A model generated the notes under the pieces. That model saw nothing but the letters and a program-made list of their open reading frames with translations. It did not search any database and was not told the DNA's origin. Of a stretch of DNA of 64,000 nucleotides, positions 1 through 64,000 are shown piece by piece; position 1 is the stretch's first letter, and each line of letters opens with the position of its first letter. The DNA is taken from positions 1-64,000 of the forward strand of contig NZ_JACNMS010000008.1 of the NCBI RefSeq assembly GCF_020595125.1, read 5' to 3'. The stretch is from Jeotgalibacillus aurantiacus (lineage in GTDB: Bacteria > Bacillota > Bacilli > Bacillales > Jeotgalibacillaceae). The position numbers and the translations under genes were made by a program.

Positions 1-97
1 ACATCCGAGAAGCAAGCTTCTCTTCCGTTCGCTCGACTTGCATGTATTAGGCACGCCGCCAGCGTTCGTCCTGAGCCAGGATCAAACTCTCCGTAAA
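1..97 (-). rRNA. rrs: 16S ribosomal RNA, 5' end only
   Basis: The reverse complement reads as the universal start of bacterial 16S rRNA: the GAGTTTGATCCTGGCTCAG primer site, then the conserved run through the CTAATACATGCAAGTCGAGCG block into the first variable loop. The gene continues past the left edge of the window. The mature 5' end is placed by analogy with Bacillus, a few bases upstream of GGAGAGTTTGATC. Its position beside a pdaB-like gene matches the rrn operon that follows pdaB in B. subtilis. Confidence 0.97.
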
Positions 98-166
98 GTG
101 TTTGAAAAGCTCATTGTCTTTTTTATTCGAAAAAGACTTAAAATCTTAAACGTTGACGTTTGGTTG

Positions 167-186
167 TTTAGTTTTCAAGGTTCAAT
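167..186 (-). promoter_or_regulatory. rrn leader boxA-like element
   Basis: The minus strand carries CCTTGAAAACTAAAC, which resembles the conserved leader sequence before Bacillus 16S genes that includes the boxA antitermination signal read by NusB/S10. It lies between the rrn promoters and the 16S start, as expected. The call rests on motif similarity only. Confidence 0.55.
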
Positions 187-238
187 TGTTACGTTTCTTC
201 TATTTAAAGAAGTTGTTGCTCTCTCAAGCGACCTACAC

Positions 239-268
239 ATCATAACATCTTTTAAAAAGTAATGTCAA
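239..268 (-). promoter_or_regulatory. rrn promoter P2
   Basis: On the minus strand a consensus -35 TTGACA is followed, 18 bp downstream, by TATGAT. It reads toward the 16S gene, about 140 bp from the mature end. With P1 it forms the tandem pair, about 90 bp apart, that is typical of Bacillus rrn operons. Confidence 0.8.
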
Positions 269-328
269 TCACTTTTTTAAAAGTTATTTTGTTGTGTTTT
301 GTCGGCTGCTTCAAAAGCGACGCTTATT

Positions 329-357
329 AATTTATCACCGATTTGAGGAACGGTCAA
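329..357 (-). promoter_or_regulatory. rrn promoter P1
   Basis: On the minus strand TTGACC is followed, 17 bp later, by TAAATT preceded by TG, an extended -10. A run of A/T-rich sequence upstream could act as an UP element. It lies about 90 bp upstream of P2. The rest of the 98-476 interval holds only rrn leader and the start region of the divergent pdaB-like gene. Confidence 0.6.
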
Positions 358-476
358 TAGCTTTTCTGAAAAAACTTTTACCTTTTCAAAATGCTTGATA
401 AAAACATAGGGCCCGTACTACTTTTCCTCACCTTTGCTGCATAGATTGTTTAAAGCAGTTTGTGCGGAGGTGATGC

Positions 477-1181
477 GTGTTGAGAAAGAAATGGGAGACG
501 GCGGGTCTGGTCCTGCTGGCTGTATTGATTCTGGCGCTTCTTCCTTCTTCCCCGCGGGTGATGGAGGTGACTGGGGTGTGGCCTTCACTGGGAATCATTT
601 ACAAGGGGGATGAGGGTGTGGTGCTGACTTTTAACGTGACGATTGGGGATGATTCTGTGCTGTGGCTGGCTGAGGAGCTGCGGCGGACGGGCATTGAGAA
701 GGCGACTTTTTTTCTGGATCCGTCCTGGGTGGACCGGAAGAAAAAGATTGCGGATCAGTTAAAGGCGTATGGATATGATATTGGGATTTATGATTTACAT
801 CCGGCCCGGTATGAGGGATTGAGTGAAAAAGAGATGGATGAGCATATTGCGGAGCTTGTGGCGTTTTTTCATGAGCATGAACTTTCGCCTGATTATTATA
901 GAACGGCTGATGGGTTGCTTAATGAAGAGGTTGTCAGGCGTTTGCGGGAGCAGGATTTGCTGGTGGTGAGTCATGAAGTGACGGGTGAGGCGTTACTCGA
1001 GGAGGAGGATCAGAGCTATAACGGGGCTGTTGTGTCGCTTGATGTGGTGAATGATGAAAAAGAGCTCAAGCAGCGATGGACTGAGTGGAGATCTGCCCTG
1101 GAGCGGACGGATGATCTTCGCTACGTATCGGTGCTTGAGCTGCTGGCTTCTTCTGATAGTAAGATTAAGCTGTTGGAATAG
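477..1181 (+). CDS. pdaB: PdaB-like divergent polysaccharide deacetylase, sporulation
   Basis: A 234 aa protein with an N-terminal signal anchor (about residues 8-24) and a NodB-type fold read as LTFN...GDD near residue 50, followed by KATFFLDPSW and YGYDIGIYDLHP. B. subtilis PdaB, needed to keep spores intact, has the same layout (IALTFDISWGDE, NATFFLSASW, IGSMGYAYKNY). The family's first catalytic Asp appears as Asn here, so activity is doubtful. A GTG start is chosen because GGAGG lies 6 nt upstream; a TTG three bases later is also possible. The identity rests mainly on synteny: divergent from the rrn operon and next in order after kbaA, apart from the inserted Tad-like block. The last 17 bp overlap the convergent gene at 1165. 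Confidence 0.75.
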   Translation: MLRKKWETAGLVLLAVLILALLPSSPRVMEVTGVWPSLGIIYKGDEGVVLTFNVTIGDDSVLWLAEELRRTGIEKATFFLDPSWVDRKKKIADQLKAYGYDIGIYDLHPARYEGLSEKEMDEHIAELVAFFHEHELSPDYYRTADGLLNEEVVRRLREQDLLVVSHEVTGEALLEEEDQSYNGAVVSLDVVNDEKELKQRWTEWRSALERTDDLRYVSVLELLASSDSKIKLLE

Positions 1182-1941
1182 GCTGCGGCCATCTGAGCGC
1201 GAGACTGTCTGTGGCTTCACCGCTGTATTTCTGACGCAGAAATCGGATCCGGTCTGACACCTGCTTTTCATAATGGTCCTCAGCATTCAGGTGATGATCT
1301 GTGTTCATGCTGGTTGCCTGGTCTTTGATCAGCTGCTGATAAAAGGTTTTTACTTCATGCGGAAGCCGGTTCCAGAGACCGGCTTTTTTCATGTGGCGAA
1401 TCCAGTCTTCGAGTACATTTATTTGCCCAGCGAGCTCTTTACCTGTCCTGAGGTGGATGACGGACAGGTGCGCTGCTTTTTCATACAGCAGGTTGAGCTC
1501 TTCTTCTGTGACTTTTCTCGGGTTATTGGCGAAGATGATAAAGCCCTGGAAATGCTGAACGAATTGCTTTTGCCAGTCATAGAGACTTGCAATCAGCTGT
1601 CTGCCTGCTTCAAGACCCGGGTACTGCGCTTTATCCATAAGCTGAATCGGCAGTGTAAACATTTCAGGTGACTGCTCATACCTCGCGTTGCCTGATTTAT
1701 GCGTATCTCTCAGCAACAGATGGTATTCCGCAAGCATTTCATGTGCTTTTTGCGCTTCTGCCGGCTGTTCCTGATCGGGTGAAAAGACGGCTGCAGCTTT
1801 CGTTTCTTCTTTTCGATTGAGATAGACAGCCTGGTAATACTTCCGGCCGTTAATCAATGTCCAATTCGGATATACCGTGACTTTCTCGAGCACTTTTTTG
1901 TATGATTTCGCTTTGTCTTCAATGATTTGAACGTCTGTCAT
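1165..1941 (-). CDS. Unrecognised protein, LRWP family paralogue A
   Basis: A 258 aa protein with no signal peptide or membrane segment, so probably cytoplasmic. It is paralogous to the genes at 3813 and 4638. All three start with a basic stretch ending in (Y)KK-(V/L)-(L/F)-E, have an NG-x2-Y strand followed by an N-R/K-K/N pair and A-(A/I)-(A/I), an A-x2-AH segment near residue 75, a mostly helical middle with a conserved A-(A/S)-x-(L/M)-x-V, and end near LRWP. The start is set by GAGGTGA 5 nt upstream of ATG and matches the starts of the other two. It follows the vWA lipoprotein gene by 22 bp, in one transcript. No function can be assigned. It is less A+T-rich than its two paralogues. Confidence 0.85.
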   Translation of the reverse strand: MTDVQIIEDKAKSYKKVLEKVTVYPNWTLINGRKYYQAVYLNRKEETKAAAVFSPDQEQPAEAQKAHEMLAEYHLLLRDTHKSGNARYEQSPEMFTLPIQLMDKAQYPGLEAGRQLIASLYDWQKQFVQHFQGFIIFANNPRKVTEEELNLLYEKAAHLSVIHLRTGKELAGQINVLEDWIRHMKKAGLWNRLPHEVKTFYQQLIKDQATSMNTDHHLNAEDHYEKQVSDRIRFLRQKYSGEATDSLALRWPQPIPTA

Positions 1942-1963
1942 CGTGATCACCTCATTTAAAAGC

Positions 1964-3331
1964 TTATTCTCCATCAGGACGGGCATCTTCAATCATCTGA
2001 TCCATTCCTTCAATTCCTTCTTCCTTGATGCGTCTGAGTTCATCAAGGAAATCACTTCTTACCTGACGGGATAATTCATAGTTGGCCGTTGCATAATCCT
2101 TCAGTGGCTGCAGCTGTTCACTCGTGATTTTCCCTTCGTCTACAAGCGTGTCCATCACACGGTATTCTGTGTTGACCTGGTCAAGACTTCTGCGTGTCCA
2201 TGAGTTGGAGAAGTGATTAATATCAATTGTCGCGTTGGCACTCGTCCAGTTACGGTCAGTCCGTGCGCCGACACTCCATTGCTTCCATTCAGCAAGAATG
2301 TCTTCTGTGCGCTCGAATTCCTCGCGCAGTCCTTCTGCATTATTGACGTTGGCGTAAGCACCACCAGCCTGCTTCGCTACTTCCTTCAGCTGCTGCTGAG
2401 CTTCTGAGTCGGCGTTGAAGCCGATGACGTTGATGATTGGTGAAATATTGCTTCCGGCAAAGCTTTTCGCGGCTGCAACCGGATCTCCGTCACACGTCTC
2501 GATTCCGTCACTGACGAGGTAAATCAGGTTCGTATTTTGCTCGCCGTCCAATCCTTCAAAGCTTTGGGCAGCTGATTCGAGGGCACCAGCAACCGGGGTC
2601 CAGCCAGCCGGTTCAAACTGATCGAGTGCGGCTTGGAATGCGGCTTCATCATAAGGTCCCCGCTCATACACTTCTTCAATGGCAGCGCAGGACATTTCTT
2701 TGTCAGCGTCATCGCCTGTTCCTTCATGTCCATACACGCGCAGGGATACGTTTGCTTCCTCTGGTGCGGAAGAAAGGAACGTCTGGATTTCGCGTTTTGC
2801 CTGCTCCATACGGGTTTCGCCACCTGCATCGGCAGCCATGGACCCGCTCGCATCTAAAATGATTTCAATATTGTAGTTTTCTTTAAACTCATAGCGCCGG
2901 TCGGCTTCAGGCATTCCTTCCATATCAAACCGGGCAGCATCCAATACGCCCGATGGATCCGGCAGATCTCTTTTCGTAATGGAGTGGATGTACTGGTAGT
3001 AAAGCTCGATCTCTTCTTCAGAGGCATCCTCCGGTAAGGCAGGCGCATCGCCGAACACATCCATAAAGGACACGTCCTCCTGCTTCTCCTGTTCAATCGC
3101 TAATAATCCATCGCCCTGCTGGACAAAGTCCTGAGGCTCCTTCGGAATCGGGGCCAGATTCAATTCCTCAAGCGCTGCTAACGGACCTGCTGCCTCCTCC
3201 GTCTCCTCCGCCTGTACTTCATCCGTTGAAGCCTGCTCCGCTTCGTTCTCCGGGACATCCTGTGCTTCTTCACTCTGGCAGGCTGCAAGCGCCAGACTCA
3301 ACGTTAATGCTGAAAGCCACATCTTCTTCAT
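1964..3331 (-). CDS. von Willebrand factor A lipoprotein (copy 2)
   Basis: A 455 aa predicted lipoprotein. A short signal peptide ends in the lipobox LAAC, placing the lipidated Cys at residue 18. An acidic Glu-rich linker follows (about 20-50), then the motif PALPEDASEEE near 98 and a vWA domain from about 155 with an intact MIDAS motif DASGS at 160-164. Two conserved Cys in MSCAA and ETCDGD could form a disulphide. It is closely similar along its length to the gene at 8996. vWA domains bind protein partners through a divalent metal, and canonical TadG proteins carry one. AAAGGAG lies 8 nt upstream of the chosen ATG; longer readings lack a ribosome site and would spoil the signal peptide. 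It is first gene of the short second unit of the Tad-like block. Confidence 0.88.
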   Translation of the reverse strand: MKKMWLSALTLSLALAACQSEEAQDVPENEAEQASTDEVQAEETEEAAGPLAALEELNLAPIPKEPQDFVQQGDGLLAIEQEKQEDVSFMDVFGDAPALPEDASEEEIELYYQYIHSITKRDLPDPSGVLDAARFDMEGMPEADRRYEFKENYNIEIILDASGSMAADAGGETRMEQAKREIQTFLSSAPEEANVSLRVYGHEGTGDDADKEMSCAAIEEVYERGPYDEAAFQAALDQFEPAGWTPVAGALESAAQSFEGLDGEQNTNLIYLVSDGIETCDGDPVAAAKSFAGSNISPIINVIGFNADSEAQQQLKEVAKQAGGAYANVNNAEGLREEFERTEDILAEWKQWSVGARTDRNWTSANATIDINHFSNSWTRRSLDQVNTEYRVMDTLVDEGKITSEQLQPLKDYATANYELSRQVRSDFLDELRRIKEEGIEGMDQMIEDARPDGE

Positions 3332-3433
3332 GCTGACTGCTCCTTTCATCGCTAAACGTGGATTCGTTATATAACTAATGAATAATACGTCCATCCTCAC
3401 CATAAGTTTCACTTCTCTTGGTAAACTACCCCT

Positions 3434-3464
3434 TTTTTAATGGAAAATTTGAACACTGTCAAAT
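3434..3464 (-). promoter_or_regulatory. Promoter of the short Tad unit, copy 2 of a duplicated element
   Basis: The minus strand reads TTGACA, a 17 bp spacer, then TAAAAA, about 95 bp before the lipoprotein start. The -35 and spacer form TTTGA-N6-TCAAA, an inverted repeat that could be an operator. The whole segment, spacer included, recurs with one or two differences at 15937-15967 before cpaB. Identity across the spacer suggests a shared regulator rather than two chance sigma-A promoters. The rest of 3332-3812 holds a candidate small gene and a terminator. Confidence 0.6.
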
Positions 3465-3546
3465 GATGGATGACTTATATGTTTCAAGACCGGGCGTAAC
3501 GTCATGATGGTCAGACAACTGCAGGGTCATAAGGAGGGTGGCGTTT

Positions 3547-3687
3547 GTGTTTATAAGTAGTAGGATGGTCTTGATTCGATGTATTTTCGTAAAGGAATGG
3601 ATGTCGAAGGTTACAATTTTTACAGTTTGTGGGTCGTTGGGACCTTTTTGGGGATTGGTGGAGAAATTGAGAAAAGGTCGTGGCTAA
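3547..3687 (+). CDS. Candidate small protein, 46 aa
   Basis: An open frame on the plus strand starts at GTG, with AAGGAGG about 9 nt upstream, and encodes 46 residues: a hydrophobic first half with two Cys, a W-rich middle and a basic tail ending KLRKGRG. It lies alone on the plus strand within the Tad-like block, between its two transcription units. No clear promoter was seen, and nothing similar is recognised. The strong ribosome site is the only positive evidence, so it may be spurious. Confidence 0.25.
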   Translation: MFISSRMVLIRCIFVKEWMSKVTIFTVCGSLGPFWGLVEKLRKGRG

Positions 3688-3781
3688 TCTTTGTTAAAGG
3701 ACGTGTATAAAGGATTTGGAGTGCTTTTGATAGAAGATGAAAGCTGATATTTTTAACCGAATGTGGATTTTTAAATAAACT

Positions 3782-3812
3782 GAAAACCGGAAGAATCATC
3801 TCCCGGTTTTGC
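3782..3812 (-). terminator. Terminator of the long Tad operon
   Basis: Immediately after the stop of the gene at 3813 the minus strand folds as AAAACCGG ... CCGGTTTT with further pairing inside the loop. It separates the long cpaB-to-paralogue-B operon from the second, separately promoted unit. The A/U-rich arms also allow function in the opposite direction. Confidence 0.65.
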
Positions 3813-4589
3813 TTACATCTTTGGCCAACGTAGTGTTTTGATATGACTGTCTAATATTTTTCTTTCTTCCCTGTTCAGCCGCTCTATAGTAAAAGCAACA
3901 CGTTCTTCATACGTATCTCCTTCAACAGCCGGAAGCTCTGCTCTTTTTGCTTTAGACTTGTGATGACTGCTGATCATTTGTTCAATGAATCCTTTAGAGT
4001 GTAAAGGAACACTCCCCCAAATTCCTTTCTCCTTTAACCTTTTTCTCCATTCAATGAAAAACGGGACATCATCTGTCATAATCTTTGTTAATTGATCATG
4101 AAGGACGCTCAATTGTGCTGACTTTTCTGTGATATAGGCCAGGTCCTCTTCTGTGACGACTGTAACGGCGTCGAAGTTCGTTTGGGCTTCCTGGAATCTG
4201 TCGTTGAACTGTTGATGTAAATTTCTCAACTCGGCAAATTTTTCGACTCCTTTTTGAATTTCGGGATCCTCGACATTGCTTAGGGCAATCAATAATGGAT
4301 TAAGAATATTCGGTGACATGGCAGCACGGCCTTTTCCACCTAAGTAAATGCCAGATGCTGTCGCTCCATATAAAGTTAAAGGGTCATGCGCTTTTCTTGC
4401 TTCATCCTCGTTATTGTTTGAAGGTGCGATAATAGCCGTTGCCGTAGTCTTGCCATTTCTATTTTTAAAAATAACCTGACGATAACGATTACCATTCACT
4501 TCATAGATATATGGATTGACCGCAATTTTTTCAAACAACTTTTTGTATTTCTTTGCATGTTGATAGATTAACTCTTTTTCTTTTTCCAT
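3813..4589 (-). CDS. Unrecognised protein, LRWP family paralogue B
   Basis: A 258 aa soluble protein, last gene of the long Tad operon. It begins with a charged helix, then KYKKLFEKIAVNP, an NGNRYRQVIFKNRNGK strand pair, a DEARKAH segment and a largely helical remainder with LHQQFNDRFQEAQ and SAQLSVLHDQLTKI, ending TLRWPKM. The three members share length, N-terminal block and C-terminal LRWP. The ATG preceded by GCGGTGATCTAT is preferred over a GTG three codons earlier because it lines up with the start of paralogue C. The gene follows paralogue C by 48 bp. No enzyme or binding motif is visible. Confidence 0.85.
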   Translation of the reverse strand: MEKEKELIYQHAKKYKKLFEKIAVNPYIYEVNGNRYRQVIFKNRNGKTTATAIIAPSNNNEDEARKAHDPLTLYGATASGIYLGGKGRAAMSPNILNPLLIALSNVEDPEIQKGVEKFAELRNLHQQFNDRFQEAQTNFDAVTVVTEEDLAYITEKSAQLSVLHDQLTKIMTDDVPFFIEWRKRLKEKGIWGSVPLHSKGFIEQMISSHHKSKAKRAELPAVEGDTYEERVAFTIERLNREERKILDSHIKTLRWPKM

Positions 4590-4637
4590 ATAGATCACCG
4601 CCTCAAAAGGTGCTTAGCAAAGTACCATTTCAAATGT

Positions 4638-5417
4638 TTATTTAACTTTAGGCCATCGTAGCTGTTCTCTATACACAAGTTCCATTTTTTTATTGTGTGC
4701 TAGCGTATCCTGCAGTCTGTTTTTAAATTGTTCTTCTACAGTTTCACCAGCTATTAGAGTATGTGATTTCAGTGTTTGTTTCACTCTAAATGTCTCATCT
4801 ATTAATCCATTGTAATAAAGGTGCTGATCCTTCGATAGCTTTTCCCACAAGCCTTCTTCCTTCATCGCTGTTCTCCAGTTAGCGAAAATTTTCTGTTCGT
4901 CTAATAATATTTTCAATATATTAAAAGAATAGACATCCATCCGGCTTGCTTTTTCACAAAGATAGTGAAAATCATCTAGTTTTATTATTTTCGGATCCTT
5001 ATAAAACGTTGAAGCCTCCTGAAACTCTCTTACAAAAAGACGTTCAAATTCATAGAACTTCTCAATTTCTTCTCTTCCCTTAACAATGTCAGGATGTGTT
5101 TCTTTCTTTAATAATGATATTGGTTCAGTTTTCAGAGAATCATCTACCAGATACGTTCCACCAATACCATAAATTGTTGCAATTTCTGCATTATAAACTG
5201 ATAAATGCTTATGTGCTTCGAAAGCATCCTCTTCATTAGCTGAACCATTAACCGGTATGATGGCACTTCCTGTTTTTTTGCCCTTTTTATTTGTATAAAT
5301 CGCTTCGAAATATAAAACGCCATTCTTTTCGTATGCATTTGGAGAAACTTCAATTAATTCAAATAGTTTTTTATATTTTGGTGCTTTTTTTACTGCTTGC
5401 TGATGTTCTTGAATCAT
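4638..5417 (-). CDS. Unrecognised protein, LRWP family paralogue C
   Basis: A 259 aa soluble protein of the same family as its neighbour, with KYKKLFELIEVSPNAYEKNG at the N-terminus, NKKGKKTGSAIIPVNG, an EAHKHL segment and the ending LRWPKVK. The chosen ATG has AAGGTGA 5 nt upstream and gives a protein the size of its paralogues. The coding sequence looks clearly A+T-richer than the cpaB-cpaF end of the same operon, which may mean separate acquisition or weak codon selection. Its role is unknown, but its neighbours suggest a partner of the pilus or of the secreted Trp-repeat protein. Confidence 0.85.
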   Translation of the reverse strand: MIQEHQQAVKKAPKYKKLFELIEVSPNAYEKNGVLYFEAIYTNKKGKKTGSAIIPVNGSANEEDAFEAHKHLSVYNAEIATIYGIGGTYLVDDSLKTEPISLLKKETHPDIVKGREEIEKFYEFERLFVREFQEASTFYKDPKIIKLDDFHYLCEKASRMDVYSFNILKILLDEQKIFANWRTAMKEEGLWEKLSKDQHLYYNGLIDETFRVKQTLKSHTLIAGETVEEQFKNRLQDTLAHNKKMELVYREQLRWPKVK

Positions 5418-5457
5418 ATACGTCACCTTCACTTTCTGCTTGAATAGAAGAAAAGAT

Positions 5458-5481
5458 ACAATCTAAATAAATTCAGATTGT
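5458..5481 (-). other. Intra-operon hairpin after the Trp-repeat gene
   Basis: The 80 bp gap between the Trp-repeat gene and paralogue C contains ACAATCT-N10-AGATTGT, a perfect 7 bp stem in an A/T-rich context. A short, interrupted U-rich stretch follows on the minus strand, so it might stabilise the upstream transcript 3' end or reduce readthrough. It is not a strong terminator. Confidence 0.4.
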
Positions 5482-5497
5482 ACCTCCTATTTTATCA

Positions 5498-6895
5498 TTA
5501 GTTTCCGAACAAGCCTTTAACTGAGTTCCATCCGCTCGAAAGCTTATCTTTTGCACCTTCGTAAGTATTTTTTGCAAGGTCACCTGTTGCTTTAAGTGGG
5601 TCGCTCTTAAAATCACTTCCGAATTTCTTAATACTACCCCAATTATCTGCAGCAAGCTTAACGAGTCTCGAGCCACCCCATAAGATAGCACCTCCAGCTA
5701 TAAGAAATGGAGCTGCAGCCTGGCCACCGGGGAAAAATCCTGCTGTTACACCTGCGCTCATAATGGTTTGTCCCAATGAAGCAGTTGCATCTGCTGTTGC
5801 AGACACTTTCTCAGTCGTTGCTGCATCTGAATTGAACACTTCAACCGCATTCGCTGTTTTAAAGCCGGTATCAACAGCACCAAAGAATGTTCCTACCGAA
5901 GCAGTAGCAATGTTAAATTTCGTTAAAACACCCATGCCCGCTGAAGCAGTCGCTGCATTGGCACCTGTTGAAACAGCACCTCCTGCTGCTTGCATCGCTT
6001 GTGTTACACCCGCACCTGCTTGAGCCGTTTGATTCGCTTGATTAATAGTTTGTATTTTTTGTATTGCTTGGTAACCATCTTTTATGATCGTACCTGAAGT
6101 AATTGTATCATCAACAAATTTAAACGTTTCGTTTTCTCCAAGGCCTAACTTTAAGCCACCCCAAATAACAGCACTATGAAAACTTCTTACATCGTTAAAT
6201 CCAAAATTTTCGCCTTTCTGGAGAGCTGATGTAGCAAGTCCTACCTGTCCAAAAACAACATCTTTGGTCAGGTATTCTGTTACTTCAACCCATTTTGGTT
6301 TTTTTATTTCGGCTGGATCTGAGCTTCCTGCTGTTACTGAATTACCATTGAGATCATATCCACCAGGCTGCAATAGATTGATCATTCCGGGATACAAAGA
6401 TGTTCCAGGTGCGTAAGGGTTCGGCATGACCACATTTCCAGGGGCAACAACTGTACCGTTGGGCAATGTCCCCCCAACATTGACTCCCCCGGCTCCCGGG
6501 TTCATCGGACTAAGGTATGGAGGAACAGGAACTGTACCCGCTCCTCCTTCAAAACCTGGAGCTACCGGACCTGCGTTTGGTCCCCATGGAGCATATGACC
6601 AAGGTACACCTTGCCATTCGGTTCCATTAAATCCGCTCCCCTGACCACCCATTTCACCATTCCAGTCTGTTCCTTGCCATTCCTGACCATTCCATGTGTT
6701 ACCTTGCCACTCCTGACCACTCCAGGAGTTTCCTTCCCATGAGTTCCCTTCCCACGGGCTGCCAGACCAGTCATTTCCCGTCCAAGAATTTCCTGACCAT
6801 GGACTCACTCCGTAGGCAGAGGAATATAGAAAGGACTGAGAAACAATAAATAATATGACAATAATAGCTGGTAGTTTTTTTAGCAGCTTATTCAT
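5498..6895 (-). CDS. Secreted Trp-x-Gly pentapeptide-repeat protein
   Basis: A 465 aa exported protein. Residues 5-27 form a hydrophobic signal peptide or anchor. From residue 31 a strictly periodic repeat x-x-W-x-G runs ten times, with Trp at 33, 38, 43 and every fifth residue to 78. A second block has Trp at 94, 99 and 104. A Pro/Gly-rich linker (about 105-195) follows, then an Ala/Gly-rich region, a hydrophobic Gly-rich stretch around 380-409 and an amphipathic tail of about 55 residues. Flanking Tad genes suggest a surface or pilus-associated structural protein, or the exported cargo. No known domain is recognised. Such a short regular aromatic repeat could form a beta-type or ligand-binding surface, but that is inference. 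Confidence 0.88.
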   Translation of the reverse strand: MNKLLKKLPAIIVILFIVSQSFLYSSAYGVSPWSGNSWTGNDWSGSPWEGNSWEGNSWSGQEWQGNTWNGQEWQGTDWNGEMGGQGSGFNGTEWQGVPWSYAPWGPNAGPVAPGFEGGAGTVPVPPYLSPMNPGAGGVNVGGTLPNGTVVAPGNVVMPNPYAPGTSLYPGMINLLQPGGYDLNGNSVTAGSSDPAEIKKPKWVEVTEYLTKDVVFGQVGLATSALQKGENFGFNDVRSFHSAVIWGGLKLGLGENETFKFVDDTITSGTIIKDGYQAIQKIQTINQANQTAQAGAGVTQAMQAAGGAVSTGANAATASAGMGVLTKFNIATASVGTFFGAVDTGFKTANAVEVFNSDAATTEKVSATADATASLGQTIMSAGVTAGFFPGGQAAAPFLIAGGAILWGGSRLVKLAADNWGSIKKFGSDFKSDPLKATGDLAKNTYEGAKDKLSSGWNSVKGLFGN

Positions 6896-6913
6896 AGCCT
6901 ATCTCCCCTTTGT

Positions 6914-7630
6914 TTAAATCGTTACTGAGCTTTCTTCAATTGCATAAAGTCCAAGATCTTTTCTCCATTTCGCAACTAGAAAAGCCAGTGTTAAATAAAA
7001 CAGAGGAAAGAAGATCGTATTAATAAACAAATGACTCAACACTACCGCCAAATAAGAGGTTGTAATATTTAAAATGAACACCTGAACCATAAATGACAAA
7101 ACAAACTCTATTAAGCTGAATGCGATAATAAGTAATAGCAATTTCCAATGATGCCTTTTAAAAAGCTGAATGCTTTCTCTAACTGACTTCCATACGGATT
7201 TGTTTTCGGTAATCGCGATTAATGGTGCGCTGATAAACATTGCCATAATGATCAGACCCGGGAGTACAAATACTGCTAGACCCAGCGTAATTAAAGCACC
7301 TATTGATACAGCAAAAACAAAAAAGTGAAACACTCTAATTACGGACTGTAAGATGGCCAGTCGAAAGGGCTTTTCTTCTCCCGATTCCTCATAATGCCAA
7401 TAGTAGATAAATGGGATTTGAGCAACAAAGAATAGGATGATCATAAAATAGGCATTATAAATATCTGCAGCGCTAAAGGCTGTTCCAAAGTTCGGTACAA
7501 CCGCATACATGTAATTAGCGAAGAAAAAATAGAGTGTCAGCAAAGGAATTTGGACAAGTAGAATAATCAGCAAGATCCGTTCATACTTCTTACTGAAAAA
7601 AGAAAATGCTGAACGTATTGGATGATCCAT
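6914..7630 (-). CDS. Polytopic membrane protein, unknown
   Basis: A 238 aa integral membrane protein with about six hydrophobic segments, the first near residues 19-40 and the last near 200-225, and short basic loops. AAAGGAG precedes the ATG. There is no GxGD motif of a prepilin peptidase and no transporter signature. The segment GLAVFVLPGLIIMAMFISAP resembles a motif common in DUF975/YciC-like membrane proteins, only a loose similarity. It lies 18 bp before the Trp-repeat gene and 15 bp after the small membrane gene, so it is cotranscribed with the Tad-like genes. Confidence 0.8.
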   Translation of the reverse strand: MDHPIRSAFSFFSKKYERILLIILLVQIPLLTLYFFFANYMYAVVPNFGTAFSAADIYNAYFMIILFFVAQIPFIYYWHYEESGEEKPFRLAILQSVIRVFHFFVFAVSIGALITLGLAVFVLPGLIIMAMFISAPLIAITENKSVWKSVRESIQLFKRHHWKLLLLIIAFSLIEFVLSFMVQVFILNITTSYLAVVLSHLFINTIFFPLFYLTLAFLVAKWRKDLGLYAIEESSVTI

Positions 7631-7645
7631 TTAGATCGTCTCCTT

Positions 7646-7837
7646 TCAGGATGCCTGTTCCTTGAGCTGGTTAAGGTGATGGGAACGATATCCGAATATA
7701 AGAGCTGTAATACCAAGCGTTGCAAATGGGAATTCTCCGTCAGAAACCAACCACGCTAATAATTCTGCAGTCATTAAAACGGTGAACAAAATGATTAATA
7801 GAGTATATACACGTTTCCATCGTTTATATTTCTTCAT
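7646..7837 (-). CDS. Small membrane protein, 63 aa
   Basis: A 63 aa protein with a basic N-terminus (MKKYKRWKRVY), a first membrane segment (about 12-32), a short hydrophilic turn with SDGEF, and a second hydrophobic segment (about 37-50) followed by a basic tail. AAGGAGAG lies 6 nt upstream of the ATG, which excludes longer upstream readings of the frame. It is 13 bp downstream of the tadG-like gene. The two-helix layout is common among accessory membrane subunits; no family is recognised. Confidence 0.75.
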   Translation of the reverse strand: MKKYKRWKRVYTLLIILFTVLMTAELLAWLVSDGEFPFATLGITALIFGYRSHHLNQLKEQAS

Positions 7838-7850
7838 GTCTGATCTCTCC

Positions 7851-8522
7851 TTATTGAAGATTAAAGTTACGGCTGTCCCAACCCTCAAGTTCTTTAACAA
7901 ACTCAAGCTCGGGTCCGGCCGAGGTTCGTCCAATTTGTTCACTAATTCCAGCGAACCAGTTTTGATATTGTGTAGTTTCAATATCATGAGAAGCACGGAC
8001 AACAATCTGTCCATCATCAAAGAAAATGACTTCTGCCTCTTCAAGAGTCCCGCCATTTGCTAAAATCGCACTCCTGGCAGCTTCTCTCATCTCCAGAGAC
8101 CAGTCAAACTCGAGCTCTTCTTCAATTTTTTCGCGTAAAAGATCATCACCAAGTCCTTTAGAAATCTCTTCTGTCACAACCCGGTCCATTGCTTTATTAC
8201 GAATTTCATTTAGCGAGTAGCCACTCATTTCACCACCGGAAAGCCGATCTATTTCTTTTTCGATTTTCTCGTCAATGCTCTCTGGATAAGAGTCTACAAG
8301 GCCGATGATCTCTGATTCATACTCATCAATTGCTTCTGCAAGCTGTTCATAGAGTTCTGCCGTAGCTGCTAAACTCGCCTGTTGTGCAGCCGTATTTGCC
8401 TGCTCTTTTGCAACAAGGGCACCTGAGAAGTTAAGCACAAGAATAAATAATGCCATTAAAATGATCAGCAGACCTAGTACAAAAATCGTGATGTTTCCAC
8501 GTTCTTCCTTTAACCAATTCAT
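7851..8522 (-). CDS. TadG-like pseudopilin, short, no vWA domain
   Basis: A 223 aa protein beginning MNWLKEERGNITIFVLGLL: a short basic leader ending in Gly followed by one hydrophobic helix (about 10-33), the Flp/TadE/TadG class architecture. The rest is an acidic, helical extracytoplasmic domain ending in FNLQ. Canonical TadG carries a C-terminal vWA domain; here it is absent, and the vWA domain is found on two separate lipoproteins of the block. It overlaps the tadE-like stop by one base (TAATG), so the two are translationally coupled. The +5 Glu typical of processed prepilins is not present. Confidence 0.8.
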   Translation of the reverse strand: MNWLKEERGNITIFVLGLLIILMALFILVLNFSGALVAKEQANTAAQQASLAATAELYEQLAEAIDEYESEIIGLVDSYPESIDEKIEKEIDRLSGGEMSGYSLNEIRNKAMDRVVTEEISKGLGDDLLREKIEEELEFDWSLEMREAARSAILANGGTLEEAEVIFFDDGQIVVRASHDIETTQYQNWFAGISEQIGRTSAGPELEFVKELEGWDSRNFNLQ

Positions 8523-8917
8523 TACTTTATCACCTTCCCTGAGGTGTCAGCCGTGTAGGTAAAGGTTGGCTTCCCGTTCGGAAAGAGCTTAGCCGGAAGA
8601 AAGACAAGTGCGATATCGACTGAAACAGCAGCAGAAAACTGGTCCGTTCCTGAAATCGGTGCCCCTGCAAATCCAACGTGCTGACCTCCTGCACTGACAA
8701 TCTGTTCAGCGGCGGCTGACGCTTCTGATGCTTCTGCAGTAACGGAATATACCTTCGCCGCTTCATTGGCCGCCGATTCTGCCAAAATGACAGCATGAGC
8801 ACCCGCAATAAACTGCCACGCGATCATAATGACTATAAAGACAAGCGGGATCATCCCTAAAAATTCAATCGTCATAGATCCCCGCTCATCCAGCCGCTCC
8901 TTGATCCAATTCTTCAT
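8522..8917 (-). CDS. TadE-like pseudopilin
   Basis: A 131 aa protein starting MKNWIKERLDERGSMTIEFLG and continuing into one transmembrane helix (about 20-40). The sequence RG/SMTIEF fits the Flp-type prepilin cleavage rule, Gly at -1 and Glu at +5 followed by an aromatic. The rest is a small Ala/Ser-rich extracytoplasmic domain with a beta-rich end. AAGGAGG precedes the selected ATG; longer readings lack a ribosome site and break the type III signal. TadE-type minor pilins are needed for pilus assembly in studied Tad systems. A 78 bp gap with hairpins separates it from the upstream vWA gene. Confidence 0.85.
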   Translation of the reverse strand: MKNWIKERLDERGSMTIEFLGMIPLVFIVIMIAWQFIAGAHAVILAESAANEAAKVYSVTAEASEASAAAEQIVSAGGQHVGFAGAPISGTDQFSAAVSVDIALVFLPAKLFPNGKPTFTYTADTSGKVIK

Positions 8918-8944
8918 TCGCTTTCCTCCCTTCTTTCCAGCCGC

Positions 8945-8997
8945 TTTCCCACTTGCTCCTGTTAAAACCAAGTGGGAAAACGGGGGCTGCCCGTTTT
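8945..8997 (-). terminator. Overlapping hairpins between vWA lipoprotein 1 and tadE
   Basis: Two hairpins follow the stop of the vWA gene on the minus strand. The first, AAAACGGG...CCCGTTTT (8977-8997), resembles a weak terminator overlapping the stop codon. The second, an 11 bp perfect stem CAAGTGGGAAA/TTTCCCACTTG (8945-8979), shares three bases with the first, so they compete or stack. They probably lower or adjust expression of tadE and later genes relative to pilin and vWA mRNA. Confidence 0.45.
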
Positions 8998-10402
8998 ACT
9001 CTGCCTCATCCGGGTAGAGCTCTTCAATTCTTTGTTCAAGTTCTTCGATGCCCTGTTCTCTCAAGTCTTCGAGTTCAGTCTTAAGCGTTTCCTGACCTTG
9101 TTCTGCTAACGCTTTTACCTCATCTGCTCTTTGCTCCAGCTCTTTTTGTTGCTCAAGTGTCATCTTTCCTTCCTCACGAAGAATTCGATTTGCGTCATAG
9201 AGGGAAAGCCACTGTTCACGAGCTGATGATCCCCAAGTATTTGAGAAACGAGTAATCGCAAACGAAGCGTCGTTGGACTGATTCCTCACGTCAGTACTTG
9301 CATCAAGCTTCCACCTTTGCCAATTTTGAAGAATCTTTTCCGTCTGACTGAACTCTTCTCTCAATTGATCCGCATTATTGACGTTTGTGAACAAACCTCC
9401 TGCAGAATCAGCGACCTGACGAAGTTGCTCCTGCGTTTCAGAATCTGCGTTAAAACCAATCACGTTGATGATCGGGGACACATTACTATCAGCAAATGCC
9501 TCGGCAGCTGCTACCGGATCTCCGTCACACGTTTCAATTCCATCACTGACAAGATAGACGAGATTTGTATTTTCCTCACCGCTCAAATCTGAAAAGCTTT
9601 CAGCAGATGACTCCAGAGCACCAGCCACTGGTGTCCAGCCTGCAGGCTCAAACTGATTTAAAGCATCCTGAAAAGCTCCTTCGTCATACGTGCCTCGCTC
9701 ATACACTTCCTCTACTGCAGCACATGACATGGCTTTATCTGCCTCGTCACCTGTTCCTTTATGTCCATAAACACGAAGTGAAACATTCGCTTCTTCAGGA
9801 ACGGAAGCTAAGAATCGGTTGATTTCTTCTTTTGCCTGTTCCATCCTTGTCTGGTCTCCAACATAAGCACCCATGGAGCCACTGGCATCCAGAATAATCT
9901 CAACATTGTAGTTTTCTTTAAACTGGAATTTAGGGTCTGCCTCAGGAGTTCCTGAAAGTGCGAATCTCATTTGGTCACTGATATCCTTTGGATCCGGAAA
10001 CTCATAGGCTGTCAGTTGATAGATAAGCGAAAAATACGCATCCAGTTCCTCTTCTGATGCGTCTTCAGGCAAGGCAGGAATATCTCCAAACGCTTCTAGA
10101 AATTGATTCTTCAGGTCCTCATCAGATGTATTTAGCGTGACATTGCCCAAAGGCCCGGATTGTTGATTAATTAACTCTTCTAATGACTGAGGTGGCTCGG
10201 ATAAGTTTAAAGACTTGATACTTCCAATAACATCCTGCTCCACTGATTCCTCATTCTCAGCCACTTCTTGCTCAGGATCATTTTCTGATACCTGTTGCTC
10301 TTGCTCGCTATTTTGAGCGCTTTCTAAAGGCTCTTCCTGATCCTGACAGGCTGCAAGCACTAAACACAATGCAGCCGCAGGAATCCAATAATGCTTTTTC
10401 AT
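8996..10402 (-). CDS. von Willebrand factor A lipoprotein (copy 1)
   Basis: A 468 aa predicted lipoprotein with signal peptide and lipobox LAAC (Cys19), a long Glu/Gln-rich linker to about residue 60, PALPEDASEEE near 109 and a vWA domain with MIDAS motif DASGS at 172-176. Downstream are VYGHKGTGDEADK, two conserved Cys (MSCAA, ETCDGD) and a C-terminal charged coiled-coil-like segment rich in Glu (about 415-468). Much of it aligns closely with the copy at 1964, so the pair arose by duplication. Position between the Flp pilin and TadE suggests a surface-anchored partner of the pilus taking the role of the vWA part of TadG. GGGAGG precedes the ATG. Confidence 0.9.
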   Translation of the reverse strand: MKKHYWIPAAALCLVLAACQDQEEPLESAQNSEQEQQVSENDPEQEVAENEESVEQDVIGSIKSLNLSEPPQSLEELINQQSGPLGNVTLNTSDEDLKNQFLEAFGDIPALPEDASEEELDAYFSLIYQLTAYEFPDPKDISDQMRFALSGTPEADPKFQFKENYNVEIILDASGSMGAYVGDQTRMEQAKEEINRFLASVPEEANVSLRVYGHKGTGDEADKAMSCAAVEEVYERGTYDEGAFQDALNQFEPAGWTPVAGALESSAESFSDLSGEENTNLVYLVSDGIETCDGDPVAAAEAFADSNVSPIINVIGFNADSETQEQLRQVADSAGGLFTNVNNADQLREEFSQTEKILQNWQRWKLDASTDVRNQSNDASFAITRFSNTWGSSAREQWLSLYDANRILREEGKMTLEQQKELEQRADEVKALAEQGQETLKTELEDLREQGIEELEQRIEELYPDEAE

Positions 10403-10429
10403 AGAAGCCCTCCCAAAAAGAAATCTGCT

Positions 10430-10642
10430 TTATCCGATTGAATCAATGAACTCTTCGAACTTAGATTTGATCGCATCCCCAATTCCCGAGTCTCCTGCAA
10501 ATGCCTGAGAAATAACACCAACAACAATTACGACAACTGCCGCAATCCCCAACCACTCAAGTGTTTGAGAACCTCTTTCGTTATTTACCTTTGACGCTGC
10601 AGCATTCATTGCTTTAAAATACCATTCATTTAGTTTTTTCAT
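10430..10642 (-). CDS. flp: Flp-type pilin precursor
   Basis: A 70 aa protein: a basic leader, the processing-like site NNERG/SQTLEWLG with Gly at -1 and Glu at +5, one strongly hydrophobic helix (IAAVVVIVVGVISQAF) and a short acidic tail. This is the size and layout of a Flp major pilin. The second ATG is chosen, since AGGAGG is 8 nt before it and only 2 nt before the first. It lies 19 bp after tadC and 27 bp before the vWA gene. No prepilin peptidase gene is present nearby, so maturation would need one encoded elsewhere, such as a ComC-type enzyme. Confidence 0.88.
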   Translation of the reverse strand: MKKLNEWYFKAMNAAASKVNNERGSQTLEWLGIAAVVVIVVGVISQAFAGDSGIGDAIKSKFEEFIDSIG

Positions 10643-10661
10643 TTTCATTTCCTCCTGTTAG

Positions 10662-11597
10662 TTAAAATAGATTCATAATGCTGTTATCACCATAGATCAT
10701 GTTCAATATCATCAGACCGGCAACCATTAGAATTGATACTGGTGCGACGATAAAGGTCGTGACGAGTGTTACTTTAGGGGAAGCCTTGGCAGCAAGCTCT
10801 TTTACTTGCTCCTGTCTGAGCTCACGCATATCCTCTGCCTGAACTTTAAAGGTTTGTGCTACTGGGACACCCAGCTTCATTCCCTGGAGAAGTGATTTAA
10901 TTAATTGCTGAAACTGCTGGTTATTATTTCTCTCCAATAAATTACGATAGGCTTGTTCCCTTTGAACTCCCAAGTCGATTTCCTGTATAAATCTGGTGAA
11001 TTCTTCTCTGAGCGGACCATCAAAAAAGCGAATCACCTCCCTCAAAGCCTGGTCCAAGCTAACTCCCGCCTGCAAACTTGTACTGATGGTATCCAGAAAA
11101 TCCGGTAGATCCTGTCTTAGCGCTTCCTGCCTTTGCTTAACCTGTTGTTTAATCAGAATAATCGGTAAAAAGTATCCAAGGAGTGGAATCAGTACAATGC
11201 CGAATTCTGAAAAAGGAAACCCTAATATAAAGAGAAGCATCCCAAGGAAAAATCCTGCTGTCAGAAACATCATTTTAATCCCCTGGAAACGGGCAACCGT
11301 CAATTCATATCGATTACCTGACTTTTTCAACCAATCCGCAACATCTAAATTCTCACTAAAGAAGTTTATCCTCTGTCCCAAATCAGCAAATTCGTCTGCG
11401 AACTTAGTAACTTTGTCAATCAAGCCTGCCTGCTGTTTTCTCTTTTTTTCCTTTTTTTCAAAAGCATCGACCAGTGTCACATCAGAAACGTGCACAAGTA
11501 GCTCACGCTTTTCCTTAATGTAAGCTGACCAATTTCGCAGCCCCAAAACGACTAAAAACCAAAATAAAATGACGCATAATATAATCAGTGCATCCAT
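10662..11597 (-). CDS. tadC: TadC-like inner-membrane platform protein
   Basis: A 311 aa protein of the type II secretion F (T2SSF) superfamily. It has one N-terminal membrane segment, a charged cytoplasmic region, two central helices (ILGFPFSEFGIVLIPLLGYFLP), the T2SSF block with DLPDFLDTISTSLQAGVSLDQAL, and a C-terminal membrane helix. TadB and TadC form the paired platform that couples the ATPase to pilin assembly. GTAGGTGA is positioned 5 nt before the preferred ATG, so a GTG three codons earlier is rejected. It follows tadB by 9 bp. Confidence 0.88.
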   Translation of the reverse strand: MDALIILCVILFWFLVVLGLRNWSAYIKEKRELLVHVSDVTLVDAFEKKEKKRKQQAGLIDKVTKFADEFADLGQRINFFSENLDVADWLKKSGNRYELTVARFQGIKMMFLTAGFFLGMLLFILGFPFSEFGIVLIPLLGYFLPIILIKQQVKQRQEALRQDLPDFLDTISTSLQAGVSLDQALREVIRFFDGPLREEFTRFIQEIDLGVQREQAYRNLLERNNNQQFQQLIKSLLQGMKLGVPVAQTFKVQAEDMRELRQEQVKELAAKASPKVTLVTTFIVAPVSILMVAGLMILNMIYGDNSIMNLF

Positions 11598-11606
11598 ATT
11601 AATCAC

Positions 11607-12536
11607 CTACACTTTTATATTCGTAATCTTCCGGATCAGGAAGAACGATAAAATGATACCCAGAACGAAAAGAATCATAATGACGATTCCAGGTGTTGTT
11701 GTCAGAGGATCCGTGAAACCATCCATGATATTATTCATCATCAGTAAGATAAACACTGGCATCGCAGGAACAATAATTGAAATGTACCTTTGTTCGGATG
11801 TCATGGTGCGAATGGTTTGATGTAACACCTTGCGATCCTCAAGTGTATGGGCCATCGTTTCAAGTGTAGAGGCTAAATTACCACCCGTTTTCTTTTGGAT
11901 GAGTAGAGTAGCCGCAAACAGTTGAAAGTCACGGGAAGCATTTCGCTCCTGAACTTTTCTTAATACCTGTTCAAGTGGAACACCGAGCTTCAACTCGTAA
12001 GACATTCTCTTAAACTCTTCTCTTGCTGGACTATTTATTTCGTGAGCCACCAGATCAATTCCCTGCGTCACTGTCATTCCACTTTTTGATGCATTGGAAA
12101 GCAGCCTGCAAATTTCACTAAGCTGTTCATTGAAACGTTCCTCGTAACGATTCTTTCTCATATAGAACAAGAGGAAATGTCCCGCACCAAGAATACCTGC
12201 TGTGATGAGTAAACTGACAAGTGCACTCATACTGAAAATCATATTAAAAACCACAAACAACAATAGAAAACCAAGTACATGAATTCCAATATATTCAGAA
12301 GGCAGCAGCGTTACATTCGCCATCTGCAGCTTACGATGAAGCTTCTCAGATGATGGTGACTGGTCATATCTGTCACCGAGGACGCTGATGGCGCTTTTGC
12401 GTTTTTCTTCCGGGTACCATGTCCGCATTTTCTTTTTCCAGTCCTGCTTGTGTCTTCTGTAATCAAGGAAGAAGTACACCATCAGGATGAGTGACAGGGC
12501 GGCTGAGGCGAACAGGACGGCAATGATTATGTCCAT
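11607..12536 (-). CDS. tadB: TadB-like inner-membrane platform protein
   Basis: A 309 aa T2SSF protein with an N-terminal membrane helix, a cytoplasmic stretch, two central helices (about 90-135), the family block EICRLLSNASKSGMTVTQGIDLVA, the KTGGNLASTLE motif and two C-terminal helices. AAGGAGG lies before the ATG chosen; a longer frame with a basic prefix lacks a ribosome site. Its first 10 bp overlap the end of the ATPase gene, indicating coupled translation. It pairs with the following tadC gene. Confidence 0.9.
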   Translation of the reverse strand: MDIIIAVLFASAALSLILMVYFFLDYRRHKQDWKKKMRTWYPEEKRKSAISVLGDRYDQSPSSEKLHRKLQMANVTLLPSEYIGIHVLGFLLLFVVFNMIFSMSALVSLLITAGILGAGHFLLFYMRKNRYEERFNEQLSEICRLLSNASKSGMTVTQGIDLVAHEINSPAREEFKRMSYELKLGVPLEQVLRKVQERNASRDFQLFAATLLIQKKTGGNLASTLETMAHTLEDRKVLHQTIRTMTSEQRYISIIVPAMPVFILLMMNNIMDGFTDPLTTTPGIVIMILFVLGIILSFFLIRKITNIKV

Positions 12537-13879
12537 ACCGGCTCGCCTCCTTTTTGAAAGAGACGCTGATCGAATTCGATGCCAAACAGCTTCAGTCGCT
12601 CCACGCATTTCGGAACGATGCCGGTCGGCTCAAAGTGACCGAGCACTTCTCCGTCTTTTCCGGTGCCTGTCCGTTTGAACACGAAAATGTCCTGCAGCTT
12701 CACCTGATTGTGTTCATCTACATACACTTCAGAAATATTGACGATCTTACGTTTACCGTCACCAAGCCGCTCTGCCTGCACGATCATGTCGAGTGCGCCG
12801 ACGATGTATTCGCGAATGATGTGAGTAGGCAGGTCCATACCGGCCATGACAACCATCCCTTCAACACGGTTAATCGCATCTGACGGTGAGTTGGCGTGAA
12901 CGGTGGTGAGTGAGCCTTCGTGACCTGTATTCATCGCCTGAAGCATATCGAAGGCCTCAGGACCACGAACCTCTCCGACAATGATCCGGTCCGGTCTCAT
13001 CCGCAAGGCGTTTTTCACAAGCTGGCGGATCGAGACTTCCCCGGTTCCTTCCACGTTCGGCGGACGGGCTTCAAGTCCGACCACGCTTGACCGGTTCAGC
13101 CTTAATTCTGCGGAATCCTCAATCGTGATAACCCGCTCTTTTGGCGGAACGGCTTTTGCTGCTGCGTTTAAGAGAGTCGTTTTCCCGCTCCCTGTTCCTC
13201 CTGAGATGAGCACGTTCATCTTTGCTTCGACAATGGCCTGGATAAATTCAGCCATCGGTTCACTGAGCGAGCCAAATCCGAGCAGGTCCTCCATTTCGAT
13301 CGGGTCCTGTCTGAACTTACGGATGGAAATGAGTGTCCCATTCAGACTGACCGGCGGGATGACCGCATTCACACGGCTTCCGTCCGGCAGGCGTGCATCG
13401 ACCATCGGCGAGCTTTCATCAATTCTTCTGCCGAGCGGGGCAATGACGCGGTCGACGATGTGACGCACGTGCGCATCATCCTTAAAAGTGATTGTGGACT
13501 CCTGAAGCTGTCCATTGCGCTCAATGAATACTTCCTTTGGTCCGTTTACGAGAATCTCCGTGATTGACGGGTCCTTCAGCAGCTGCTCAAGCGGTCCGAA
13601 GCCGACACTTTCATCGATCAGACGGGACATGAGCACTTCACGGTCCCCTCTTGGAATGACGACCTTTTCTTCCAGCATGAATTGATTGACGAGCCGCTCA
13701 ATGGACAGGCGTCGTTCATGCTCATCCGCTGCGGTTAACTGCTCGAGGTTCGTCTCTGCAAGTAGCCTCGTTTTATAATGCTCAAGTAATTCCTCAAGAT
13801 AAGGCGTCATGACGGCCTGCGCGGCTTCCTTGCGCGGCTGTTCTGCCTGTTCACGTTTGCTCCGTTGGAATAGTGACAT
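12527..13879 (-). CDS. cpaF: TadA/CpaF secretion ATPase
   Basis: A 450 aa hexameric secretion ATPase of the PilT/VirB11 superfamily. Residues 75-215 form the N-terminal domain with FGPLEQLLKDPSITEILVNG. Walker A is GGTGSGKT at 227-234, the Asp box IEDSAEL at 253-259, then Walker B RIIVGEVRG near 300 and HEGSLTTVHANS with the catalytic His box. All key residues are intact, so it should power pilin assembly at the cytoplasmic face of the membrane. It follows the TadZ-like gene by 13 bp. Confidence 0.95.
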   Translation of the reverse strand: MSLFQRSKREQAEQPRKEAAQAVMTPYLEELLEHYKTRLLAETNLEQLTAADEHERRLSIERLVNQFMLEEKVVIPRGDREVLMSRLIDESVGFGPLEQLLKDPSITEILVNGPKEVFIERNGQLQESTITFKDDAHVRHIVDRVIAPLGRRIDESSPMVDARLPDGSRVNAVIPPVSLNGTLISIRKFRQDPIEMEDLLGFGSLSEPMAEFIQAIVEAKMNVLISGGTGSGKTTLLNAAAKAVPPKERVITIEDSAELRLNRSSVVGLEARPPNVEGTGEVSIRQLVKNALRMRPDRIIVGEVRGPEAFDMLQAMNTGHEGSLTTVHANSPSDAINRVEGMVVMAGMDLPTHIIREYIVGALDMIVQAERLGDGKRKIVNISEVYVDEHNQVKLQDIFVFKRTGTGKDGEVLGHFEPTGIVPKCVERLKLFGIEFDQRLFQKGGEPVWT

Positions 13880-13892
13880 CGTGTTTCCCTCC

Positions 13893-15023
13893 TTACTTCA
13901 GCATCGATCTCACCCATTTGCGCAGATCCTTCGCTGCCGGGATCATTTTCTTCTCCTTCGGCTCTTTCCGGATCGGCTGTCCTTTATTAATCGCAGCCTG
14001 CACCCCTTTAATATCGCGTCTGATTTCTGCAGCGTGCGGGTACGTGACAAAGCGTTCCAAATCTTTTTTCGACAGCTCATTTTCTTTGCCGATTTCATTT
14101 AACACGAGCTCTAAGCGGTCCTCTGTTGGAATCCCGAGCTTCTGAAACAGGTTTTCCACGTGCTTCAGTACCCGGATCGACGGGGTATCAAGGGCGATCG
14201 TGTAAAACACTTTATCCGCCTCTACCAGTGCCCCGTAGGTCCGCTCGTCAATATTGGACGGCAGATCAATGATGATAAAATCGTAGCTGCGTCTGCATGC
14301 CCGCAACACTTTCGTGACAAAATCCTCTGTCAGCCGCTCGGCCATTTCAGCGTCACGCGGACTGATCAGCAGGTCGAGCTTTGAAAACGGCTCTTTTTCC
14401 GATACGTTTTTCAAATGATGCTCACTGACTTCATCAATAACCGGCTCAAGATCCATGATCGTGCGGTTCGCTTCAATCCCGAGAAACGTCTCTCCGCCTC
14501 CGTACTGGAGGTTCAGGTCGATATAGATGACCTGGGCCGTTGACTCAAGCTTCAACGTCTGGGCGAAGGCTGTGCTCAAGAACGTTTTCCCGCTGCCGCC
14601 TTTCCCGCTGTAGAAAGCAAATACCTTACCGTTACCGCGTTTGAACAGCTGCTCTTTCGGCTGTTCCGCTGAAGCGCGGGATACAATCGTCTCCACGCGG
14701 TCACCGAGTCCACCAAGATCCTCCGGTAATACGAGATAATCCGTAACGCCTCTTCTCACCAGATCACGGAACAGCTGGAAATCATGCGTCTCGTGAATGA
14801 AGATAATCGGTGCGTGGAGCTGTTCAGACTGAAGCAGTGCAACCCGCTCAATATCGGCATCCCCATGTAACAGCAGGACGGCCTTTGGCTGTTTATTTTT
14901 CAGCTCTGATCGTAAATGTGACGGGTCAAGCACTTCGGTTTTTAAATGTTCCGGTAAACGTGTCCGGATGGTCGACACGAGTGTGCCTTCTGTTCCTATT
15001 ATGAGTACATCCAATTCTTCCAT
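13893..15023 (-). CDS. cpaE: TadZ/CpaE-like MinD-family ATPase
   Basis: A 376 aa protein of two parts. Residues 1-115 look like a degenerate receiver domain (DVLIIGTEGTLV, VTDYLVLPEDL). Residues 133-360 form a ParA/MinD ATPase with deviant Walker A KGGSGKT at 141-147, IYIDLNLQYGGG, and IIIDLPSNIDERTYGAL as the Walker B region. TadZ/CpaE proteins place the Tad machine in the cell, often at a pole. GAGGAGG precedes the ATG. The tail is Lys-rich (KEPKEKKMIPAAKDLRKW) and could bind membrane or nucleic acid. Confidence 0.92.
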   Translation of the reverse strand: MEELDVLIIGTEGTLVSTIRTRLPEHLKTEVLDPSHLRSELKNKQPKAVLLLHGDADIERVALLQSEQLHAPIIFIHETHDFQLFRDLVRRGVTDYLVLPEDLGGLGDRVETIVSRASAEQPKEQLFKRGNGKVFAFYSGKGGSGKTFLSTAFAQTLKLESTAQVIYIDLNLQYGGGETFLGIEANRTIMDLEPVIDEVSEHHLKNVSEKEPFSKLDLLISPRDAEMAERLTEDFVTKVLRACRRSYDFIIIDLPSNIDERTYGALVEADKVFYTIALDTPSIRVLKHVENLFQKLGIPTEDRLELVLNEIGKENELSKKDLERFVTYPHAAEIRRDIKGVQAAINKGQPIRKEPKEKKMIPAAKDLRKWVRSMLK

Positions 15024-15046
15024 GGCTTTTCCTCCTCACCCGCGAC

Positions 15047-15811
15047 TTATTCTCCGGAATCCTGCTTTTGCTCTTCTTTCTTTTCTTCAGCAGGCGGTTT
15101 TTCTTCCGCTTTCTCCTCTGCCGGCTGTTCTGCTTCTGCCGGCTCCTCTTCAGGCGGTGCTTCCTCAGCTTCCTGCGATGTACCTGCAACCTCCTGATTA
15201 GCGAGTCCTACGTTGGCTTTAATGATGCGGACACTGTCTGCGTAGTTTTGCATATGGATGAGTTCAGGTGTCTGATCGAGTGAGATTTCTACCTGTACCC
15301 CTGAAAAATTTCCTTCCTCGCTGGCTACACGTGCGACTTTGACATCCTTCATAAAGATCTCTGTCTGATTTCCTTCATCTGTCCGATTCGACACGATTAT
15401 GTCGACACGGTCGAGCGGCTCAAGCGGTTCATCAAAAAATACGCGCTCTGATGACATTAACGTCACAAGCCGGTTATTTTCTTCTGTAACAGCTGACGCT
15501 TCCTTCAGCATGTTTTTAGAAATCACATCTCCTTCTGATAAAGGAACAACCGATACCTTATTCATGAGCTCATCAGGATTTTGAATGTGCTCTGATGTGA
15601 CAAACTTCTGCGGAATGCTTTCCGCTGCCACGCTATCCGGTGTAATGACGTCCCGTGCCGCAATATCTGCACCCGCCACATAAACGGTGACCATCGTGCC
15701 GAGATCCGAGTTCAGCTCTCTCACCTTCTGTAAGGTAAAATAGCCGGCAGCTGCAGCGAATAGTGCTGCGATAATAAAGAAGATTAAGGCCCTTCTTTTT
15801 GACTCAATCAT
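15047..15811 (-). CDS. cpaB: CpaB/RcpC-like SAF-domain protein
   Basis: A 254 aa protein with one N-terminal membrane anchor (about 7-24) and an SAF domain (VTVYVAGADIAARDVITPDSV to about 100), then an RcpC-type domain (RVFFDEPLEPLDRVDIIV). It ends in a low-complexity tail of about 50 residues of Glu, Pro, Ala and Lys. In Gram-negatives CpaB helps the outer-membrane secretin; no secretin is present here, and the charged tail could instead span or bind the cell wall. GAGGAAG lies before the chosen ATG; a GTG five codons upstream is less likely. First gene of the long operon, about 120 nt after its putative promoter. Confidence 0.9.
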   Translation of the reverse strand: MIESKRRALIFFIIAALFAAAAGYFTLQKVRELNSDLGTMVTVYVAGADIAARDVITPDSVAAESIPQKFVTSEHIQNPDELMNKVSVVPLSEGDVISKNMLKEASAVTEENNRLVTLMSSERVFFDEPLEPLDRVDIIVSNRTDEGNQTEIFMKDVKVARVASEEGNFSGVQVEISLDQTPELIHMQNYADSVRIIKANVGLANQEVAGTSQEAEEAPPEEEPAEAEQPAEEKAEEKPPAEEKKEEQKQDSGE

Positions 15812-15936
15812 CGCTATCTTCCTCACTTTCCCAAATAAGTGAAATTTAGTACAATGTATTCACATTAGCGCCAACTAATATGACATTAGTGTCGGAAATT
15901 CATTTTTCCCGAAATGCGCTGAATTAGCTATCACTG

Positions 15937-15967
15937 TTTTTAATGGAAATTTTGAACACTGTCAAAT
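15937..15967 (-). promoter_or_regulatory. Promoter of the long Tad operon, copy 1 of a duplicated element
   Basis: The minus strand has TTGACA, a 17 bp spacer and TAAAAA, with the TTTGA-N6-TCAAA inverted repeat across the -35. It is nearly identical to 3434-3464, and both lie roughly 95-125 bp before a first gene of a Tad unit. Between it and cpaB an imperfect CTAAT/ATTAG repeat occurs at about 15870-15890. Confidence 0.6.
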
Positions 15968-16327
15968 CGTGGTGAAATTTGGGCGTTTTGAGGAAAGAAG
16001 ATAGTCCAGGTGGTCTGAAAGATGTAAGGGACATAAGTTTCATGAATTTTTTTTGGATCATAGGAGGTTCGTTGGAATTTACTTCGATTTCCGTTAAATT
16101 AATTCGAATTTTGTAACAAACATTACAAATTACCGGACCTTAGAACGATTTTTGTTTGGAAGAGCGTGGAAAAAATCTTGATTTCGAGAGGTTTGAAGGT
16201 GAAATTTGGCGTTACATAAGTAGTTATTAATATGATGGTGGCTATATTTAACAAATTTTCATTGTGAAGAGGATTCATGTATGTGATCATAAGACCTTTT
16301 TGACAGGACGAAAGAAAGGAAAACACG
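15968..16327. other. A/T-rich intergenic region with an operator-like dyad
   Basis: No convincing gene is seen in this 360 bp between the Tad promoter and the kbaA terminator. The only clear structure is TTTGTAA-N6-TTACAAA at 16110-16129, a perfect 7 bp inverted repeat about 150 bp upstream of the putative Tad promoter. It could be a distal regulator site or a chance A/T palindrome. Confidence 0.4.
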
Positions 16328-16358
16328 AAAAAAAGCACACCATGTTGGCATGCTTTAC
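16328..16358 (-). terminator. Terminator of kbaA
   Basis: Right at the kbaA stop the minus strand reads AAAGCATGCCA-ACA-TGGTGTGCTTTTTTT, a stable hairpin with one mismatch and a U-tract. It closes the kbaA transcript before the Tad-like block begins. Confidence 0.8.
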
Positions 16359-17020
16359 TTTGCTGTTGCTTCTTTTTCGCGGGCTGCTTTTCGTGCGAGC
16401 CGCTCTTCACGATCCTTTTGTGACCGCTTATTATATTTTGGCAGTGCGAGCATCTGATAGGCATTCGTCGCAATCAGCGTGAACATAATTGTAATCAGCC
16501 AGTAGTTTTCATTACTTCTCAGCACCGGCAGCCATTCAAGCGTCGTCACCACGACCATGAAAAAGAGCGTGGATGGAAACAGCGCTTTATTCCCGGCCTG
16601 CTTTGATTTCAACAGCGCTACGATGATCCCCACAACCAGCAGGAATACCGCTAAACTGAAGTATGGCAGTAATGAATCCCCTTCATCAGCAAACGCATCA
16701 AAACGGAAATACACAAGATCAAATAAAACAAATGCTGTAATCACTAACTGCACCCGATTCCATAGCTTCAGTGAACGGAAAATCCCGAGTCCGAACTGAT
16801 GAATCGTTAAGTATGCAAAATACCCCATCTGGCTTAATACGCTAAACGTCATCCCGACACCGATCATCCAGACGACAACTGAAATTAATTCAACCGTATC
16901 TTCACCCGCAAGCTGAGTAGTGAGCTCATCCCAGCGGACAGTAATCCCAACAACACCGGTTGTGACACCGCCTACAAGCAATGTCATCACAAAAAAACGG
17001 ATCCAATTTCGTATGGTCAC
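16355..17020 (-). CDS. kbaA: KinB-signalling pathway activation protein KbaA
   Basis: A 221 aa integral membrane protein with about six membrane segments and a basic C-terminal tail. The N-terminal pattern NWIRFF...GGVTTGVVGITVRWDE and SQMGYFAYLTIHQFGLGIFRS match KbaA, which in B. subtilis is needed for the KinB route into the Spo0 phosphorelay. The GTG start is chosen because GGAGG lies 8 nt upstream; a TTG that overlaps the ribosome site is rejected. Between gerD (divergent) and the Tad-like block, where B. subtilis would have pdaB next. Confidence 0.92.
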   Translation of the reverse strand: MTIRNWIRFFVMTLLVGGVTTGVVGITVRWDELTTQLAGEDTVELISVVVWMIGVGMTFSVLSQMGYFAYLTIHQFGLGIFRSLKLWNRVQLVITAFVLFDLVYFRFDAFADEGDSLLPYFSLAVFLLVVGIIVALLKSKQAGNKALFPSTLFFMVVVTTLEWLPVLRSNENYWLITIMFTLIATNAYQMLALPKYNKRSQKDREERLARKAAREKEATAK

Positions 17021-17171
17021 GTCTCTATCCTCCAAATCTGAAAATACACATTCTCATTCGATTGTACCAGTCGATCCCTTAAAAATCCATGACCGTCGTG
17101 TGAACGTGCATAAAATCAGGATTTCAGGTCACGATAAGAAAACAAATGACCGTGAGAATGGAGGTGAATTC

Positions 17172-17834
17172 ATGCGTAAACAATTAGGTGCTGTAGCCTT
17201 AGCTGCCCTGCTCCTATCAGGCTGCTCCGGCAACGAAAAAACAAGCTATGAAGAAACAAAGCAAATGGTCACTGACCTGTTAAAAACGAGTGAAGGCAAG
17301 AAAGCCGTTCAGGAGCTTTTAGCAGACGAAGAGCTGAAAAAAGAGCTCGTCCTCGACCAGGATGTTGTCAAACAGTCCATCGAAACGACTTTATTGTCCA
17401 AGGAAGGTCAGGACTTCTGGAAGAACACCTTCAACGACCCCCAGTTTGCCGAGACCCTTGCCAAAAGCATGCAGACAGAGCAGAAAGATCTGCTGAAGGG
17501 ACTCATGAAGGATCCCGAATATCAGAAGATGATGCTCGAGCTCATGAAAGATCCCGCTATGCACGAACAAACGATGTCCGTGCTGACGAGCCAGCAATAT
17601 AAAGAAGAAACCAAAAAAATCATGATGGAAATGATGGAAAGCCCACTCGTTAAAAAGGAAATGCAGGATCTGTTGATGAATGCCGCAAAAGAGATGGGCG
17701 GTGAAGAACAGGCCAGTGGGACACAGGAAGGTCCACAAGCATCGCAGGGTGAAGGTGGCGGTGGTGGCAGTCAGGGTGGCGGAACAGACGGAGATGGCGG
17801 GACAGACAGTGGGAATGGCGGCGGAAGTCCGTGA
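17172..17834 (+). CDS. gerD: Spore germination lipoprotein GerD
   Basis: A 220 aa lipoprotein with signal peptide and lipobox LSGC (Cys18). The helical body contains repeated amphipathic segments such as YEETKQMVTDLLKTSEGKK, LMKDPEYQKMMLELMKDP and ESPLVKKEMQDLL. A low-complexity Gly/Ser/Asp tail of about 40 residues follows. GerD forms a scaffold in the spore inner membrane that clusters germinant receptors. GGAGGTGA is 5 nt before the ATG. It is the only plus-strand gene in the neighbourhood, as in B. subtilis where it is opposite to salA and kbaA. Confidence 0.93.
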   Translation: MRKQLGAVALAALLLSGCSGNEKTSYEETKQMVTDLLKTSEGKKAVQELLADEELKKELVLDQDVVKQSIETTLLSKEGQDFWKNTFNDPQFAETLAKSMQTEQKDLLKGLMKDPEYQKMMLELMKDPAMHEQTMSVLTSQQYKEETKKIMMEMMESPLVKKEMQDLLMNAAKEMGGEEQASGTQEGPQASQGEGGGGGSQGGGTDGDGGTDSGNGGGSP

Positions 17835-17852
17835 TGGAGATGGGTTTGATGT

Positions 17853-17978
17853 GGGGAATGTGAGGTTGGGGGTGGAGTTTGTGAGGTTACGACCGGAGTT
17901 CGTGAGGTTAGACGCGGAGTTCGTGAGGTTAGGCGGCGGGTTCGTGAGCTTAGCTTAGAATTCGTGAGTTTAATGTCA
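17853..17978. repeat. 21-bp tandem array downstream of gerD
   Basis: Six 21 bp units with the core GAGTTCGTGAGGTTA run just after the gerD stop; the central three differ at few positions and the outer ones decay. Seven codons per unit means the plus frame reads as repeated EFVRL, but there is no ribosome site and the frame begins within gerD, so coding is not supported. The unit core resembles the array at 46169-46294. Confidence 0.8.
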
Positions 17979-18082
17979 TTTGGCCTATAGATGATCAGCT
18001 ATTTTCGAGCCGCCTGATTCACCCGGGGCCGCGGCAAAACCAGGATCTCCATCCTAAAATGCCACTTCCCACATAAAGCCCA

Positions 18083-18115
18083 CAAAAAAAGAAGAGCCTC
18101 AGCTCTCCTTTTTTT
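18083..18115 (-). terminator. Bidirectional terminator between salA and gerD
   Basis: GGAGAGCTGAGGCTCTTC forms a GAGC/GCTC-centred stem flanked by seven A on one side and seven T on the other, so it can end the salA transcript (minus) and the gerD transcript (plus). It overlaps the salA stop codon. Confidence 0.85.
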
Positions 18116-19169
18116 ATGTGGTGCGGTCGATGACTTGTTGTGCAATATCGGCGTAGATGTTGCCGAGACGGTGATCGGCTCCATAAACGGATGGGGCGAA
18201 GTCGTTTTCATCCCAGTCAGGCTGCTGGAGCGGAAGTTTTCCTAAGAGATCTGTGCGAAGCTCTTCGGCAAGCTTTTCGCCGCCGCCCTGACCGAATACG
18301 AATTCGCGCTCGCCGGTTTTTTTGCTTTCATAGAAGGACATGTTTTCGACAACGCCCAGGATCGAGTGCTCTGTCTGCAGGGCCATTGCACCGGCACGGG
18401 CTGCGACGAAGGCTGCTGTCGGGTGCGGTGTTGTCACGATGATTTCCTTGCTTGATGGAAGCATTGCGTGTACATCGAGTGCGACGTCGCCCGTTCCCGG
18501 TGGCAGGTCAAGCAGCAGGTAGTCAAGCTCTCCCCACTCTACCTCTGTGAAGAAGCTGTTCAGCATTTTGCCGAGCATCGGGCCTCTCCAGATGACAGGT
18601 GCGTTGTCTTCTACGAAGAAGGCCATAGAGATGACCTTTACGCCAAAGCGGTCAACTGGAATAATGCGCTCGCCGCGGACGACTGGGCGCTTGTTGATAC
18701 CCATCATATCCGGCACGCTGAAACCGTAGATATCTGCATCGATCAGGCCGACTTTTTTACCGGCGCGGGCCAGTGCGACTGCGAGGTTGACGGATACGGT
18801 GGATTTACCGACGCCACCCTTTCCGCTTGCGATGGCGATGAATTGAACCTTATTTCCTGGTGAGAGCAAATTATCTTCGACTGCATCTCCCTGTTTACCA
18901 CGGAACTTCTCGAGTTTTTCAGGCTCAAGCTCTGTGAAGCGGATGCCGACTGTTTCTGCACCGGCTTTTTTCAGCGCATCTACAACGGCCATTTGCAGCT
19001 GCATTTGTTCCGCTGTGCCTGTTTTTGCGAGTGCGATTTTGACGCTGACGTGATTTTTCTCTTCCTTGATGCTTACTTCCACGATTCCTTCCGTTTCTGC
19101 AAGCGTCGTATGTAAAATCGGATCATTCATTGAACCGAGCAATTCGCGTACCTGTTGTTCTGTTACCAA
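18114..19169 (-). CDS. salA: SalA, Mrp/NBP35 family P-loop ATPase
   Basis: A 351 aa protein with an N-terminal MIP18/DUF59 domain (about 1-85) and a ParA-like ATPase with deviant Walker A GKGGVGKS at 116-123, LIDADIYGFSVPDMMGI, and LLLDLPPGTGDVALD as Walker B. Mrp proteins carry Fe-S clusters; B. subtilis SalA also represses scoC and so favours exoprotease production. The start is taken as TTG because AAGGGG is about 9 nt upstream and the protein then aligns with B. subtilis SalA; an ATG further upstream lacks a ribosome site. It lies between cwlD and gerD, as in B. subtilis. Confidence 0.93.
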   Translation of the reverse strand: MVTEQQVRELLGSMNDPILHTTLAETEGIVEVSIKEEKNHVSVKIALAKTGTAEQMQLQMAVVDALKKAGAETVGIRFTELEPEKLEKFRGKQGDAVEDNLLSPGNKVQFIAIASGKGGVGKSTVSVNLAVALARAGKKVGLIDADIYGFSVPDMMGINKRPVVRGERIIPVDRFGVKVISMAFFVEDNAPVIWRGPMLGKMLNSFFTEVEWGELDYLLLDLPPGTGDVALDVHAMLPSSKEIIVTTPHPTAAFVAARAGAMALQTEHSILGVVENMSFYESKKTGEREFVFGQGGGEKLAEELRTDLLGKLPLQQPDWDENDFAPSVYGADHRLGNIYADIAQQVIDRTT

Positions 19170-19236
19170 GACGTGACACCCCTTCTGTGAATTCGTTTTC
19201 ATCTATGTCAGTATAACATAGGTGAAGGGTGACGTC

Positions 19237-19935
19237 TTACTCAGGCGGCTCTTCTTCCTTCGAAAAGTGTCTTAAAATCCCAATGTACACAGCAGCAGCT
19301 ACACGTTGCTGATAGTCATCCTTTAACAGCCAGTAGCGTTCCTCCGGATTGGAGAGAAACCCTGCCTCGACGAGTACACCCGGTGTTTCTGCATGACTCA
19401 GCACGTAAATGCCGTCTATCGATTTGGCTTTACGAGTATTATTCGGCAGGTGGCGTTTTAATTCATGCTGGATAAACAGCGCCAGCCGTTTATTATCATC
19501 ATTGAATTCCGTGTAAAAGGTTTGCGCGCCTTTCCACTGTGTTTCGGGGATGGCGTTGAGATGAATGCTGATAAAGAGGTCGTTATCACGGTCGTTGATC
19601 AGTTCAAGCCGCTTTTTTAGATCCTCACGTTTGCGGTCTCTGAAGCCTTTTGTTGCGGCATCTGCCAAATCCTCATCCTTCTCCCGCGACAGGCGTACAA
19701 TTGCCCCCTGCTCCTCTAAATAAGCCTGAAGCTGTCGTGCAATGGAGAGCGTTAAATTTTTCTCAAGGATGGTTTCATAGGTCGCTCCGCCATCCGGTCC
19801 GCCATGTCCGGGATCAAGCACGATCACTTTTCCCGACAGCGGAAGCCTCCATTCCTCTATTGCATACAAGCCCGCTCCAAGGCCTGTCCCTAATACAACG
19901 GTAAGCAGCATCACCATAATAATCTTTTTGCGCAT
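19237..19935 (-). CDS. cwlD: Spore cortex amidase CwlD
   Basis: A 232 aa N-acetylmuramoyl-L-alanine amidase (Amidase_3). A membrane anchor or signal (about 5-25) leads into DPGHGG with Zn ligand His44, Glu58, SIHLNA with His125, and catalytic VEAGFLSN (Glu190), so the Zn site is complete. CwlD acts in the mother cell to start muramic-delta-lactam formation in spore cortex. Just upstream the minus strand has CATATACT, like the -10 of sporulation sigma factors E or G, with GAAT about 13 bp before it; suggestive only. Confidence 0.94.
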   Translation of the reverse strand: MRKKIIMVMLLTVVLGTGLGAGLYAIEEWRLPLSGKVIVLDPGHGGPDGGATYETILEKNLTLSIARQLQAYLEEQGAIVRLSREKDEDLADAATKGFRDRKREDLKKRLELINDRDNDLFISIHLNAIPETQWKGAQTFYTEFNDDNKRLALFIQHELKRHLPNNTRKAKSIDGIYVLSHAETPGVLVEAGFLSNPEERYWLLKDDYQQRVAAAVYIGILRHFSKEEEPPE

Positions 19936-20016
19936 GACAGTCCCCCTTATTATGAGGAGAGTATATGCGCTCCCGCAGACATTCAGGACTTAATTAGCTA
20001 CGATGATTAAAATGAT

Positions 20017-20394
20017 TCACTGTATAGTGATCTCGAATAGGCCTAATTCATTCTCTTGAAATATCTCATTCACTATTTTATGTATCTCTATTTCAGCAGC
20101 TGTTTTCTCTTTTGGTATTTCTAATAAATCTATTGTTATTGATTTTTTCTCAAAGCTTGAGATCGAAAAACCAAATGTGCCGGTAGGAGTATAGCCTTCT
20201 TGTTTTAGTTTTTTTACTATCTGTTCCTGAAGTTTAATCATTTTTATATCGCTCATTATTTTATCGCTTTTTTCTATTTGTGAACTAACAGCTTTTTGCT
20301 CACCAACCATATGATCAAAATAATTAACAATATTGATCATACCGATTAATAAGATCAAAATGATTAAACCAATTAAAACGGCACCCTTTTTCAG
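20017..20394 (-). CDS. Small membrane-anchored protein, probable CTG start
   Basis: A 125 aa protein of unknown function. Starting at CTG the product is KKGAVLIGLIILILLIG (one N-terminal membrane helix) followed by a charged helical stretch with DKIMSDIKMIKLQEQ and a beta-like end (GTFGFSISSFEKKSITIDLLEIP). CTG is preferred since GAGGAGG lies 7 nt upstream, while the downstream TTG and ATG have no ribosome site and would cut the helix. ATG-ATC-TGA, a two-codon frame overlapping the CTG, also sits close to the same ribosome site. It lies between rpsI and cwlD, where B. subtilis has the methyltransferase gene ybaJ, which is absent. Confidence 0.65.
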   Translation of the reverse strand: MKKGAVLIGLIILILLIGMINIVNYFDHMVGEQKAVSSQIEKSDKIMSDIKMIKLQEQIVKKLKQEGYTPTGTFGFSISSFEKKSITIDLLEIPKEKTAAEIEIHKIVNEIFQENELGLFEITIQ

Positions 20395-20503
20395 ATCATT
20401 TCCTCCTCACGTTATGTGTAAGAGAATATGAAAATACAAAAGATATATACCTGAACAACGATCGCTAACCTTTACAATGAAATTCGACAGCATTTAGTAT
20501 ATT

Positions 20504-20536
20504 AAAAAACCCCCAGCATAAGCTGAGGGTTTTTGT
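20504..20536 (-). terminator. Terminator of rplM-rpsI
   Basis: The minus strand reads CCCTCAGC-TTAT-GCTGGGGG followed by a run of T, a strong hairpin 16 bp after the rpsI stop. Confidence 0.9.
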
Positions 20537-20551
20537 GTGCGGTAATAAAAA

Positions 20552-20944
20552 TTAACGCTTTGAGAACTGAGGCGCACGACGGGCACCTTTAAGACCTGGC
20601 TTCTTACGCTCTTTCATACGAGCATCACGAGTCAGAAGACCTGCGCGCTTAAGTGAGCCGCGGAATTCTGGATCTACTGTAAGAAGTGCGCGGGAGATTC
20701 CGTGACGGATTGCTCCAGCTTGTCCAGTGTATCCACCACCATTAACGTTTACGTGAACATCGTAGTTGCCTAGAGTTTCAGTAATGTTAAGTGGTTGCTT
20801 GATTACTTCGCGTAGTGTAGCGAATGGAATGTAGTTTTCAACGTCGCGACCGTTAACAACGATCTGTCCGTTACCTGGTACTAGACGTACACGTGCAACA
20901 GAGCTCTTACGACGGCCTGTTCCGATATATTGAACTTGTGCCAA
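20552..20944 (-). CDS. rpsI: 30S ribosomal protein S9
   Basis: A 130 aa protein starting [24 protein letters not shown] and ending in the basic [14 protein letters not shown] tail. That tail reaches the P site and contacts tRNA. Full length for the family. Cotranscribed with rplM, 25 bp upstream. Confidence 0.98.
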
Positions 20945-20969
20945 GATAATTCCCTCCTCTTAAAATGAA

Positions 20970-21407
20970 TTAACCGCGTAGTTCATACGCTTCTGGTTTT
21001 TGTGCCTGATGTGGATGCTCAGTGCCGGCATATACGTGAAGCTTCTTGATCATTTGACGTCCAAGAGAATTCTTTGGAAGCATACCTTTGATCGCAAGCT
21101 CCAGCATTTGACGTGGGTACTTCGTACGCATTTCTAATGCAGTACGCTGTTTAAGACCACCTGGGTGCATGCTGTGACGGTAGTAGATCTTGTCAGAAAG
21201 CTTCTTACCAGTAAGGTGGATTTTGTCAGCGTTGATGATGATCACATAGTCACCAGTATCAACGTTAGGTGTGAATGTTGGTTTGTTTTTACCGCGTAGA
21301 ATTGCAGCAACTTCACTTGCAAGACGTCCAAGAGTCTGACCCTCAGCGTCTACAACGAGCCACTTGCGTTCTACTTCGTGGCCTTTAGCCATAAATGTTG
21401 TACGCAT
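20970..21407 (-). CDS. rplM: 50S ribosomal protein L13
   Basis: A 145 aa protein with the hallmark [22 protein letters not shown] and [13 protein letters not shown]. The start MRTTFMAK corresponds to that of B. subtilis and has AGGAGG 7 nt upstream. L13 is an early assembly protein. It is preceded by a structured leader and a separate promoter. Confidence 0.98.
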
Positions 21408-21524
21408 GAGTTTACCTCCTAAAAAAGATTATATCGTTATGAATCGCTTCATTATTTAGACGTATTTATAACACTTCACTCATCACAAGGTCCGGGTTCT
21501 TGCTTGAGGGTGAAATACATACCA
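21408..21524 (-). ncRNA. Putative rplM (L13) autoregulatory leader
   Basis: About 117 nt of untranslated leader lie between the promoter and rplM. A long-range stem pairs GTATTT (minus strand, at 21513-21518) with AAATAC (21462-21467), with CAC/GTG added. An L13 leader family is known upstream of rplM in Bacillus and relatives; placement and size fit, but the consensus could not be checked. Confidence 0.5.
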
Positions 21525-21530
21525 TAGGCT

Positions 21531-21559
21531 ATCTTATAATGTTTGACTGGCAATGTCAA
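21531..21559 (-). promoter_or_regulatory. rplM-rpsI promoter
   Basis: Minus-strand TTGACA, 17 bp, TAAGAT (an alternative TATAAG lies at 15 bp). It lies 72 bp after the truA stop and gives the two ribosomal genes their own start site. Confidence 0.7.
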
Positions 21560-21629
21560 GGGGATGTTACACCAGGTTCAGTTGTTTTAGTAACTTTTTT
21601 TAAAATAAGTCGTTTTTCACACTTGCGAC

Positions 21630-22373
21630 TTACTTTTTGTACTCGACTTCCCATAGATAAAGACCGTGTGCAGGAGCGGTTTTGCCGGCTACTGAGCGGT
21701 CTTTTGCTTCAAGCATCCGCTTCACATCAGACGGCTCGTATTTCCCCGATCCGACCTCTAACAGCGTGCCGACGATAATTCTCACCATGTTATAGAGAAA
21801 GCCGTTCCCTTTTACACGGAAGATGAGCTCTGCATCGTGTTCTGTCATCTCGATCAGGTGAATCGTTCTGACTTTATCAACGACTTCTGTTTTGGCTGAA
21901 GAGAAGCTTGTGAAGTCGTGCTCTCCAAGGAGGCAGGCTGCCGCCTCACGCATGCTCGTGACATCGAGTGGAAACGGATAATGAACGGCATGATGACGCC
22001 TGAATGGCATCGCTACAGACCCTCTGTCGATGATAAACCGGTATTCCTTGGCTTCCACACTAAAACGCGCGTGAAAGTCCTCTGACACCGCCTCAGCACT
22101 TAAGACGGCGATGTCATTTTGCAGCTTCTGATTTAAAATGATGGGCCATTTTTCAGGCGGAATGGACGTGTCAGTATCAAAATGAAACACCTGCCCCATC
22201 GCATGGACACCGGCATCGGTCCGGCCGCTTGCTGAGATACGGAGAAAACGGCCTTTATGCACTTCCTGCAGGGCCGCTTCGATATCCCCCTGGACCGTGC
22301 GCTGGCCCGGCTGGACCTGATAACCGAAAAAGGCCGCTCCGTCATAGGCCACTGTACATTTAATTCTTGTCAC
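21630..22373 (-). CDS. truA: tRNA pseudouridine(38-40) synthase TruA
   Basis: A 247 aa enzyme that converts U38, U39 or U40 in the tRNA anticodon stem to pseudouridine. The nucleophile is Asp53 in GRTDAGVHA; YDGAAFFGYQVQPGQRTVQ and FLYNMVRIIVGTLLEVG are family blocks. A GTG start is chosen since AAGGAG is 8 nt upstream and the product then aligns with B. subtilis TruA; an ATG six bases earlier is too close to the ribosome site. It follows ecfT closely. Confidence 0.95.
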   Translation of the reverse strand: MTRIKCTVAYDGAAFFGYQVQPGQRTVQGDIEAALQEVHKGRFLRISASGRTDAGVHAMGQVFHFDTDTSIPPEKWPIILNQKLQNDIAVLSAEAVSEDFHARFSVEAKEYRFIIDRGSVAMPFRRHHAVHYPFPLDVTSMREAAACLLGEHDFTSFSSAKTEVVDKVRTIHLIEMTEHDAELIFRVKGNGFLYNMVRIIVGTLLEVGSGKYEPSDVKRMLEAKDRSVAGKTAPAHGLYLWEVEYKK

Positions 22374-22385
22374 CTTCATCACTCC

Positions 22386-23189
22386 TTACACCATAAAGCG
22401 CAGAGCAATGAGAGCAGCTGCAAGCAGGATGAGTGAAGCGAGTGCGATCGTGTCACGGCTGTGCCAGAACAGCAAACGATATTTTGTCCGCCCTTTACCG
22501 CCACGGTAGCCGCGTACCTCCATCGCCGTTGCGAGGTCCTCAGCCCGTTTAAAGGCATTGACAAACAGCGGGATCATCAGTGGCACAATGGCTTTCAGAC
22601 GGTCTTTCAACGGTCCGCTCGACATATCCGAGCCTCTGGCCATCTGCGCCTTCATGATTTTGTCCGTCTCATCCATCAGCGTTGGAATAAAACGCAGGGC
22701 AATCGACATCATCAGTGCGAGCTCATGGGCCGGGAACTTAATTTTTTTCAATGGATTTAACAGCCGCTCCATCCCGTCTGTAATCGAAATCGGCGTTGTC
22801 GTCAGCGTCAGCAATGACGTCATAAAGACAAGCAGTGTAAACCGGATTGAGATAAAGAACGCCTGACGGATGCCCTCTTCATAAATCCGGATAAAGCCAA
22901 GCTCAAAAACAAGATTTCCTTCCCTTGCGAAAAACAGCTGCAGCAGGAACGTAAATCCGATCAGGATCATCACAGGTTTCAGCCCGCTGATTAAAAAGCG
23001 CAGCGTCAGTCCTGACAGACGGATACTTGCATACGTAAAGACCGCTGCAACGAGGTAGCCCCACGTGTTATCCGCAATGAAGATAATCGCGATAAAAGCA
23101 AAAATAAAGATCAACTTGGCACGCGGGTCCATTTTATGAGCGAATGAGTCTGCGGGAATGTAGCGTCCAAAAATCATTTTCTCCATCAT
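22386..23189 (-). CDS. ecfT: ECF transporter transmembrane subunit EcfT
   Basis: A 267 aa membrane protein with about six helices and the two cytoplasmic coupling motifs with Ala-Arg-Gly (AQMARGSD and AMEVRGYRGG) that hold the ATPases. EcfT with EcfA1 and EcfA2 forms the energising module shared by many vitamin-specific S components. GGAGGTGA precedes the ATG. It overlaps ecfA2 by 4 bp. Confidence 0.97.
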   Translation of the reverse strand: MMEKMIFGRYIPADSFAHKMDPRAKLIFIFAFIAIIFIADNTWGYLVAAVFTYASIRLSGLTLRFLISGLKPVMILIGFTFLLQLFFAREGNLVFELGFIRIYEEGIRQAFFISIRFTLLVFMTSLLTLTTTPISITDGMERLLNPLKKIKFPAHELALMMSIALRFIPTLMDETDKIMKAQMARGSDMSSGPLKDRLKAIVPLMIPLFVNAFKRAEDLATAMEVRGYRGGKGRTKYRLLFWHSRDTIALASLILLAAALIALRFMV

Positions 23190-24046
23190 GAGCGGTCACC
23201 TCCCTGCTTAAGCAGATCAGCCAGCTCATCCATCGTCAGGCACAGCTTCGGAAATGTCCGGCCGCTTTTCTCTTCCAGTTTGCGCTGGAATTTCACGACT
23301 TCCGGTACACCGAGTCCCCACGCTGACAGCTTTTCCTGATCAGCAAACAGCTCTCGTGGCGGCGCTTCATGCACTTTTTTCCCTCTATGCATGACAACGA
23401 CTTTATCTGCGTAATGGGCAGCGTCCTCCATGCTGTGTGTGACAAGAATCAACGTCAGTCCCCGCTCTTTATGAAGACGGTAGAACATCTCCATCATTTC
23501 CTTCCGGCCGCGCGGATCCAGTCCCGCTGTCGGCTCATCCAGAACCAGCACCTCAGGCTCCATGGCCAGTACGCCAGCGATCGCAACACGGCGCATTTGT
23601 CCACCTGACAGGTCAAACGGTGACTTGGACAGGATTTCTTCAGATAGACCGACTTCTTTAATCCAGTAGCGCGCACGCTTTTGTGCTTCTTCTTCTGACA
23701 CGCCAAAGTTCATTGGACCGTAGCAAATATCCTTCATCACAGTCTCTTCAAACAGCTGCTGCTCAGGAAACTGAAAGACGATCCCGACCTTTTGACGGAT
23801 CGGCTTCAATTCCTTTTCCTTACGCCCAGCCTTTACAGTTCGGTCTCCAATCTGAACAGAGCCGCCTGTAGGCTTTAATAAAGCGTTCAGGTGCAACAGC
23901 AGCGTGGACTTCCCTGACCCTGTATGGCCAATAATCGCAACACAGCTGCCAGAGGGAATATCAAAACTCACTTCCTCCAGCGCTCTTTTCTCAAATGGGG
24001 TATTGGCCGCATAGCGGTATTCTACTTGTTCAAGACGGATTTCCAT
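23186..24046 (-). CDS. ecfA2: ECF transporter ATPase EcfA2
   Basis: A 286 aa ABC ATPase with Walker A GHTGSGKS (40-47), Q-loop [13 protein letters not shown], signature LSGGQMRR, Walker [14 protein letters not shown] and the H-loop VTHSMED. The FPEQQ variant and the C-terminal extension are typical of EcfA proteins. It overlaps ecfA1 by 25 bp, so translation is coupled. Confidence 0.97.
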
Positions 24047-24858
24047 AGTTCATTCACCAACTCTTCTTCAGTCAGGGTTAATCCGCCAACAGGCAGCCCC
24101 TTTTCCTTTAGTACGTGCTGCATTTTCAGCGGAAATGGCAGATCCAGTCCGAGGTCCACCAGCTCCTGACCCATCGCAAAAATCTCTTCAGGCGTCCCTT
24201 CGCGGTAGACCTGACCTTTGTTCATGACTATGATCCGGTCAGCTTTTGCTGCTTCTTCTAAGTCATGTGTGATGGATAGTACGGTCATTTCCTGCTCTTT
24301 TTTCAGTTCGCGCACAAGCTCAATAACCTCCTGCCGTCCTGCGGGATCCAACATAGAGGTCGCTTCATCTAAAATAATGATATCCGGGCGGAGCGCCAGC
24401 ACGCTTGCCATAGCAACACGCTGCTTCTGACCGCCTGACAGGTGATGCGGCTCCTGATCCAGAAATTCATCCATGCGGACCTGCTTTAATGCTCTCTGCA
24501 CGCGCTTGACCATTTCCTCCTGCGGAATCCCGTGATTTTCAAGGCCAAACGCGACATCATCCTGCACGGTTGTCCCGACAAACTGATTGTCAGGATTCTG
24601 AAACACCATGCCAATATGCTTGCGCGTGTCCCAGACGGTCTCTTTTTCTAATACAATATCTGAAATGCGGATTGTTCCCTCATCCGGGAAATAAAGGCCG
24701 TTCATCAATTTGGCCATCGTTGATTTTCCGGATCCGTTGTGACCGACAATCGCGGTCCAATCCCCTGTTTTAATCGAGATGGATACATCCTTTAATACAT
24801 CTGTCTCTGTTCCGGGATATTTGAAGGTTACATGCTCAAGCTTAATCATTTCACTCAT
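24022..24858 (-). CDS. ecfA1: ECF transporter ATPase EcfA1
   Basis: A 278 aa ABC ATPase with Walker A GHNGSGKS (39-46), [23 protein letters not shown], signature LSGGQKQR, Walker [14 protein letters not shown] and SITHDLEE. It pairs with EcfA2. The gene leads the ecf set, about 370 bp after rplQ, behind two long hairpin structures. Confidence 0.96.
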
Positions 24859-24961
24859 CCTGTCGGAACTCCTTTCTGTCTGGCTCTGCTCGACCGGCTC
24901 AGGACAATTCCTTAAAGCCTGCTCGTCTGATTTATATTAAATAGGTTTTTGTATAAAACTT

Positions 24962-24992
24962 TATGAAGCTATCTGAACACGAGAGCTTCATA
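24962..24992 (-). other. Leader hairpin before ecfA1
   Basis: TATGAAGCT-N13-AGCTTCATA is a perfect 9 bp stem roughly 100 nt upstream of the ecfA1 start, followed by A/T-rich sequence with TATAAAT. No strong promoter or riboswitch consensus was recognised in the segment between it and ecfA1. Confidence 0.45.
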
Positions 24993-25003
24993 CAGCTATA
25001 TAC

Positions 25004-25140
25004 AAAAAAAGCGCGCACCTCATTCAAGGAAATGCGCTCGCTTATACTCGCTTGTATGGTTTTCCGGGCTCCATTGTGACGATGGAGGAATGAGGTGCGT
25101 AGAGCTAGACGGGACAGGCGGACCTGCCCATCGTAGCGCT
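25004..25140 (-). other. Large structured element with U-tract between rplQ and ecfA1
   Basis: On the minus strand, a hairpin GGGCAGG-TCCG-CCTGTCC flanked by AGAGC/GCTCT is followed by a 12 bp perfect stem CGCACCTCATTC/GAATGAGGTGCG. The latter encloses about 62 nt with its own CTCCAT/ATGGAG and CATAC/GTATG stems and is followed by GCGCTTTTTTT. This looks like a branched terminator or attenuator in front of the ecf genes, or a repeat element; the first terminator already lies upstream. Confidence 0.5.
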
Positions 25141-25170
25141 CTGCTTTTGTCGTGTCGTATGAATCGTGAT

Positions 25171-25217
25171 TTAAAGAAAGAGGGCGAGAGCAGTTAGGCT
25201 CTAACTGTTCCGCCCTC
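25171..25217 (-). terminator. Terminator of the alpha operon (rplQ)
   Basis: GAGGGCG...CGCCCTC with an inner ACAGTTAG/CTAACTG stem, followed by a T-rich run on the minus strand, starts about 15 bp after the rplQ stop. It ends the S10-spc-alpha transcript. Confidence 0.85.
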
Positions 25218-25232
25218 CGTGTGTTCATCGAA

Positions 25233-25613
25233 TTATACTAATTCGATGATTACCATTGGTGCGCCGTCTCCGCGACGTGGACCAACTTTCATGATACGAG
25301 TGTATCCGCCTTGACGCTCAGCGTAACGTGGCGCTACATCGTTGAATAGTTTTTGAAGAGCATATACAGTTGACTCTTCGCCTTCTTCGTTTGTAACAGT
25401 AGCCATGTCACGACGGATGTAAGCAGCTGCCTGACGACGTGCGTGCAGGTCACCACGTTTTCCAAGAGTGATCATTTTTTCTACTGTTGAGCGAAGTTCT
25501 TTCGCGCGAGTTTCTGTTGTTTCAATGCGCTCATTAACGATAAGGTCAGTCGTAAGGTCACGAAGAAGTGCTTTACGCTGAGAGCTTGTACGTCCTAACT
25601 TTCTGTAAGCCAT
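25233..25613 (-). CDS. rplQ: 50S ribosomal protein L17
   Basis: A 126 aa protein with [20 protein letters not shown] and [17 protein letters not shown], the complete short bacterial form. L17 lies near the peptide exit tunnel. It ends the alpha operon, 40 bp after rpoA. Confidence 0.98.
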
Positions 25614-25653
25614 GAAGGGTTCCCTCCTTTTTAAAATTCTTTCTATCGGTCAA

Positions 25654-26598
25654 TCAGTCTTCTCTGCGAAGACCTAATCCAAGTTCATCTAATTTCGCCT
25701 TAACTTCTTCAAGTGATTTACGTCCGAGGTTACGCACTTTCATCATGTCCTCTTCTGACTTGTTAGCCAGCTCCTGAACAGTGTTGATTCCTGCACGCTT
25801 CAGGCAGTTGTAAGAACGAACAGACAGGTCAAGCTCTTCGATGGTCATCTCCAAAACTTTCTCTTTCTGATCTTCTTCTTTTTCTACCATGATTTCGGCA
25901 TTCTGTGCTTCGTTCGTTAATCCTACGAAGATATTAAGGTGTTCAGTCAGAATCTTAGCACCTAGAGCAACAGCTTCTTTCGGGCCAATGCTTCCGTCTG
26001 TCCAGACATCAAGTGAAAGCTTATCGAAGTTCGTCATTTGACCAACACGAGTGTTTTCAACCTGATAGTTTACACGAGAAACAGGTGTGTAGATTGAGTC
26101 AATTGGAATCACACCAATTGGCAGATCTTCACGTTTGTTCTGATCGGCTGGTGTATAACCGCGTCCGCGTGATGCTGTTAAACGCACACGAAGATGGCCG
26201 TTCTTCCCAATCGTTGCGATATAAAGATCAGGGTTAAGGATCTCTACGTCACTGTCATGAGTGATATCGGCAGCAGTTACCTGTCCATCACCTTGAACAT
26301 CGATTTCAAGTGTTTTTTCTTCATCTGAATAGATCTTCAATGCCAGCTTCTTGATATTCATTATAACTGTTGTAACATCTTCCACGACGCCTTCGATCGT
26401 TGAAAACTCGTGCAGTACGCTATCAATCTGGATTGACGTTACTGCTGCACCAGGAAGTGAGGATAATAGGATACGACGCAAGGAGTTACCCAATGTTGTA
26501 CCATACCCACGCTCAAGTGGCTCTACAACGAATTTTCCGTACTTGGCATCATCGCTGATCTCAACCGTTTCAATTTTTGGCTTTTCAATTTCGATCAT
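25654..26598 (-). CDS. rpoA: RNA polymerase alpha subunit
   Basis: A 314 aa subunit: N-terminal assembly domain with [25 protein letters not shown] and C-terminal domain (about 240-305) with [21 protein letters not shown] and [20 protein letters not shown], which binds UP elements and activators. Full length. The 175 bp before it contains a stem ATTGATG-AACT-CATCAAT (26639-26656) and a possible -10 TATACT without a clear -35. Confidence 0.99.
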
Positions 26599-26773
26599 TC
26601 AAATTTACCCTCCTTCAAAACGTCGAAATCCCGGATGTATTGATGAGTTCATCAATCCGAAATTCCCCATGTTTACGGTTCCCATTGTGCTTTACAACTG
26701 GATCTTTCTTTTCTGTAAGAAGGAATTGCCTCTTCCAGTATAGACCAGAATCAGCGGATCTTATACAGAAAAA

Positions 26774-27163
26774 TTAAACACGACGACGTTTTGGCGGGCG
26801 GCAGCCATTGTGAGGAACTGGCGTTACGTCTTTGATTGCCGTTACGTCAAGACCTGCAGCCTGAAGTGCACGGATAGCCGCTTCACGACCTGCACCAGGA
26901 CCTTTTACTGTTACTTCCAAAGTTCTCATTCCGTGTTCCATTGAAGCTTTAGCTGCTGTTTCAGCTGCCATTTGTGCTGCGAATGGAGTTGACTTACGAG
27001 ATCCTCTGAAACCTAGTGAACCAGCGCTTGACCAAGCCACTGCGTTTCCTTGAGTATCTGTAATCATCACGATTGTATTGTTAAAAGTTGAGCGGATGTG
27101 AGCAATACCTGCTTCGATATTCTTTTTCACACGACGCTTACGAGTTTGTTGTTTACGTGCCAT
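26774..27163 (-). CDS. rpsK: 30S ribosomal protein S11
   Basis: A 129 aa protein with the basic N-terminus [19 protein letters not shown], the core [10 protein letters not shown] and [18 protein letters not shown] at the C-terminus. It forms part of the platform near the mRNA exit. Follows rpsM by 25 bp. Confidence 0.98.
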
Positions 27164-27188
27164 TGTAGGAAGAAACCTCCTTTACCTA

Positions 27189-27554
27189 TTATTTTTTCTT
27201 GTTCGCTACAGTCTTACGAGGACCTTTACGAGTACGTGCATTGTTCTTCGTGTGCTGTCCGCGAACTGGTAGTCCACGACGGTGACGAAGACCGCGGTAT
27301 GCTCCGATTTCCATTAGACGCTTAATGTTTAGTGACGTTTCACGACGAAGGTCACCTTCTACTTTAAGACCGTCAACGATTTCACGGATTTTGTTAAGCT
27401 CATCTTCAGTCAGATCACGAACGCGAGTGTCTTCAGAAACACCTGCTTCTTTAAGGATTTGAGTTGAAGTTGATTTACCGATACCAAAGATATAAGTTAA
27501 AGAAATCACAACGCGCTTATCACGAGGGATATCTACTCCAGCAATACGTGCCAT
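27189..27554 (-). CDS. rpsM: 30S ribosomal protein S13
   Basis: A 121 aa protein beginning [19 protein letters not shown] and ending in the basic tail [15 protein letters not shown] that reaches the decoding region. Contacts the 50S subunit in bridge B1. Complete. Confidence 0.98.
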
Positions 27555-27577
27555 TTACATGAGCACCTCCTTCTTTA

Positions 27578-27706
<129 letters not shown>

Positions 27707-27729
27707 TTAGTGGTTCGGAGTGCAAAAGA

Positions 27730-27948
27730 TTATTTGTAACGGTAAGTGATACGGCCGCGAGTCAGGTCATATGGAGATAACTCCACTGTTACCCGGTCGC
27801 CAGGAAGGATCCGGATAAAGTGCATACGGATTTTACCTGAAACGTGCGCAAGCACATTATGACCATTTTCTAATTCTACCTTAAACATTGCGTTAGGCAA
27901 AGTCTCAACTACGGTACCTTCAATTTCGATAACATCGTCTTTCGCCAT
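27730..27948 (-). CDS. infA: Translation initiation factor IF-1
   Basis: A 72 aa S1/OB-fold protein with [22 protein letters not shown] and [20 protein letters not shown]. It binds the A site of the 30S subunit during initiation. Size is exact for the family. Confidence 0.98.
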
Positions 27949-27969
27949 CGAACAAATCTCCCTTCTTTA

Positions 27970-28263
27970 TCAATCTTTCAGGATGCTGTTAACAAATGTC
28001 TGGACTGCGAATCGCAGCTTTCCGTTTGTCACACGTCCTGTCTCAGAAATACTATTTAGAACTTCAGGGGATACATAGTCGCATGAAGTCAAATGATGAA
28101 TGTTTTTCTTTTTCGGCCGGTCAAACTTCCGGTGTTCACCGTCCGCAATTAAAACAAACTTCTCATCTAACCGATGAATGACAACCGCGTATACACCTGT
28201 ATCACGGCCCTTGTTCACCTGCACAATTTGCCCTATCCCGGGGGGCGAATCGGATTCAAACAT
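27970..28263 (-). CDS. KOW-domain RNA-binding protein (L14e-like)
   Basis: A 97 aa protein with an N-terminal KOW motif (GIGQIVQVNKGRDTGVYAVVI) and FVLIADGEHRKFDRPKKKNIHHL. A small KOW gene resembling archaeal/eukaryotic L14e sits between map and infA in Bacillus. The ATG is chosen, since AGGTGA is 5 nt upstream; a GTG three codons before overlaps it. Probable RNA- or ribosome-binding role. Confidence 0.88.
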   Translation of the reverse strand: MFESDSPPGIGQIVQVNKGRDTGVYAVVIHRLDEKFVLIADGEHRKFDRPKKKNIHHLTSCDYVSPEVLNSISETGRVTNGKLRFAVQTFVNSILKD

Positions 28264-28278
28264 TAGGATCACCTACAA

Positions 28279-29024
28279 CTAGGCTTTTGTCAGGACTTCG
28301 TAACCCTCTTCAGTGATCGCAATCGTGTGTTCAAAGTGCGCACACATCTTACCATCGGTGGTTACGACTGTCCAGTTATCAGCAAGTGTCTTGACGTAGC
28401 GACTTCCTGCATTCACCATCGGTTCAATCGCTAGTACCATGCCGGGTTTCAGTCGGGGCCCTTTGTTCGGCGGACCATAATGAGGAATTTGCGGTGCCTC
28501 ATGCAAGTCTTGCCCAACGCCATGCCCTACATACTCCCGTACGATTGAAAAACCGTTTTCTTCAACATACGTTTGAACAGCATGAGAGATGTTCGACAGG
28601 CGAACACCCGGTTTCGCTTCCTTCAAGCCCCGAAAGAGTGATTCCTCCGTTACTTCAAGCAGCTTCTGTGTCTCCGCTGGAATCGATCCAACCGGATAGG
28701 TCCAGGCGGAGTCGCCGTGATATCCCTTATACTTTGCGCCGATATCAATGCTGATGATGTCACCATCTTTCAGCTTGCGGCTTCCAGGGATGCCATGAAC
28801 GAGTTCTTCATTAACTGAAGCACAGATACTTCCGCTGAAACCGTTGTACCCTTTAAAGGATGGAACTGCGTCATGCTGACGGATAAACCGGTCAGCAATC
28901 TCATCAAGTTCCTTCGTTGTGATTCCAGGCGCAATATACTTTTGCAGCTCCTGATGGGTTAACGCAACGATCTTGCCTGCTTCGCGCATGATCTCAATCT
29001 CGCGAGGAGTCTTGCAAACGATCA

Positions 29025-29025
<1 letters not shown>
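28279..29025 (-). CDS. map: Methionine aminopeptidase type I
   Basis: A 248 aa metalloprotease that removes the initiator Met. Metal ligands occur in the usual order: [19 protein letters not shown] (two Asp), GHGVG (His), AIEPM (Glu) and [11 protein letters not shown] (Glu). Substrate His lies in ELVHGIPG. It overlaps the adk stop by one base (TAATG). Confidence 0.98.
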
Positions 29026-29687
<662 letters not shown>

Positions 29688-29732
29688 TCATTTAAGATGG
29701 GCTTCAGGGTGTAGCACCCCAAAACCATGTGA

Positions 29733-31034
29733 TTATCTCATGAATCCTTTATAGTTCCGCTTCACCAGCTGTGCTTCCAGCTGCTTCATTGTCTCAAGTG
29801 CTACCCCAACGATGATCAACAGGCTTGTTCCGCCAATTTGCACCGACTGTGGAAGACCAGCAAGATTAATGAAGAAAATCGGCAGGATCGAAATTACAGA
29901 AAGGAAAATCGCTCCTACGAAAGTCAAACGGTAAAGAACGCTCGTCAGGTAATCCTGAGTTGCACGTCCAGGACGGATACCTGGGATATAACCACCTTGT
30001 TTTTTAAGGTTTTCAGCCATATTCTCCGGATTCACCTGAATGAATGCGTAGAAATACGTGAAAGCAACGATCAGCGCAACGTAAATCGTCATACCGATTG
30101 GCTGCGTGTAATCAAATACATCCTGAATCGTTGTTGTAATGTTGTTTTGTCCAAAGAAAGTGACTAGCGTCTGTGGTGTAATAATGAAGGAAATCGCAAA
30201 GATTACCGGAATTACACCTGCTGCGTTTACTTTCAATGGAATGTGTGACGACTGTCCGCCAGTTGCCTGAGCGTTGTTGCCACCAACACGTTTTGCATAT
30301 TGTACCGGAATTTTACGCAGTGCCTGCTGTACGAAGATTACTCCGACCGTAATCGCAATAACCGCAAGTAGTAGCAGTGCCAGAATGACGATGTTCAGGA
30401 ACAATTGCTCCCCCGCACCTTCAATCTGCTGTGCGTAAAGCTGGTTAACGCCATTAGGAATAGCGGCCACGATACCTGCAAAGATGATAATGGAAATACC
30501 ATTTCCAACACCTTTAGCTGTGATCTGCTCTCCTAACCACATTAAAAAAGCTGTCCCGGCTGTAAGTACGACTGCAATCAGCATGTACGTTGTCACCGAT
30601 GTATCCGGAATCAATGTTCCACCATACATACGGTTAAAGCCGTAAGACATTCCGATTGCCTGGATGAATGCCAGTACAATCGTGAAGTAACGTGTAAACT
30701 GAGCCAGCTTACGACGTCCAACATCTCCCTGTTTAGACCACTCAGCAAACTTCGGAACAACGTCCATTTGCAAAAGCTGTACAATGATGGAGGCCGTGAT
30801 ATACGGCATGATTCCCATTGCCAGGATCGAGAAGTTGATTAAAGCTCCGCCCCCGAACGTATTCATAAATCCGATCAGGCCGGACATCTGGTCCTGTGCC
30901 TGAAGAACTTGTGCATCTACGCCAGGAACCGGAATGAATGTTCCGATCCGAAAGACCACCAACATTAAAAGAGTGAAGATAATTTTGTTTCTTATTTCAC
31001 CCACGCGCATAAAATTGGAGATTGTCCGAAACAT
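29733..31034 (-). CDS. secY: Protein translocase subunit SecY
   Basis: A 433 aa membrane protein with ten predicted helices: plug region GGGALINFSILAMGIMPYI, the cytoplasmic loop VQYAKRVGG and QQALRKIPVQ that contact SecA, and the C-terminal KRNYKGFMR. It forms the export channel with SecE (58278). Starts with a one-base overlap with rplO. Confidence 0.98.
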   Translation of the reverse strand: MFRTISNFMRVGEIRNKIIFTLLMLVVFRIGTFIPVPGVDAQVLQAQDQMSGLIGFMNTFGGGALINFSILAMGIMPYITASIIVQLLQMDVVPKFAEWSKQGDVGRRKLAQFTRYFTIVLAFIQAIGMSYGFNRMYGGTLIPDTSVTTYMLIAVVLTAGTAFLMWLGEQITAKGVGNGISIIIFAGIVAAIPNGVNQLYAQQIEGAGEQLFLNIVILALLLLAVIAITVGVIFVQQALRKIPVQYAKRVGGNNAQATGGQSSHIPLKVNAAGVIPVIFAISFIITPQTLVTFFGQNNITTTIQDVFDYTQPIGMTIYVALIVAFTYFYAFIQVNPENMAENLKKQGGYIPGIRPGRATQDYLTSVLYRLTFVGAIFLSVISILPIFFINLAGLPQSVQIGGTSLLIIVGVALETMKQLEAQLVKRNYKGFMR

Positions 31035-31474
31035 TAAACCACCTCAGTTGTTCCGCCGGCAGCTTCGATTGCTTCTTTAGCAGCAGAAGAGAATTTGTGA
31101 GCTTTAACAGTCAGTTTCTTCTCTACAGTACCTTTTGCAAGAACCTTGATTCCTGCACGCTCTTTGCTTACTACACCAGTTTCGATTAGAAGCTCAGGTG
31201 TTACTTCTGTTCCTTCGTCGAAACGGTTTAGTGCATCAAGATTAATAACCGCATATTCTTTACGGTGGATGTTTGTGAATCCACGCTTAGGAAGACGGCG
31301 TGCTAATGGGTTCTGACCACCCTCAAAGCCTGGGCGTACTCCGCCGCCTGAACGGGCGTTTTGACCTTTATGACCTTTACCAGCAGTCTTACCATTACCA
31401 GAACCGATACCGCGACCAACGCGATTGCGCTCTCTGCGGGATCCTTCTGCAGGTTTTAACTCATGAAGTTTCAT
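31034..31474 (-). CDS. rplO: 50S ribosomal protein L15
   Basis: A 146 aa protein with the Gly/Arg-rich N-terminal extension [20 protein letters not shown] and [15 protein letters not shown], then a globular C-terminal domain. Binds 23S and 5S rRNA regions late in assembly. Confidence 0.98.
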
Positions 31475-31503
31475 AGTGGCACCTCCTTGTTGTAAACGTT
31501 GAA

Positions 31504-31686
31504 TTAGATTTCTTTAACTGATACCAGGTGAGACACTTTATTGATCATTCCGCGGATTGCAGGGTTATCCTGCTGTTCAACAGTCTGGTTAGTCTTACGA
31601 AGACCAAGAGCCTGTACTGTTGCACGCTGATCTTTATTGCGTCCGATCACGCTGCGAGTGAGGGTAATTGCTAGTTTGTTTGCCAT
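31504..31686 (-). CDS. rpmD: 50S ribosomal protein L30
   Basis: A 60 aa protein starting [20 protein letters not shown] with RTN/KTNQTV and ending [13 protein letters not shown]. The ATG with GGAGGGA upstream is used rather than a GTG one codon before. Confidence 0.97.
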
Positions 31687-31699
31687 CACTTATCCCTCC

Positions 31700-32200
31700 T
31701 TATCCTAACAGTTCTTCCACTGACTTACCGCGAAGCTTAGCTACATCTTCTGCACGCTTAAGCTGGTTAAGGCCGTCAATTGTGGCACGAACCATATTGA
31801 TTGGTGTGTTAGATCCCAGTGATTTAGAAAGAATGTCGTGGACACCTGCAAGCTCAAGTACCGCACGAACCGGTCCACCGGCGATGATTCCTGTACCAGG
31901 AGATGCTGGTTTAATCAGGATTGAGCCAGCTCCGAAACGACCTGTAACAAGGTGAGGAGTTGTTCCTTCTACCATTGGTACTTCAATCAGATTTTTCTTC
32001 GCGTCTTCGATTGCTTTACGGATCGCATCAGGTACCTCTTGGGCTTTACCTGTACCGAAACCGACATGGCCATTCTTGTCTCCTACTACTACAAGAGCAG
32101 AGAAACGGAAGCGGCGGCCACCTTTAACAACCTTAGCGACACGGTTAATCGTAACTACGCGTTCTTCAAGTTCAAGTTTGTTTGGATCAATGCGACGCAT
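31700..32200 (-). CDS. rpsE: 30S ribosomal protein S5
   Basis: A 166 aa protein with the double-stranded-RNA-binding N-terminal domain ([19 protein letters not shown]) containing the loop linked to spectinomycin resistance ([13 protein letters not shown], wild type in form), and [16 protein letters not shown]. Complete. Confidence 0.98.
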
Positions 32201-32223
32201 CTGGATTGTCCCTCCTTTTTCTA

Positions 32224-32586
32224 TTAAAATTCAAGTCCGTTTTCACGTGCAGCATCAGCAAGAGCTTTCACGCGGCCGTGGTAAAGATATCCTCCACGAT
32301 CAAATACGACTGATTTCATTCCTTTTTCAGCTGCGCGTTTTGCGATTGCTTCGCCAACTTTTGTTGCAGCCTCGACGTTTCCGCCGCTTTCAAGACCAAG
32401 CTCTTTATCTTTTGTAGATGCGCTGGCAAGTGTTACGCCGTTTACATCATCGATAAGTTGAGCGTAGATATGCTTGTTAGAACGGTATACGTTTAGACGT
32501 GGACGCTGTTCAGTACCAGTGATTGTCGTACGAACACGTGCATGACGCTTCTTACGTACCGCATTCTTGTCAACTTTAGTAATCAA
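32224..32586 (-). CDS. rplR: 50S ribosomal protein L18
   Basis: A 120 aa protein with [35 protein letters not shown] and [24 protein letters not shown]. Binds 5S rRNA together with L5 and L25. Confidence 0.98.
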
Positions 32587-32619
32587 TCAAGGTCACTCCT
32601 TTCATGCGCCTAAGCGGCA

Positions 32620-33156
32620 TTATTTACCTGTTTTACCTTCTTTACGGCGAACACGTTCACCTTCATAACGGATTCCTTTACCTTTGTAAGGCTCTGGAGG
32701 ACGTACGTCGCGGATGTTAGCAGCTAGTGCACCTACGCGCTCTTTGCTAGCACCTTTAACGATCACTTTTGTGTTTGAAGGAACTTCGATTTCGATTCCT
32801 TCTTCCGGTGTAATCTCAACTGGGTGAGAGTATCCTACGTTAAGAACAAGCTTGTTACCTTGTTTCTGTGCACGATATCCAACCCCGATAAGCTCAAGAC
32901 CACGTTCGAAGCCTTTAGATACACCTTCGATCATGTTGTTAAGGATTGCACGAGTTGTACCGTGAATAGTACGGTGCTCTTTAGAGTCAGAAGGACGGAC
33001 AACTGTTAATGTGCTGCCTTCCTGCTCGAATTTCATTTCTGAGTTGAAAGTGAATGTAAGTTCACCTTTAGGACCTTTTGCAGTAACTGTTGAACCGTCA
33101 AAAGTTAACGTTACGTCTGAAGGTACCTCGATTGGTTTTTTTCCTACGCGAGACAT
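32620..33156 (-). CDS. rplF: 50S ribosomal protein L6
   Basis: A 178 aa protein of two homologous domains, beginning [15 protein letters not shown] and ending [25 protein letters not shown]. It stabilises the factor-binding site near the sarcin-ricin loop. Confidence 0.98.
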
Positions 33157-33187
33157 TTTGTTGCACCTCTCTTTCGATTAAAAAGTA

Positions 33188-33586
33188 TTACCAAACGTAT
33201 GCTAGAACTTCTCCGCCCACTTGCTTAGCACGAGCTTCTTTGTCCGTTACAACGCCAGTTGAAGTTGATACGATTGCGATTCCAAGACCGTTCAGTACGC
33301 GTGGAAGCTCATCAGCTTTCGCGTAAACACGTAGACCTGGCTTAGAGATACGCTTAAGGCCAGTGATAACACGCTCGTTATTCGCACCGTACTTAAGGAA
33401 GATGCGGATAATGCCCTGTTGGCTGTCCTCGATATATTCAACGTCACGGATGAAACCTTCACGCTTAAGGATTTCTGCGATTTCTTTCTTAATGTTAGAA
33501 GCAGGTACCTCTAGCTTCTCGTGACGCACTTGATTCGCATTACGGATGCGAGTCAAAAGATCTGCGATTGGATCTGTCATTGTCAT
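33188..33586 (-). CDS. rpsH: 30S ribosomal protein S8
   Basis: A 132 aa protein with [19 protein letters not shown] and the C-terminal [26 protein letters not shown]. Primary 16S rRNA-binding protein; in studied bacteria it can regulate the spc operon. Confidence 0.98.
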
Positions 33587-33616
33587 ATTAATTTACCTCC
33601 TTCCCAAAATCGGGTA

Positions 33617-33826
<210 letters not shown>

Positions 33827-34366
33827 TTACTTTTGGAATGGCATACCGAATTGAGTTAGAAGCTCACGAGACTCTTCGTCTGTTTTAGCTGTCGTTACAA
33901 TTACGATGTCCATACCACGAACTTTATTTACCTTGTCATAATCGATCTCTGGGAAGATAAGCTGCTCTTTAACACCAAGAGTGTAGTTTCCGCGTCCGTC
34001 GAAAGACTTTTTAGATACTCCGCGGAAGTCACGTACACGTGGAAGAGATACAGAGACTAGCTTGTCTAAGAATTCATACATACGCTCGCCGCGAAGTGTT
34101 ACTTTCGCTCCGATTGGCATACCTTCACGAAGACGGAAACCTGCGATTGATTTCTTAGCTTTTGTTACTAGAGGCTTTTGACCAGTGATAGTCGCAAGCT
34201 CTTCAACTGCTGTATCTAATGATTTAGTGTTTTGAACTGCGTCACCAACACCCATGTTGATTACGATTTTGTCGATTTTCGGTACCTGCATAACAGAAGT
34301 GTAGTTGAACTTCTTCACTAGAGCAGGTGTGATTTCACTGTTGAACTTTTCTTTTAGGCGGTTCAT
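33827..34366 (-). CDS. rplE: 50S ribosomal protein L5
   Basis: A 179 aa protein starting [20 protein letters not shown] with [37 protein letters not shown] and [18 protein letters not shown]. Binds 5S rRNA and contacts P-site tRNA. Confidence 0.98.
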
Positions 34367-34388
34367 TCTTGAGTACCTCCCCTCTTAA

Positions 34389-34700
34389 CTATTTATCTAA
34401 AGATTCACCTGATTTTTTAGCAATACGAACTTTCTTGCCGTCCTCAACTTTGTAACCAACACGAGTTGGTTCGTTTGTTTTCGGATCGATCAGCATCACG
34501 TTTGATACGTGAATCGCTGCCTCCATGTTGGAGATTCCACCTTGTGGATTCAATTGTGATGGCTTTGAGTGCTTTTTAACGATGTTCACACCTTCAACCA
34601 CAACACGGTCTTTTTTCGGAAGAGCTGCAAGTACAGTACCTGTCTTGCCTTTGTCTTTACCTGAAATGACCATTACTTTGTCGCCTTTTTTAACGTGCAT
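34389..34700 (-). CDS. rplX: 50S ribosomal protein L24
   Basis: A 103 aa protein with the KOW motif [19 protein letters not shown] and [13 protein letters not shown]. It initiates 50S assembly by binding the 5' end of 23S rRNA. Confidence 0.98.
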
Positions 34701-34737
34701 CCTGTCGCACCTCCTTGATACGGTGGTTATTGATCAA

Positions 34738-35127
<390 letters not shown>

Positions 35128-35148
35128 TTAACATTTCCGAACAATGTA

Positions 35149-35427
<279 letters not shown>

Positions 35428-35434
35428 TCAGTTA

Positions 35435-36724
<1,290 letters not shown>

Positions 36725-36727
36725 GCA

Positions 36728-37069
36728 TTATCCCTCCTTTTTTTCAGATACCACGATTGTAATGTGGCTAGTACGTTTGTTAATGGCACTTGCACGACCT
36801 TGTGCACGAGGACGGAAACGTTTAAGTGTTGGTCCCTCATTCACGTATGCTTCAGAAATCACAAGGTTGTTGATGTCCATGTCGTAATTATGCTCAGCGT
36901 TCGCTACAGCAGATTTTAATACTTTCTCGATTACTGGTGATGCAGAGCGTGGTGTGTGGTTTAAGATAGCCACCGCTTCGCCAACCTGCTTACCGCGGAT
37001 TAAATCTGCTACTAGGCGTACTTTACGAGGAGCAATACGAACTGTTCTCGCAACAGCTTTAGCTTGCAT
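36728..37069 (-). CDS. rplV: 50S ribosomal protein L22
   Basis: A 113 aa protein with the tunnel-lining hairpin [24 protein letters not shown], wild type in form at the macrolide-related loop, and [20 protein letters not shown]. Complete. Confidence 0.98.
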
Positions 37070-37088
37070 TAGGATAGCCTCCTCTCAA

Positions 37089-37367
37089 TTAGCGTCTTGT
37101 TTTCTTATCATCACTTGCGTGACCTTTGTACGTACGGCTTGGTGCGAATTCACCAAGTTTGTGACCAACCATATCTTCAGTCACGTAAACCGGTACGTGC
37201 TTACGTCCATCGTATACAGCGATTGTATGACCGATGAAGTTAGGGAAGATTGTAGAACGGCGAGACCAAGTTTTGATAACCTGCTTCTTGTCCGCTTCAT
37301 TAAGCTTCTCAACCTTTGACATTAAGTGATCGTCCACGAAAGGTCCTTTTTTCAAGCTGCGACCCAT
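37089..37367 (-). CDS. rpsS: 30S ribosomal protein S19
   Basis: A 92 aa protein, [19 protein letters not shown] and [28 protein letters not shown]. Located on the 30S head with S13. Confidence 0.98.
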
Positions 37368-37427
37368 ACTGGAACCTCCTTTCGTGATTGCCCTACGGTT
37401 CGTATGTTGAACCGTAGCTCAATCCCG

Positions 37428-38279
<852 letters not shown>

Positions 38280-38292
38280 TTATCGGGTTTTA

Positions 38293-38577
38293 TTAAACCT
38301 CGAAAAATTCGATTTCTTTGCTATCTTCAGTAAGAGTTACGATTGCTTTGCGACGCTTGTTAGTAAAACCTGCATAACGTCCAACGCGCTTGTATTTACC
38401 TTTGTAGTTCATGATGTTTACTTTCTCAACATCTACTCCAAAGATCTCCTGGATTGCGTCTTTCACTTGTGTTTTGTTCGCACGAGTGTCGACTTCGAAC
38501 GTGTACTTCTTCTCACCCATAAGGTCTGAAGAACGCTCAGTGATTACGGGGCGCTTAATGATTTCGCGAGCATCCAT
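38293..38577 (-). CDS. rplW: 50S ribosomal protein L23
   Basis: A 94 aa protein, [20 protein letters not shown] to SKEIEFFEV. Main docking site for trigger factor and SRP at the tunnel exit. It overlaps the rplD stop by one base (TAATG). Confidence 0.98.
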
Positions 38578-39200
38578 TATGCAAGCACCTCCTCTACTTT
38601 TTGAACTGCACCTTTAGTCAGGATCAGTTTGTCGTGACCAAGTACATCTAGTACGTTGACACCAGTAGCAGATACAACTGTTACACCAGGAATATTACGT
38701 CCAGATAGAGCAACGTTTTCGTCAAGACCTTCAGTCACTACTAGGACCTTCTTGTCTACTGAAAGGCTGCTTAATACTGAAGCAAATTCCTTTGTCTTTG
38801 GCGTTTCGAATGAAAGCGCCTCTAGTACTAGGATGTTTTCTTCAGCAGCTTTCGTTGAAAGAGCTGATTTGATTGCCAGACGGCGAACTTTCTTAGGTAG
38901 CTTATAAGCATAGCTGCGTGGTGTTGGACCGAATACAGTACCACCGCCGCGCCATTGTGGTGAACGGATCGAACCCTGACGAGCACGTCCAGTTCCTTTT
39001 TGGCGCCATGGCTTACGACCGCCGCCAGCTACTTCAGAACGATTTTTTACTTTGTGAGTTCCTTGACGTAATGCTGCACGCTGCATCAATACTGTCTCGA
39101 ACATCACTGCGTTGTTTGGCTCAATGCCGAAGATGGACTCGTTAAGCTCGATATCGCCAGCTTGTGAACCATCTTGTTTAAATACGGATACTTTAGGCAT
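38577..39200 (-). CDS. rplD: 50S ribosomal protein L4
   Basis: A 207 aa protein with the tunnel loop [22 protein letters not shown] ([12 protein letters not shown], the macrolide-related segment, wild type) and [20 protein letters not shown]4 also regulates S10 operons in studied bacteria, which fits the leader before rpsJ. Confidence 0.98.
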
Positions 39201-39229
39201 TCCTGTTTCCTCCTTTCCTATAACGTTTA

Positions 39230-39859
39230 TTATTTCGCTTTAATTGCGCTTTTTACTGTGATTAGGCTCTTGTTAGGGCCAGGAACGTTCCCTTTAACAA
39301 GTAGCAGGTTACGCTCAGTATCTACCTTTACGATTGAAAGGTTCTGAACTGTAATTCTTTCTCCGCCCATGCGTCCAGGTAATAGCTTACCTTTGAATAC
39401 GCGGTTTGGATCAACAGGACCCATTGAACCAGGACGACGGTGGTAACGAGAACCGTGAGACATTGGTCCGCGGGATTGGTTGTGACGCTTGATTGCACCC
39501 TGAAAACCTTTACCCTTGGAAATTCCAGTAACGTCTACTGTGTCGCCTTCTGCAAAAATATCAACCTTGACTTCTTGACCAACCTCATACTCGCCAAGCT
39601 CAACACCGCGGATTTCACGGACGAAGCGCTTAGGAGCGGTTTCAGCTTTAGCAGCATGTCCTTTAGATGGCTTGTTAGCAAGCTTTTCGCGCTTGTCTTC
39701 GAAACCGATCTGGATCGCCTCATATCCGTCAGTATCAACAGCTTTCTTTTGAAGGACTACGTTTGGAGTCGCTTCGATTACTGTAACTGGGATAAGGTCG
39801 CCGTTTTCAGCAAAAACCTGAGTCATACCAATCTTTCTTCCTAAGATTCCTTTGGTCAT
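39230..39859 (-). CDS. rplC: 50S ribosomal protein L3
   Basis: A 209 aa protein with [20 protein letters not shown] and the finger [25 protein letters not shown] reaching the peptidyl transferase centre. Early 50S assembly protein. Confidence 0.98.
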
Positions 39860-39903
39860 TAGTCACACCTCCTAAAATTTTAATTAATGTATTTTTGTGT
39901 TGA

Positions 39904-40339
<436 letters not shown>

Positions 40340-40345
40340 TTAAAT

Positions 40346-40374
40346 AGTATACAGAAAAAAATCGGATTGCGCAA
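40346..40374 (-). promoter_or_regulatory. S10 operon promoter
   Basis: Minus-strand TTGCGC, 17 bp with a run of seven T, then TATACT, about 135 bp upstream of rpsJ. It lies between the unknown 157 aa gene and the leader. Confidence 0.7.
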
Positions 40375-40467
40375 CCCCTGTTACGAAAATCCTTTCCAAG
40401 TACACTTTGTTTATTATACGGGGGATGCTGACGTGTTTCAAGGGGTGAGGAAATAGGCAGAAAATTC

Positions 40468-40941
40468 TCAGGTTTTTCTGCCTTGAATGATTGAGGAGGC
40501 TGCGATCCAGTATGGTGTTTGCTCCTCCTTGGATGGCTTGTACATGCTGTGTCTGGCATTGAGAAGTGAGCTGAAAGCGAGGTAATGAAAATCGTCATTT
40601 GTAAGTGTGAGCAGCTCCTGGCGCTCTCTCAGTTTCTTTCGGTCGCGGTCTTCTTTAGCTGCTTTAGGCGCAAGGTGAAATAAGCGTGACGTCATGGAGC
40701 CGAAATGTCTCTCTTCTATTCTGAAGTAGCCCTGGTTCTCCCAGACTTTTAAGAGAGGAACGTATGCCCCTTCTTGCAGAAGGTGCTTGAGATCATCCAG
40801 CGCTTCCTGCTGCGTCACGTCTTGGTTTGATCGTGATTGCTGGTAAGCGAGCGTGACTGCGGGAAGGATCGGCTGTATCGACTGTTTCGGTTTTTTCGTG
40901 TGTTTATCAAAAACGGAAAGCCAGAGATGGATTGGTTCCAA
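40468..40941 (-). CDS. Unrecognised protein between tuf and rpsJ
   Basis: A 157 aa soluble protein with no known motif. It reads as mostly helical: QQEALDDLKHLLQEGAYVPLLKVWE, then a beta-like GYFRIEERHFGSMTSRLFHLAP, a strongly charged AAKEDRDRKKLRERQELL and NDDFHYLAFSSLLNARHSM. The TTG start has AAAGGGG about 9 nt upstream. B. subtilis has an alpha/beta-hydrolase gene (ybaC) at this place, so the locus varies between genera. It stands between the tuf terminator and the S10 promoter, probably its own unit; no clear promoter was seen. A regulatory role is possible but unsupported. Confidence 0.75.
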   Translation of the reverse strand: MEPIHLWLSVFDKHTKKPKQSIQPILPAVTLAYQQSRSNQDVTQQEALDDLKHLLQEGAYVPLLKVWENQGYFRIEERHFGSMTSRLFHLAPKAAKEDRDRKKLRERQELLTLTNDDFHYLAFSSLLNARHSMYKPSKEEQTPYWIAASSIIQGRKT

Positions 40942-41176
40942 TGGGTGGTGCCCCTTTCTGCGTGACGGGTTTCTTCTATAAGAGTAGTGTAGCTGTTTTT
41001 GTGTTGGATGGATAGAGGGTTGGCAGTTGGGGGTTGTGCGGAGGTGAGCGATTATTTTGCGGGGTTCGGTGTTTATTATGCGTTACTTTCTCTTTATTGT
41101 CCTCTCTCACTAAATGATTTGATCCTGACATCCCTGTTTTCTTAAACCTCCCTTTCCACACATCTCCATTTAAACA

Positions 41177-41210
41177 GAAAAAATCCTGCACCCAAAAGGA
41201 TGCAGGATTG
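41177..41210 (-). terminator. Terminator of the str operon (tuf)
   Basis: AATCCTGCATCC-TTTT-GGGTGCAGGATT followed by TTTTTC on the minus strand starts about 20 bp after the tuf stop. The 41000-41170 stretch downstream holds nothing recognisable. Confidence 0.92.
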
Positions 41211-41228
41211 TGTATTCGTCAGCAGAAA

Positions 41229-42419
41229 TTACTTCTGGATAGAAGCAACAACGCCAGCGCCTACTGTACGTCCACCTTCACGAATAGAGAACTTAGTTCC
41301 TTCTTCGATTGCGATAGGAGAGATTAGCTCAACAGTCATTTCGATGTTGTCGCCAGGCATAACCATTTCTACTCCTTCAGGAAGGTTACATACGCCAGTT
41401 ACGTCCGTAGTACGGAAGTAGAACTGTGGGCGGTAGTTAGTGAAGAATGGAGTGTGACGTCCACCTTCTTCTTTTGATAGAACGTAAACTTCAGCTTTGA
41501 AGTTTGTGTGTGGAGTGATTGTTCCTGGCTTAGCAAGAACCTGTCCACGGTTGATGTCGTCACGTGATACACCACGAAGAAGTGCACCGATGTTGTCTCC
41601 AGCTTCTGCATAGTCAAGAAGCTTACGGAACATTTCAACACCTGTTACAGTTGTCTTCTTAGGCTCTTCAGAAAGACCGATGATTTCTACTTCGTCACCG
41701 ACTTTAACTTGTCCACGCTCAACACGTCCAGTAGCAACTGTACCACGACCAGTGATTGAGAATACATCCTCAACTGGCATCATGAATGGCTTTTCAGTGT
41801 CACGCTCTGGAGTTGGGATGTAGCTATCTACAGCTTCCATAAGCTCATAGATTTTTTCTTCCCACTCAGCATCTCCTTCAAGAGCTTTAAGAGCAGAACC
41901 TTTGATTACTGGAATGTCGTCGCCTGGGAAGTCGTACTCAGAAAGAAGGTCACGAATTTCCATTTCAACTAGTTCAAGTAGCTCTTCGTCGTCTACCATG
42001 TCACACTTGTTCATGAATACAACAAGGTAAGGTACACCTACCTGACGAGAAAGAAGGATGTGCTCACGAGTTTGTGGCATTGGGCCGTCAGCAGCAGATA
42101 CTACAAGAATACCGCCGTCCATCTGAGCAGCACCAGTGATCATGTTCTTAACATAGTCAGCGTGTCCTGGGCAGTCAACGTGTGCATAGTGACGAGAATC
42201 AGTTTCGTACTCAACGTGTGCAGTTGAGATTGTGATTCCACGCTCGCGCTCTTCTGGAGCACCATCGATTTGGTCATATGCCATAGCTGTTCCACGACCA
42301 TATTTCTTGTGAAGTACAGTTGTGATTGCAGCAGTTAGAGTTGTTTTACCATGGTCAACGTGTCCGATTGTACCAATGTTAGCATGGGTTTTCGAACGGT
42401 CGAATTTTTCCTTAGCCAT
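41229..42419 (-). CDS. tuf: Elongation factor Tu
   Basis: A 396 aa GTPase with G1 GHVDHGKT, switch I with ERERGITI, G3 DCPGHADY and G4 NKCD, then domains 2 and 3. It delivers aminoacyl-tRNA to the ribosome. It follows fusA by 130 bp that hold a separate promoter and hairpin. Confidence 0.99.
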
Positions 42420-42475
42420 TTTGGAAATCCTCCTTTAGATAATGAAAAAGTTAATTTAAATTTATTTTTAATATG

Positions 42476-42505
42476 GATCCGGAAAGAAAGCCTTTCCGGG
42501 GTCCA
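42476..42505 (-). other. Leader hairpin before tuf
   Basis: GGACCCCGGAAAG-GCTT-CTTTCCGGATCC forms a stable 8 bp GC-rich stem about 60 nt upstream of the tuf start. There is no U-tract after it, so it is not a terminator; it may stabilise tuf mRNA or act as a regulator site. Confidence 0.5.
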
Positions 42506-42520
42506 TAGCTTACATAAGTA

Positions 42521-42549
42521 GTTATACTTTATTGTAAGGGTGAAATCAA
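42521..42549 (-). promoter_or_regulatory. Separate tuf promoter
   Basis: Minus-strand TTGATT, 17 bp, TATAAC, starting right at the fusA stop codon. It would give extra transcription of tuf in addition to that from the str operon promoter. Confidence 0.65.
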
Positions 42550-44628
42550 TTATTCACCTTTATTTTTCTTGATGATTTCTTCACCAACAGACTTCGGTAC
42601 TTCCTCATAGTGATCGAAGAACATTGAGAATGTTCCACGTCCCTGCGTGTTAGAACGAAGTGAAGTTGCGTATCCGAACATTTCAGCAAGTGGCACAAAC
42701 GCTTTAACGATTTGTGTATTTCCACGAGATGCCATACCTTCTACGCGTCCACGGCGAGATGTGATGTCTCCCATGATGTCTCCCATGTATTCTTCTGGGA
42801 TCATAACTTCTACGCGCATTAGCGGCTCAAGAAGAACCGGGTTACACTTAGAAACTGCATTTTTCAATGCCATAGAAGCAGCAATCTTAAACGCCATCTC
42901 AGAGGAGTCAACATCGTGGTATGAACCATCGAATAACTTCGCTTTGATGTCGATTAGAGGGTAACCAGCAAGTACACCGTTGTCAAGTGAGTCTTCAAGA
43001 CCTGCTTGTACAGCCGGGATGTATTCACGTGGAACAGCTCCCCCTACGATTGCATTTTCAAATTCAAAGCCTGCTCCCTCTTCGTTTGGAGAGAATTCAA
43101 TCTTAACGTGACCGAACTGACCACGACCACCAGACTGGCGGACGAATTTCCCTTCAACTTGAGCTGAGCCGCGGAATGTTTCACGGTAAGATACCTGTGG
43201 AGCACCCACGTTAGCTTCTACTTTGAATTCACGCTTCATACGGTCAACGAGGATATCAAGGTGAAGCTCACCCATACCTGCGATGATCGTCTGTCCAGTT
43301 TCCTGGTCAGTGTGCGCATGGAATGTTGGATCTTCTTCCTGAAGTTTCTGCAGCGCCTGGCTCATCTTGTCCTGGTCAGCTTTAGACTTAGGTTCGATCG
43401 CAACAGAGATAACTGGCTCAGGGAATTCCATAGACTCAAGAATAACAAGATTCTTTTCATCACATAGAGTGTCCCCTGTAGTAGTGTCTTTAAGACCTAC
43501 TGCAGCAGCGATATCTCCAGCATATACTTCTCCGATTTCTTCACGAGAGTTTGCGTGCATCTGCAGGATACGTCCTACACGCTCACGCTTCCCTTTCGTT
43601 GCGTTCTGTACGTACGATCCAGAAGAAAGTACACCAGAATAAACACGGAAGAATGTAAGCTTACCTACATAAGGGTCTGTCATAACTTTGAATGCAAGCG
43701 CTGAGAATGGCTCTTCGTCGCTAGCAGGACGAACAACTTCTTCTTCAGAATCAGGAATAATTCCTGTGATCGGCTTAACATCAAGTGGTGACGGAAGGTA
43801 GTCAAGAACTGCATCAAGCAGTAGCTGAACTCCTTTGTTTTTGAAAGCAGATCCACAGATTACTGGATAGAACTCAACGTTTACAGTTCCTTTACGGATT
43901 GCAGCTTTAAGCTCTTCCTCTGTGATTTCTTCACCTTCAAGGTACTTCATCATCAGATCTTCATCAAGATCTGCTACCGCTTCAATTAGCTTTCCACGGT
44001 ATTCTTCAGCCTGTTCCTTGTACTCATCTGGAATTTCGCGCTCTTCAGTACGAGTTCCAAGATCGTCTTCATAGAAGTAAGCAACGTTCTTAACAAGATC
44101 GATGATTCCTTCAAACTCATCCTCAGCTCCGATTGGAAGCTGGATTGGGTGAGCGTTAGCCTGAAGACGGTCATGTAGTGTTCCTACAGAGTATAGGAAG
44201 TCAGCCCCGATCTTATCCATTTTGTTAACGAATACGATACGAGGTACACCGTATGTTGTCGCTTGACGCCATACAGTTTCTGTTTGCGGCTCAACACCCG
44301 ACTGGGCATCAAGTACACCAACAGCACCATCAAGTACGCGCAATGAACGCTCAACTTCAACAGTGAAGTCTACGTGTCCAGGAGTATCGATGATGTTTAC
44401 ACGGTGGCCTTTCCATTGAGCAGTTGTTGCAGCAGACGTGATAGTGATACCACGCTCCTGCTCCTGCTCCATCCAGTCCATTTGTGATGCACCTTCGTGC
44501 GTTTCACCAATTTTGTGGATACGGCCAGTGTAGTAAAGGATACGCTCCGTAGCAGTCGTTTTACCGGCATCGATGTGAGCCATGATACCGATATTACGAG
44601 TGTCTTTTAAGGAGAACTCTCTAGGCAT
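42550..44628 (-). CDS. fusA: Elongation factor G
   Basis: A 692 aa translocation GTPase with AHIDAGKTT (G1), [23 protein letters not shown] (G3), [10 protein letters not shown] (G4) and domains II to V, ending EIIKKNKGE. Complete and in the usual place between rpsG and tuf. Confidence 0.99.
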
Positions 44629-44679
44629 GGGTCTTTCTCCTTCCTACTAAATGTGATTTGGTAGATAAAAGATTGGATC

Positions 44680-45150
44680 TTACCAGCGGTAGTGAGCAAA
44701 CGCTTTGTTTGCTTCTGCCATTTTATGCATATCTTCGCGCTTCTTAACTGAAGCACCAGTGTTGTTAGCTGCATCAAGAATTTCGTTAGCAAGACGTTCT
44801 TCCATTGTCTTTTCTCCACGAAGACGTGAATAGTTTACTAACCAGCGAAGACCTAGTGTAGTACGACGTTCCGGACGAACCTCAACCGGTACCTGATAGT
44901 TTGCTCCACCAACACGGCGTGCACGTACTTCAAGAACTGGCATGATGTTTTTAAGCGCCTGGTCGAATACTTCAAGAGCATCCTTTCCAGAGCGTTCCTG
45001 CACGATTTCGAATGCGGAATAAAGGATCTTTTGAGCTGTACCCTTTTTACCGTCAATCATGATTTTGTTAACTAGACGAGTTACCAGCTTCGAGTTATGA
45101 ATCGGATCCGGTAATACGTCGCGTTTTGCTACTGCACCTTTACGAGGCAT
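44680..45150 (-). CDS. rpsG: 30S ribosomal protein S7
   Basis: A 156 aa protein, [20 protein letters not shown] to [11 protein letters not shown]. It nucleates the 30S head. The ATG with AAAGGAGG upstream is used; an earlier frame start lies before the ribosome site. Confidence 0.98.
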
Positions 45151-45200
45151 GTGATTTCCTCCTTTCACAGGAAAATTACTTTCATTTATTTAAAACGTTA

Positions 45201-45620
45201 TTACTTTTTCTCTTTTGGTCTCTTCGTACCGTATAGAGAACGACCTTGACGACGTCCGTCTACACCAGCAGTATCAAGAGCACCACGAACGATGTGGTAA
45301 CGTACCCCTGGTAAATCCTTTACACGTCCTCCACGGATAAGAACAACACTGTGCTCTTGAAGGTTGTGCCCGATTCCAGGAATGTATGCAGTTACCTCAA
45401 TCTGGTTTGTAAGACGCACACGAGCATATTTACGAAGAGCCGAGTTTGGCTTCTTCGGAGTCATCGTACCAACACGAGTACAAACACCGCGTTTTTGTGG
45501 AGATGAAAGGTCAGTCGCTTTCTTCTTGAAGCTGTTGTAACCTTTGTTCAATGCTGGTGAGTCAGACTTAACAACTTTAGACTGACGTGGCTTACGCACT
45601 AATTGGTTAATAGTAGGCAT
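45201..45620 (-). CDS. rpsL: 30S ribosomal protein S12
   Basis: A 139 aa protein, [15 protein letters not shown], with [15 protein letters not shown] and [18 protein letters not shown]. The Lys positions linked to streptomycin resistance (in PKKPNSA and in GRVKDLPG) are wild type. GGGAGG lies before the ATG. Confidence 0.98.
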
Positions 45621-45722
45621 GAGTTTTTTCCTCCCTTCGATCTTTATTTTAAGCCCACACATCCAGGTGGTTCATTTAAGGGTAAAAACAAAGTTCTTGC
45701 AGATTCATCTACAAAAACATGT

Positions 45723-45971
45723 TCACTTCGTAATGGCTACCGCAGCAGCACCAACCTCGATCCCGCACGCTTTCCCCAGCTTCTTCATTGAATCCACATG
45801 GGTGATCGTTACGTTCATCTCTTCAGCGGTGAGCAAAACCTTGTCGATCACGTGCCGGTCAACGTCATCAGCGACAACGATTTCCTTCACGGACCCTGCT
45901 TTGAGCGCCTTTACAACTTGCTTGGATCCTACAATGATGTGTTTAGCCTGCGATACTTTTTCATAAGACAT
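45723..45971 (-). CDS. rplGB: L7Ae-like kink-turn RNA-binding protein
   Basis: An 82 aa L7Ae/L30e/Gadd45-family protein, [26 protein letters not shown] with [14 protein letters not shown] and [18 protein letters not shown]. It matches B. subtilis YbxF (RplGB), which binds kink-turn RNA. TTGGAGG precedes the ATG. First gene of the str operon after its promoter. Confidence 0.93.
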
Positions 45972-46020
45972 GATGATATCCTCCAAAGTAACAGGTTGTT
46001 GAGTAGTAGCAACCTTGAAT

Positions 46021-46049
46021 ATATTATCATCTCAAGATATGGATGTCAA
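46021..46049 (-). promoter_or_regulatory. str operon promoter
   Basis: Minus-strand TTGACA, 17 bp, TAATAT, about 50 bp upstream of rplGB. A near-consensus site that serves rplGB-rpsL-rpsG-fusA-tuf. Confidence 0.8.
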
Positions 46050-46168
46050 CAAGGTTTGCGAATTATTCTTTTTGGGAGTTCGTTTGTTTTGTAAATGCGT
46101 CTGACGTGCGTGTCTTTCCTCCTGATTCTTTGAAAGATGGACGTCATTCTATGAAGCTGCCTGCGAAT

Positions 46169-46294
46169 CTTGCGAACGATGGCTATCATTCTGCGAACCC
46201 GTGTCGAAATCTTGCGAACATCCACTTACATTCTGTGAACCTGCAGCAGTATCTTGCGAACATCCACTTACATTCTGCGAACCTAAGCCCACGT
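46169..46294. repeat. 42-bp (2 x 21) tandem array between rpoC and rplGB
   Basis: Three 42 bp units, each made of two 21 bp halves, repeat CTTGCGAACATCCACTTACA and TTCTGCGAACC. The last two are almost identical. On the minus strand the halves read GGTTCGCAGAATG and GTTCGCAAGAT, like the core of the array after gerD. The 21 bp period leaves frames open but no ribosome site is present. The remainder of 45987-46348 shows nothing but partial copies and the str promoter. Confidence 0.8.
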
Positions 46295-46348
46295 TTTGCG
46301 AAGCGGTTCCACCATTTCCTGAACCACCGCGAACATCCCCTCACCCAT

Positions 46349-46384
46349 AAAAAAGGTGACGCCAGCAGGCGCCACCTTTTTTGA
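46349..46384 (-). terminator. Terminator of rpoBC
   Basis: AAAAAAGGTGGCGCC-TGCT-GGCGTCACCTTTTTT, a strong symmetric hairpin 17 bp after the rpoC stop, able to work in both directions. Confidence 0.92.
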
Positions 46385-46401
46385 TTCAATCGGATGCTGA
46401 A

Positions 46402-49400
46402 TTACTCAACGGAAACTGCTTCTTCTTCCGGAAGTTCTTCAGATTCGATCTCAGCCTGACGGTAACGTTGCATACCTGTTCCGGCTGGAACGAGCTTACC
46501 GATGATAACATTTTCTTTCAGTCCAAGCAGTTCATCACGCTTTCCTTTGATCGCTGCATCTGTCAGGACACGCGTTGTCTCCTGGAAGGATGCTGCAGAT
46601 AGGAAGGACTCTGTTTCAAGAGACGCTTTTGTGATACCAAGAATCAGCGGGCGGCCTGTTGCCGGCTGTTTGCCGTCAAGCAGTACCTGCTGGTTTGCTT
46701 CCATGAACTGGTGTACATCAAGCAGTGAACCTGGCAGCAGGTCTGTCTCACCGGCTTCAATGACACGTACTTTACGAAGCATCTGGCGAACCATGACTTC
46801 AACGTGCTTGTCTCCGATTTCTACACCCTGCATACGGTATACTTTTTGTACTTCACGAAGCAGATATTCCTGTACCGCAGCTACGTCACGTACTTTAATC
46901 AGCTCTTTCGGATCAATTGAACCTTCAGTCAGTTCCTGACCACGGGCAATTGTATCGTCAACAGACACTTTCAGACGTGCTGTGTAAGGAGCATTGTACG
47001 TTCTTGTTTCTACTTCGCCACGAACAGTGATTTCCTGCTGGCGGTCTTTGCCTTCTGTAATGTCGGTTACGACACCGTCAATTTCAGATATGACAGCTTG
47101 ACCTTTCGGGTTACGCGCTTCGAAGATTTCCTGGATACGCGGAAGACCCTGTGTGATATCGTCTCCGGCTACCCCACCTGTGTGGAACGTACGCATTGTA
47201 AGCTGTGTTCCCGGCTCCCCGATTGACTGGGCTGCGATAATGCCGACTGCTTCGCCGACTTCCACTTTTTCACCAGTCGCAAGGTTTTTACCGTAACACT
47301 TTTCACATACGCCGTGACGCGTGTTACAAGTGAAGGCTGAACGGATCGATACTTCTTCAATACCAGCGTCAACAATCTGACGGGCGATGTCTTCTGTAAT
47401 CAGCTCATTGCGTCTTACAAAGACTTCTCCTGTTTCAGGATGCTTGACTGTCTGGTTTGAGTAACGACCTTCAAGACGCTCTTCCAACGCTTCGATCGTT
47501 TCTGTGCCATCTTTTAGTGACTTGACGCGCAGACCGCGGTCAGTTCCACAGTCTTCTTCACGTACGATGACATCCTGTGCCACGTCAACAAGACGGCGTG
47601 TAAGGTAACCTGAGTCAGCTGTTTTAAGGGCTGTATCGGCAAGACCTTTACGGGCACCGTGTGTCGAGATGAAGTACTCAAGTACTGTCAGACCTTCACG
47701 GAAACTTGATTTGATTGGAAGTTCGATGATACGACCAGCCGGGTTGGCCATTAGACCACGCATACCGGCAAGCTGCGTAAAGTTAGATGCGTTACCACGC
47801 GCTCCTGAATCACTCATCATATAGATTGGGTTCAGGCTGTCGAGTGTCAGCATCAGCTTATCCTGAATGACATCCTTCGCGGATGACCAGATAGAAATAA
47901 CGCGATCATAACGCTCTTCCTCTGTGATCAGACCACGACGGAACTGTTTTAGTACTTTATCTACTTTACCTTGTGCATCGTCGAGGATTCCCTGCTTCTC
48001 AGGAAGTACCACGATATCGGCAATACCAATGGTGATACCAGCACGTGTAGAGTGCTTAAATCCAAGATTCTTCATGCTGTCAAGCATCTTAGACGTGTCT
48101 GTGAGATGGAATCTCTTGAACACTTCCGCGATGATGCTTCCGAGGAAGCCTTTCTTGAACGGCGTGACAAGGTCAGCAGCTGCAATGTGTTCTTTTACGT
48201 TAACAGTCGGATCAACGAAATACTTTTCAGGTGTATTCACCTCAAGGTTTTCCATTGTCGGCTCGTTAATGTAGTGGAACTCTTTCGGAAGAATTTCATT
48301 AAAGACGACTTTTCCGACAGTTGTCAGAAGAAGTTTCTTGTTCTGCTCTTCCGTGAATGTTTCTTTATTTAGAGAACCTGCATGGATCGCAATACGTGTG
48401 TGCAGGTGTACATAACCATTCTGGTATGCAAGAAGAGCTTCATCCGCATCACGGAATACAGAGCCTTCTCCTACAGCACCTTTTCGCTCTAATGTCAGGT
48501 AGTAGTTACCAAGTACCATATCCTGAGACGGCGTAACAACCGGTTTTCCGTCCTTCGGATTCAGGATGTTCTGTGCCGCAAGCATTAGAAGACGGGCTTC
48601 AGCCTGTGCTTCTGATGAAAGTGGTACGTGAACAGCCATCTGGTCACCATCGAAGTCAGCATTGTAGGCTGTACATACGAGCGGGTGAAGACGGATCGCA
48701 CGACCTTCAACCAATGTTGGTTCAAACGCCTGGATACCAAGACGGTGAAGCGTCGGTGCACGGTTTAGAAGAACCGGATGCTCCTTAATGACGTCTTCAA
48801 GTACGTCCCATACTTCATCGTGAACGCGTTCGATCTTACGCTTCGCACTCTTAATGTTGTGCGCAAGTCCACGTTCAACAAGCTCCTTCATAACAAACGG
48901 CTTGAACAGCTCAAGTGCCATTTCCTTCGGCAGACCACACTGATACATTTTCAGACTTGGTCCAACAACGATAACGGAACGGCCAGAGTAGTCAACACGC
49001 TTACCAAGAAGGTTTTGACGGAAACGTCCCTGCTTCCCTTTCAGCATATGAGAAAGAGATTTAAGCGGACGGTTACCAGGACCTGTTACCGGACGGCCGC
49101 GACGGCCATTATCGATCAACGCATCAACTGCTTCCTGAAGCATACGCTTCTCATTTTGAACGATGATGCTTGGCGCACCAAGGTCAAGAAGACGCTTCAG
49201 ACGGTTGTTACGGTTGATTACTCGACGGTAAAGATCGTTTAAGTCAGATGTTGCGAAACGCCCACCATCCAGCTGAACCATCGGACGAAGTTCAGGCGGG
49301 ATAACAGGAAGAACATCAAGAACCATCCAGTCAGGAAGGTTTCCTGAATTACGGAATGACTCTACTACTTCAAGGCGCTTGATCGCACGTGTACGACGCT

Positions 49401-50001
49401 GACCCTGAGCAGATTTCAGTTCTTCTTTCAGCATTTCTGCTTCTTTATCAAGATCGATATCCTGAAGCAGCTTGCGGATAGCTTCTGCTCCCATCGCTGC
49501 CTGGAATTTCGTGCCGTACTTTTCACGGTATGCACGATATTCTTTTTCAGAAAGAAGCTGTTTTTTCTCAAGCGCTGTTTCACCAGCTTCTGTTACAACA
49601 TAGGACGCGAAGTAAATGACTTCTTCAAGCGCACGTGGGGACATGTCAAGAACAAGACCCATACGGCTTGGAATTCCTTTGAAGTACCAGATATGAGAGA
49701 CAGGTGCTGCAAGCTCGATGTGACCCATACGCTCACGACGAACTTTTGCACGTGTTACTTCAACACCACAGCGGTCACAAACGACGCCCTTATAACGGAC
49801 GCGCTTGTATTTACCGCAGTGACATTCCCAGTCTTTCTGCGGGCCGAAGATTCGCTCGCAGAAAAGACCGTCTTTTTCAGGTTTAAGAGTACGATAGTTG
49901 ATCGTCTCCGGCTTTTTCACTTCACCAAATGACCAAGAACGGATCTTGTCAGGTGAGGCTAAACCAATTTTCATATATTCAAAGTTATTAACATCTATCA
50001 A
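46402..50001 (-). CDS. rpoC: RNA polymerase beta' subunit
   Basis: A 1199 aa subunit with the N-terminal zinc-binding [20 protein letters not shown], the catalytic [12 protein letters not shown] with three Asp, the bridge helix and trigger loop region ([22 protein letters not shown]), and a second zinc site with [16 protein letters not shown] start with GGGAGG upstream, as the corresponding B. subtilis start. It follows rpoB by 63 bp and ends in an acidic tail. Confidence 0.99.
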
Positions 50002-50064
50002 GGAGCCTACCTCCCTTTTCGTTTACAGGTTTTGCCCTATTGTCGGTTAGCTGCACAGTCAGGT

Positions 50065-53000
50065 TCACTCTTTTGATGCCACTGTTTCAGAAGAGAGTGC
50101 TTCTGTCTCAGGTGCGATATTTAAGGCATCTGCCTGGTGGATCTCATCTTCATCGTCAAGGTCGCGCATTTCGATTTCTTCGTCGTTGCTTGAAAGCATC
50201 TTTACGTCCATACCCAAACTCTGAAGTTCCTTGATTAATACTTTAAATGATTCAGGTACGCCCGGTTCCGGAACGCTGTCCCCTTTTACAATTGCTTCGT
50301 ACGTTTTTACACGTCCGACTACGTCATCTGATTTCACTGTCAGGATTTCCTGAAGTGTGTATGCAGCACCGTATGCTTCAAGTGCCCATACCTCCATCTC
50401 ACCGAAACGCTGTCCGCCGAACTGTGCTTTACCGCCCAGTGGCTGCTGTGTAACAAGTGAGTATGGTCCAGTTGAACGTGCGTGCAGTTTGTCATCAACC
50501 ATGTGAGCCAGCTTGATCATGTACATGACGCCGACTGATACACGGTTATCGAATGGGTCGCCTGTTCTTCCATCGTAAAGAACGGTCTTACCATCACGTG
50601 ACATGCCTGCTTCTTCAATCGTTGCCCAAACATCTTCCTCGTTTGCGCCGTCAAATACAGGCGTTGCAATGTGGATACCCATTGCGCGGGCAGCCATTCC
50701 CATGTGCATCTCAAGTACCTGACCGATATTCATACGTGATGGTACCCCAAGTGGGTTAAGCATGATATCGATTGGCGTGCCGTCTGGAAGATACGGCATA
50801 TCTTCTTCCGGAAGAATACGTGAGATAACCCCTTTGTTACCGTGACGTCCGGCCATCTTATCCCCTACAGAGATCTTTCTCTTCTGTACGATATAAGCGC
50901 GGACAAGCTGGTTAACACCTGGAGGAAGCTCATCTCCGTCTTCGCGGTTAAAGATTTTTACATCAAGGATAATTCCGCCGGCACCGTGTGGAACACGCAG
51001 TGACGTATCGCGGACTTCACGTGCTTTTTCACCAAAGATGGCGTGTAGAAGACGCTCTTCTGCTGTCAGTTCTGTTACACCTTTAGGCGTTACCTTACCA
51101 ACAAGAATGTCGCCGTCTTTTACTTCAGCACCTACACGGATGATTCCGCGGTCGTCAAGGTTGCGCAGTGCATCTTCACCGACGTTTGGAATGTCACGTG
51201 TAATCTCTTCCGGACCAAGCTTTGTATCACGGGACTCTGACTCATATTCTTCAATATGAATAGACGTGTATACATCATCTTTTACAAGGCGCTCACTCAT
51301 GATGACCGCATCCTCGTAGTTAAATCCGTCCCATGTCATGAAGCCGACAAGAACGTTACGGCCAAGCGCAAGCTCTCCTGCTTCCATGGAAGGACCGTCA
51401 GCCAGAATTTCGCCTTTCTCTACACGGTCGCCTACAGCCACGATTGGACGCTGGTTGTAGCACGTTCCCTGGTTAGAACGGACGAATTTCTGAAGCTTGT
51501 ATTTGTCAACATCCCCTTGTGTTTCGTTGCCATCAACGTCAACAAGACGGCGAACCCAGATCTGGTCAGCCTGGACGCGTTCAACAATACCTTCGTGCTT
51601 ATTAATAACAGCTGCACCTGAATCCTTCGCAGAAACGTGTTCCATTCCTGTTCCGACAAACGGAGCTTCCGGATTCATCAATGGTACAGCCTGACGCTGC
51701 ATGTTCGCTCCCATGAGGGCACGGTTGGAGTCATCGTTCTCAAGGAACGGGATACATGCTGTCGCAGCAGATACTACCTGCTTTGGCGAAACGTCCATGT
51801 AGTCAATACGGTCGCGCTTGAATACCGTGTTCTCACCGCGGAAACGGGAAACCACTTCTTCATCAAGGAACGAGCCGTCTTCACCAAGACGTGCATTCGC
51901 CTGTGCCACAACATAGTTATCCTCTTCATCCGCCGTCAGGTAATCGATACGCTCTGTTACGCGTCCTGTGTCAGGATCAACACGACGGTATGGCGTTTCG
52001 ATGAAGCCAAAACGGTTTACTTTTGCAAAGCTGGATAATGAGTTGATCAACCCGATGTTCGGTCCTTCAGGTGTTTCGATCGGACACATACGGCCATAGT
52101 GAGAGTAGTGAACGTCACGTACTTCAAAGCCTGCGCGCTCACGCGTTAAACCACCAGGTCCAAGTGCAGACAGACGACGCTTGTGCGTTAATTCAGCAAG
52201 CGGGTTTGTCTGGTCCATGAACTGGGAAAGCTGTGAGCTTCCGAAGAACTCTTTAATCGATGCGATAACAGGACGGATGTTGATCAGCTGCTGAGGCGTG
52301 ATCGTATTCGTATCCTGGATCGACATTCTTTCACGAACCACACGCTCCATACGGGAAAGACCGATACGGAACTGGTTCTGAAGAAGTTCACCTACAGAAC
52401 GCAGACGACGGTTTCCAAGATGGTCAATATCATCTGTCAGGCCGACTCCGTGCAGCAGGTTAAAGAAATAAGAGATGGAAGAAACAATATCTGCAATGGT
52501 GATGTTTTTGACACTGTCATCTACATACGCATTGCTGATTACGTTAATTTCCTGACCACTGTCTGAGTTTGGCACCTGGATTTTGATCGTTTGAAGCGTC
52601 AATTCCTCTTCAACCACTCCACCTACCTGGTTGTAAGTAACGAATCCAACACCGTTTTCCAGGTATGGGATCAACTTGTCCAGTGTACGGCGGTCCAGTG
52701 TTGTTCCTTTTTCAGCCAGAATTTCACCTGTTTCCGGGTCTGCCAGCGTTTCAGCTAGCACCTGTCCGAAAAGGCGATTCTTAATATGAAGCTTTTTATT
52801 CATTTTATAACGTCCGACATTTGCCAGATCGTAACGCTTAGGGTCAAAGAAACGTGATTCAAGAAGGCTTTTTGCGTTTTCTACAGTCGGCGGTTCACCC
52901 GGACGAAGACGCTCATAGATTTCAAGAAGCGCTTTTTCAACATTTTCTGTATTATCTTTCTCAAGCGTATTGCGGATATATTCGTTGTCACCGACAAGAT

Positions 53001-53625
53001 CAATGATCTCCTGATCTGATCCGAAGCCGAGCGCACGAAGCAATACAGTCACAGGAAGCTTACGCGTACGGTCGATACGAACGTGAACTACGTCCTTCGC
53101 ATCCGTTTCATACTCAAGCCACGCACCACGGTTTGGAATAACCGTTGCACCGAAGCCGCGCTTCCCGTTTTTGTCCATTTTATCGTGGAAATAAACACTT
53201 GGTGATCTTACAAGCTGAGAAACGATTACACGTTCAGCACCATTAATGATAAACGTTCCTGTTTCTGTCATCAGCGGGAAGTCACCCATAAATACATCCT
53301 GGTCTTTTACTTCGCCGGTTTCTTTATTTAATAGACGAACCTTCACACGAAGTGGAGCGGAATACGTTACGTCACGCTCTTTCGACTCATCTACCGAATA
53401 TTTCGGCTCACCAAGGCTGTAGTCAATAAACTCAAGTGACAAGTTTCCTGTGAAATCTTCGATTGGCGAAATATCGCGGAACATTTCACGAAGACCTTCT
53501 TCTAAAAACCAGTCGTAAGAAGCTGTCTGAATTTCAATCAGGTTCGGTAACTCAAGTACCTCACTGATTCGCGCAAAACTTCTGCGCTGGCGGTGTCGTC
53601 CATACTGAACTAGTTGACCTGTCAA
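50065..53625 (-). CDS. rpoB: RNA polymerase beta subunit
   Basis: A 1186 aa subunit beginning with TTG ([21 protein letters not shown]), as B. subtilis RpoB does; GAGGGGTGA lies upstream. The rifampicin region reads [30 protein letters not shown] in consecutive pieces without known resistance changes. Catalytic-site blocks [12 protein letters not shown] and [24 protein letters not shown] are intact. The tail is acidic. Confidence 0.99.
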
Positions 53626-53819
53626 CTGATTCACCCCTCAAATCAAGCGTTTTAGTGTGCGTTTCCTTTATTTAAAAAGAAACGGACAAAGACAAATAGA
53701 AAACGGGAAAGGTCCACATTTTCTATTCTATAAATCTTTATTCAAACCATTTTTGCCAAAAAACAATCCATTTATACAAATGGACATACTTACTGATGAT
53801 AATATTTGTACATCATATA

Positions 53820-53848
53820 ATACTATCACAAGCCCAAAACCGGGTCAA
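53820..53848 (-). promoter_or_regulatory. rpoBC promoter
   Basis: Minus-strand TTGACC, 17 bp ending TGTGA, then TAGTAT (extended -10). It overlaps the last codons of the rsmC-like gene and leaves a leader of about 190 nt, which contains a CCATTT-GTAT-AAATGG hairpin. Confidence 0.65.
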
Positions 53849-54447
53849 TGCTTTTTCGCACAGAAGATGAAATAACCTTTTTGCTTATCAACCGTCTCCA
53901 CTTCATCAAAAAGAGACTCAAGTTTCTGTAAGGCGGATGGTGCCCCTTGCTTCTTCTGGATGACAACCCAGAGTTCTCCTCCGGCCGCCAGCTTTTCTGC
54001 ACTCTGCTCAAAGATTTTATGAACAGTCTGCTTTCCGGCACGGATTGGCGGATTGGTCAGGATTGCCGCAAAACCGGTGTCATCAACCTGATCCAGACAG
54101 TCACTCTCGTACACTTTTACAGAATGGACGCCGTTGTGCCGAGCATTCTCACGGGCAAGCTGCATTGCACGGTCATTGACATCGACCATTTGAACGCTTC
54201 TTTCCGGAAAACTTTTGGCGATTGATAATCCGATTGGACCGTACCCGCAGCCGACGTCGAGAATATCTCCTGCAATCTCCGGCTCACGGAACGCTTCAAT
54301 CAGGACACGCGATCCAAAGTCTACTTCACTCTTCGAAAAAACACCCTGATCTGTTTTAAACTTCAGCTTATGACCTCTTAGGGTGAAATCCCACCACTGC
54401 GGCTTGCTTTCCACCCCGGGTTTTTTGGAATAATAATGATCCGCCAT
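53845..54447 (-). CDS. RsmC-like class I methyltransferase
   Basis: A 200 aa SAM-dependent enzyme with VDFGSRVLIEAF, motif I DILDVGCGYGPIGL, acidic loop VDVNDRAMQLARENA and motif IV ILTNPPIRAG, the NPP[FI] signature of N-directed nucleotide methyltransferases. B. subtilis has the same gene (ybxB) between rplL and rpoB; related RsmC methylates 16S rRNA G1207. Target is unproven. Confidence 0.92.
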   Translation of the reverse strand: MADHYYSKKPGVESKPQWWDFTLRGHKLKFKTDQGVFSKSEVDFGSRVLIEAFREPEIAGDILDVGCGYGPIGLSIAKSFPERSVQMVDVNDRAMQLARENARHNGVHSVKVYESDCLDQVDDTGFAAILTNPPIRAGKQTVHKIFEQSAEKLAAGGELWVVIQKKQGAPSALQKLESLFDEVETVDKQKGYFIFCAKKH

Positions 54448-54536
54448 TCTGAATCACCTCAACCCATTTTCTTCTGACACAAACACCGGAGATAAAAAAA
54501 GGGCTTTATCTGCCCGGGTGTTGTCGTTCTTTTCTA

Positions 54537-54571
54537 TAAAAAAAGCCCGCTAATTCAAGCGAGCTTTTTCG
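54537..54571 (-). terminator. Terminator of rplJL
   Basis: AAAAAGCTCGCT-TGAATT-AGCGGGCTTTTTTT, just after the rplL stop. A second, weaker GGGC/GCCC stem with seven T follows at about 54494-54516, before the rsmC-like gene. Confidence 0.88.
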
Positions 54572-54582
54572 ACAAAAAACTA

Positions 54583-54945
54583 TTACTTAACTTCTACGCC
54601 AGCTCCAACTTCTTCAAGCTTAGCTTTGATTTCTTCAGCCTCTTCTTTAGAAGCGCCTTCTTTAACAGCTTTAGGCGTGTTGTCTACCATTTCCTTCGCT
54701 TCTTTCAGGCCAAGACCAGTGATTTCACGAACCACTTTGATAACCTTGATCTTCTGAGCACCAGCTTCAGTAAGAACAACGTCAAATTCAGTTTGCTCAG
54801 CAGCAGCTTCGCCACCAGCAGCACCAGCTACAGCTACAGGAGCAGCAGCAGATACACCGAATTCTTCTTCGATTGCTTTTACAAGGTCGTTAAGTTCAAG
54901 AACTGTCATTTCTTTGATTGCTTCGATCATTTGTTCTTTAGTCAT
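54583..54945 (-). CDS. rplL: 50S ribosomal protein L7/L12
   Basis: A 120 aa protein: helical dimerisation domain [20 protein letters not shown], an Ala-rich hinge (about 33-52) and the factor-binding domain with [28 protein letters not shown]. Forms the stalk with L10. Confidence 0.99.
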
Positions 54946-55018
54946 GATATAGTTCCTCCTTATGGAATGTTTTGGTTTAGTTTGGTTGGATAAAAGTTAT
55001 CCAGCTAGCAGGCTGCTA

Positions 55019-55519
55019 TTAAGCGCCCTGCTCTTCTTTTTGGTCTGCAACAGCTTTTGTTGCAACTGCGAATCCGCGCATTGGCGCCTGAAGTACGCTG
55101 AGTAGCATAGAAAGTAGGCCTTCGCGTGACGGAAGGTCCGCAAGAGCTTTCACTTGTTCAAGTGACGCTACGTTTCCTTCGATCACACCCGCTTTTAACT
55201 CAAGTGCTTCGTGGTCTTTCGCAAAGTTGTTAAGAATCTTCGCTGGCGCAACAACATCTTCAGCAGAAAATGCGATTGCGTTAGGACCTGTAAGGCTTTC
55301 AGAAAGACCTTCAAGGCCAGCAGCTTCAGCCGCACGGCGAGTCATAGAGTTTTTGTAAACCTTGAACTCAACGCCTGCTTCACGAAGTTGCTTACGAAGC
55401 TCAGTTACTTCAGCAACTGAAAGACCGCGATAGTCTACGATTACTGATGATGCGCTTGTTTGGAATTTCTCTTGAATTTCTGTCACAAGCTGTTTCTTTT
55501 GCTCGATCACACTGCTCAT
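55019..55519 (-). CDS. rplJ: 50S ribosomal protein L10
   Basis: A 166 aa protein, [20 protein letters not shown] with [25 protein letters not shown]. The C-terminal helix binds L12 dimers. The ATG chosen has GGAGGTG upstream. Preceded by an L10-type leader. Confidence 0.98.
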
Positions 55520-55719
55520 CCTAACACCTCCTGTAGTATTTGCTGGAGCGTCATTCATACCGTCCGATCATAATAAAAAGCCTCTATGCCGGAAAGTAGA
55601 CATAGAGGCGTATCATTTCAAAGTAAAAGAAAAATCTTTTATTCGTCATGACCTCGGCAGGAAATTAAGTCTGAGACACCTGCTGTCTACGGTACAAATG
55701 GTTATATAATTTCACAACA
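55520..55719 (-). ncRNA. L10 leader (rplJL autoregulation)
   Basis: About 200 nt of leader with AGACAGCAGGTGTCTCAGAC followed by CCTGCCGAGGTCATGACG, the CAGG/CCTG stem and CCGAGG loop typical of L10 leaders. Downstream is a GCCTCTATG/CATAGAGGC hairpin with TTTTTATT (55576-55609) that can act as terminator. The L10(L12)4 complex binding here would control rplJL. Confidence 0.8.
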
Positions 55720-55725
55720 GACAAC

Positions 55726-55755
55726 ATCATAACAGATGGTGAAATGCTGTGTCAA
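55726..55755 (-). promoter_or_regulatory. rplJL promoter
   Basis: Minus-strand TTGACA, 18 bp, TATGAT, located just after the rplA stop and before the L10 leader. Confidence 0.8.
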
Positions 55756-55768
55756 TATCTATTGTTAA

Positions 55769-56467
55769 TTATTTTACTGTTACAGAAGATGGATCAACTT
55801 TGATTCCAGGACCCATAGTTGTTGTTACAGCAACAGACTTCATGTAAGTTCCTTTTGCTGCAGCAGGCTTAGCCTTCTGGATTACATCAAAGATTGTGTT
55901 GAAGTTTTCAACAAGCTTCTCAGCGTCGAATGAAACTTTACCGATTGGTACGTGAATGATACCAGACTTTTCAGCGCGGTATTCAACTTTACCAGCCTTG
56001 ATTTCATTAACAGCCTTCTGAACATCAAATGTTACAGTACCTGTCTTAGGGTTTGGCATAAGGCCTTTTGGTCCAAGGACACGTCCAAGCTTACCAACTT
56101 CACCCATCATGTCAGGTGTTGCTACGATTACGTCGAAGTCAAACCAGCCGCCCTGGATCTTTTGAACAAGCTCGCTGTCTCCTACGTAGTCTGCGCCAGC
56201 CGCTTCAGCTTCTTTTGCTTTTTCGCCTTTAGCGAAAACAAGAACGCTTTGCGTTTTACCAGTTCCGTTTGGAAGCACAACTGCTCCACGGATCTGCTGG
56301 TCGTTTTTACGAGTGTCGATTCCAAGACGGAATGCAGCCTCTACTGTTGCGTCGAATTTCACCGTGCTTGTCTTTTGAGCAAGCTCGATTGCTTCGTTGA
56401 TTGCATAGTTTGTTGAACGGTCAACAAGCTTAGCAGCTTCTTGATACTTTTTGCTTTTCTTAGCCAT
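55769..56467 (-). CDS. rplA: 50S ribosomal protein L1
   Basis: A 232 aa protein with YEAV-type start [36 protein letters not shown] and [19 protein letters not shown]. It forms the mobile L1 stalk; in studied bacteria it represses its own operon. Follows rplK by 108 bp. Confidence 0.98.
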
Positions 56468-56575
56468 TTTATAAGTTCCTCCTTATGTGGTTTTAGCGGA
56501 ATAACCTCCCACGAATAAAGGTTGCGAGTGAAAAATCCTTTTCAGCTTCGCAACCTCGTCCAAGACAACCATCAA

Positions 56576-57001
56576 TTAGTCTTCAATCGTAATTCCCATG
56601 CTTCGAGCCGTACCTTCAACCATACGCATTGCTGCTTCAACATCAGCTGCGTTAAGATCAGGCATTTTTGTTTCCGCGATTTCACGTACCTTGTCACGCT
56701 TGACAGTCGCTACTTTGTTGCGGTTTGGTTCACCAGAACCAGACTCGATTCCTGCTGCTTTCTTCAGAAGAACTGCAGCCGGCGGAGTTTTAGTGATGAA
56801 TGTAAATGAACGGTCTTCAAAAACCGTGATTTCTACAGGAATAATCAGTCCAGCCTGATCAGCTGTACGAGCATTGAATTCCTTACAGAATCCCATGATG
56901 TTCACACCTGCCTGACCTAGTGCAGGACCTACCGGTGGAGCTGGATTCGCTTTCCCAGCCGGGATTTGAAGCTTAACCATTTTGATTACTTTTTTAGCCA
57001 C
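56576..57001 (-). CDS. rplK: 50S ribosomal protein L11
   Basis: A 141 aa protein, [22 protein letters not shown] with [22 protein letters not shown] and MGITIED at the end. GTG start with AAGGAGG upstream, as in B. subtilis. Contains the thiostrepton-related Pro helix in wild-type form. Confidence 0.98.
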
Positions 57002-57129
57002 GAGACACACCTCCTTAAGTCCGTGATGTGGTAATAGGGCTTCTGTTTTTGCCCTCCCACTTGATTCTTTTATATAAAGAATTGAAAATGTTAGTTCAGT
57101 CTCTCTATTGAGACATACTGACTTAAAAG

Positions 57130-57158
57130 ATGTTATCATCTTTCGAATTATAATTCAA
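57130..57158 (-). promoter_or_regulatory. Possible rplKA promoter
   Basis: Minus-strand TTGAAT, 17 bp, TAACAT. The -10 lies inside AAGATG-ATAA-CATCTT, a small hairpin. A GTCTC/GAGAC stem follows at about 57100-57115 and could belong to an L1-responsive leader. Confidence 0.4.
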
Positions 57159-57235
57159 GATGTTCTTTTTATATTTTTACAATTTTACTCCATTGCGGGA
57201 AAATACGTTGGAATCGGTCTTGTACGCGATAAAAC

Positions 57236-57476
57236 GTGCCAGGTCATTCCTCCGCTTTCCGATGTCTAGCTGCGACGACTAGCCCCTCGAGGTCATAAGT
57301 CAAAGCTGAACGAGGGCAAAAGGCAGCCCTCTTTTCATCTTCGCCTTATGCTTGTCGGGGCTGGACGAGTCGCCTCCGCTTTTCTATGGCCGCGCGGTGA
57401 GCCAGCTAGCGCTTTGCGCTTACGCTGTCTCACCTGTCGCTTCTCTGCCGCAGGAGTCTGCGGAATGACCTGGCAC
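57236..57476. repeat. Long intergenic inverted-repeat element between nusG and rplK
   Basis: A 15 bp perfect inverted repeat (GTGCCAGGTCATTCC and its complement) bounds 241 bp. Inside are nested complementary pairs: AGCCCC/GGGGCT, CATAAG/CTTATG and AGCGC/GCGCT. From memory the inner text (GTCTAGCTGCGACG ... TAGCCCCTCGAGGTCATAAG ... TCGGGGCTGG) belongs to an intergenic repeat found many times in Bacillaceae genomes. No gene is seen in 57002-57562. Confidence 0.7.
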
Positions 57477-57562
57477 TTTTGATGGGTTTCTTCTTAAGGA
57501 TTACTTAGCAATCAAAAAGACCCGAAATATCAAAAGTATTTACACTGGAGAATCAGAACGTC

Positions 57563-58096
57563 TTATAATTTTGTAATTTGTGTGAATTCGAGTTCTACCG
57601 GTGTTTCGCGGCCGAACATGTTTACGAGTACTTTGACCTTGCCTTTGTCTGTGTCAATATCCTCAATGACACCGGCAAAGTTTGCGAATGGACCTTCGTT
57701 TACTGTGACGTTTTCACCAAGCTCGAAGTCCACCTCAATGGTTTTCTCCTGCATACCCATTTGCTTCAGAAGTTGTGTTACTTCTTCCGGCAATAGTGGT
57801 GTCGGCTTTGCGCCGCCGCCTGATGATCCGACGAATCCTGTTACGCCTGGTGTGTTACGGACGACATACCATGAATCATCTGTCATCACGATTTCCACAA
57901 GTACATAACCAGGGAATGTTTTACGCTTGACTGTTTTTGCCTTACCATCTTTAATCTCGGTTTCTTCCTCTTCAGGAATGACAACGCGGAAGATTTTGTC
58001 CTGCATGCCCATTGATTCAACACGCTTTTCAAGATTCATTTTCACTTTATTCTCATAGCCGGAATAAGTGTGAACCACGTACCAATTTTTCTCCAC
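57563..58096 (-). CDS. nusG: Transcription antitermination/pausing factor NusG
   Basis: A 177 aa protein with the NGN domain (KNWYVVHTYSGYENKVKMNLEKR, FPGYVLVEI, VRNTPGVTGFVG) and a C-terminal KOW domain (GENVTVNEGPFANFAGVIEDID). GTG start with GGAGG upstream. Separated from secE by an intrinsic terminator. Confidence 0.98.
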   Translation of the reverse strand: MEKNWYVVHTYSGYENKVKMNLEKRVESMGMQDKIFRVVIPEEEETEIKDGKAKTVKRKTFPGYVLVEIVMTDDSWYVVRNTPGVTGFVGSSGGGAKPTPLLPEEVTQLLKQMGMQEKTIEVDFELGENVTVNEGPFANFAGVIEDIDTDKGKVKVLVNMFGRETPVELEFTQITKL

Positions 58097-58195
58097 CGTA
58101 TGTTTTCCTCCATTCTGTTATTGTTTTGGCTGCTTTATGCATGTATGTTTCGTTAATGGATTTTCTGTAAAACAGACCATCGATTTTTGCCCAAT

Positions 58196-58220
58196 GAAAA
58201 AACCCGTTAAACGGGCTTTT
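58196..58220 (-). terminator. Terminator between secE and nusG
   Basis: AAAGCCCGT-TTA-ACGGGTTTTTT on the minus strand, about 60 bp after the secE stop. It would separate secE from nusG or make nusG depend on readthrough; no strong promoter is seen between it and nusG. Confidence 0.7.
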
Positions 58221-58277
58221 GCATGTCTGTCTCTATTGTACACGATATTAGCAGGTGGTGCGAAGGTTTACAAGAAC

Positions 58278-58457
58278 CTACAGGATCCAGTTAATAATCG
58301 CATCGATGCCAAAGTCGATAATCGCAAAGAAAACAGCGACAAATACTACGGTACTTAAAACCGTAATCGTGTAACGAGTAAGCTCCTTGCGGCGGGGCCA
58401 GCTGACCTTACGCATTTCGGAAGCAACATTTTTGAAGAAGTTGCTGATTTTACCCAT
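58278..58457 (-). CDS. secE: Protein translocase subunit SecE
   Basis: A 59 aa single-helix membrane protein: MGKISNFFKNVASEMRKVSW, the conserved amphipathic PRRKELTRYT, then a hydrophobic helix ending NWIL. Short Gram-positive form. GGAGG lies 10 nt before the ATG. It works with SecY (29733). Confidence 0.96.
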   Translation of the reverse strand: MGKISNFFKNVASEMRKVSWPRRKELTRYTITVLSTVVFVAVFFAIIDFGIDAIINWIL

Positions 58458-58516
58458 GATGACGTACCCTCCAACCAGTGTTATTTCAGTGATCCGTGTT
58501 ACAGGATCGGCTCAGC

Positions 58517-58669
58517 CTACACCGTCTGTTTGTGAGGTGTATGAGCATTACAGTAACGGCAAAATTTCTTGACTTCTAATCTATCAGACTGCTTATCTGC
58601 GCCCTTTGGAACGGAGTAGTTCCGTGATCCGCAGGCACTGCAAGCAAGAATCAGTTTTTTACTCACCAT
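58517..58669 (-). CDS. rpmG: 50S ribosomal protein L33, zinc form
   Basis: A 50 aa protein read as MVSKKLILACSACGSRNYSV on the minus strand and ending HTPHKQTV. Cys10, Cys13, Cys37 and Cys40 form a complete zinc ribbon. AAAGGA lies upstream. It precedes secE, as in B. subtilis. Confidence 0.95.
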   Translation of the reverse strand: MVSKKLILACSACGSRNYSVPKGADKQSDRLEVKKFCRYCNAHTPHKQTV

Positions 58670-58702
58670 GTTCATTCCTTTTTAGGGACATACATCCTTT
58701 AA

Positions 58703-58731
58703 AAAATAACACTCCATCTGTTTGATGTCAA
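58703..58731 (-). promoter_or_regulatory. rpmG-secE promoter
   Basis: Minus-strand TTGACA, 17 bp, TATTTT, just after the sigH stop and about 40 bp upstream of rpmG. Confidence 0.65.
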
Positions 58732-58744
58732 TACACGCCAACCG

Positions 58745-59398
58745 TTAAAAAGTCAATTCGCGCGCCTCAAGATAGCGCTCCAGCTTGCGTTTGACACGCT
58801 GCAGGGCATTATCGATAGATTTTACATGACGATCCAGTTCTTCCGAGATTTCCTGATACGATTGCCCGTCAAGGTAAAGGGATAACACCTGACGTTCCAG
58901 ATCACTCAGAAGCTCAGCTACTTTACCTTCAATCTTGCTGAATTCTTCCCTGTGAATGACGAGCGCCTCCGGATCTGTCGGCCTGGCTGTTGAAATGACA
59001 TCCATCAGCGTACGGTCAGATTCCTCATCATAAATCGGTTTATCAAGTGATACGTAAGAATTAAGCGGGATGTGCTTTTGGCGGGTAGCGGTTTTAATTG
59101 CAGTGATGATCTGACGGGTAATACAAAGCTCAGCAAACGCTTTGAAAGAGGTCAGTTTTTCTTCCTTGTAATCACGAATCGCCTTATAAAGACCAATCAT
59201 GCCTTCCTGGATGATGTCTTCTTTGTCTGCCCCGATTAAAAAGTAGGAGCGCGCCTTCACTCTGACAAAATGACGGTACTTGTTAATTAAAAAATCCAGT
59301 GCTTCACTGTTTCCGTTCTGAATCAGTTCAAGTATCACATCGTCTTCCATTCCGTGAAATAATTCCCGATCCGTTGATGCCTGATTGTATGCGTTCAA
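58745..59398 (-). CDS. sigH: RNA polymerase sigma-H factor
   Basis: A 217 aa sigma factor for the move from growth to sporulation and competence. Region 2 contains ALDFLINKYRHFVRVKARSYF and GADKEDIIQEGMIGLYKAIRDY; region 4 has LSDLERQVLSLYLDGQSYQEI and VKSIDNALQRVKRKLE. Strong identity with B. subtilis SigH. The TTG start is preferred because GGGGGG lies 6 nt upstream and the length matches; a start further up lacks a ribosome site. Confidence 0.97.
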   Translation of the reverse strand: MNAYNQASTDRELFHGMEDDVILELIQNGNSEALDFLINKYRHFVRVKARSYFLIGADKEDIIQEGMIGLYKAIRDYKEEKLTSFKAFAELCITRQIITAIKTATRQKHIPLNSYVSLDKPIYDEESDRTLMDVISTARPTDPEALVIHREEFSKIEGKVAELLSDLERQVLSLYLDGQSYQEISEELDRHVKSIDNALQRVKRKLERYLEARELTF

Positions 59399-59437
59399 AT
59401 GGATCCCCCCGACTGTACGAAACAAATAGATAGAAAT

Positions 59438-59467
59438 ATTATACTTTACAGAATTTTTTAACGTCAA
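59438..59467 (-). promoter_or_regulatory. sigH promoter
   Basis: Minus-strand TTGACG, 18 bp, TATAAT, between rae1 and sigH. A perfect -10; sigma-A type. In B. subtilis this promoter is repressed by AbrB, and the A/T-rich surroundings would allow that. Confidence 0.75.
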
Positions 59468-59471
59468 CCGT

Positions 59472-59984
59472 TCATTTATCGCCGCGTCTCCATTTTTCGA
59501 ATATTTCGGCGACTTCGTCGGACAATGGAATCTTTGATACCGGGCGCTCAGACTGATTTCGTTCGATCCGCTTGGAAATTTTTTTTTCGATTTGTTTCAT
59601 CTCAATTAAAAGTTCTCTCGCTGACTTCCGGAGTGCTCCTTGACCGAAGATCGCCCATTGCTCTGTATAATCGCTTGTGGCTACAATCACCTGGGTTTTA
59701 ATATCATTCAGTTCAATGGCGAGCTTTTCAATCCGCTCATCTGCTGTTTCGTTTTTTCGGGTAAAAACAATTTCTACTCGGTAGTTAAACATTTTCTTCG
59801 ACATACCTTCGACAAACTGCGCATCAAATACGATGATGACGCGGTGTCCGGTATAGCCCTGATATTCCGCCATGAGTTCGATCAGGCGGTCACGCGCCGC
59901 CCCAAGGTCGCGGAGCTTTAACTCCACGAGCTCGGGCCATGCACCGATGATGTTATAGCCGTCTACGAGCAGTACATTTCGCAT
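59472..59984 (-). CDS. rae1: Ribosome-dependent endoribonuclease Rae1 (YacP)
   Basis: A 170 aa NYN/PIN-like nuclease. LLVDGYNIIGAWPEL holds the first catalytic Asp, VIIVFDAQFVEG the second and KNETADERIEKLA, ATSDYTEQ the others. B. subtilis Rae1 enters the ribosomal A site and cuts certain mRNAs during translation. Follows rlmB by 6 bp. Confidence 0.94.
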   Translation of the reverse strand: MRNVLLVDGYNIIGAWPELVELKLRDLGAARDRLIELMAEYQGYTGHRVIIVFDAQFVEGMSKKMFNYRVEIVFTRKNETADERIEKLAIELNDIKTQVIVATSDYTEQWAIFGQGALRKSARELLIEMKQIEKKISKRIERNQSERPVSKIPLSDEVAEIFEKWRRGDK

Positions 59985-59990
59985 CGCTGA

Positions 59991-60734
59991 TCATCCTTCC
60001 AGCGGGTGACGGCGTCTGTAGACCTCATACATTAAAAGGCTTGCTGCAACAGAGGCATTGAGCGACGTCACATGTCCAACCATTGGCAGATGAATCAGAA
60101 AATCGCATTTTTCCCGTAAAATACGGCTCATGCCTTTCCCTTCACTTCCAATAATTAACCCAAGCGGCATCGTCCCATCAAAGCGGCGGTAATCCTCACT
60201 GCCTTTCGCGTCAGTCCCGGCCACCCAGACACCACGGTCCTTCAACTCGTCCACCGTTCGGGAAAGGTTGGTCACACGCACAACCGGTACGTGTTCAATC
60301 GCACCCGTTGAAGCCTTCGCGACGGTTGCGGTCAGACCGACTGCCCGGCGCTTTGGAATAATAATGCCGTGAACGCCCGATGCATCCGCTGTCCGCATGA
60401 TCGAACCAAGATTGTGCGGATCCTCAAGCTCGTCCAGGATCAGGATAAACGGATCTTCGTTTTTAGCTGCCGCTTTGTTAAAAATATCGTCCATTTCCGC
60501 ATACTCGTAAGCTGCAATCGAAGCGACAACCCCCTGATGCTGTCCATCCATCAGCTGATCAATTTTCTTTTTCGGTACAAACTGAACAAGTACATTCGCT
60601 TCCTTTGCCAGCTGGATGACCTGCTGCATCTGTCCCTTTTGTGAGCCTTCCCCGATCCAGATTTTATTAATTTCCCTGCCGGATCTCAGTGCCTCCAGTA
60701 CGGGGTTTTTCCCGCCGATAAATTCTTCGCTCAT
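59991..60734 (-). CDS. rlmB: 23S rRNA 2'-O-methyltransferase RlmB-like (SPOUT)
   Basis: A 247 aa TrmH/SpoU-family enzyme with an N-terminal L30e-like substrate domain ([21 protein letters not shown]) and the knotted catalytic domain: [37 protein letters not shown] and [19 protein letters not shown]. coli RlmB modifies G2251. It overlaps mrnC by 4 bp. Confidence 0.95.
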
Positions 60735-61150
60735 TGCCCTGCTCCTTTCTGCTCTTCCATGATGAACGCAATCGACTCATCAATGATGCCGATTAACCGC
60801 TCCTGCTGCTCTGTTAAATATAAATAACCGATCAGCGCTTCAAACGCTGTGCTGTACCGGTACGTTGTCACATCTGTATTTTTCGGCACAGAGCCGGACT
60901 TGGCATTGCGACCCCTTCGGATCACGGCCATTTCCTCCTCTGTAAACCGCTCTTCAGCGAACATATGGTGCAGGATTTTCGCCTGCGCTTTTGCTGACAC
61001 ATAGCGAATACCCTCGCGCTGAAGCTGGTTCGGTCTGACCGTCCCGCTTACTAACAGGTGGTGACGGACCTTCTGTTCATACACGGCGTCGCCCATATAG
61101 GCGAGCGCCAGTGCATTGATTTGTTTCGGGTCTAATGTATAATCCGCCAT
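60731..61150 (-). CDS. mrnC: Mini-ribonuclease III
   Basis: A 139 aa protein consisting only of an RNase III catalytic domain, without the dsRNA-binding domain. [20 protein letters not shown] is the signature and [12 protein letters not shown] the second acidic site. In B. subtilis it matures 23S rRNA ends. It sits 3 bp after cysS. Confidence 0.96.
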
Positions 61151-61153
61151 TTC

Positions 61154-62554
61154 TTACCCTCTTCTCCAGCGGATACCCTGTTTTGTATCTTCTAAAATAA
61201 TGTTCATGTCCTTCAGCTGGTCACGAATCGCGTCTGCTGTCGCAAAGTCACGCGCTTTTCGTGCTTCTTCGCGCTGCTGAATAAGGGCATCAATATCTGA
61301 ATCAAGCATGTCTTTTTCCTGCTCCATCGTGAAGCCAAGCACACCTGCCAGCTCATCAAACGCTTTTGTAAAGGCATCGATGACGTCTGTTGATGTATTT
61401 TTCTCACGCAGGTAAAGATTCGCCTGACGTGACAGGTCAAACAACACAGAGATGGCATTGGCTGTATTGAAATCATCATCCATCGCTTTGACAAACGCTT
61501 CTTTCTGTTCAGCCGTTGCATCCAGCCACTTCTGGTCATCTTCTGTCAGACCGGCACTGGATTCACGGCGGTGCAGCAGGTTTTCGTAAGAGGTACGGAT
61601 TCGCTCAAGACCAGCTCCTGCCGCATCCAGCAACTCTTTGTTATAGTTGATCGGATGGCGGTAGTGAACCGACAGCATGAAGAAACGCAGCACCTGTGGA
61701 TCCACTTCTTTTAAAATGTCATGAACGAGAACAAAGTTGCCGAGTGATTTCGACATTTTCTCGTTATCGATATTAATATACCCGTTATGCATCCAGTAAT
61801 TTGCGAAGGTTTTACCGGTCAATGCTTCTGACTGGGCGATTTCATTTTCATGGTGCGGGAAGGCTAAATCCTGTCCACCTGCATGAATATCAATCGTATC
61901 GCCAAGGTATTTGCGCGCCATTGCCGAGCATTCGATGTGCCAGCCCGGACGACCTTCTCCCCACGGACTTTCCCAGGAAATTTCGCCTTCTTTTGCTGCT
62001 TTCCATAAGACAAAGTCAAGCTCATCCTCTTTGCGCTCATCTGACTCGATACGCGCGCCGATCTGAAGCTCATCAATGGACTGATGAGACAGCTTTCCGT
62101 AGCCGTCAAACTTACGCGTGCGGTAATACACATCTCCGCCTGACTCATACGCAAAACCTTTATCAATTAATGACTCAATAAATTCAATGATTAGATCAAT
62201 GTTTTCCGTCACACGCGGATGAGCTGTTCCACGCTGGCAGCCAAGCGCACCTACATCCTCAAAATAAGCTTCAATAAACCGGTCGGCAATGACAGGCACC
62301 TCTTCACCAAGCTCTTTGGCTGCACGGATCAGTTTATCGTCTACATCAGTAAAATTCGAGACGAAGTTCACATCATAGCCCCGGTATTCAAGGTGACGGC
62401 GTACCGTATCAAATACGATCGCAGGACGGGCGTTTCCAATATGAATATAGTTATAAACGGTCGGTCCGCACACATACATGGAGACCTTCCCCTCTTCAAG
62501 CGGTTTAAATACTTCCTTCTGCCTTGTGACAGTGTTATATAATTGAATGCTCAT
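61154..62554 (-). CDS. cysS: Cysteinyl-tRNA synthetase
   Basis: A 466 aa class I synthetase with [20 protein letters not shown] (zinc Cys and HIGH), GWHIECSAM (second Cys), [15 protein letters not shown] (His and Glu zinc ligands) and KMSKSLGNF. Overlaps cysE by 4 bp; both depend on the Cys T-box upstream. Confidence 0.98.
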
Positions 62555-63201
62555 AATTGCGAGCTCCTTTCCCGTTCCTTTTTCAATTGTTCTTTCACAA
62601 ATGCAAGCTCTGTTTCGAGCGTGCGGATGCGGTCCCAGATCGGATCCGGCATATCCTGATGATCCAGATCGCGGCGCACCTTTTTCCCATCGCGCACCAC
62701 GACTTTACCCGGAATGCCGACAACAGTGGAATTGGCCGGCACGTCATTTAAGACAACTGAACCCGCTCCAACCTTGGAGTTCTGACCGATTACGATGGAA
62801 CCAAGCACCTTTGCGCCTGTGGCAATCAGCACATTGTCCTCAAGCGTCGGATGACGTTTCCCTTTCTCTTTCCCTGTTCCACCGAGTGTTACGCCTTGGA
62901 AAACCGTCACGTTATTGCCGATTTCACATGTTTCCCCAATGACCACACCAACTCCGTGATCGATAAAAAAACGTCTGCCAATTTTCGCAGCAGGGTGGAT
63001 TTCTATACCGGTCATCGCTCTTGCAAGCTGCGATATTGCCCGGGCAATAAAAAACATTTTTCGCTTATAAAAGACATGGGCAATCCGGTAAGCCCAGATC
63101 GCATGCAGTCCGGAGTACGTTAAGATAATTTCTAATGCTGAACGGGCAGCGGGATCCTGATCAAAAACGGTGTCGACATCTTCTTTTATCCGCTTAAACA
63201 T
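62551..63201 (-). CDS. cysE: Serine O-acetyltransferase
   Basis: A 216 aa enzyme that makes O-acetylserine for cysteine synthesis. A short helical N-terminus leads into left-handed beta-helix hexapeptide repeats with catalytic [22 protein letters not shown], then [18 protein letters not shown] and a C-terminal coiled segment. The ATG is set by GAGGAG 8 nt upstream. It is the short form common in Firmicutes. Confidence 0.96.
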
Positions 63202-63555
63202 CTCGTTCACTCCTCTCATTTTACACAATTTCCGCTATAATTCCGACTGAACACATATGAATTTACTGTTTTAAAATAGAAAAAGCGTCTCTGTCATATG
63301 ACAGAGACGCTTTTTTGCGCGGTTCCACTCTGTTTGAAGCAATGTAACACACTGCTCCCCACCTCAACAGGATAACGGCCTGGAACCGCTTATGCCTACA
63401 ATCGCTCTTCGGCAAAAGACTCAAGGGTGCATTTCAGAAAAGGATCAGCCCAAACCGCTCTCAGCCGGTGACGGTTCTCTCTTATCGGCATCACTTTTCC
63501 TACTTCTCCCTATCAAAGCTTTCATGTATCGTCAATCGTTGATTTGCGTTCTATA
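63202..63555 (-). ncRNA. Cysteine T-box leader of cysE-cysS
   Basis: The transcript before cysE contains the T-box sequence AGAGTGGAACCGCG (63318-63331), then the terminator stem GCGTCTCTGTCAT/ATGACAGAGACGC with a U-tract (63281-63310). Upstream, stem I has AGTAGGAAAAGTGATG and a specifier-like GAAATGCACC, in which TGC is a Cys codon. Uncharged tRNA-Cys would disrupt the terminator and switch on cysE and cysS. Confidence 0.92.
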
Positions 63556-63560
63556 GACAT

Positions 63561-63589
63561 ACTATATACTATTCTTTTCGAAATGTTAA
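63561..63589 (-). promoter_or_regulatory. cysE-cysS promoter
   Basis: Minus-strand TTAACA, 17 bp, TATAGT, overlapping the gltX stop codon; its start would lie at the front of the T-box leader. Confidence 0.7.
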
Positions 63590-64000
63590 TTAGTCAGCTT
63601 GCTTAATCGTGCAATGACTTTTTCTTTTCCTAATACTTCGATTGCATTCGGCAATTCAGGACCATGCGTCTGTCCTGTCACTGCGACACGAATCGGCATA
63701 AAGAGCTTTTTGCCTTTATGACCCGTTTCTTTTTGAACGGCTTTGATCGCTTTCTTGATCTGATCTGCCTCAAACGCCTCTAGCGCCTCAAGCTGCCCGA
63801 TAAAGGAAGCCATCACCTCAGGCACCTGCTCTTCTGCAATCACAGCACTTGCCTCTTCATCATATTCAATCTCATCTTTAAAGAACAGCTCAGATAATCC
63901 GACAATTTCAGCACCGTAGCTCATCTGCTCCTGGTAAAGGGCAACTAAATTCCGCACCCACTGCTCCTGCTCCGGCGTGCGGTCCTTCGGAATTCTTCCC
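63586..64000 (-). CDS. gltX: Glutamyl-tRNA synthetase, C-terminal part
   Basis: The last 137 residues of GltX, open to the window edge: [39 protein letters not shown] and the helical anticodon-binding domain with [26 protein letters not shown]. The catalytic part lies outside. The gltX-cysE-cysS order is that of B. subtilis. Confidence 0.96.

Follow-up and report, generated by a model that had tools for sequence, protein, structure and literature searches.

A Tad pilus island of Jeotgalibacillus aurantiacus with a predicted polymorphic toxin–immunity cassette

Introduction

Tad pili usually serve in adhesion and biofilm formation. The Kil system of Myxococcus xanthus is a Tad-like contact-killing pilus with exchangeable accessory modules, minor-pilin Tip complexes, and a partner resembling a type III secretion system; its host is diderm, and the available excerpt of the report names no toxin (PMC12075869). 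The LXG glycine-zipper toxins EsxX, with ExiAB and ExiCD (PMC12744356), and TelE, with TipE (PMC10434224), depend on LXG N-termini and type VII secretion and are accompanied, in the portions of those reports available, by soluble and polytopic membrane immunity proteins and by orphan immunity genes, which for EsxX are membrane partners. The immunity genes esaG, tsaI, and tipC, linked to the type VII secretion system (T7SS), form tandem strings of non-identical paralogs in the excerpted account (PMC9484751). T7SSg and T7SSh clusters adjoin Tad genes in Gram-positive bacteria, a link that the authors leave open in the excerpt (PMC11217815).

We describe here an island on the minus strand (1165–15826) of a 64,000-nucleotide stretch of DNA, hereafter the window, from the spore-forming bacterium J. 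aurantiacus, that comprises a Tad pilus machine and a set of partner genes. Like Kil, it joins a Tad machine to contact killing (a predicted link in this case) and has exchangeable accessory modules; unlike Kil, it belongs to a monoderm, its effectors have Sec-type signals, and immunity-like genes lie adjacent. It shares with the EsxX and TelE systems a C-terminal domain that is hydrophobic and of glycine-zipper type, immunity-like proteins of both soluble and polytopic membrane kinds, and orphan immunity-like genes. In contrast to those systems, however, its effectors bear W or PG repeats behind the Sec-type signal, and its orphans are soluble proteins of a family, LRWP, without a DUF5085 match. 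Strings of non-identical paralogs recall esaG, tsaI, and tipC, although the families are different, and toxin genes beside Tad genes recall the T7SSg and T7SSh clusters, which, unlike this island, are T7SSs.

Results

The island and its Tad machine

Genes were taken as longest open frames and families as iterated HMMs, so that starts and borderline members are approximate. Every gene named in the preliminary description was found where it had been placed, on the minus strand:

15937–15967, minus: 31-bp promoter-like element with a TTGACA-like box, upstream of cpaB
15047–15826, minus: CpaB/RcpC-like protein, cpaB (SAF 35.5 bits, above cut-off; RcpC 19.3 bits, below cut-off)
13893–15023, minus: TadZ, tadZ (AAA_31 58.6 bits)
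12527–13879, minus: TadA/CpaF ATPase, tadA (T2SSE, PF00437, 222 bits)
11607–12608, minus: TadB platform protein (T2SSF, PF00482, 70.4 bits)
10662–11606, minus: TadC platform protein (T2SSF, PF00482, 75.5 bits)
10430–10648, minus: Flp major pilin, flp, assigned by position and sequence (ERG/SQTLEW processing site, by eye; no Pfam match)
8996–10402, minus: vWA lipoprotein 1 (PF00092 42 bits; DASGS MIDAS motif)
8522–8971, minus: TadE pseudopilin (PF07811 24.0 bits, cut-off 22.9)
7851–8522, minus: short TadG-like pseudopilin lacking a vWA domain of its own (PF13400 38.8 bits, above cut-off)
7646–7837, minus: small membrane protein, about 63 aa (start placed at an internal Met)
6914–7630, minus: YciC-like membrane protein (NCBIfam YciC E 7.7e-7, below cut-off)
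5498–6895, minus: class A effector, a secreted W-x-G repeat protein (Sec-type N-terminus, W-x-G repeats, linker, hydrophobic C-terminal domain)
5498–6343, minus: effector C-terminal domain, a predicted membrane-active toxin domain (A2 profile; LXG-toxin similarity of the class profile)
4638–5432, minus: LRWP-C, predicted cognate immunity protein, directly after the effector (AlphaFold pLDDT 89.7)
3813–4598, minus: LRWP-B, predicted second immunity protein (sole gene swapped relative to genome G009)
3434–3464, minus: second copy of the 31-bp promoter-like element, upstream of the vWA-2 gene (1 mismatch to 15937–15967)
1964–3412, minus: vWA lipoprotein 2 (PF00092 37.5 bits)
1165–1992, minus: LRWP-A, third LRWP paralog (A1 profile 237 bits; itself a member of that profile)

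The machine has the constituents of a Tad/Flp system: a TadA ATPase with two platform proteins, an Flp prepilin whose G/x4E site was recognized by eye, TadE and TadG pseudopilins, and RcpC/CpaB with TadZ. No secretin or TadD was detected among the island genes scanned; secretins are absent from monoderms according to the available text of PMC6668835. The island TadA is one of five PF00437 matches in its genome, four of them above cut-off. The island locus holds no prepilin peptidase gene, and the sole PF01478 match in the genome (G000:C4:237741) lies near two PF00437 genes (C4:231–233 kb). The island genes scanned include no T7SS gene, and YukC (PF10140) is absent from the genome, while the B. 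subtilis control was positive. The small membrane protein gave tblastn matches in G003, G004, G005, G009, and G011, and none in G001.

Genomic site and transcription units

The island is flanked by kbaA and pdaB, followed by the 5′ end of a 16S gene (97–1). Since kbaA directly adjoins pdaB in 4 of the 12 Jeotgalibacillus genomes (G002, G007, G008, G010; loci L167–L170), the island is an extra at this point, which bears out, for the genus, the earlier suggestion of a Tad machine and dedicated partner set placed in a conserved sporulation and rrn neighborhood. It is not, however, the only location: G003 and G004 carry the block between salA and gerD, and G001 carries it to the left of gerD, so the genus uses two sites. 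The kbaA–pdaB site does not extend to the other genera checked, where the neighbors are NAPRTase, NAD synthase, and a MoxR-type AAA protein (L129), an amino acid permease followed by DUF58/transglutaminase genes (L149), or an upstream ribonucleotide reductase chain (L150); the single neighbor tested in L151 gave no match.

Two details of the preliminary description need amendment. The gene set attributed to one operon stands, but probably forms two transcription units, because a gap of 400 bp lies between LRWP-B and the vWA-2/LRWP-A pair. Direct repeats, reported as absent, do occur as the two copies of the 31-bp sequence, although this looks like a shared promoter rather than a site duplication. 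Related copies with 4–8 mismatches lie upstream of cpaB in L117, L118, and L119, and of a leftover vWA gene in L121.

Effector classes and their downstream partners

Across a comparison set of 249 genomes of the order, the putative effectors fall into three classes (A, B, and C), all with Sec-type N-termini and a hydrophobic, glycine-rich C-terminal domain. An effector of some class is present in all 49 genomes whose TadA falls in the near group of the window TadA (A in 24, B in 11, A and B in 1, C in 13). The preliminary description expected the Trp-repeat gene always to travel with tadA, and the class A profile does track the TadA group, with matches in 27 genomes of which 25 belong to it (G208 being counted through a contig-cut tadA); of the two matches outside, one is an LXG cassette and the other a decayed stub. 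It is conceivable that the cassette merely neighbors the Tad operon and encodes a bacteriocin-like protein that is secreted and acts independently of the pilus; export of the effector would need no Tad machine, because the protein has its own Sec-type signal. We consider this unlikely given the presence of an effector in 49/49 near-group genomes, a class that follows the TadA tree, and the lack of any intact class A effector outside the near group in the 249-genome draw, a search that covered class A. Mapped on the TadA tree, class changes 4 times against a shuffled mean of 21.6, a clustering inflated by near copies in the genome draw.

The gene downstream matches the C-terminal class of the effector in 58 of 60 loci, counted one locus per genome in a set that omits G009 (a near-copy of the window) and effectors below 150 aa and that includes some close relatives. 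Class A is followed by LRWP in 33 of 35 cases (the others are one YciC and one contig end), class B by the multi-TM protein B1 in 12/12, and class C by a protein of 60–110 aa with at least two TM segments in 13/13. In a larger mixed set, which like the first set of 60 TadA loci combines L036–L060 with further genomes and contains repeated strains (e.g., L038, L129), LRWP follows class A in 47/55 (with 3 YciC, 1 small membrane protein, and 4 at an end), and class B precedes B1 in 13/17 or B2 in 2/17. Class A effectors without an adjoining LRWP gene were seen in L141 (G020), L042, L043, and the first copy of L039, with L039, L042, and L043 as exceptions to the pairing.

Three loci point to exchange of the C-terminal domain. 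PG repeats precede a class A end and then LRWP in L146 and L163 (in the latter by eye), and W repeats precede a class B end and then B2 in the second copy of L039; in each, the repeats are of the kind found locally, and the downstream gene is the one expected from the C-terminal class. Because class is mostly co-inherited with TadA, the argument for swapping rests on few cases.

The pairing also bears on a different explanation, in which the W-repeat protein would be a pilus-associated adhesin with its hydrophobic C-terminus in the producer's own membrane, and LRWP a cytosolic chaperone keeping it export-competent. The Sec-type N-terminus, the repeats, and the vWA lipoproteins would suit an adhesive surface complex, the class is co-inherited with the machine, and a soluble protein adjoining the gene of a Sec-exported one could be its chaperone. 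The partners of classes B and C, however, are membrane proteins (12/12 and 13/13) and thus unlikely chaperones, which, with the LRWP data given below, makes this account improbable.

Behavior of the LRWP genes

The three LRWP-ending paralogs of the window belong to a family in which no signal or TM-like segment was found (0/83). The family matches no known immunity family, and the three window proteins gave no DUF5085 match at E up to 1, a range in which HMMER filters drop most hits above 0.1. LRWP does not always accompany tadA, as had been proposed: 11 of 37 genomes with LRWP lack the near TadA group, among them G048 with a weak match (E 2.8e-6). LRWP genes are kept where the Tad and effector genes have been lost, the effector search in the 11 genomes having covered class A. 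The decayed island of L161 retains a full-length LRWP gene beside a 78-aa effector stub, and an orphan LRWP of G006 compared with the G003 copy gives a dN/dS of 0.14. This persistence speaks for a toxin–immunity role of LRWP and would also suit a cassette that is only a neighbor of the Tad operon. For a chaperone, in contrast, an orphan with this dN/dS would be unexpected, as would two further observations. The window and G009 islands are 96% identical and differ by a swap in a single gene, LRWP-B, whose products share 53% amino acid identity inside a region aligned at 96.3%; and L182 contains a 14-copy array of class C partner genes. Such orphan and tandem genes resemble the immunity genes of polymorphic toxin systems. 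"Dedicated surface proteins", the preliminary term for the partner set, suits the vWA lipoproteins and the effector but not LRWP, with its lack of signal or TM-like segments and its immunity-like behavior.

Similarity to LXG toxins

With known class fragments excluded, both the class B profile (E 1.1e-10) and the class A profile (E 8.4e-6) find their best match in one LXG (type VII) cassette, in its C-terminal half, within a pool of ORFs from fetched loci with 300 shuffles and reversed decoys. The cassette itself had been picked from the 249-genome search (E 5.4e-8 for one genome) by a profile whose members included one class B protein, and a common hydrophobic composition may also strengthen the match. 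The strict GxxxGxxxG zipper is not present in every effector, occurring in 19/54 class A, 16/16 class B, and 8/13 class C proteins. The window effector has no Pfam match, to an N-terminal LXG domain or otherwise, its N-terminus being hydrophobic and Sec-type, and its predicted structure is poor (pLDDT 56.5).

vWA and YciC-like partners

In the first set of 60 TadA loci, the vWA family is present in 56 and the YciC-like protein in 52; among 13 class C loci, vWA occurs in 9 and a YciC label in none. The proposal that vWA genes always travel with tadA does not hold, since 99 of 249 genomes carry vWA and the near TadA group numbers 49, leaving at least 50 outside it. A vWA domain is also associated with a type IV filament in Streptococcus sanguinis, where, in the excerpt of PMC12075869, it sits on a minor pilin at the pilus tip, whereas here it belongs to a separate lipoprotein. 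The parts that vWA and YciC-like proteins may play in the island system are presumptive.

Discussion

Gene content, Sec-type N-termini, the pairing of class and partner, orphan and tandem partner genes, and the C-terminal likeness to half of an LXG toxin are features of the sequences themselves. The pairing, the orphan LRWP genes, the single-gene swap, the 14-copy array, and the LXG likeness are marks of polymorphic toxin–immunity systems. We put at about two in three the probability that this monoderm Tad machine is coupled to a polymorphic toxin–immunity cassette, with swappable membrane-depolarizing toxins and LRWP as soluble immunity. It might instead be a plain adhesive Tad pilus whose accessory proteins evolve fast without an antagonistic role, and adhesion and biofilm formation are indeed the usual roles of Tad pili in the available text of PMC13170226; but the pairing rule, the array, the orphans, and the LXG-toxin similarity leave this very doubtful.

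Toxicity, neutralization, and delivery by the pilus are steps that we infer for the toxin–immunity reading. The W-repeat protein would exit the cell by Sec and be held at the surface by its repeats; candidate anchoring points are the pilus, the vWA lipoproteins, and the wall. The Tad pilus would bring cells together or push the protein through the thick wall, and the hydrophobic C-terminal domain would insert into and depolarize the membrane of a neighboring cell. LRWP-C would be the soluble cognate immunity protein, while LRWP-B and LRWP-A may protect against other variants.

A more far-reaching proposal is tentative, and we rate it slightly below an even chance: that Bacillales hold a widespread Tad-dependent weapon, in which a monoderm pilus presents or pushes out Sec-exported, membrane-depolarizing polymorphic toxins. 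Their repeats would be fitted to the Tad machine of the same locus, and each C-terminal domain would be exchanged together with its immunity gene. Such a weapon would be a monoderm counterpart of Kil and a new mode of polymorphic-toxin trafficking, with LRWP as a new family of soluble immunity proteins. Among the matches listed for open-licence PMC papers, no report couples Tad pili with toxin–immunity cassettes in Bacillales. If the reading is correct, three effector–partner pairs, one of them with a soluble immunity-like family that has no name yet, would be amenable to tests together in laboratory strains, and the result would bear on why the T7SSg and T7SSh toxin systems are encoded beside Tad genes in the excerpted account (PMC11217815). 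Should Gram-positive Tad pili prove to carry toxin cassettes, Tad-based contact killing would span organisms from Myxococcus to many Bacillales.

Island organization and genome background

The interval between kbaA and pdaB in the window is occupied by a single minus-strand block that combines a Tad machine with partner genes, as the preliminary description had proposed in placing Tad genes there together with vWA, Trp-repeat and LRWP partners. LRWP denotes a family of soluble paralogues ending in those residues, read here as predicted immunity proteins; the Trp-repeat secreted protein is treated below as a W-repeat, class A effector.

1165–15826, minus strand: the island, in two units
First unit, minus strand: cpaB-tadZ-tadA-tadB-tadC-flp-vWA-tadE-tadG-small membrane protein-YciC-like-W-repeat protein-LRWP-C-LRWP-B
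Second unit, minus strand, past a 400-bp gap: vWA-LRWP-A
15937–15967 and 3434–3464: near-identical 31-bp element with a TTGACA-like box, upstream of both units
55566–55710, minus strand: ribosomal protein L10 leader
63300–63525, minus strand: T-box leader

Related copies of the 31-bp element, with 4–8 mismatches, precede cpaB in three further species and a vWA gene left over in G011 (locus L121); the element is possibly a shared promoter or regulator site. The source genome (3.5 Mb) encodes a TadA that matches that of Jeotgalibacillus sp. R-1-5s-1 at 99%. The sole prepilin peptidase found in it (C4:237741) lies a few kb from two T2SSE-family genes, which we take to be PilB/PilT-like; these genes make up another type IV filament locus at C4:231–238 kb (L001, L004, L172), whose peptidase may also serve the Tad pilins. 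YukC has no match in the source genome, and a type VII system is therefore probably absent from it.

Distribution across the order

A draw of 249 genomes of the order yielded TadA at E up to 1e-70 in 111. The near group is made up of the 49 of these with a match at least as strong as about E 1e-163 (58–100% identity). The preliminary description asked whether the partners always travel with tadA. This largely holds for the class A effector, recovered in 27 of the 249 genomes by a profile that includes one class B protein: 25 belong to the near group, among them G208, in which the contig ends within tadA, and of the other two, G044 contributes an LXG cassette and G230 a decayed island. The rule fails for LRWP, found in 37 genomes with profiles from the window and named loci, 26 inside the near group and 11 outside (10 inspected; G048 is a weak match). 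It also fails for the vWA lipoproteins, present at E up to 1e-30 in 99 genomes against the 49 of the near group.

Effector classes and their matched partners

Among the loci read, the place of the W-repeat protein is held by three kinds of protein: class A, with W-x-G, PG or other repeats and a C-terminal domain like that of the window protein; class B, in most cases with PG repeats, which ends in a distinct glycine zipper; and class C, with a different glycine-rich hydrophobic domain. All three kinds have a hydrophobic Sec-type N-terminus, recorded in 54/54, 15/16 and 13/13 effectors, respectively. At least one effector occurs in every one of the 49 near-group genomes (A in 24, B in 11, both in 1, C in 13), the group to which the searches for classes B and C were confined.

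The downstream gene differs by class. When one locus is taken per genome (51 loci, 60 effector genes), LRWP comes next after 33 of the 35 class A effectors; of the other two, one precedes YciC and one stands at the edge of its contig. A multi-TM protein of 4–6 predicted segments follows all 12 class B effectors, and a small protein with at least two TM segments follows all 13 of class C. In a larger mixed locus set, LRWP follows class A in 47 of 55 cases (otherwise three YciC, one small membrane protein and four at an end), and 17 class B effectors are followed by the multi-TM family B1 (13), by B2 (2) or by another gene (2). A YciC-like protein is labelled in 52 of the 60 loci of the first set; the 13 class C loci have no such label.

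In L146 and L163, PG repeats of the local type (judged by eye in L163) are joined to a class A end and an LRWP partner, and the second copy of L039 joins local W repeats to a class B end and a B2 partner; L146 itself carries two cassettes, one of class B and one of class A. Outside these three loci class follows the machine, with 4 changes on the TadA tree versus a shuffled mean of 21.6, a clustering that near copies within the draw inflate. Because class tracks the TadA tree, a working link between effector and machine is favoured and free shuffling disfavoured.

A TM-like segment is absent from all 83 LRWP proteins that reach 240 aa, and the LRWP model (pLDDT 89.7, pTM 0.84) shows an N-terminal helix, three strands and then long helices. 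The effector domain model is poor (pLDDT 56.5), with helices near the end better scored. Among 101 vWA proteins, 100 carry a DxSxS motif and 94 a lipobox within the first 50 residues.

Immunity-like behaviour of the partners

Comparison of loci suggests that the effector partners behave like immunity genes, in that LRWP outlives the rest of the island, LRWP-B has been swapped singly, class C partners form an array, and the C-terminal domains of class A and B effectors resemble the toxin half of an LXG cassette. A decayed Tad island in G230 (L161, 8204–10615) retains a full-length LRWP beside a truncated YciC, a small membrane protein and a 78-aa effector stub. The orphan LRWP of G006, compared with the LRWP of G003 along a branch partly within a Tad-bearing lineage, gives dS 1.01 and dN/dS 0.14; flanking genes of G006 and G011 differ by dS 0.7–1.6. 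At all five loci of the f26 family (L154, L155, L159, L160, L165), the orphan LRWP has as its neighbour a 425–450 aa gene; by eye, these genes begin alike, with KWF or AWF.

Over 17,276 bp the window matches G009 at 96.3%, every 250-bp bin reaching at least 92% except those of LRWP-B, whose three full bins are at 61–66% and edge bin at 82% (protein identity 53%); the LRWP-C protein is 100% identical and the effector bins 96–100%. Of the 36 small TM proteins encoded 3' of class C effectors, 32 cluster together, with representatives at all 13 loci, and in G126 (L182, 1765–9966) the class C effector is followed by 14 tandem mosaic copies of the gene, some shortened. The main rival reading, which applies to class A alone, is that LRWP is a chaperone, but this fits poorly with classes B and C, the array, the orphans and the swap.

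The immunity reading also draws on the G044 LXG cassette (L162, 7317–11534), which comprises YwqH-like, DUF5344, LXG, toxin half and two similar TM paralogues, the LXG domain and toxin half being two adjacent open frames. C-terminal profiles built without this cassette match its toxin half at E 1.1e-10 (class B) and 8.4e-6 (class A) among the ORFs of the fetched loci, the cassette having first been picked by profile search of the 249 genomes. Only left-out class fragments outscore it; the next ORFs of neither class reach E 0.22 and 0.013 with the class B and class A profiles, and the best shuffles 0.57 and 0.18. EsxX and TelE are membrane-damaging LXG glycine-zipper toxins neutralised by soluble proteins (PMC12744356, PMC10434224). 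EsxX is additionally neutralised by polytopic membrane proteins, which also exist as orphans (PMC12744356), and T7SS toxins are known to come with series of immunity paralogues that differ from one another (PMC9484751).

Insertion site and inheritance

The preliminary description treated the island as placed in a conserved kbaA–pdaB neighbourhood; it is indeed extra there in part of the genus, but other members carry it elsewhere. Each of the 12 genomes available for the genus has kbaA, and six have this tadA. In the source genome, G009 and G005 the island adjoins kbaA on the side that faces pdaB; in G003 and G004 it sits between salA and gerD, and in G001 left of gerD; salA-gerD-kbaA-pdaB are directly adjacent, without it, in G002, G007, G008 and G010. 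LRWP genes are kept at the site in G006 and G011, and a vWA gene and small membrane protein also in G011; neither genome has a TadA match or a class A effector match. In G011 (L121, 6799–11805), LRWP genes remain on both sides of gerD-kbaA, that is, at both island sites of the genus.

Between G003 and the window, core Tad proteins diverge like the flanks (TadA 94%, TadC 87% versus SalA 93%, KbaA 86%), and the effector (46%) and LRWP (30–52%) much faster. The loci checked in other genera have different neighbours: NAPRTase/NAD synthase/MoxR-type AAA in L129, amino acid permease and then DUF58/transglutaminase in L149, and a ribonucleotide reductase small chain upstream in L150. The island appears to have been passed down within the genus, with at least one change of site and several losses.

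A proposed role

The anatomy and evolutionary behaviour of the island are observed; effector toxicity, its neutralisation, pilus formation and Tad dependence are what we infer. Most likely, the effector would leave the cell by Sec and be retained by its repeats, the Tad pilus would help to present or extrude it, its hydrophobic domain would insert in the membrane of a neighbouring cell, and LRWP would neutralise it. Known glycine-zipper toxins go with type VII secretion, whereas the island effectors are predicted to be Sec-type exported. Tad systems are known in monoderms (PMC6668835), contact killing is linked to Tad in Myxococcus (PMC12075869), and T7SSg and T7SSh loci adjoin Tad genes without known link (PMC11217815). 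Among the papers listed in searches of the open-licence literature, with most subscription journals outside its scope, none describes a Tad machine that comes with dedicated Sec-type exported effectors and with immunity-like genes matched to their class.
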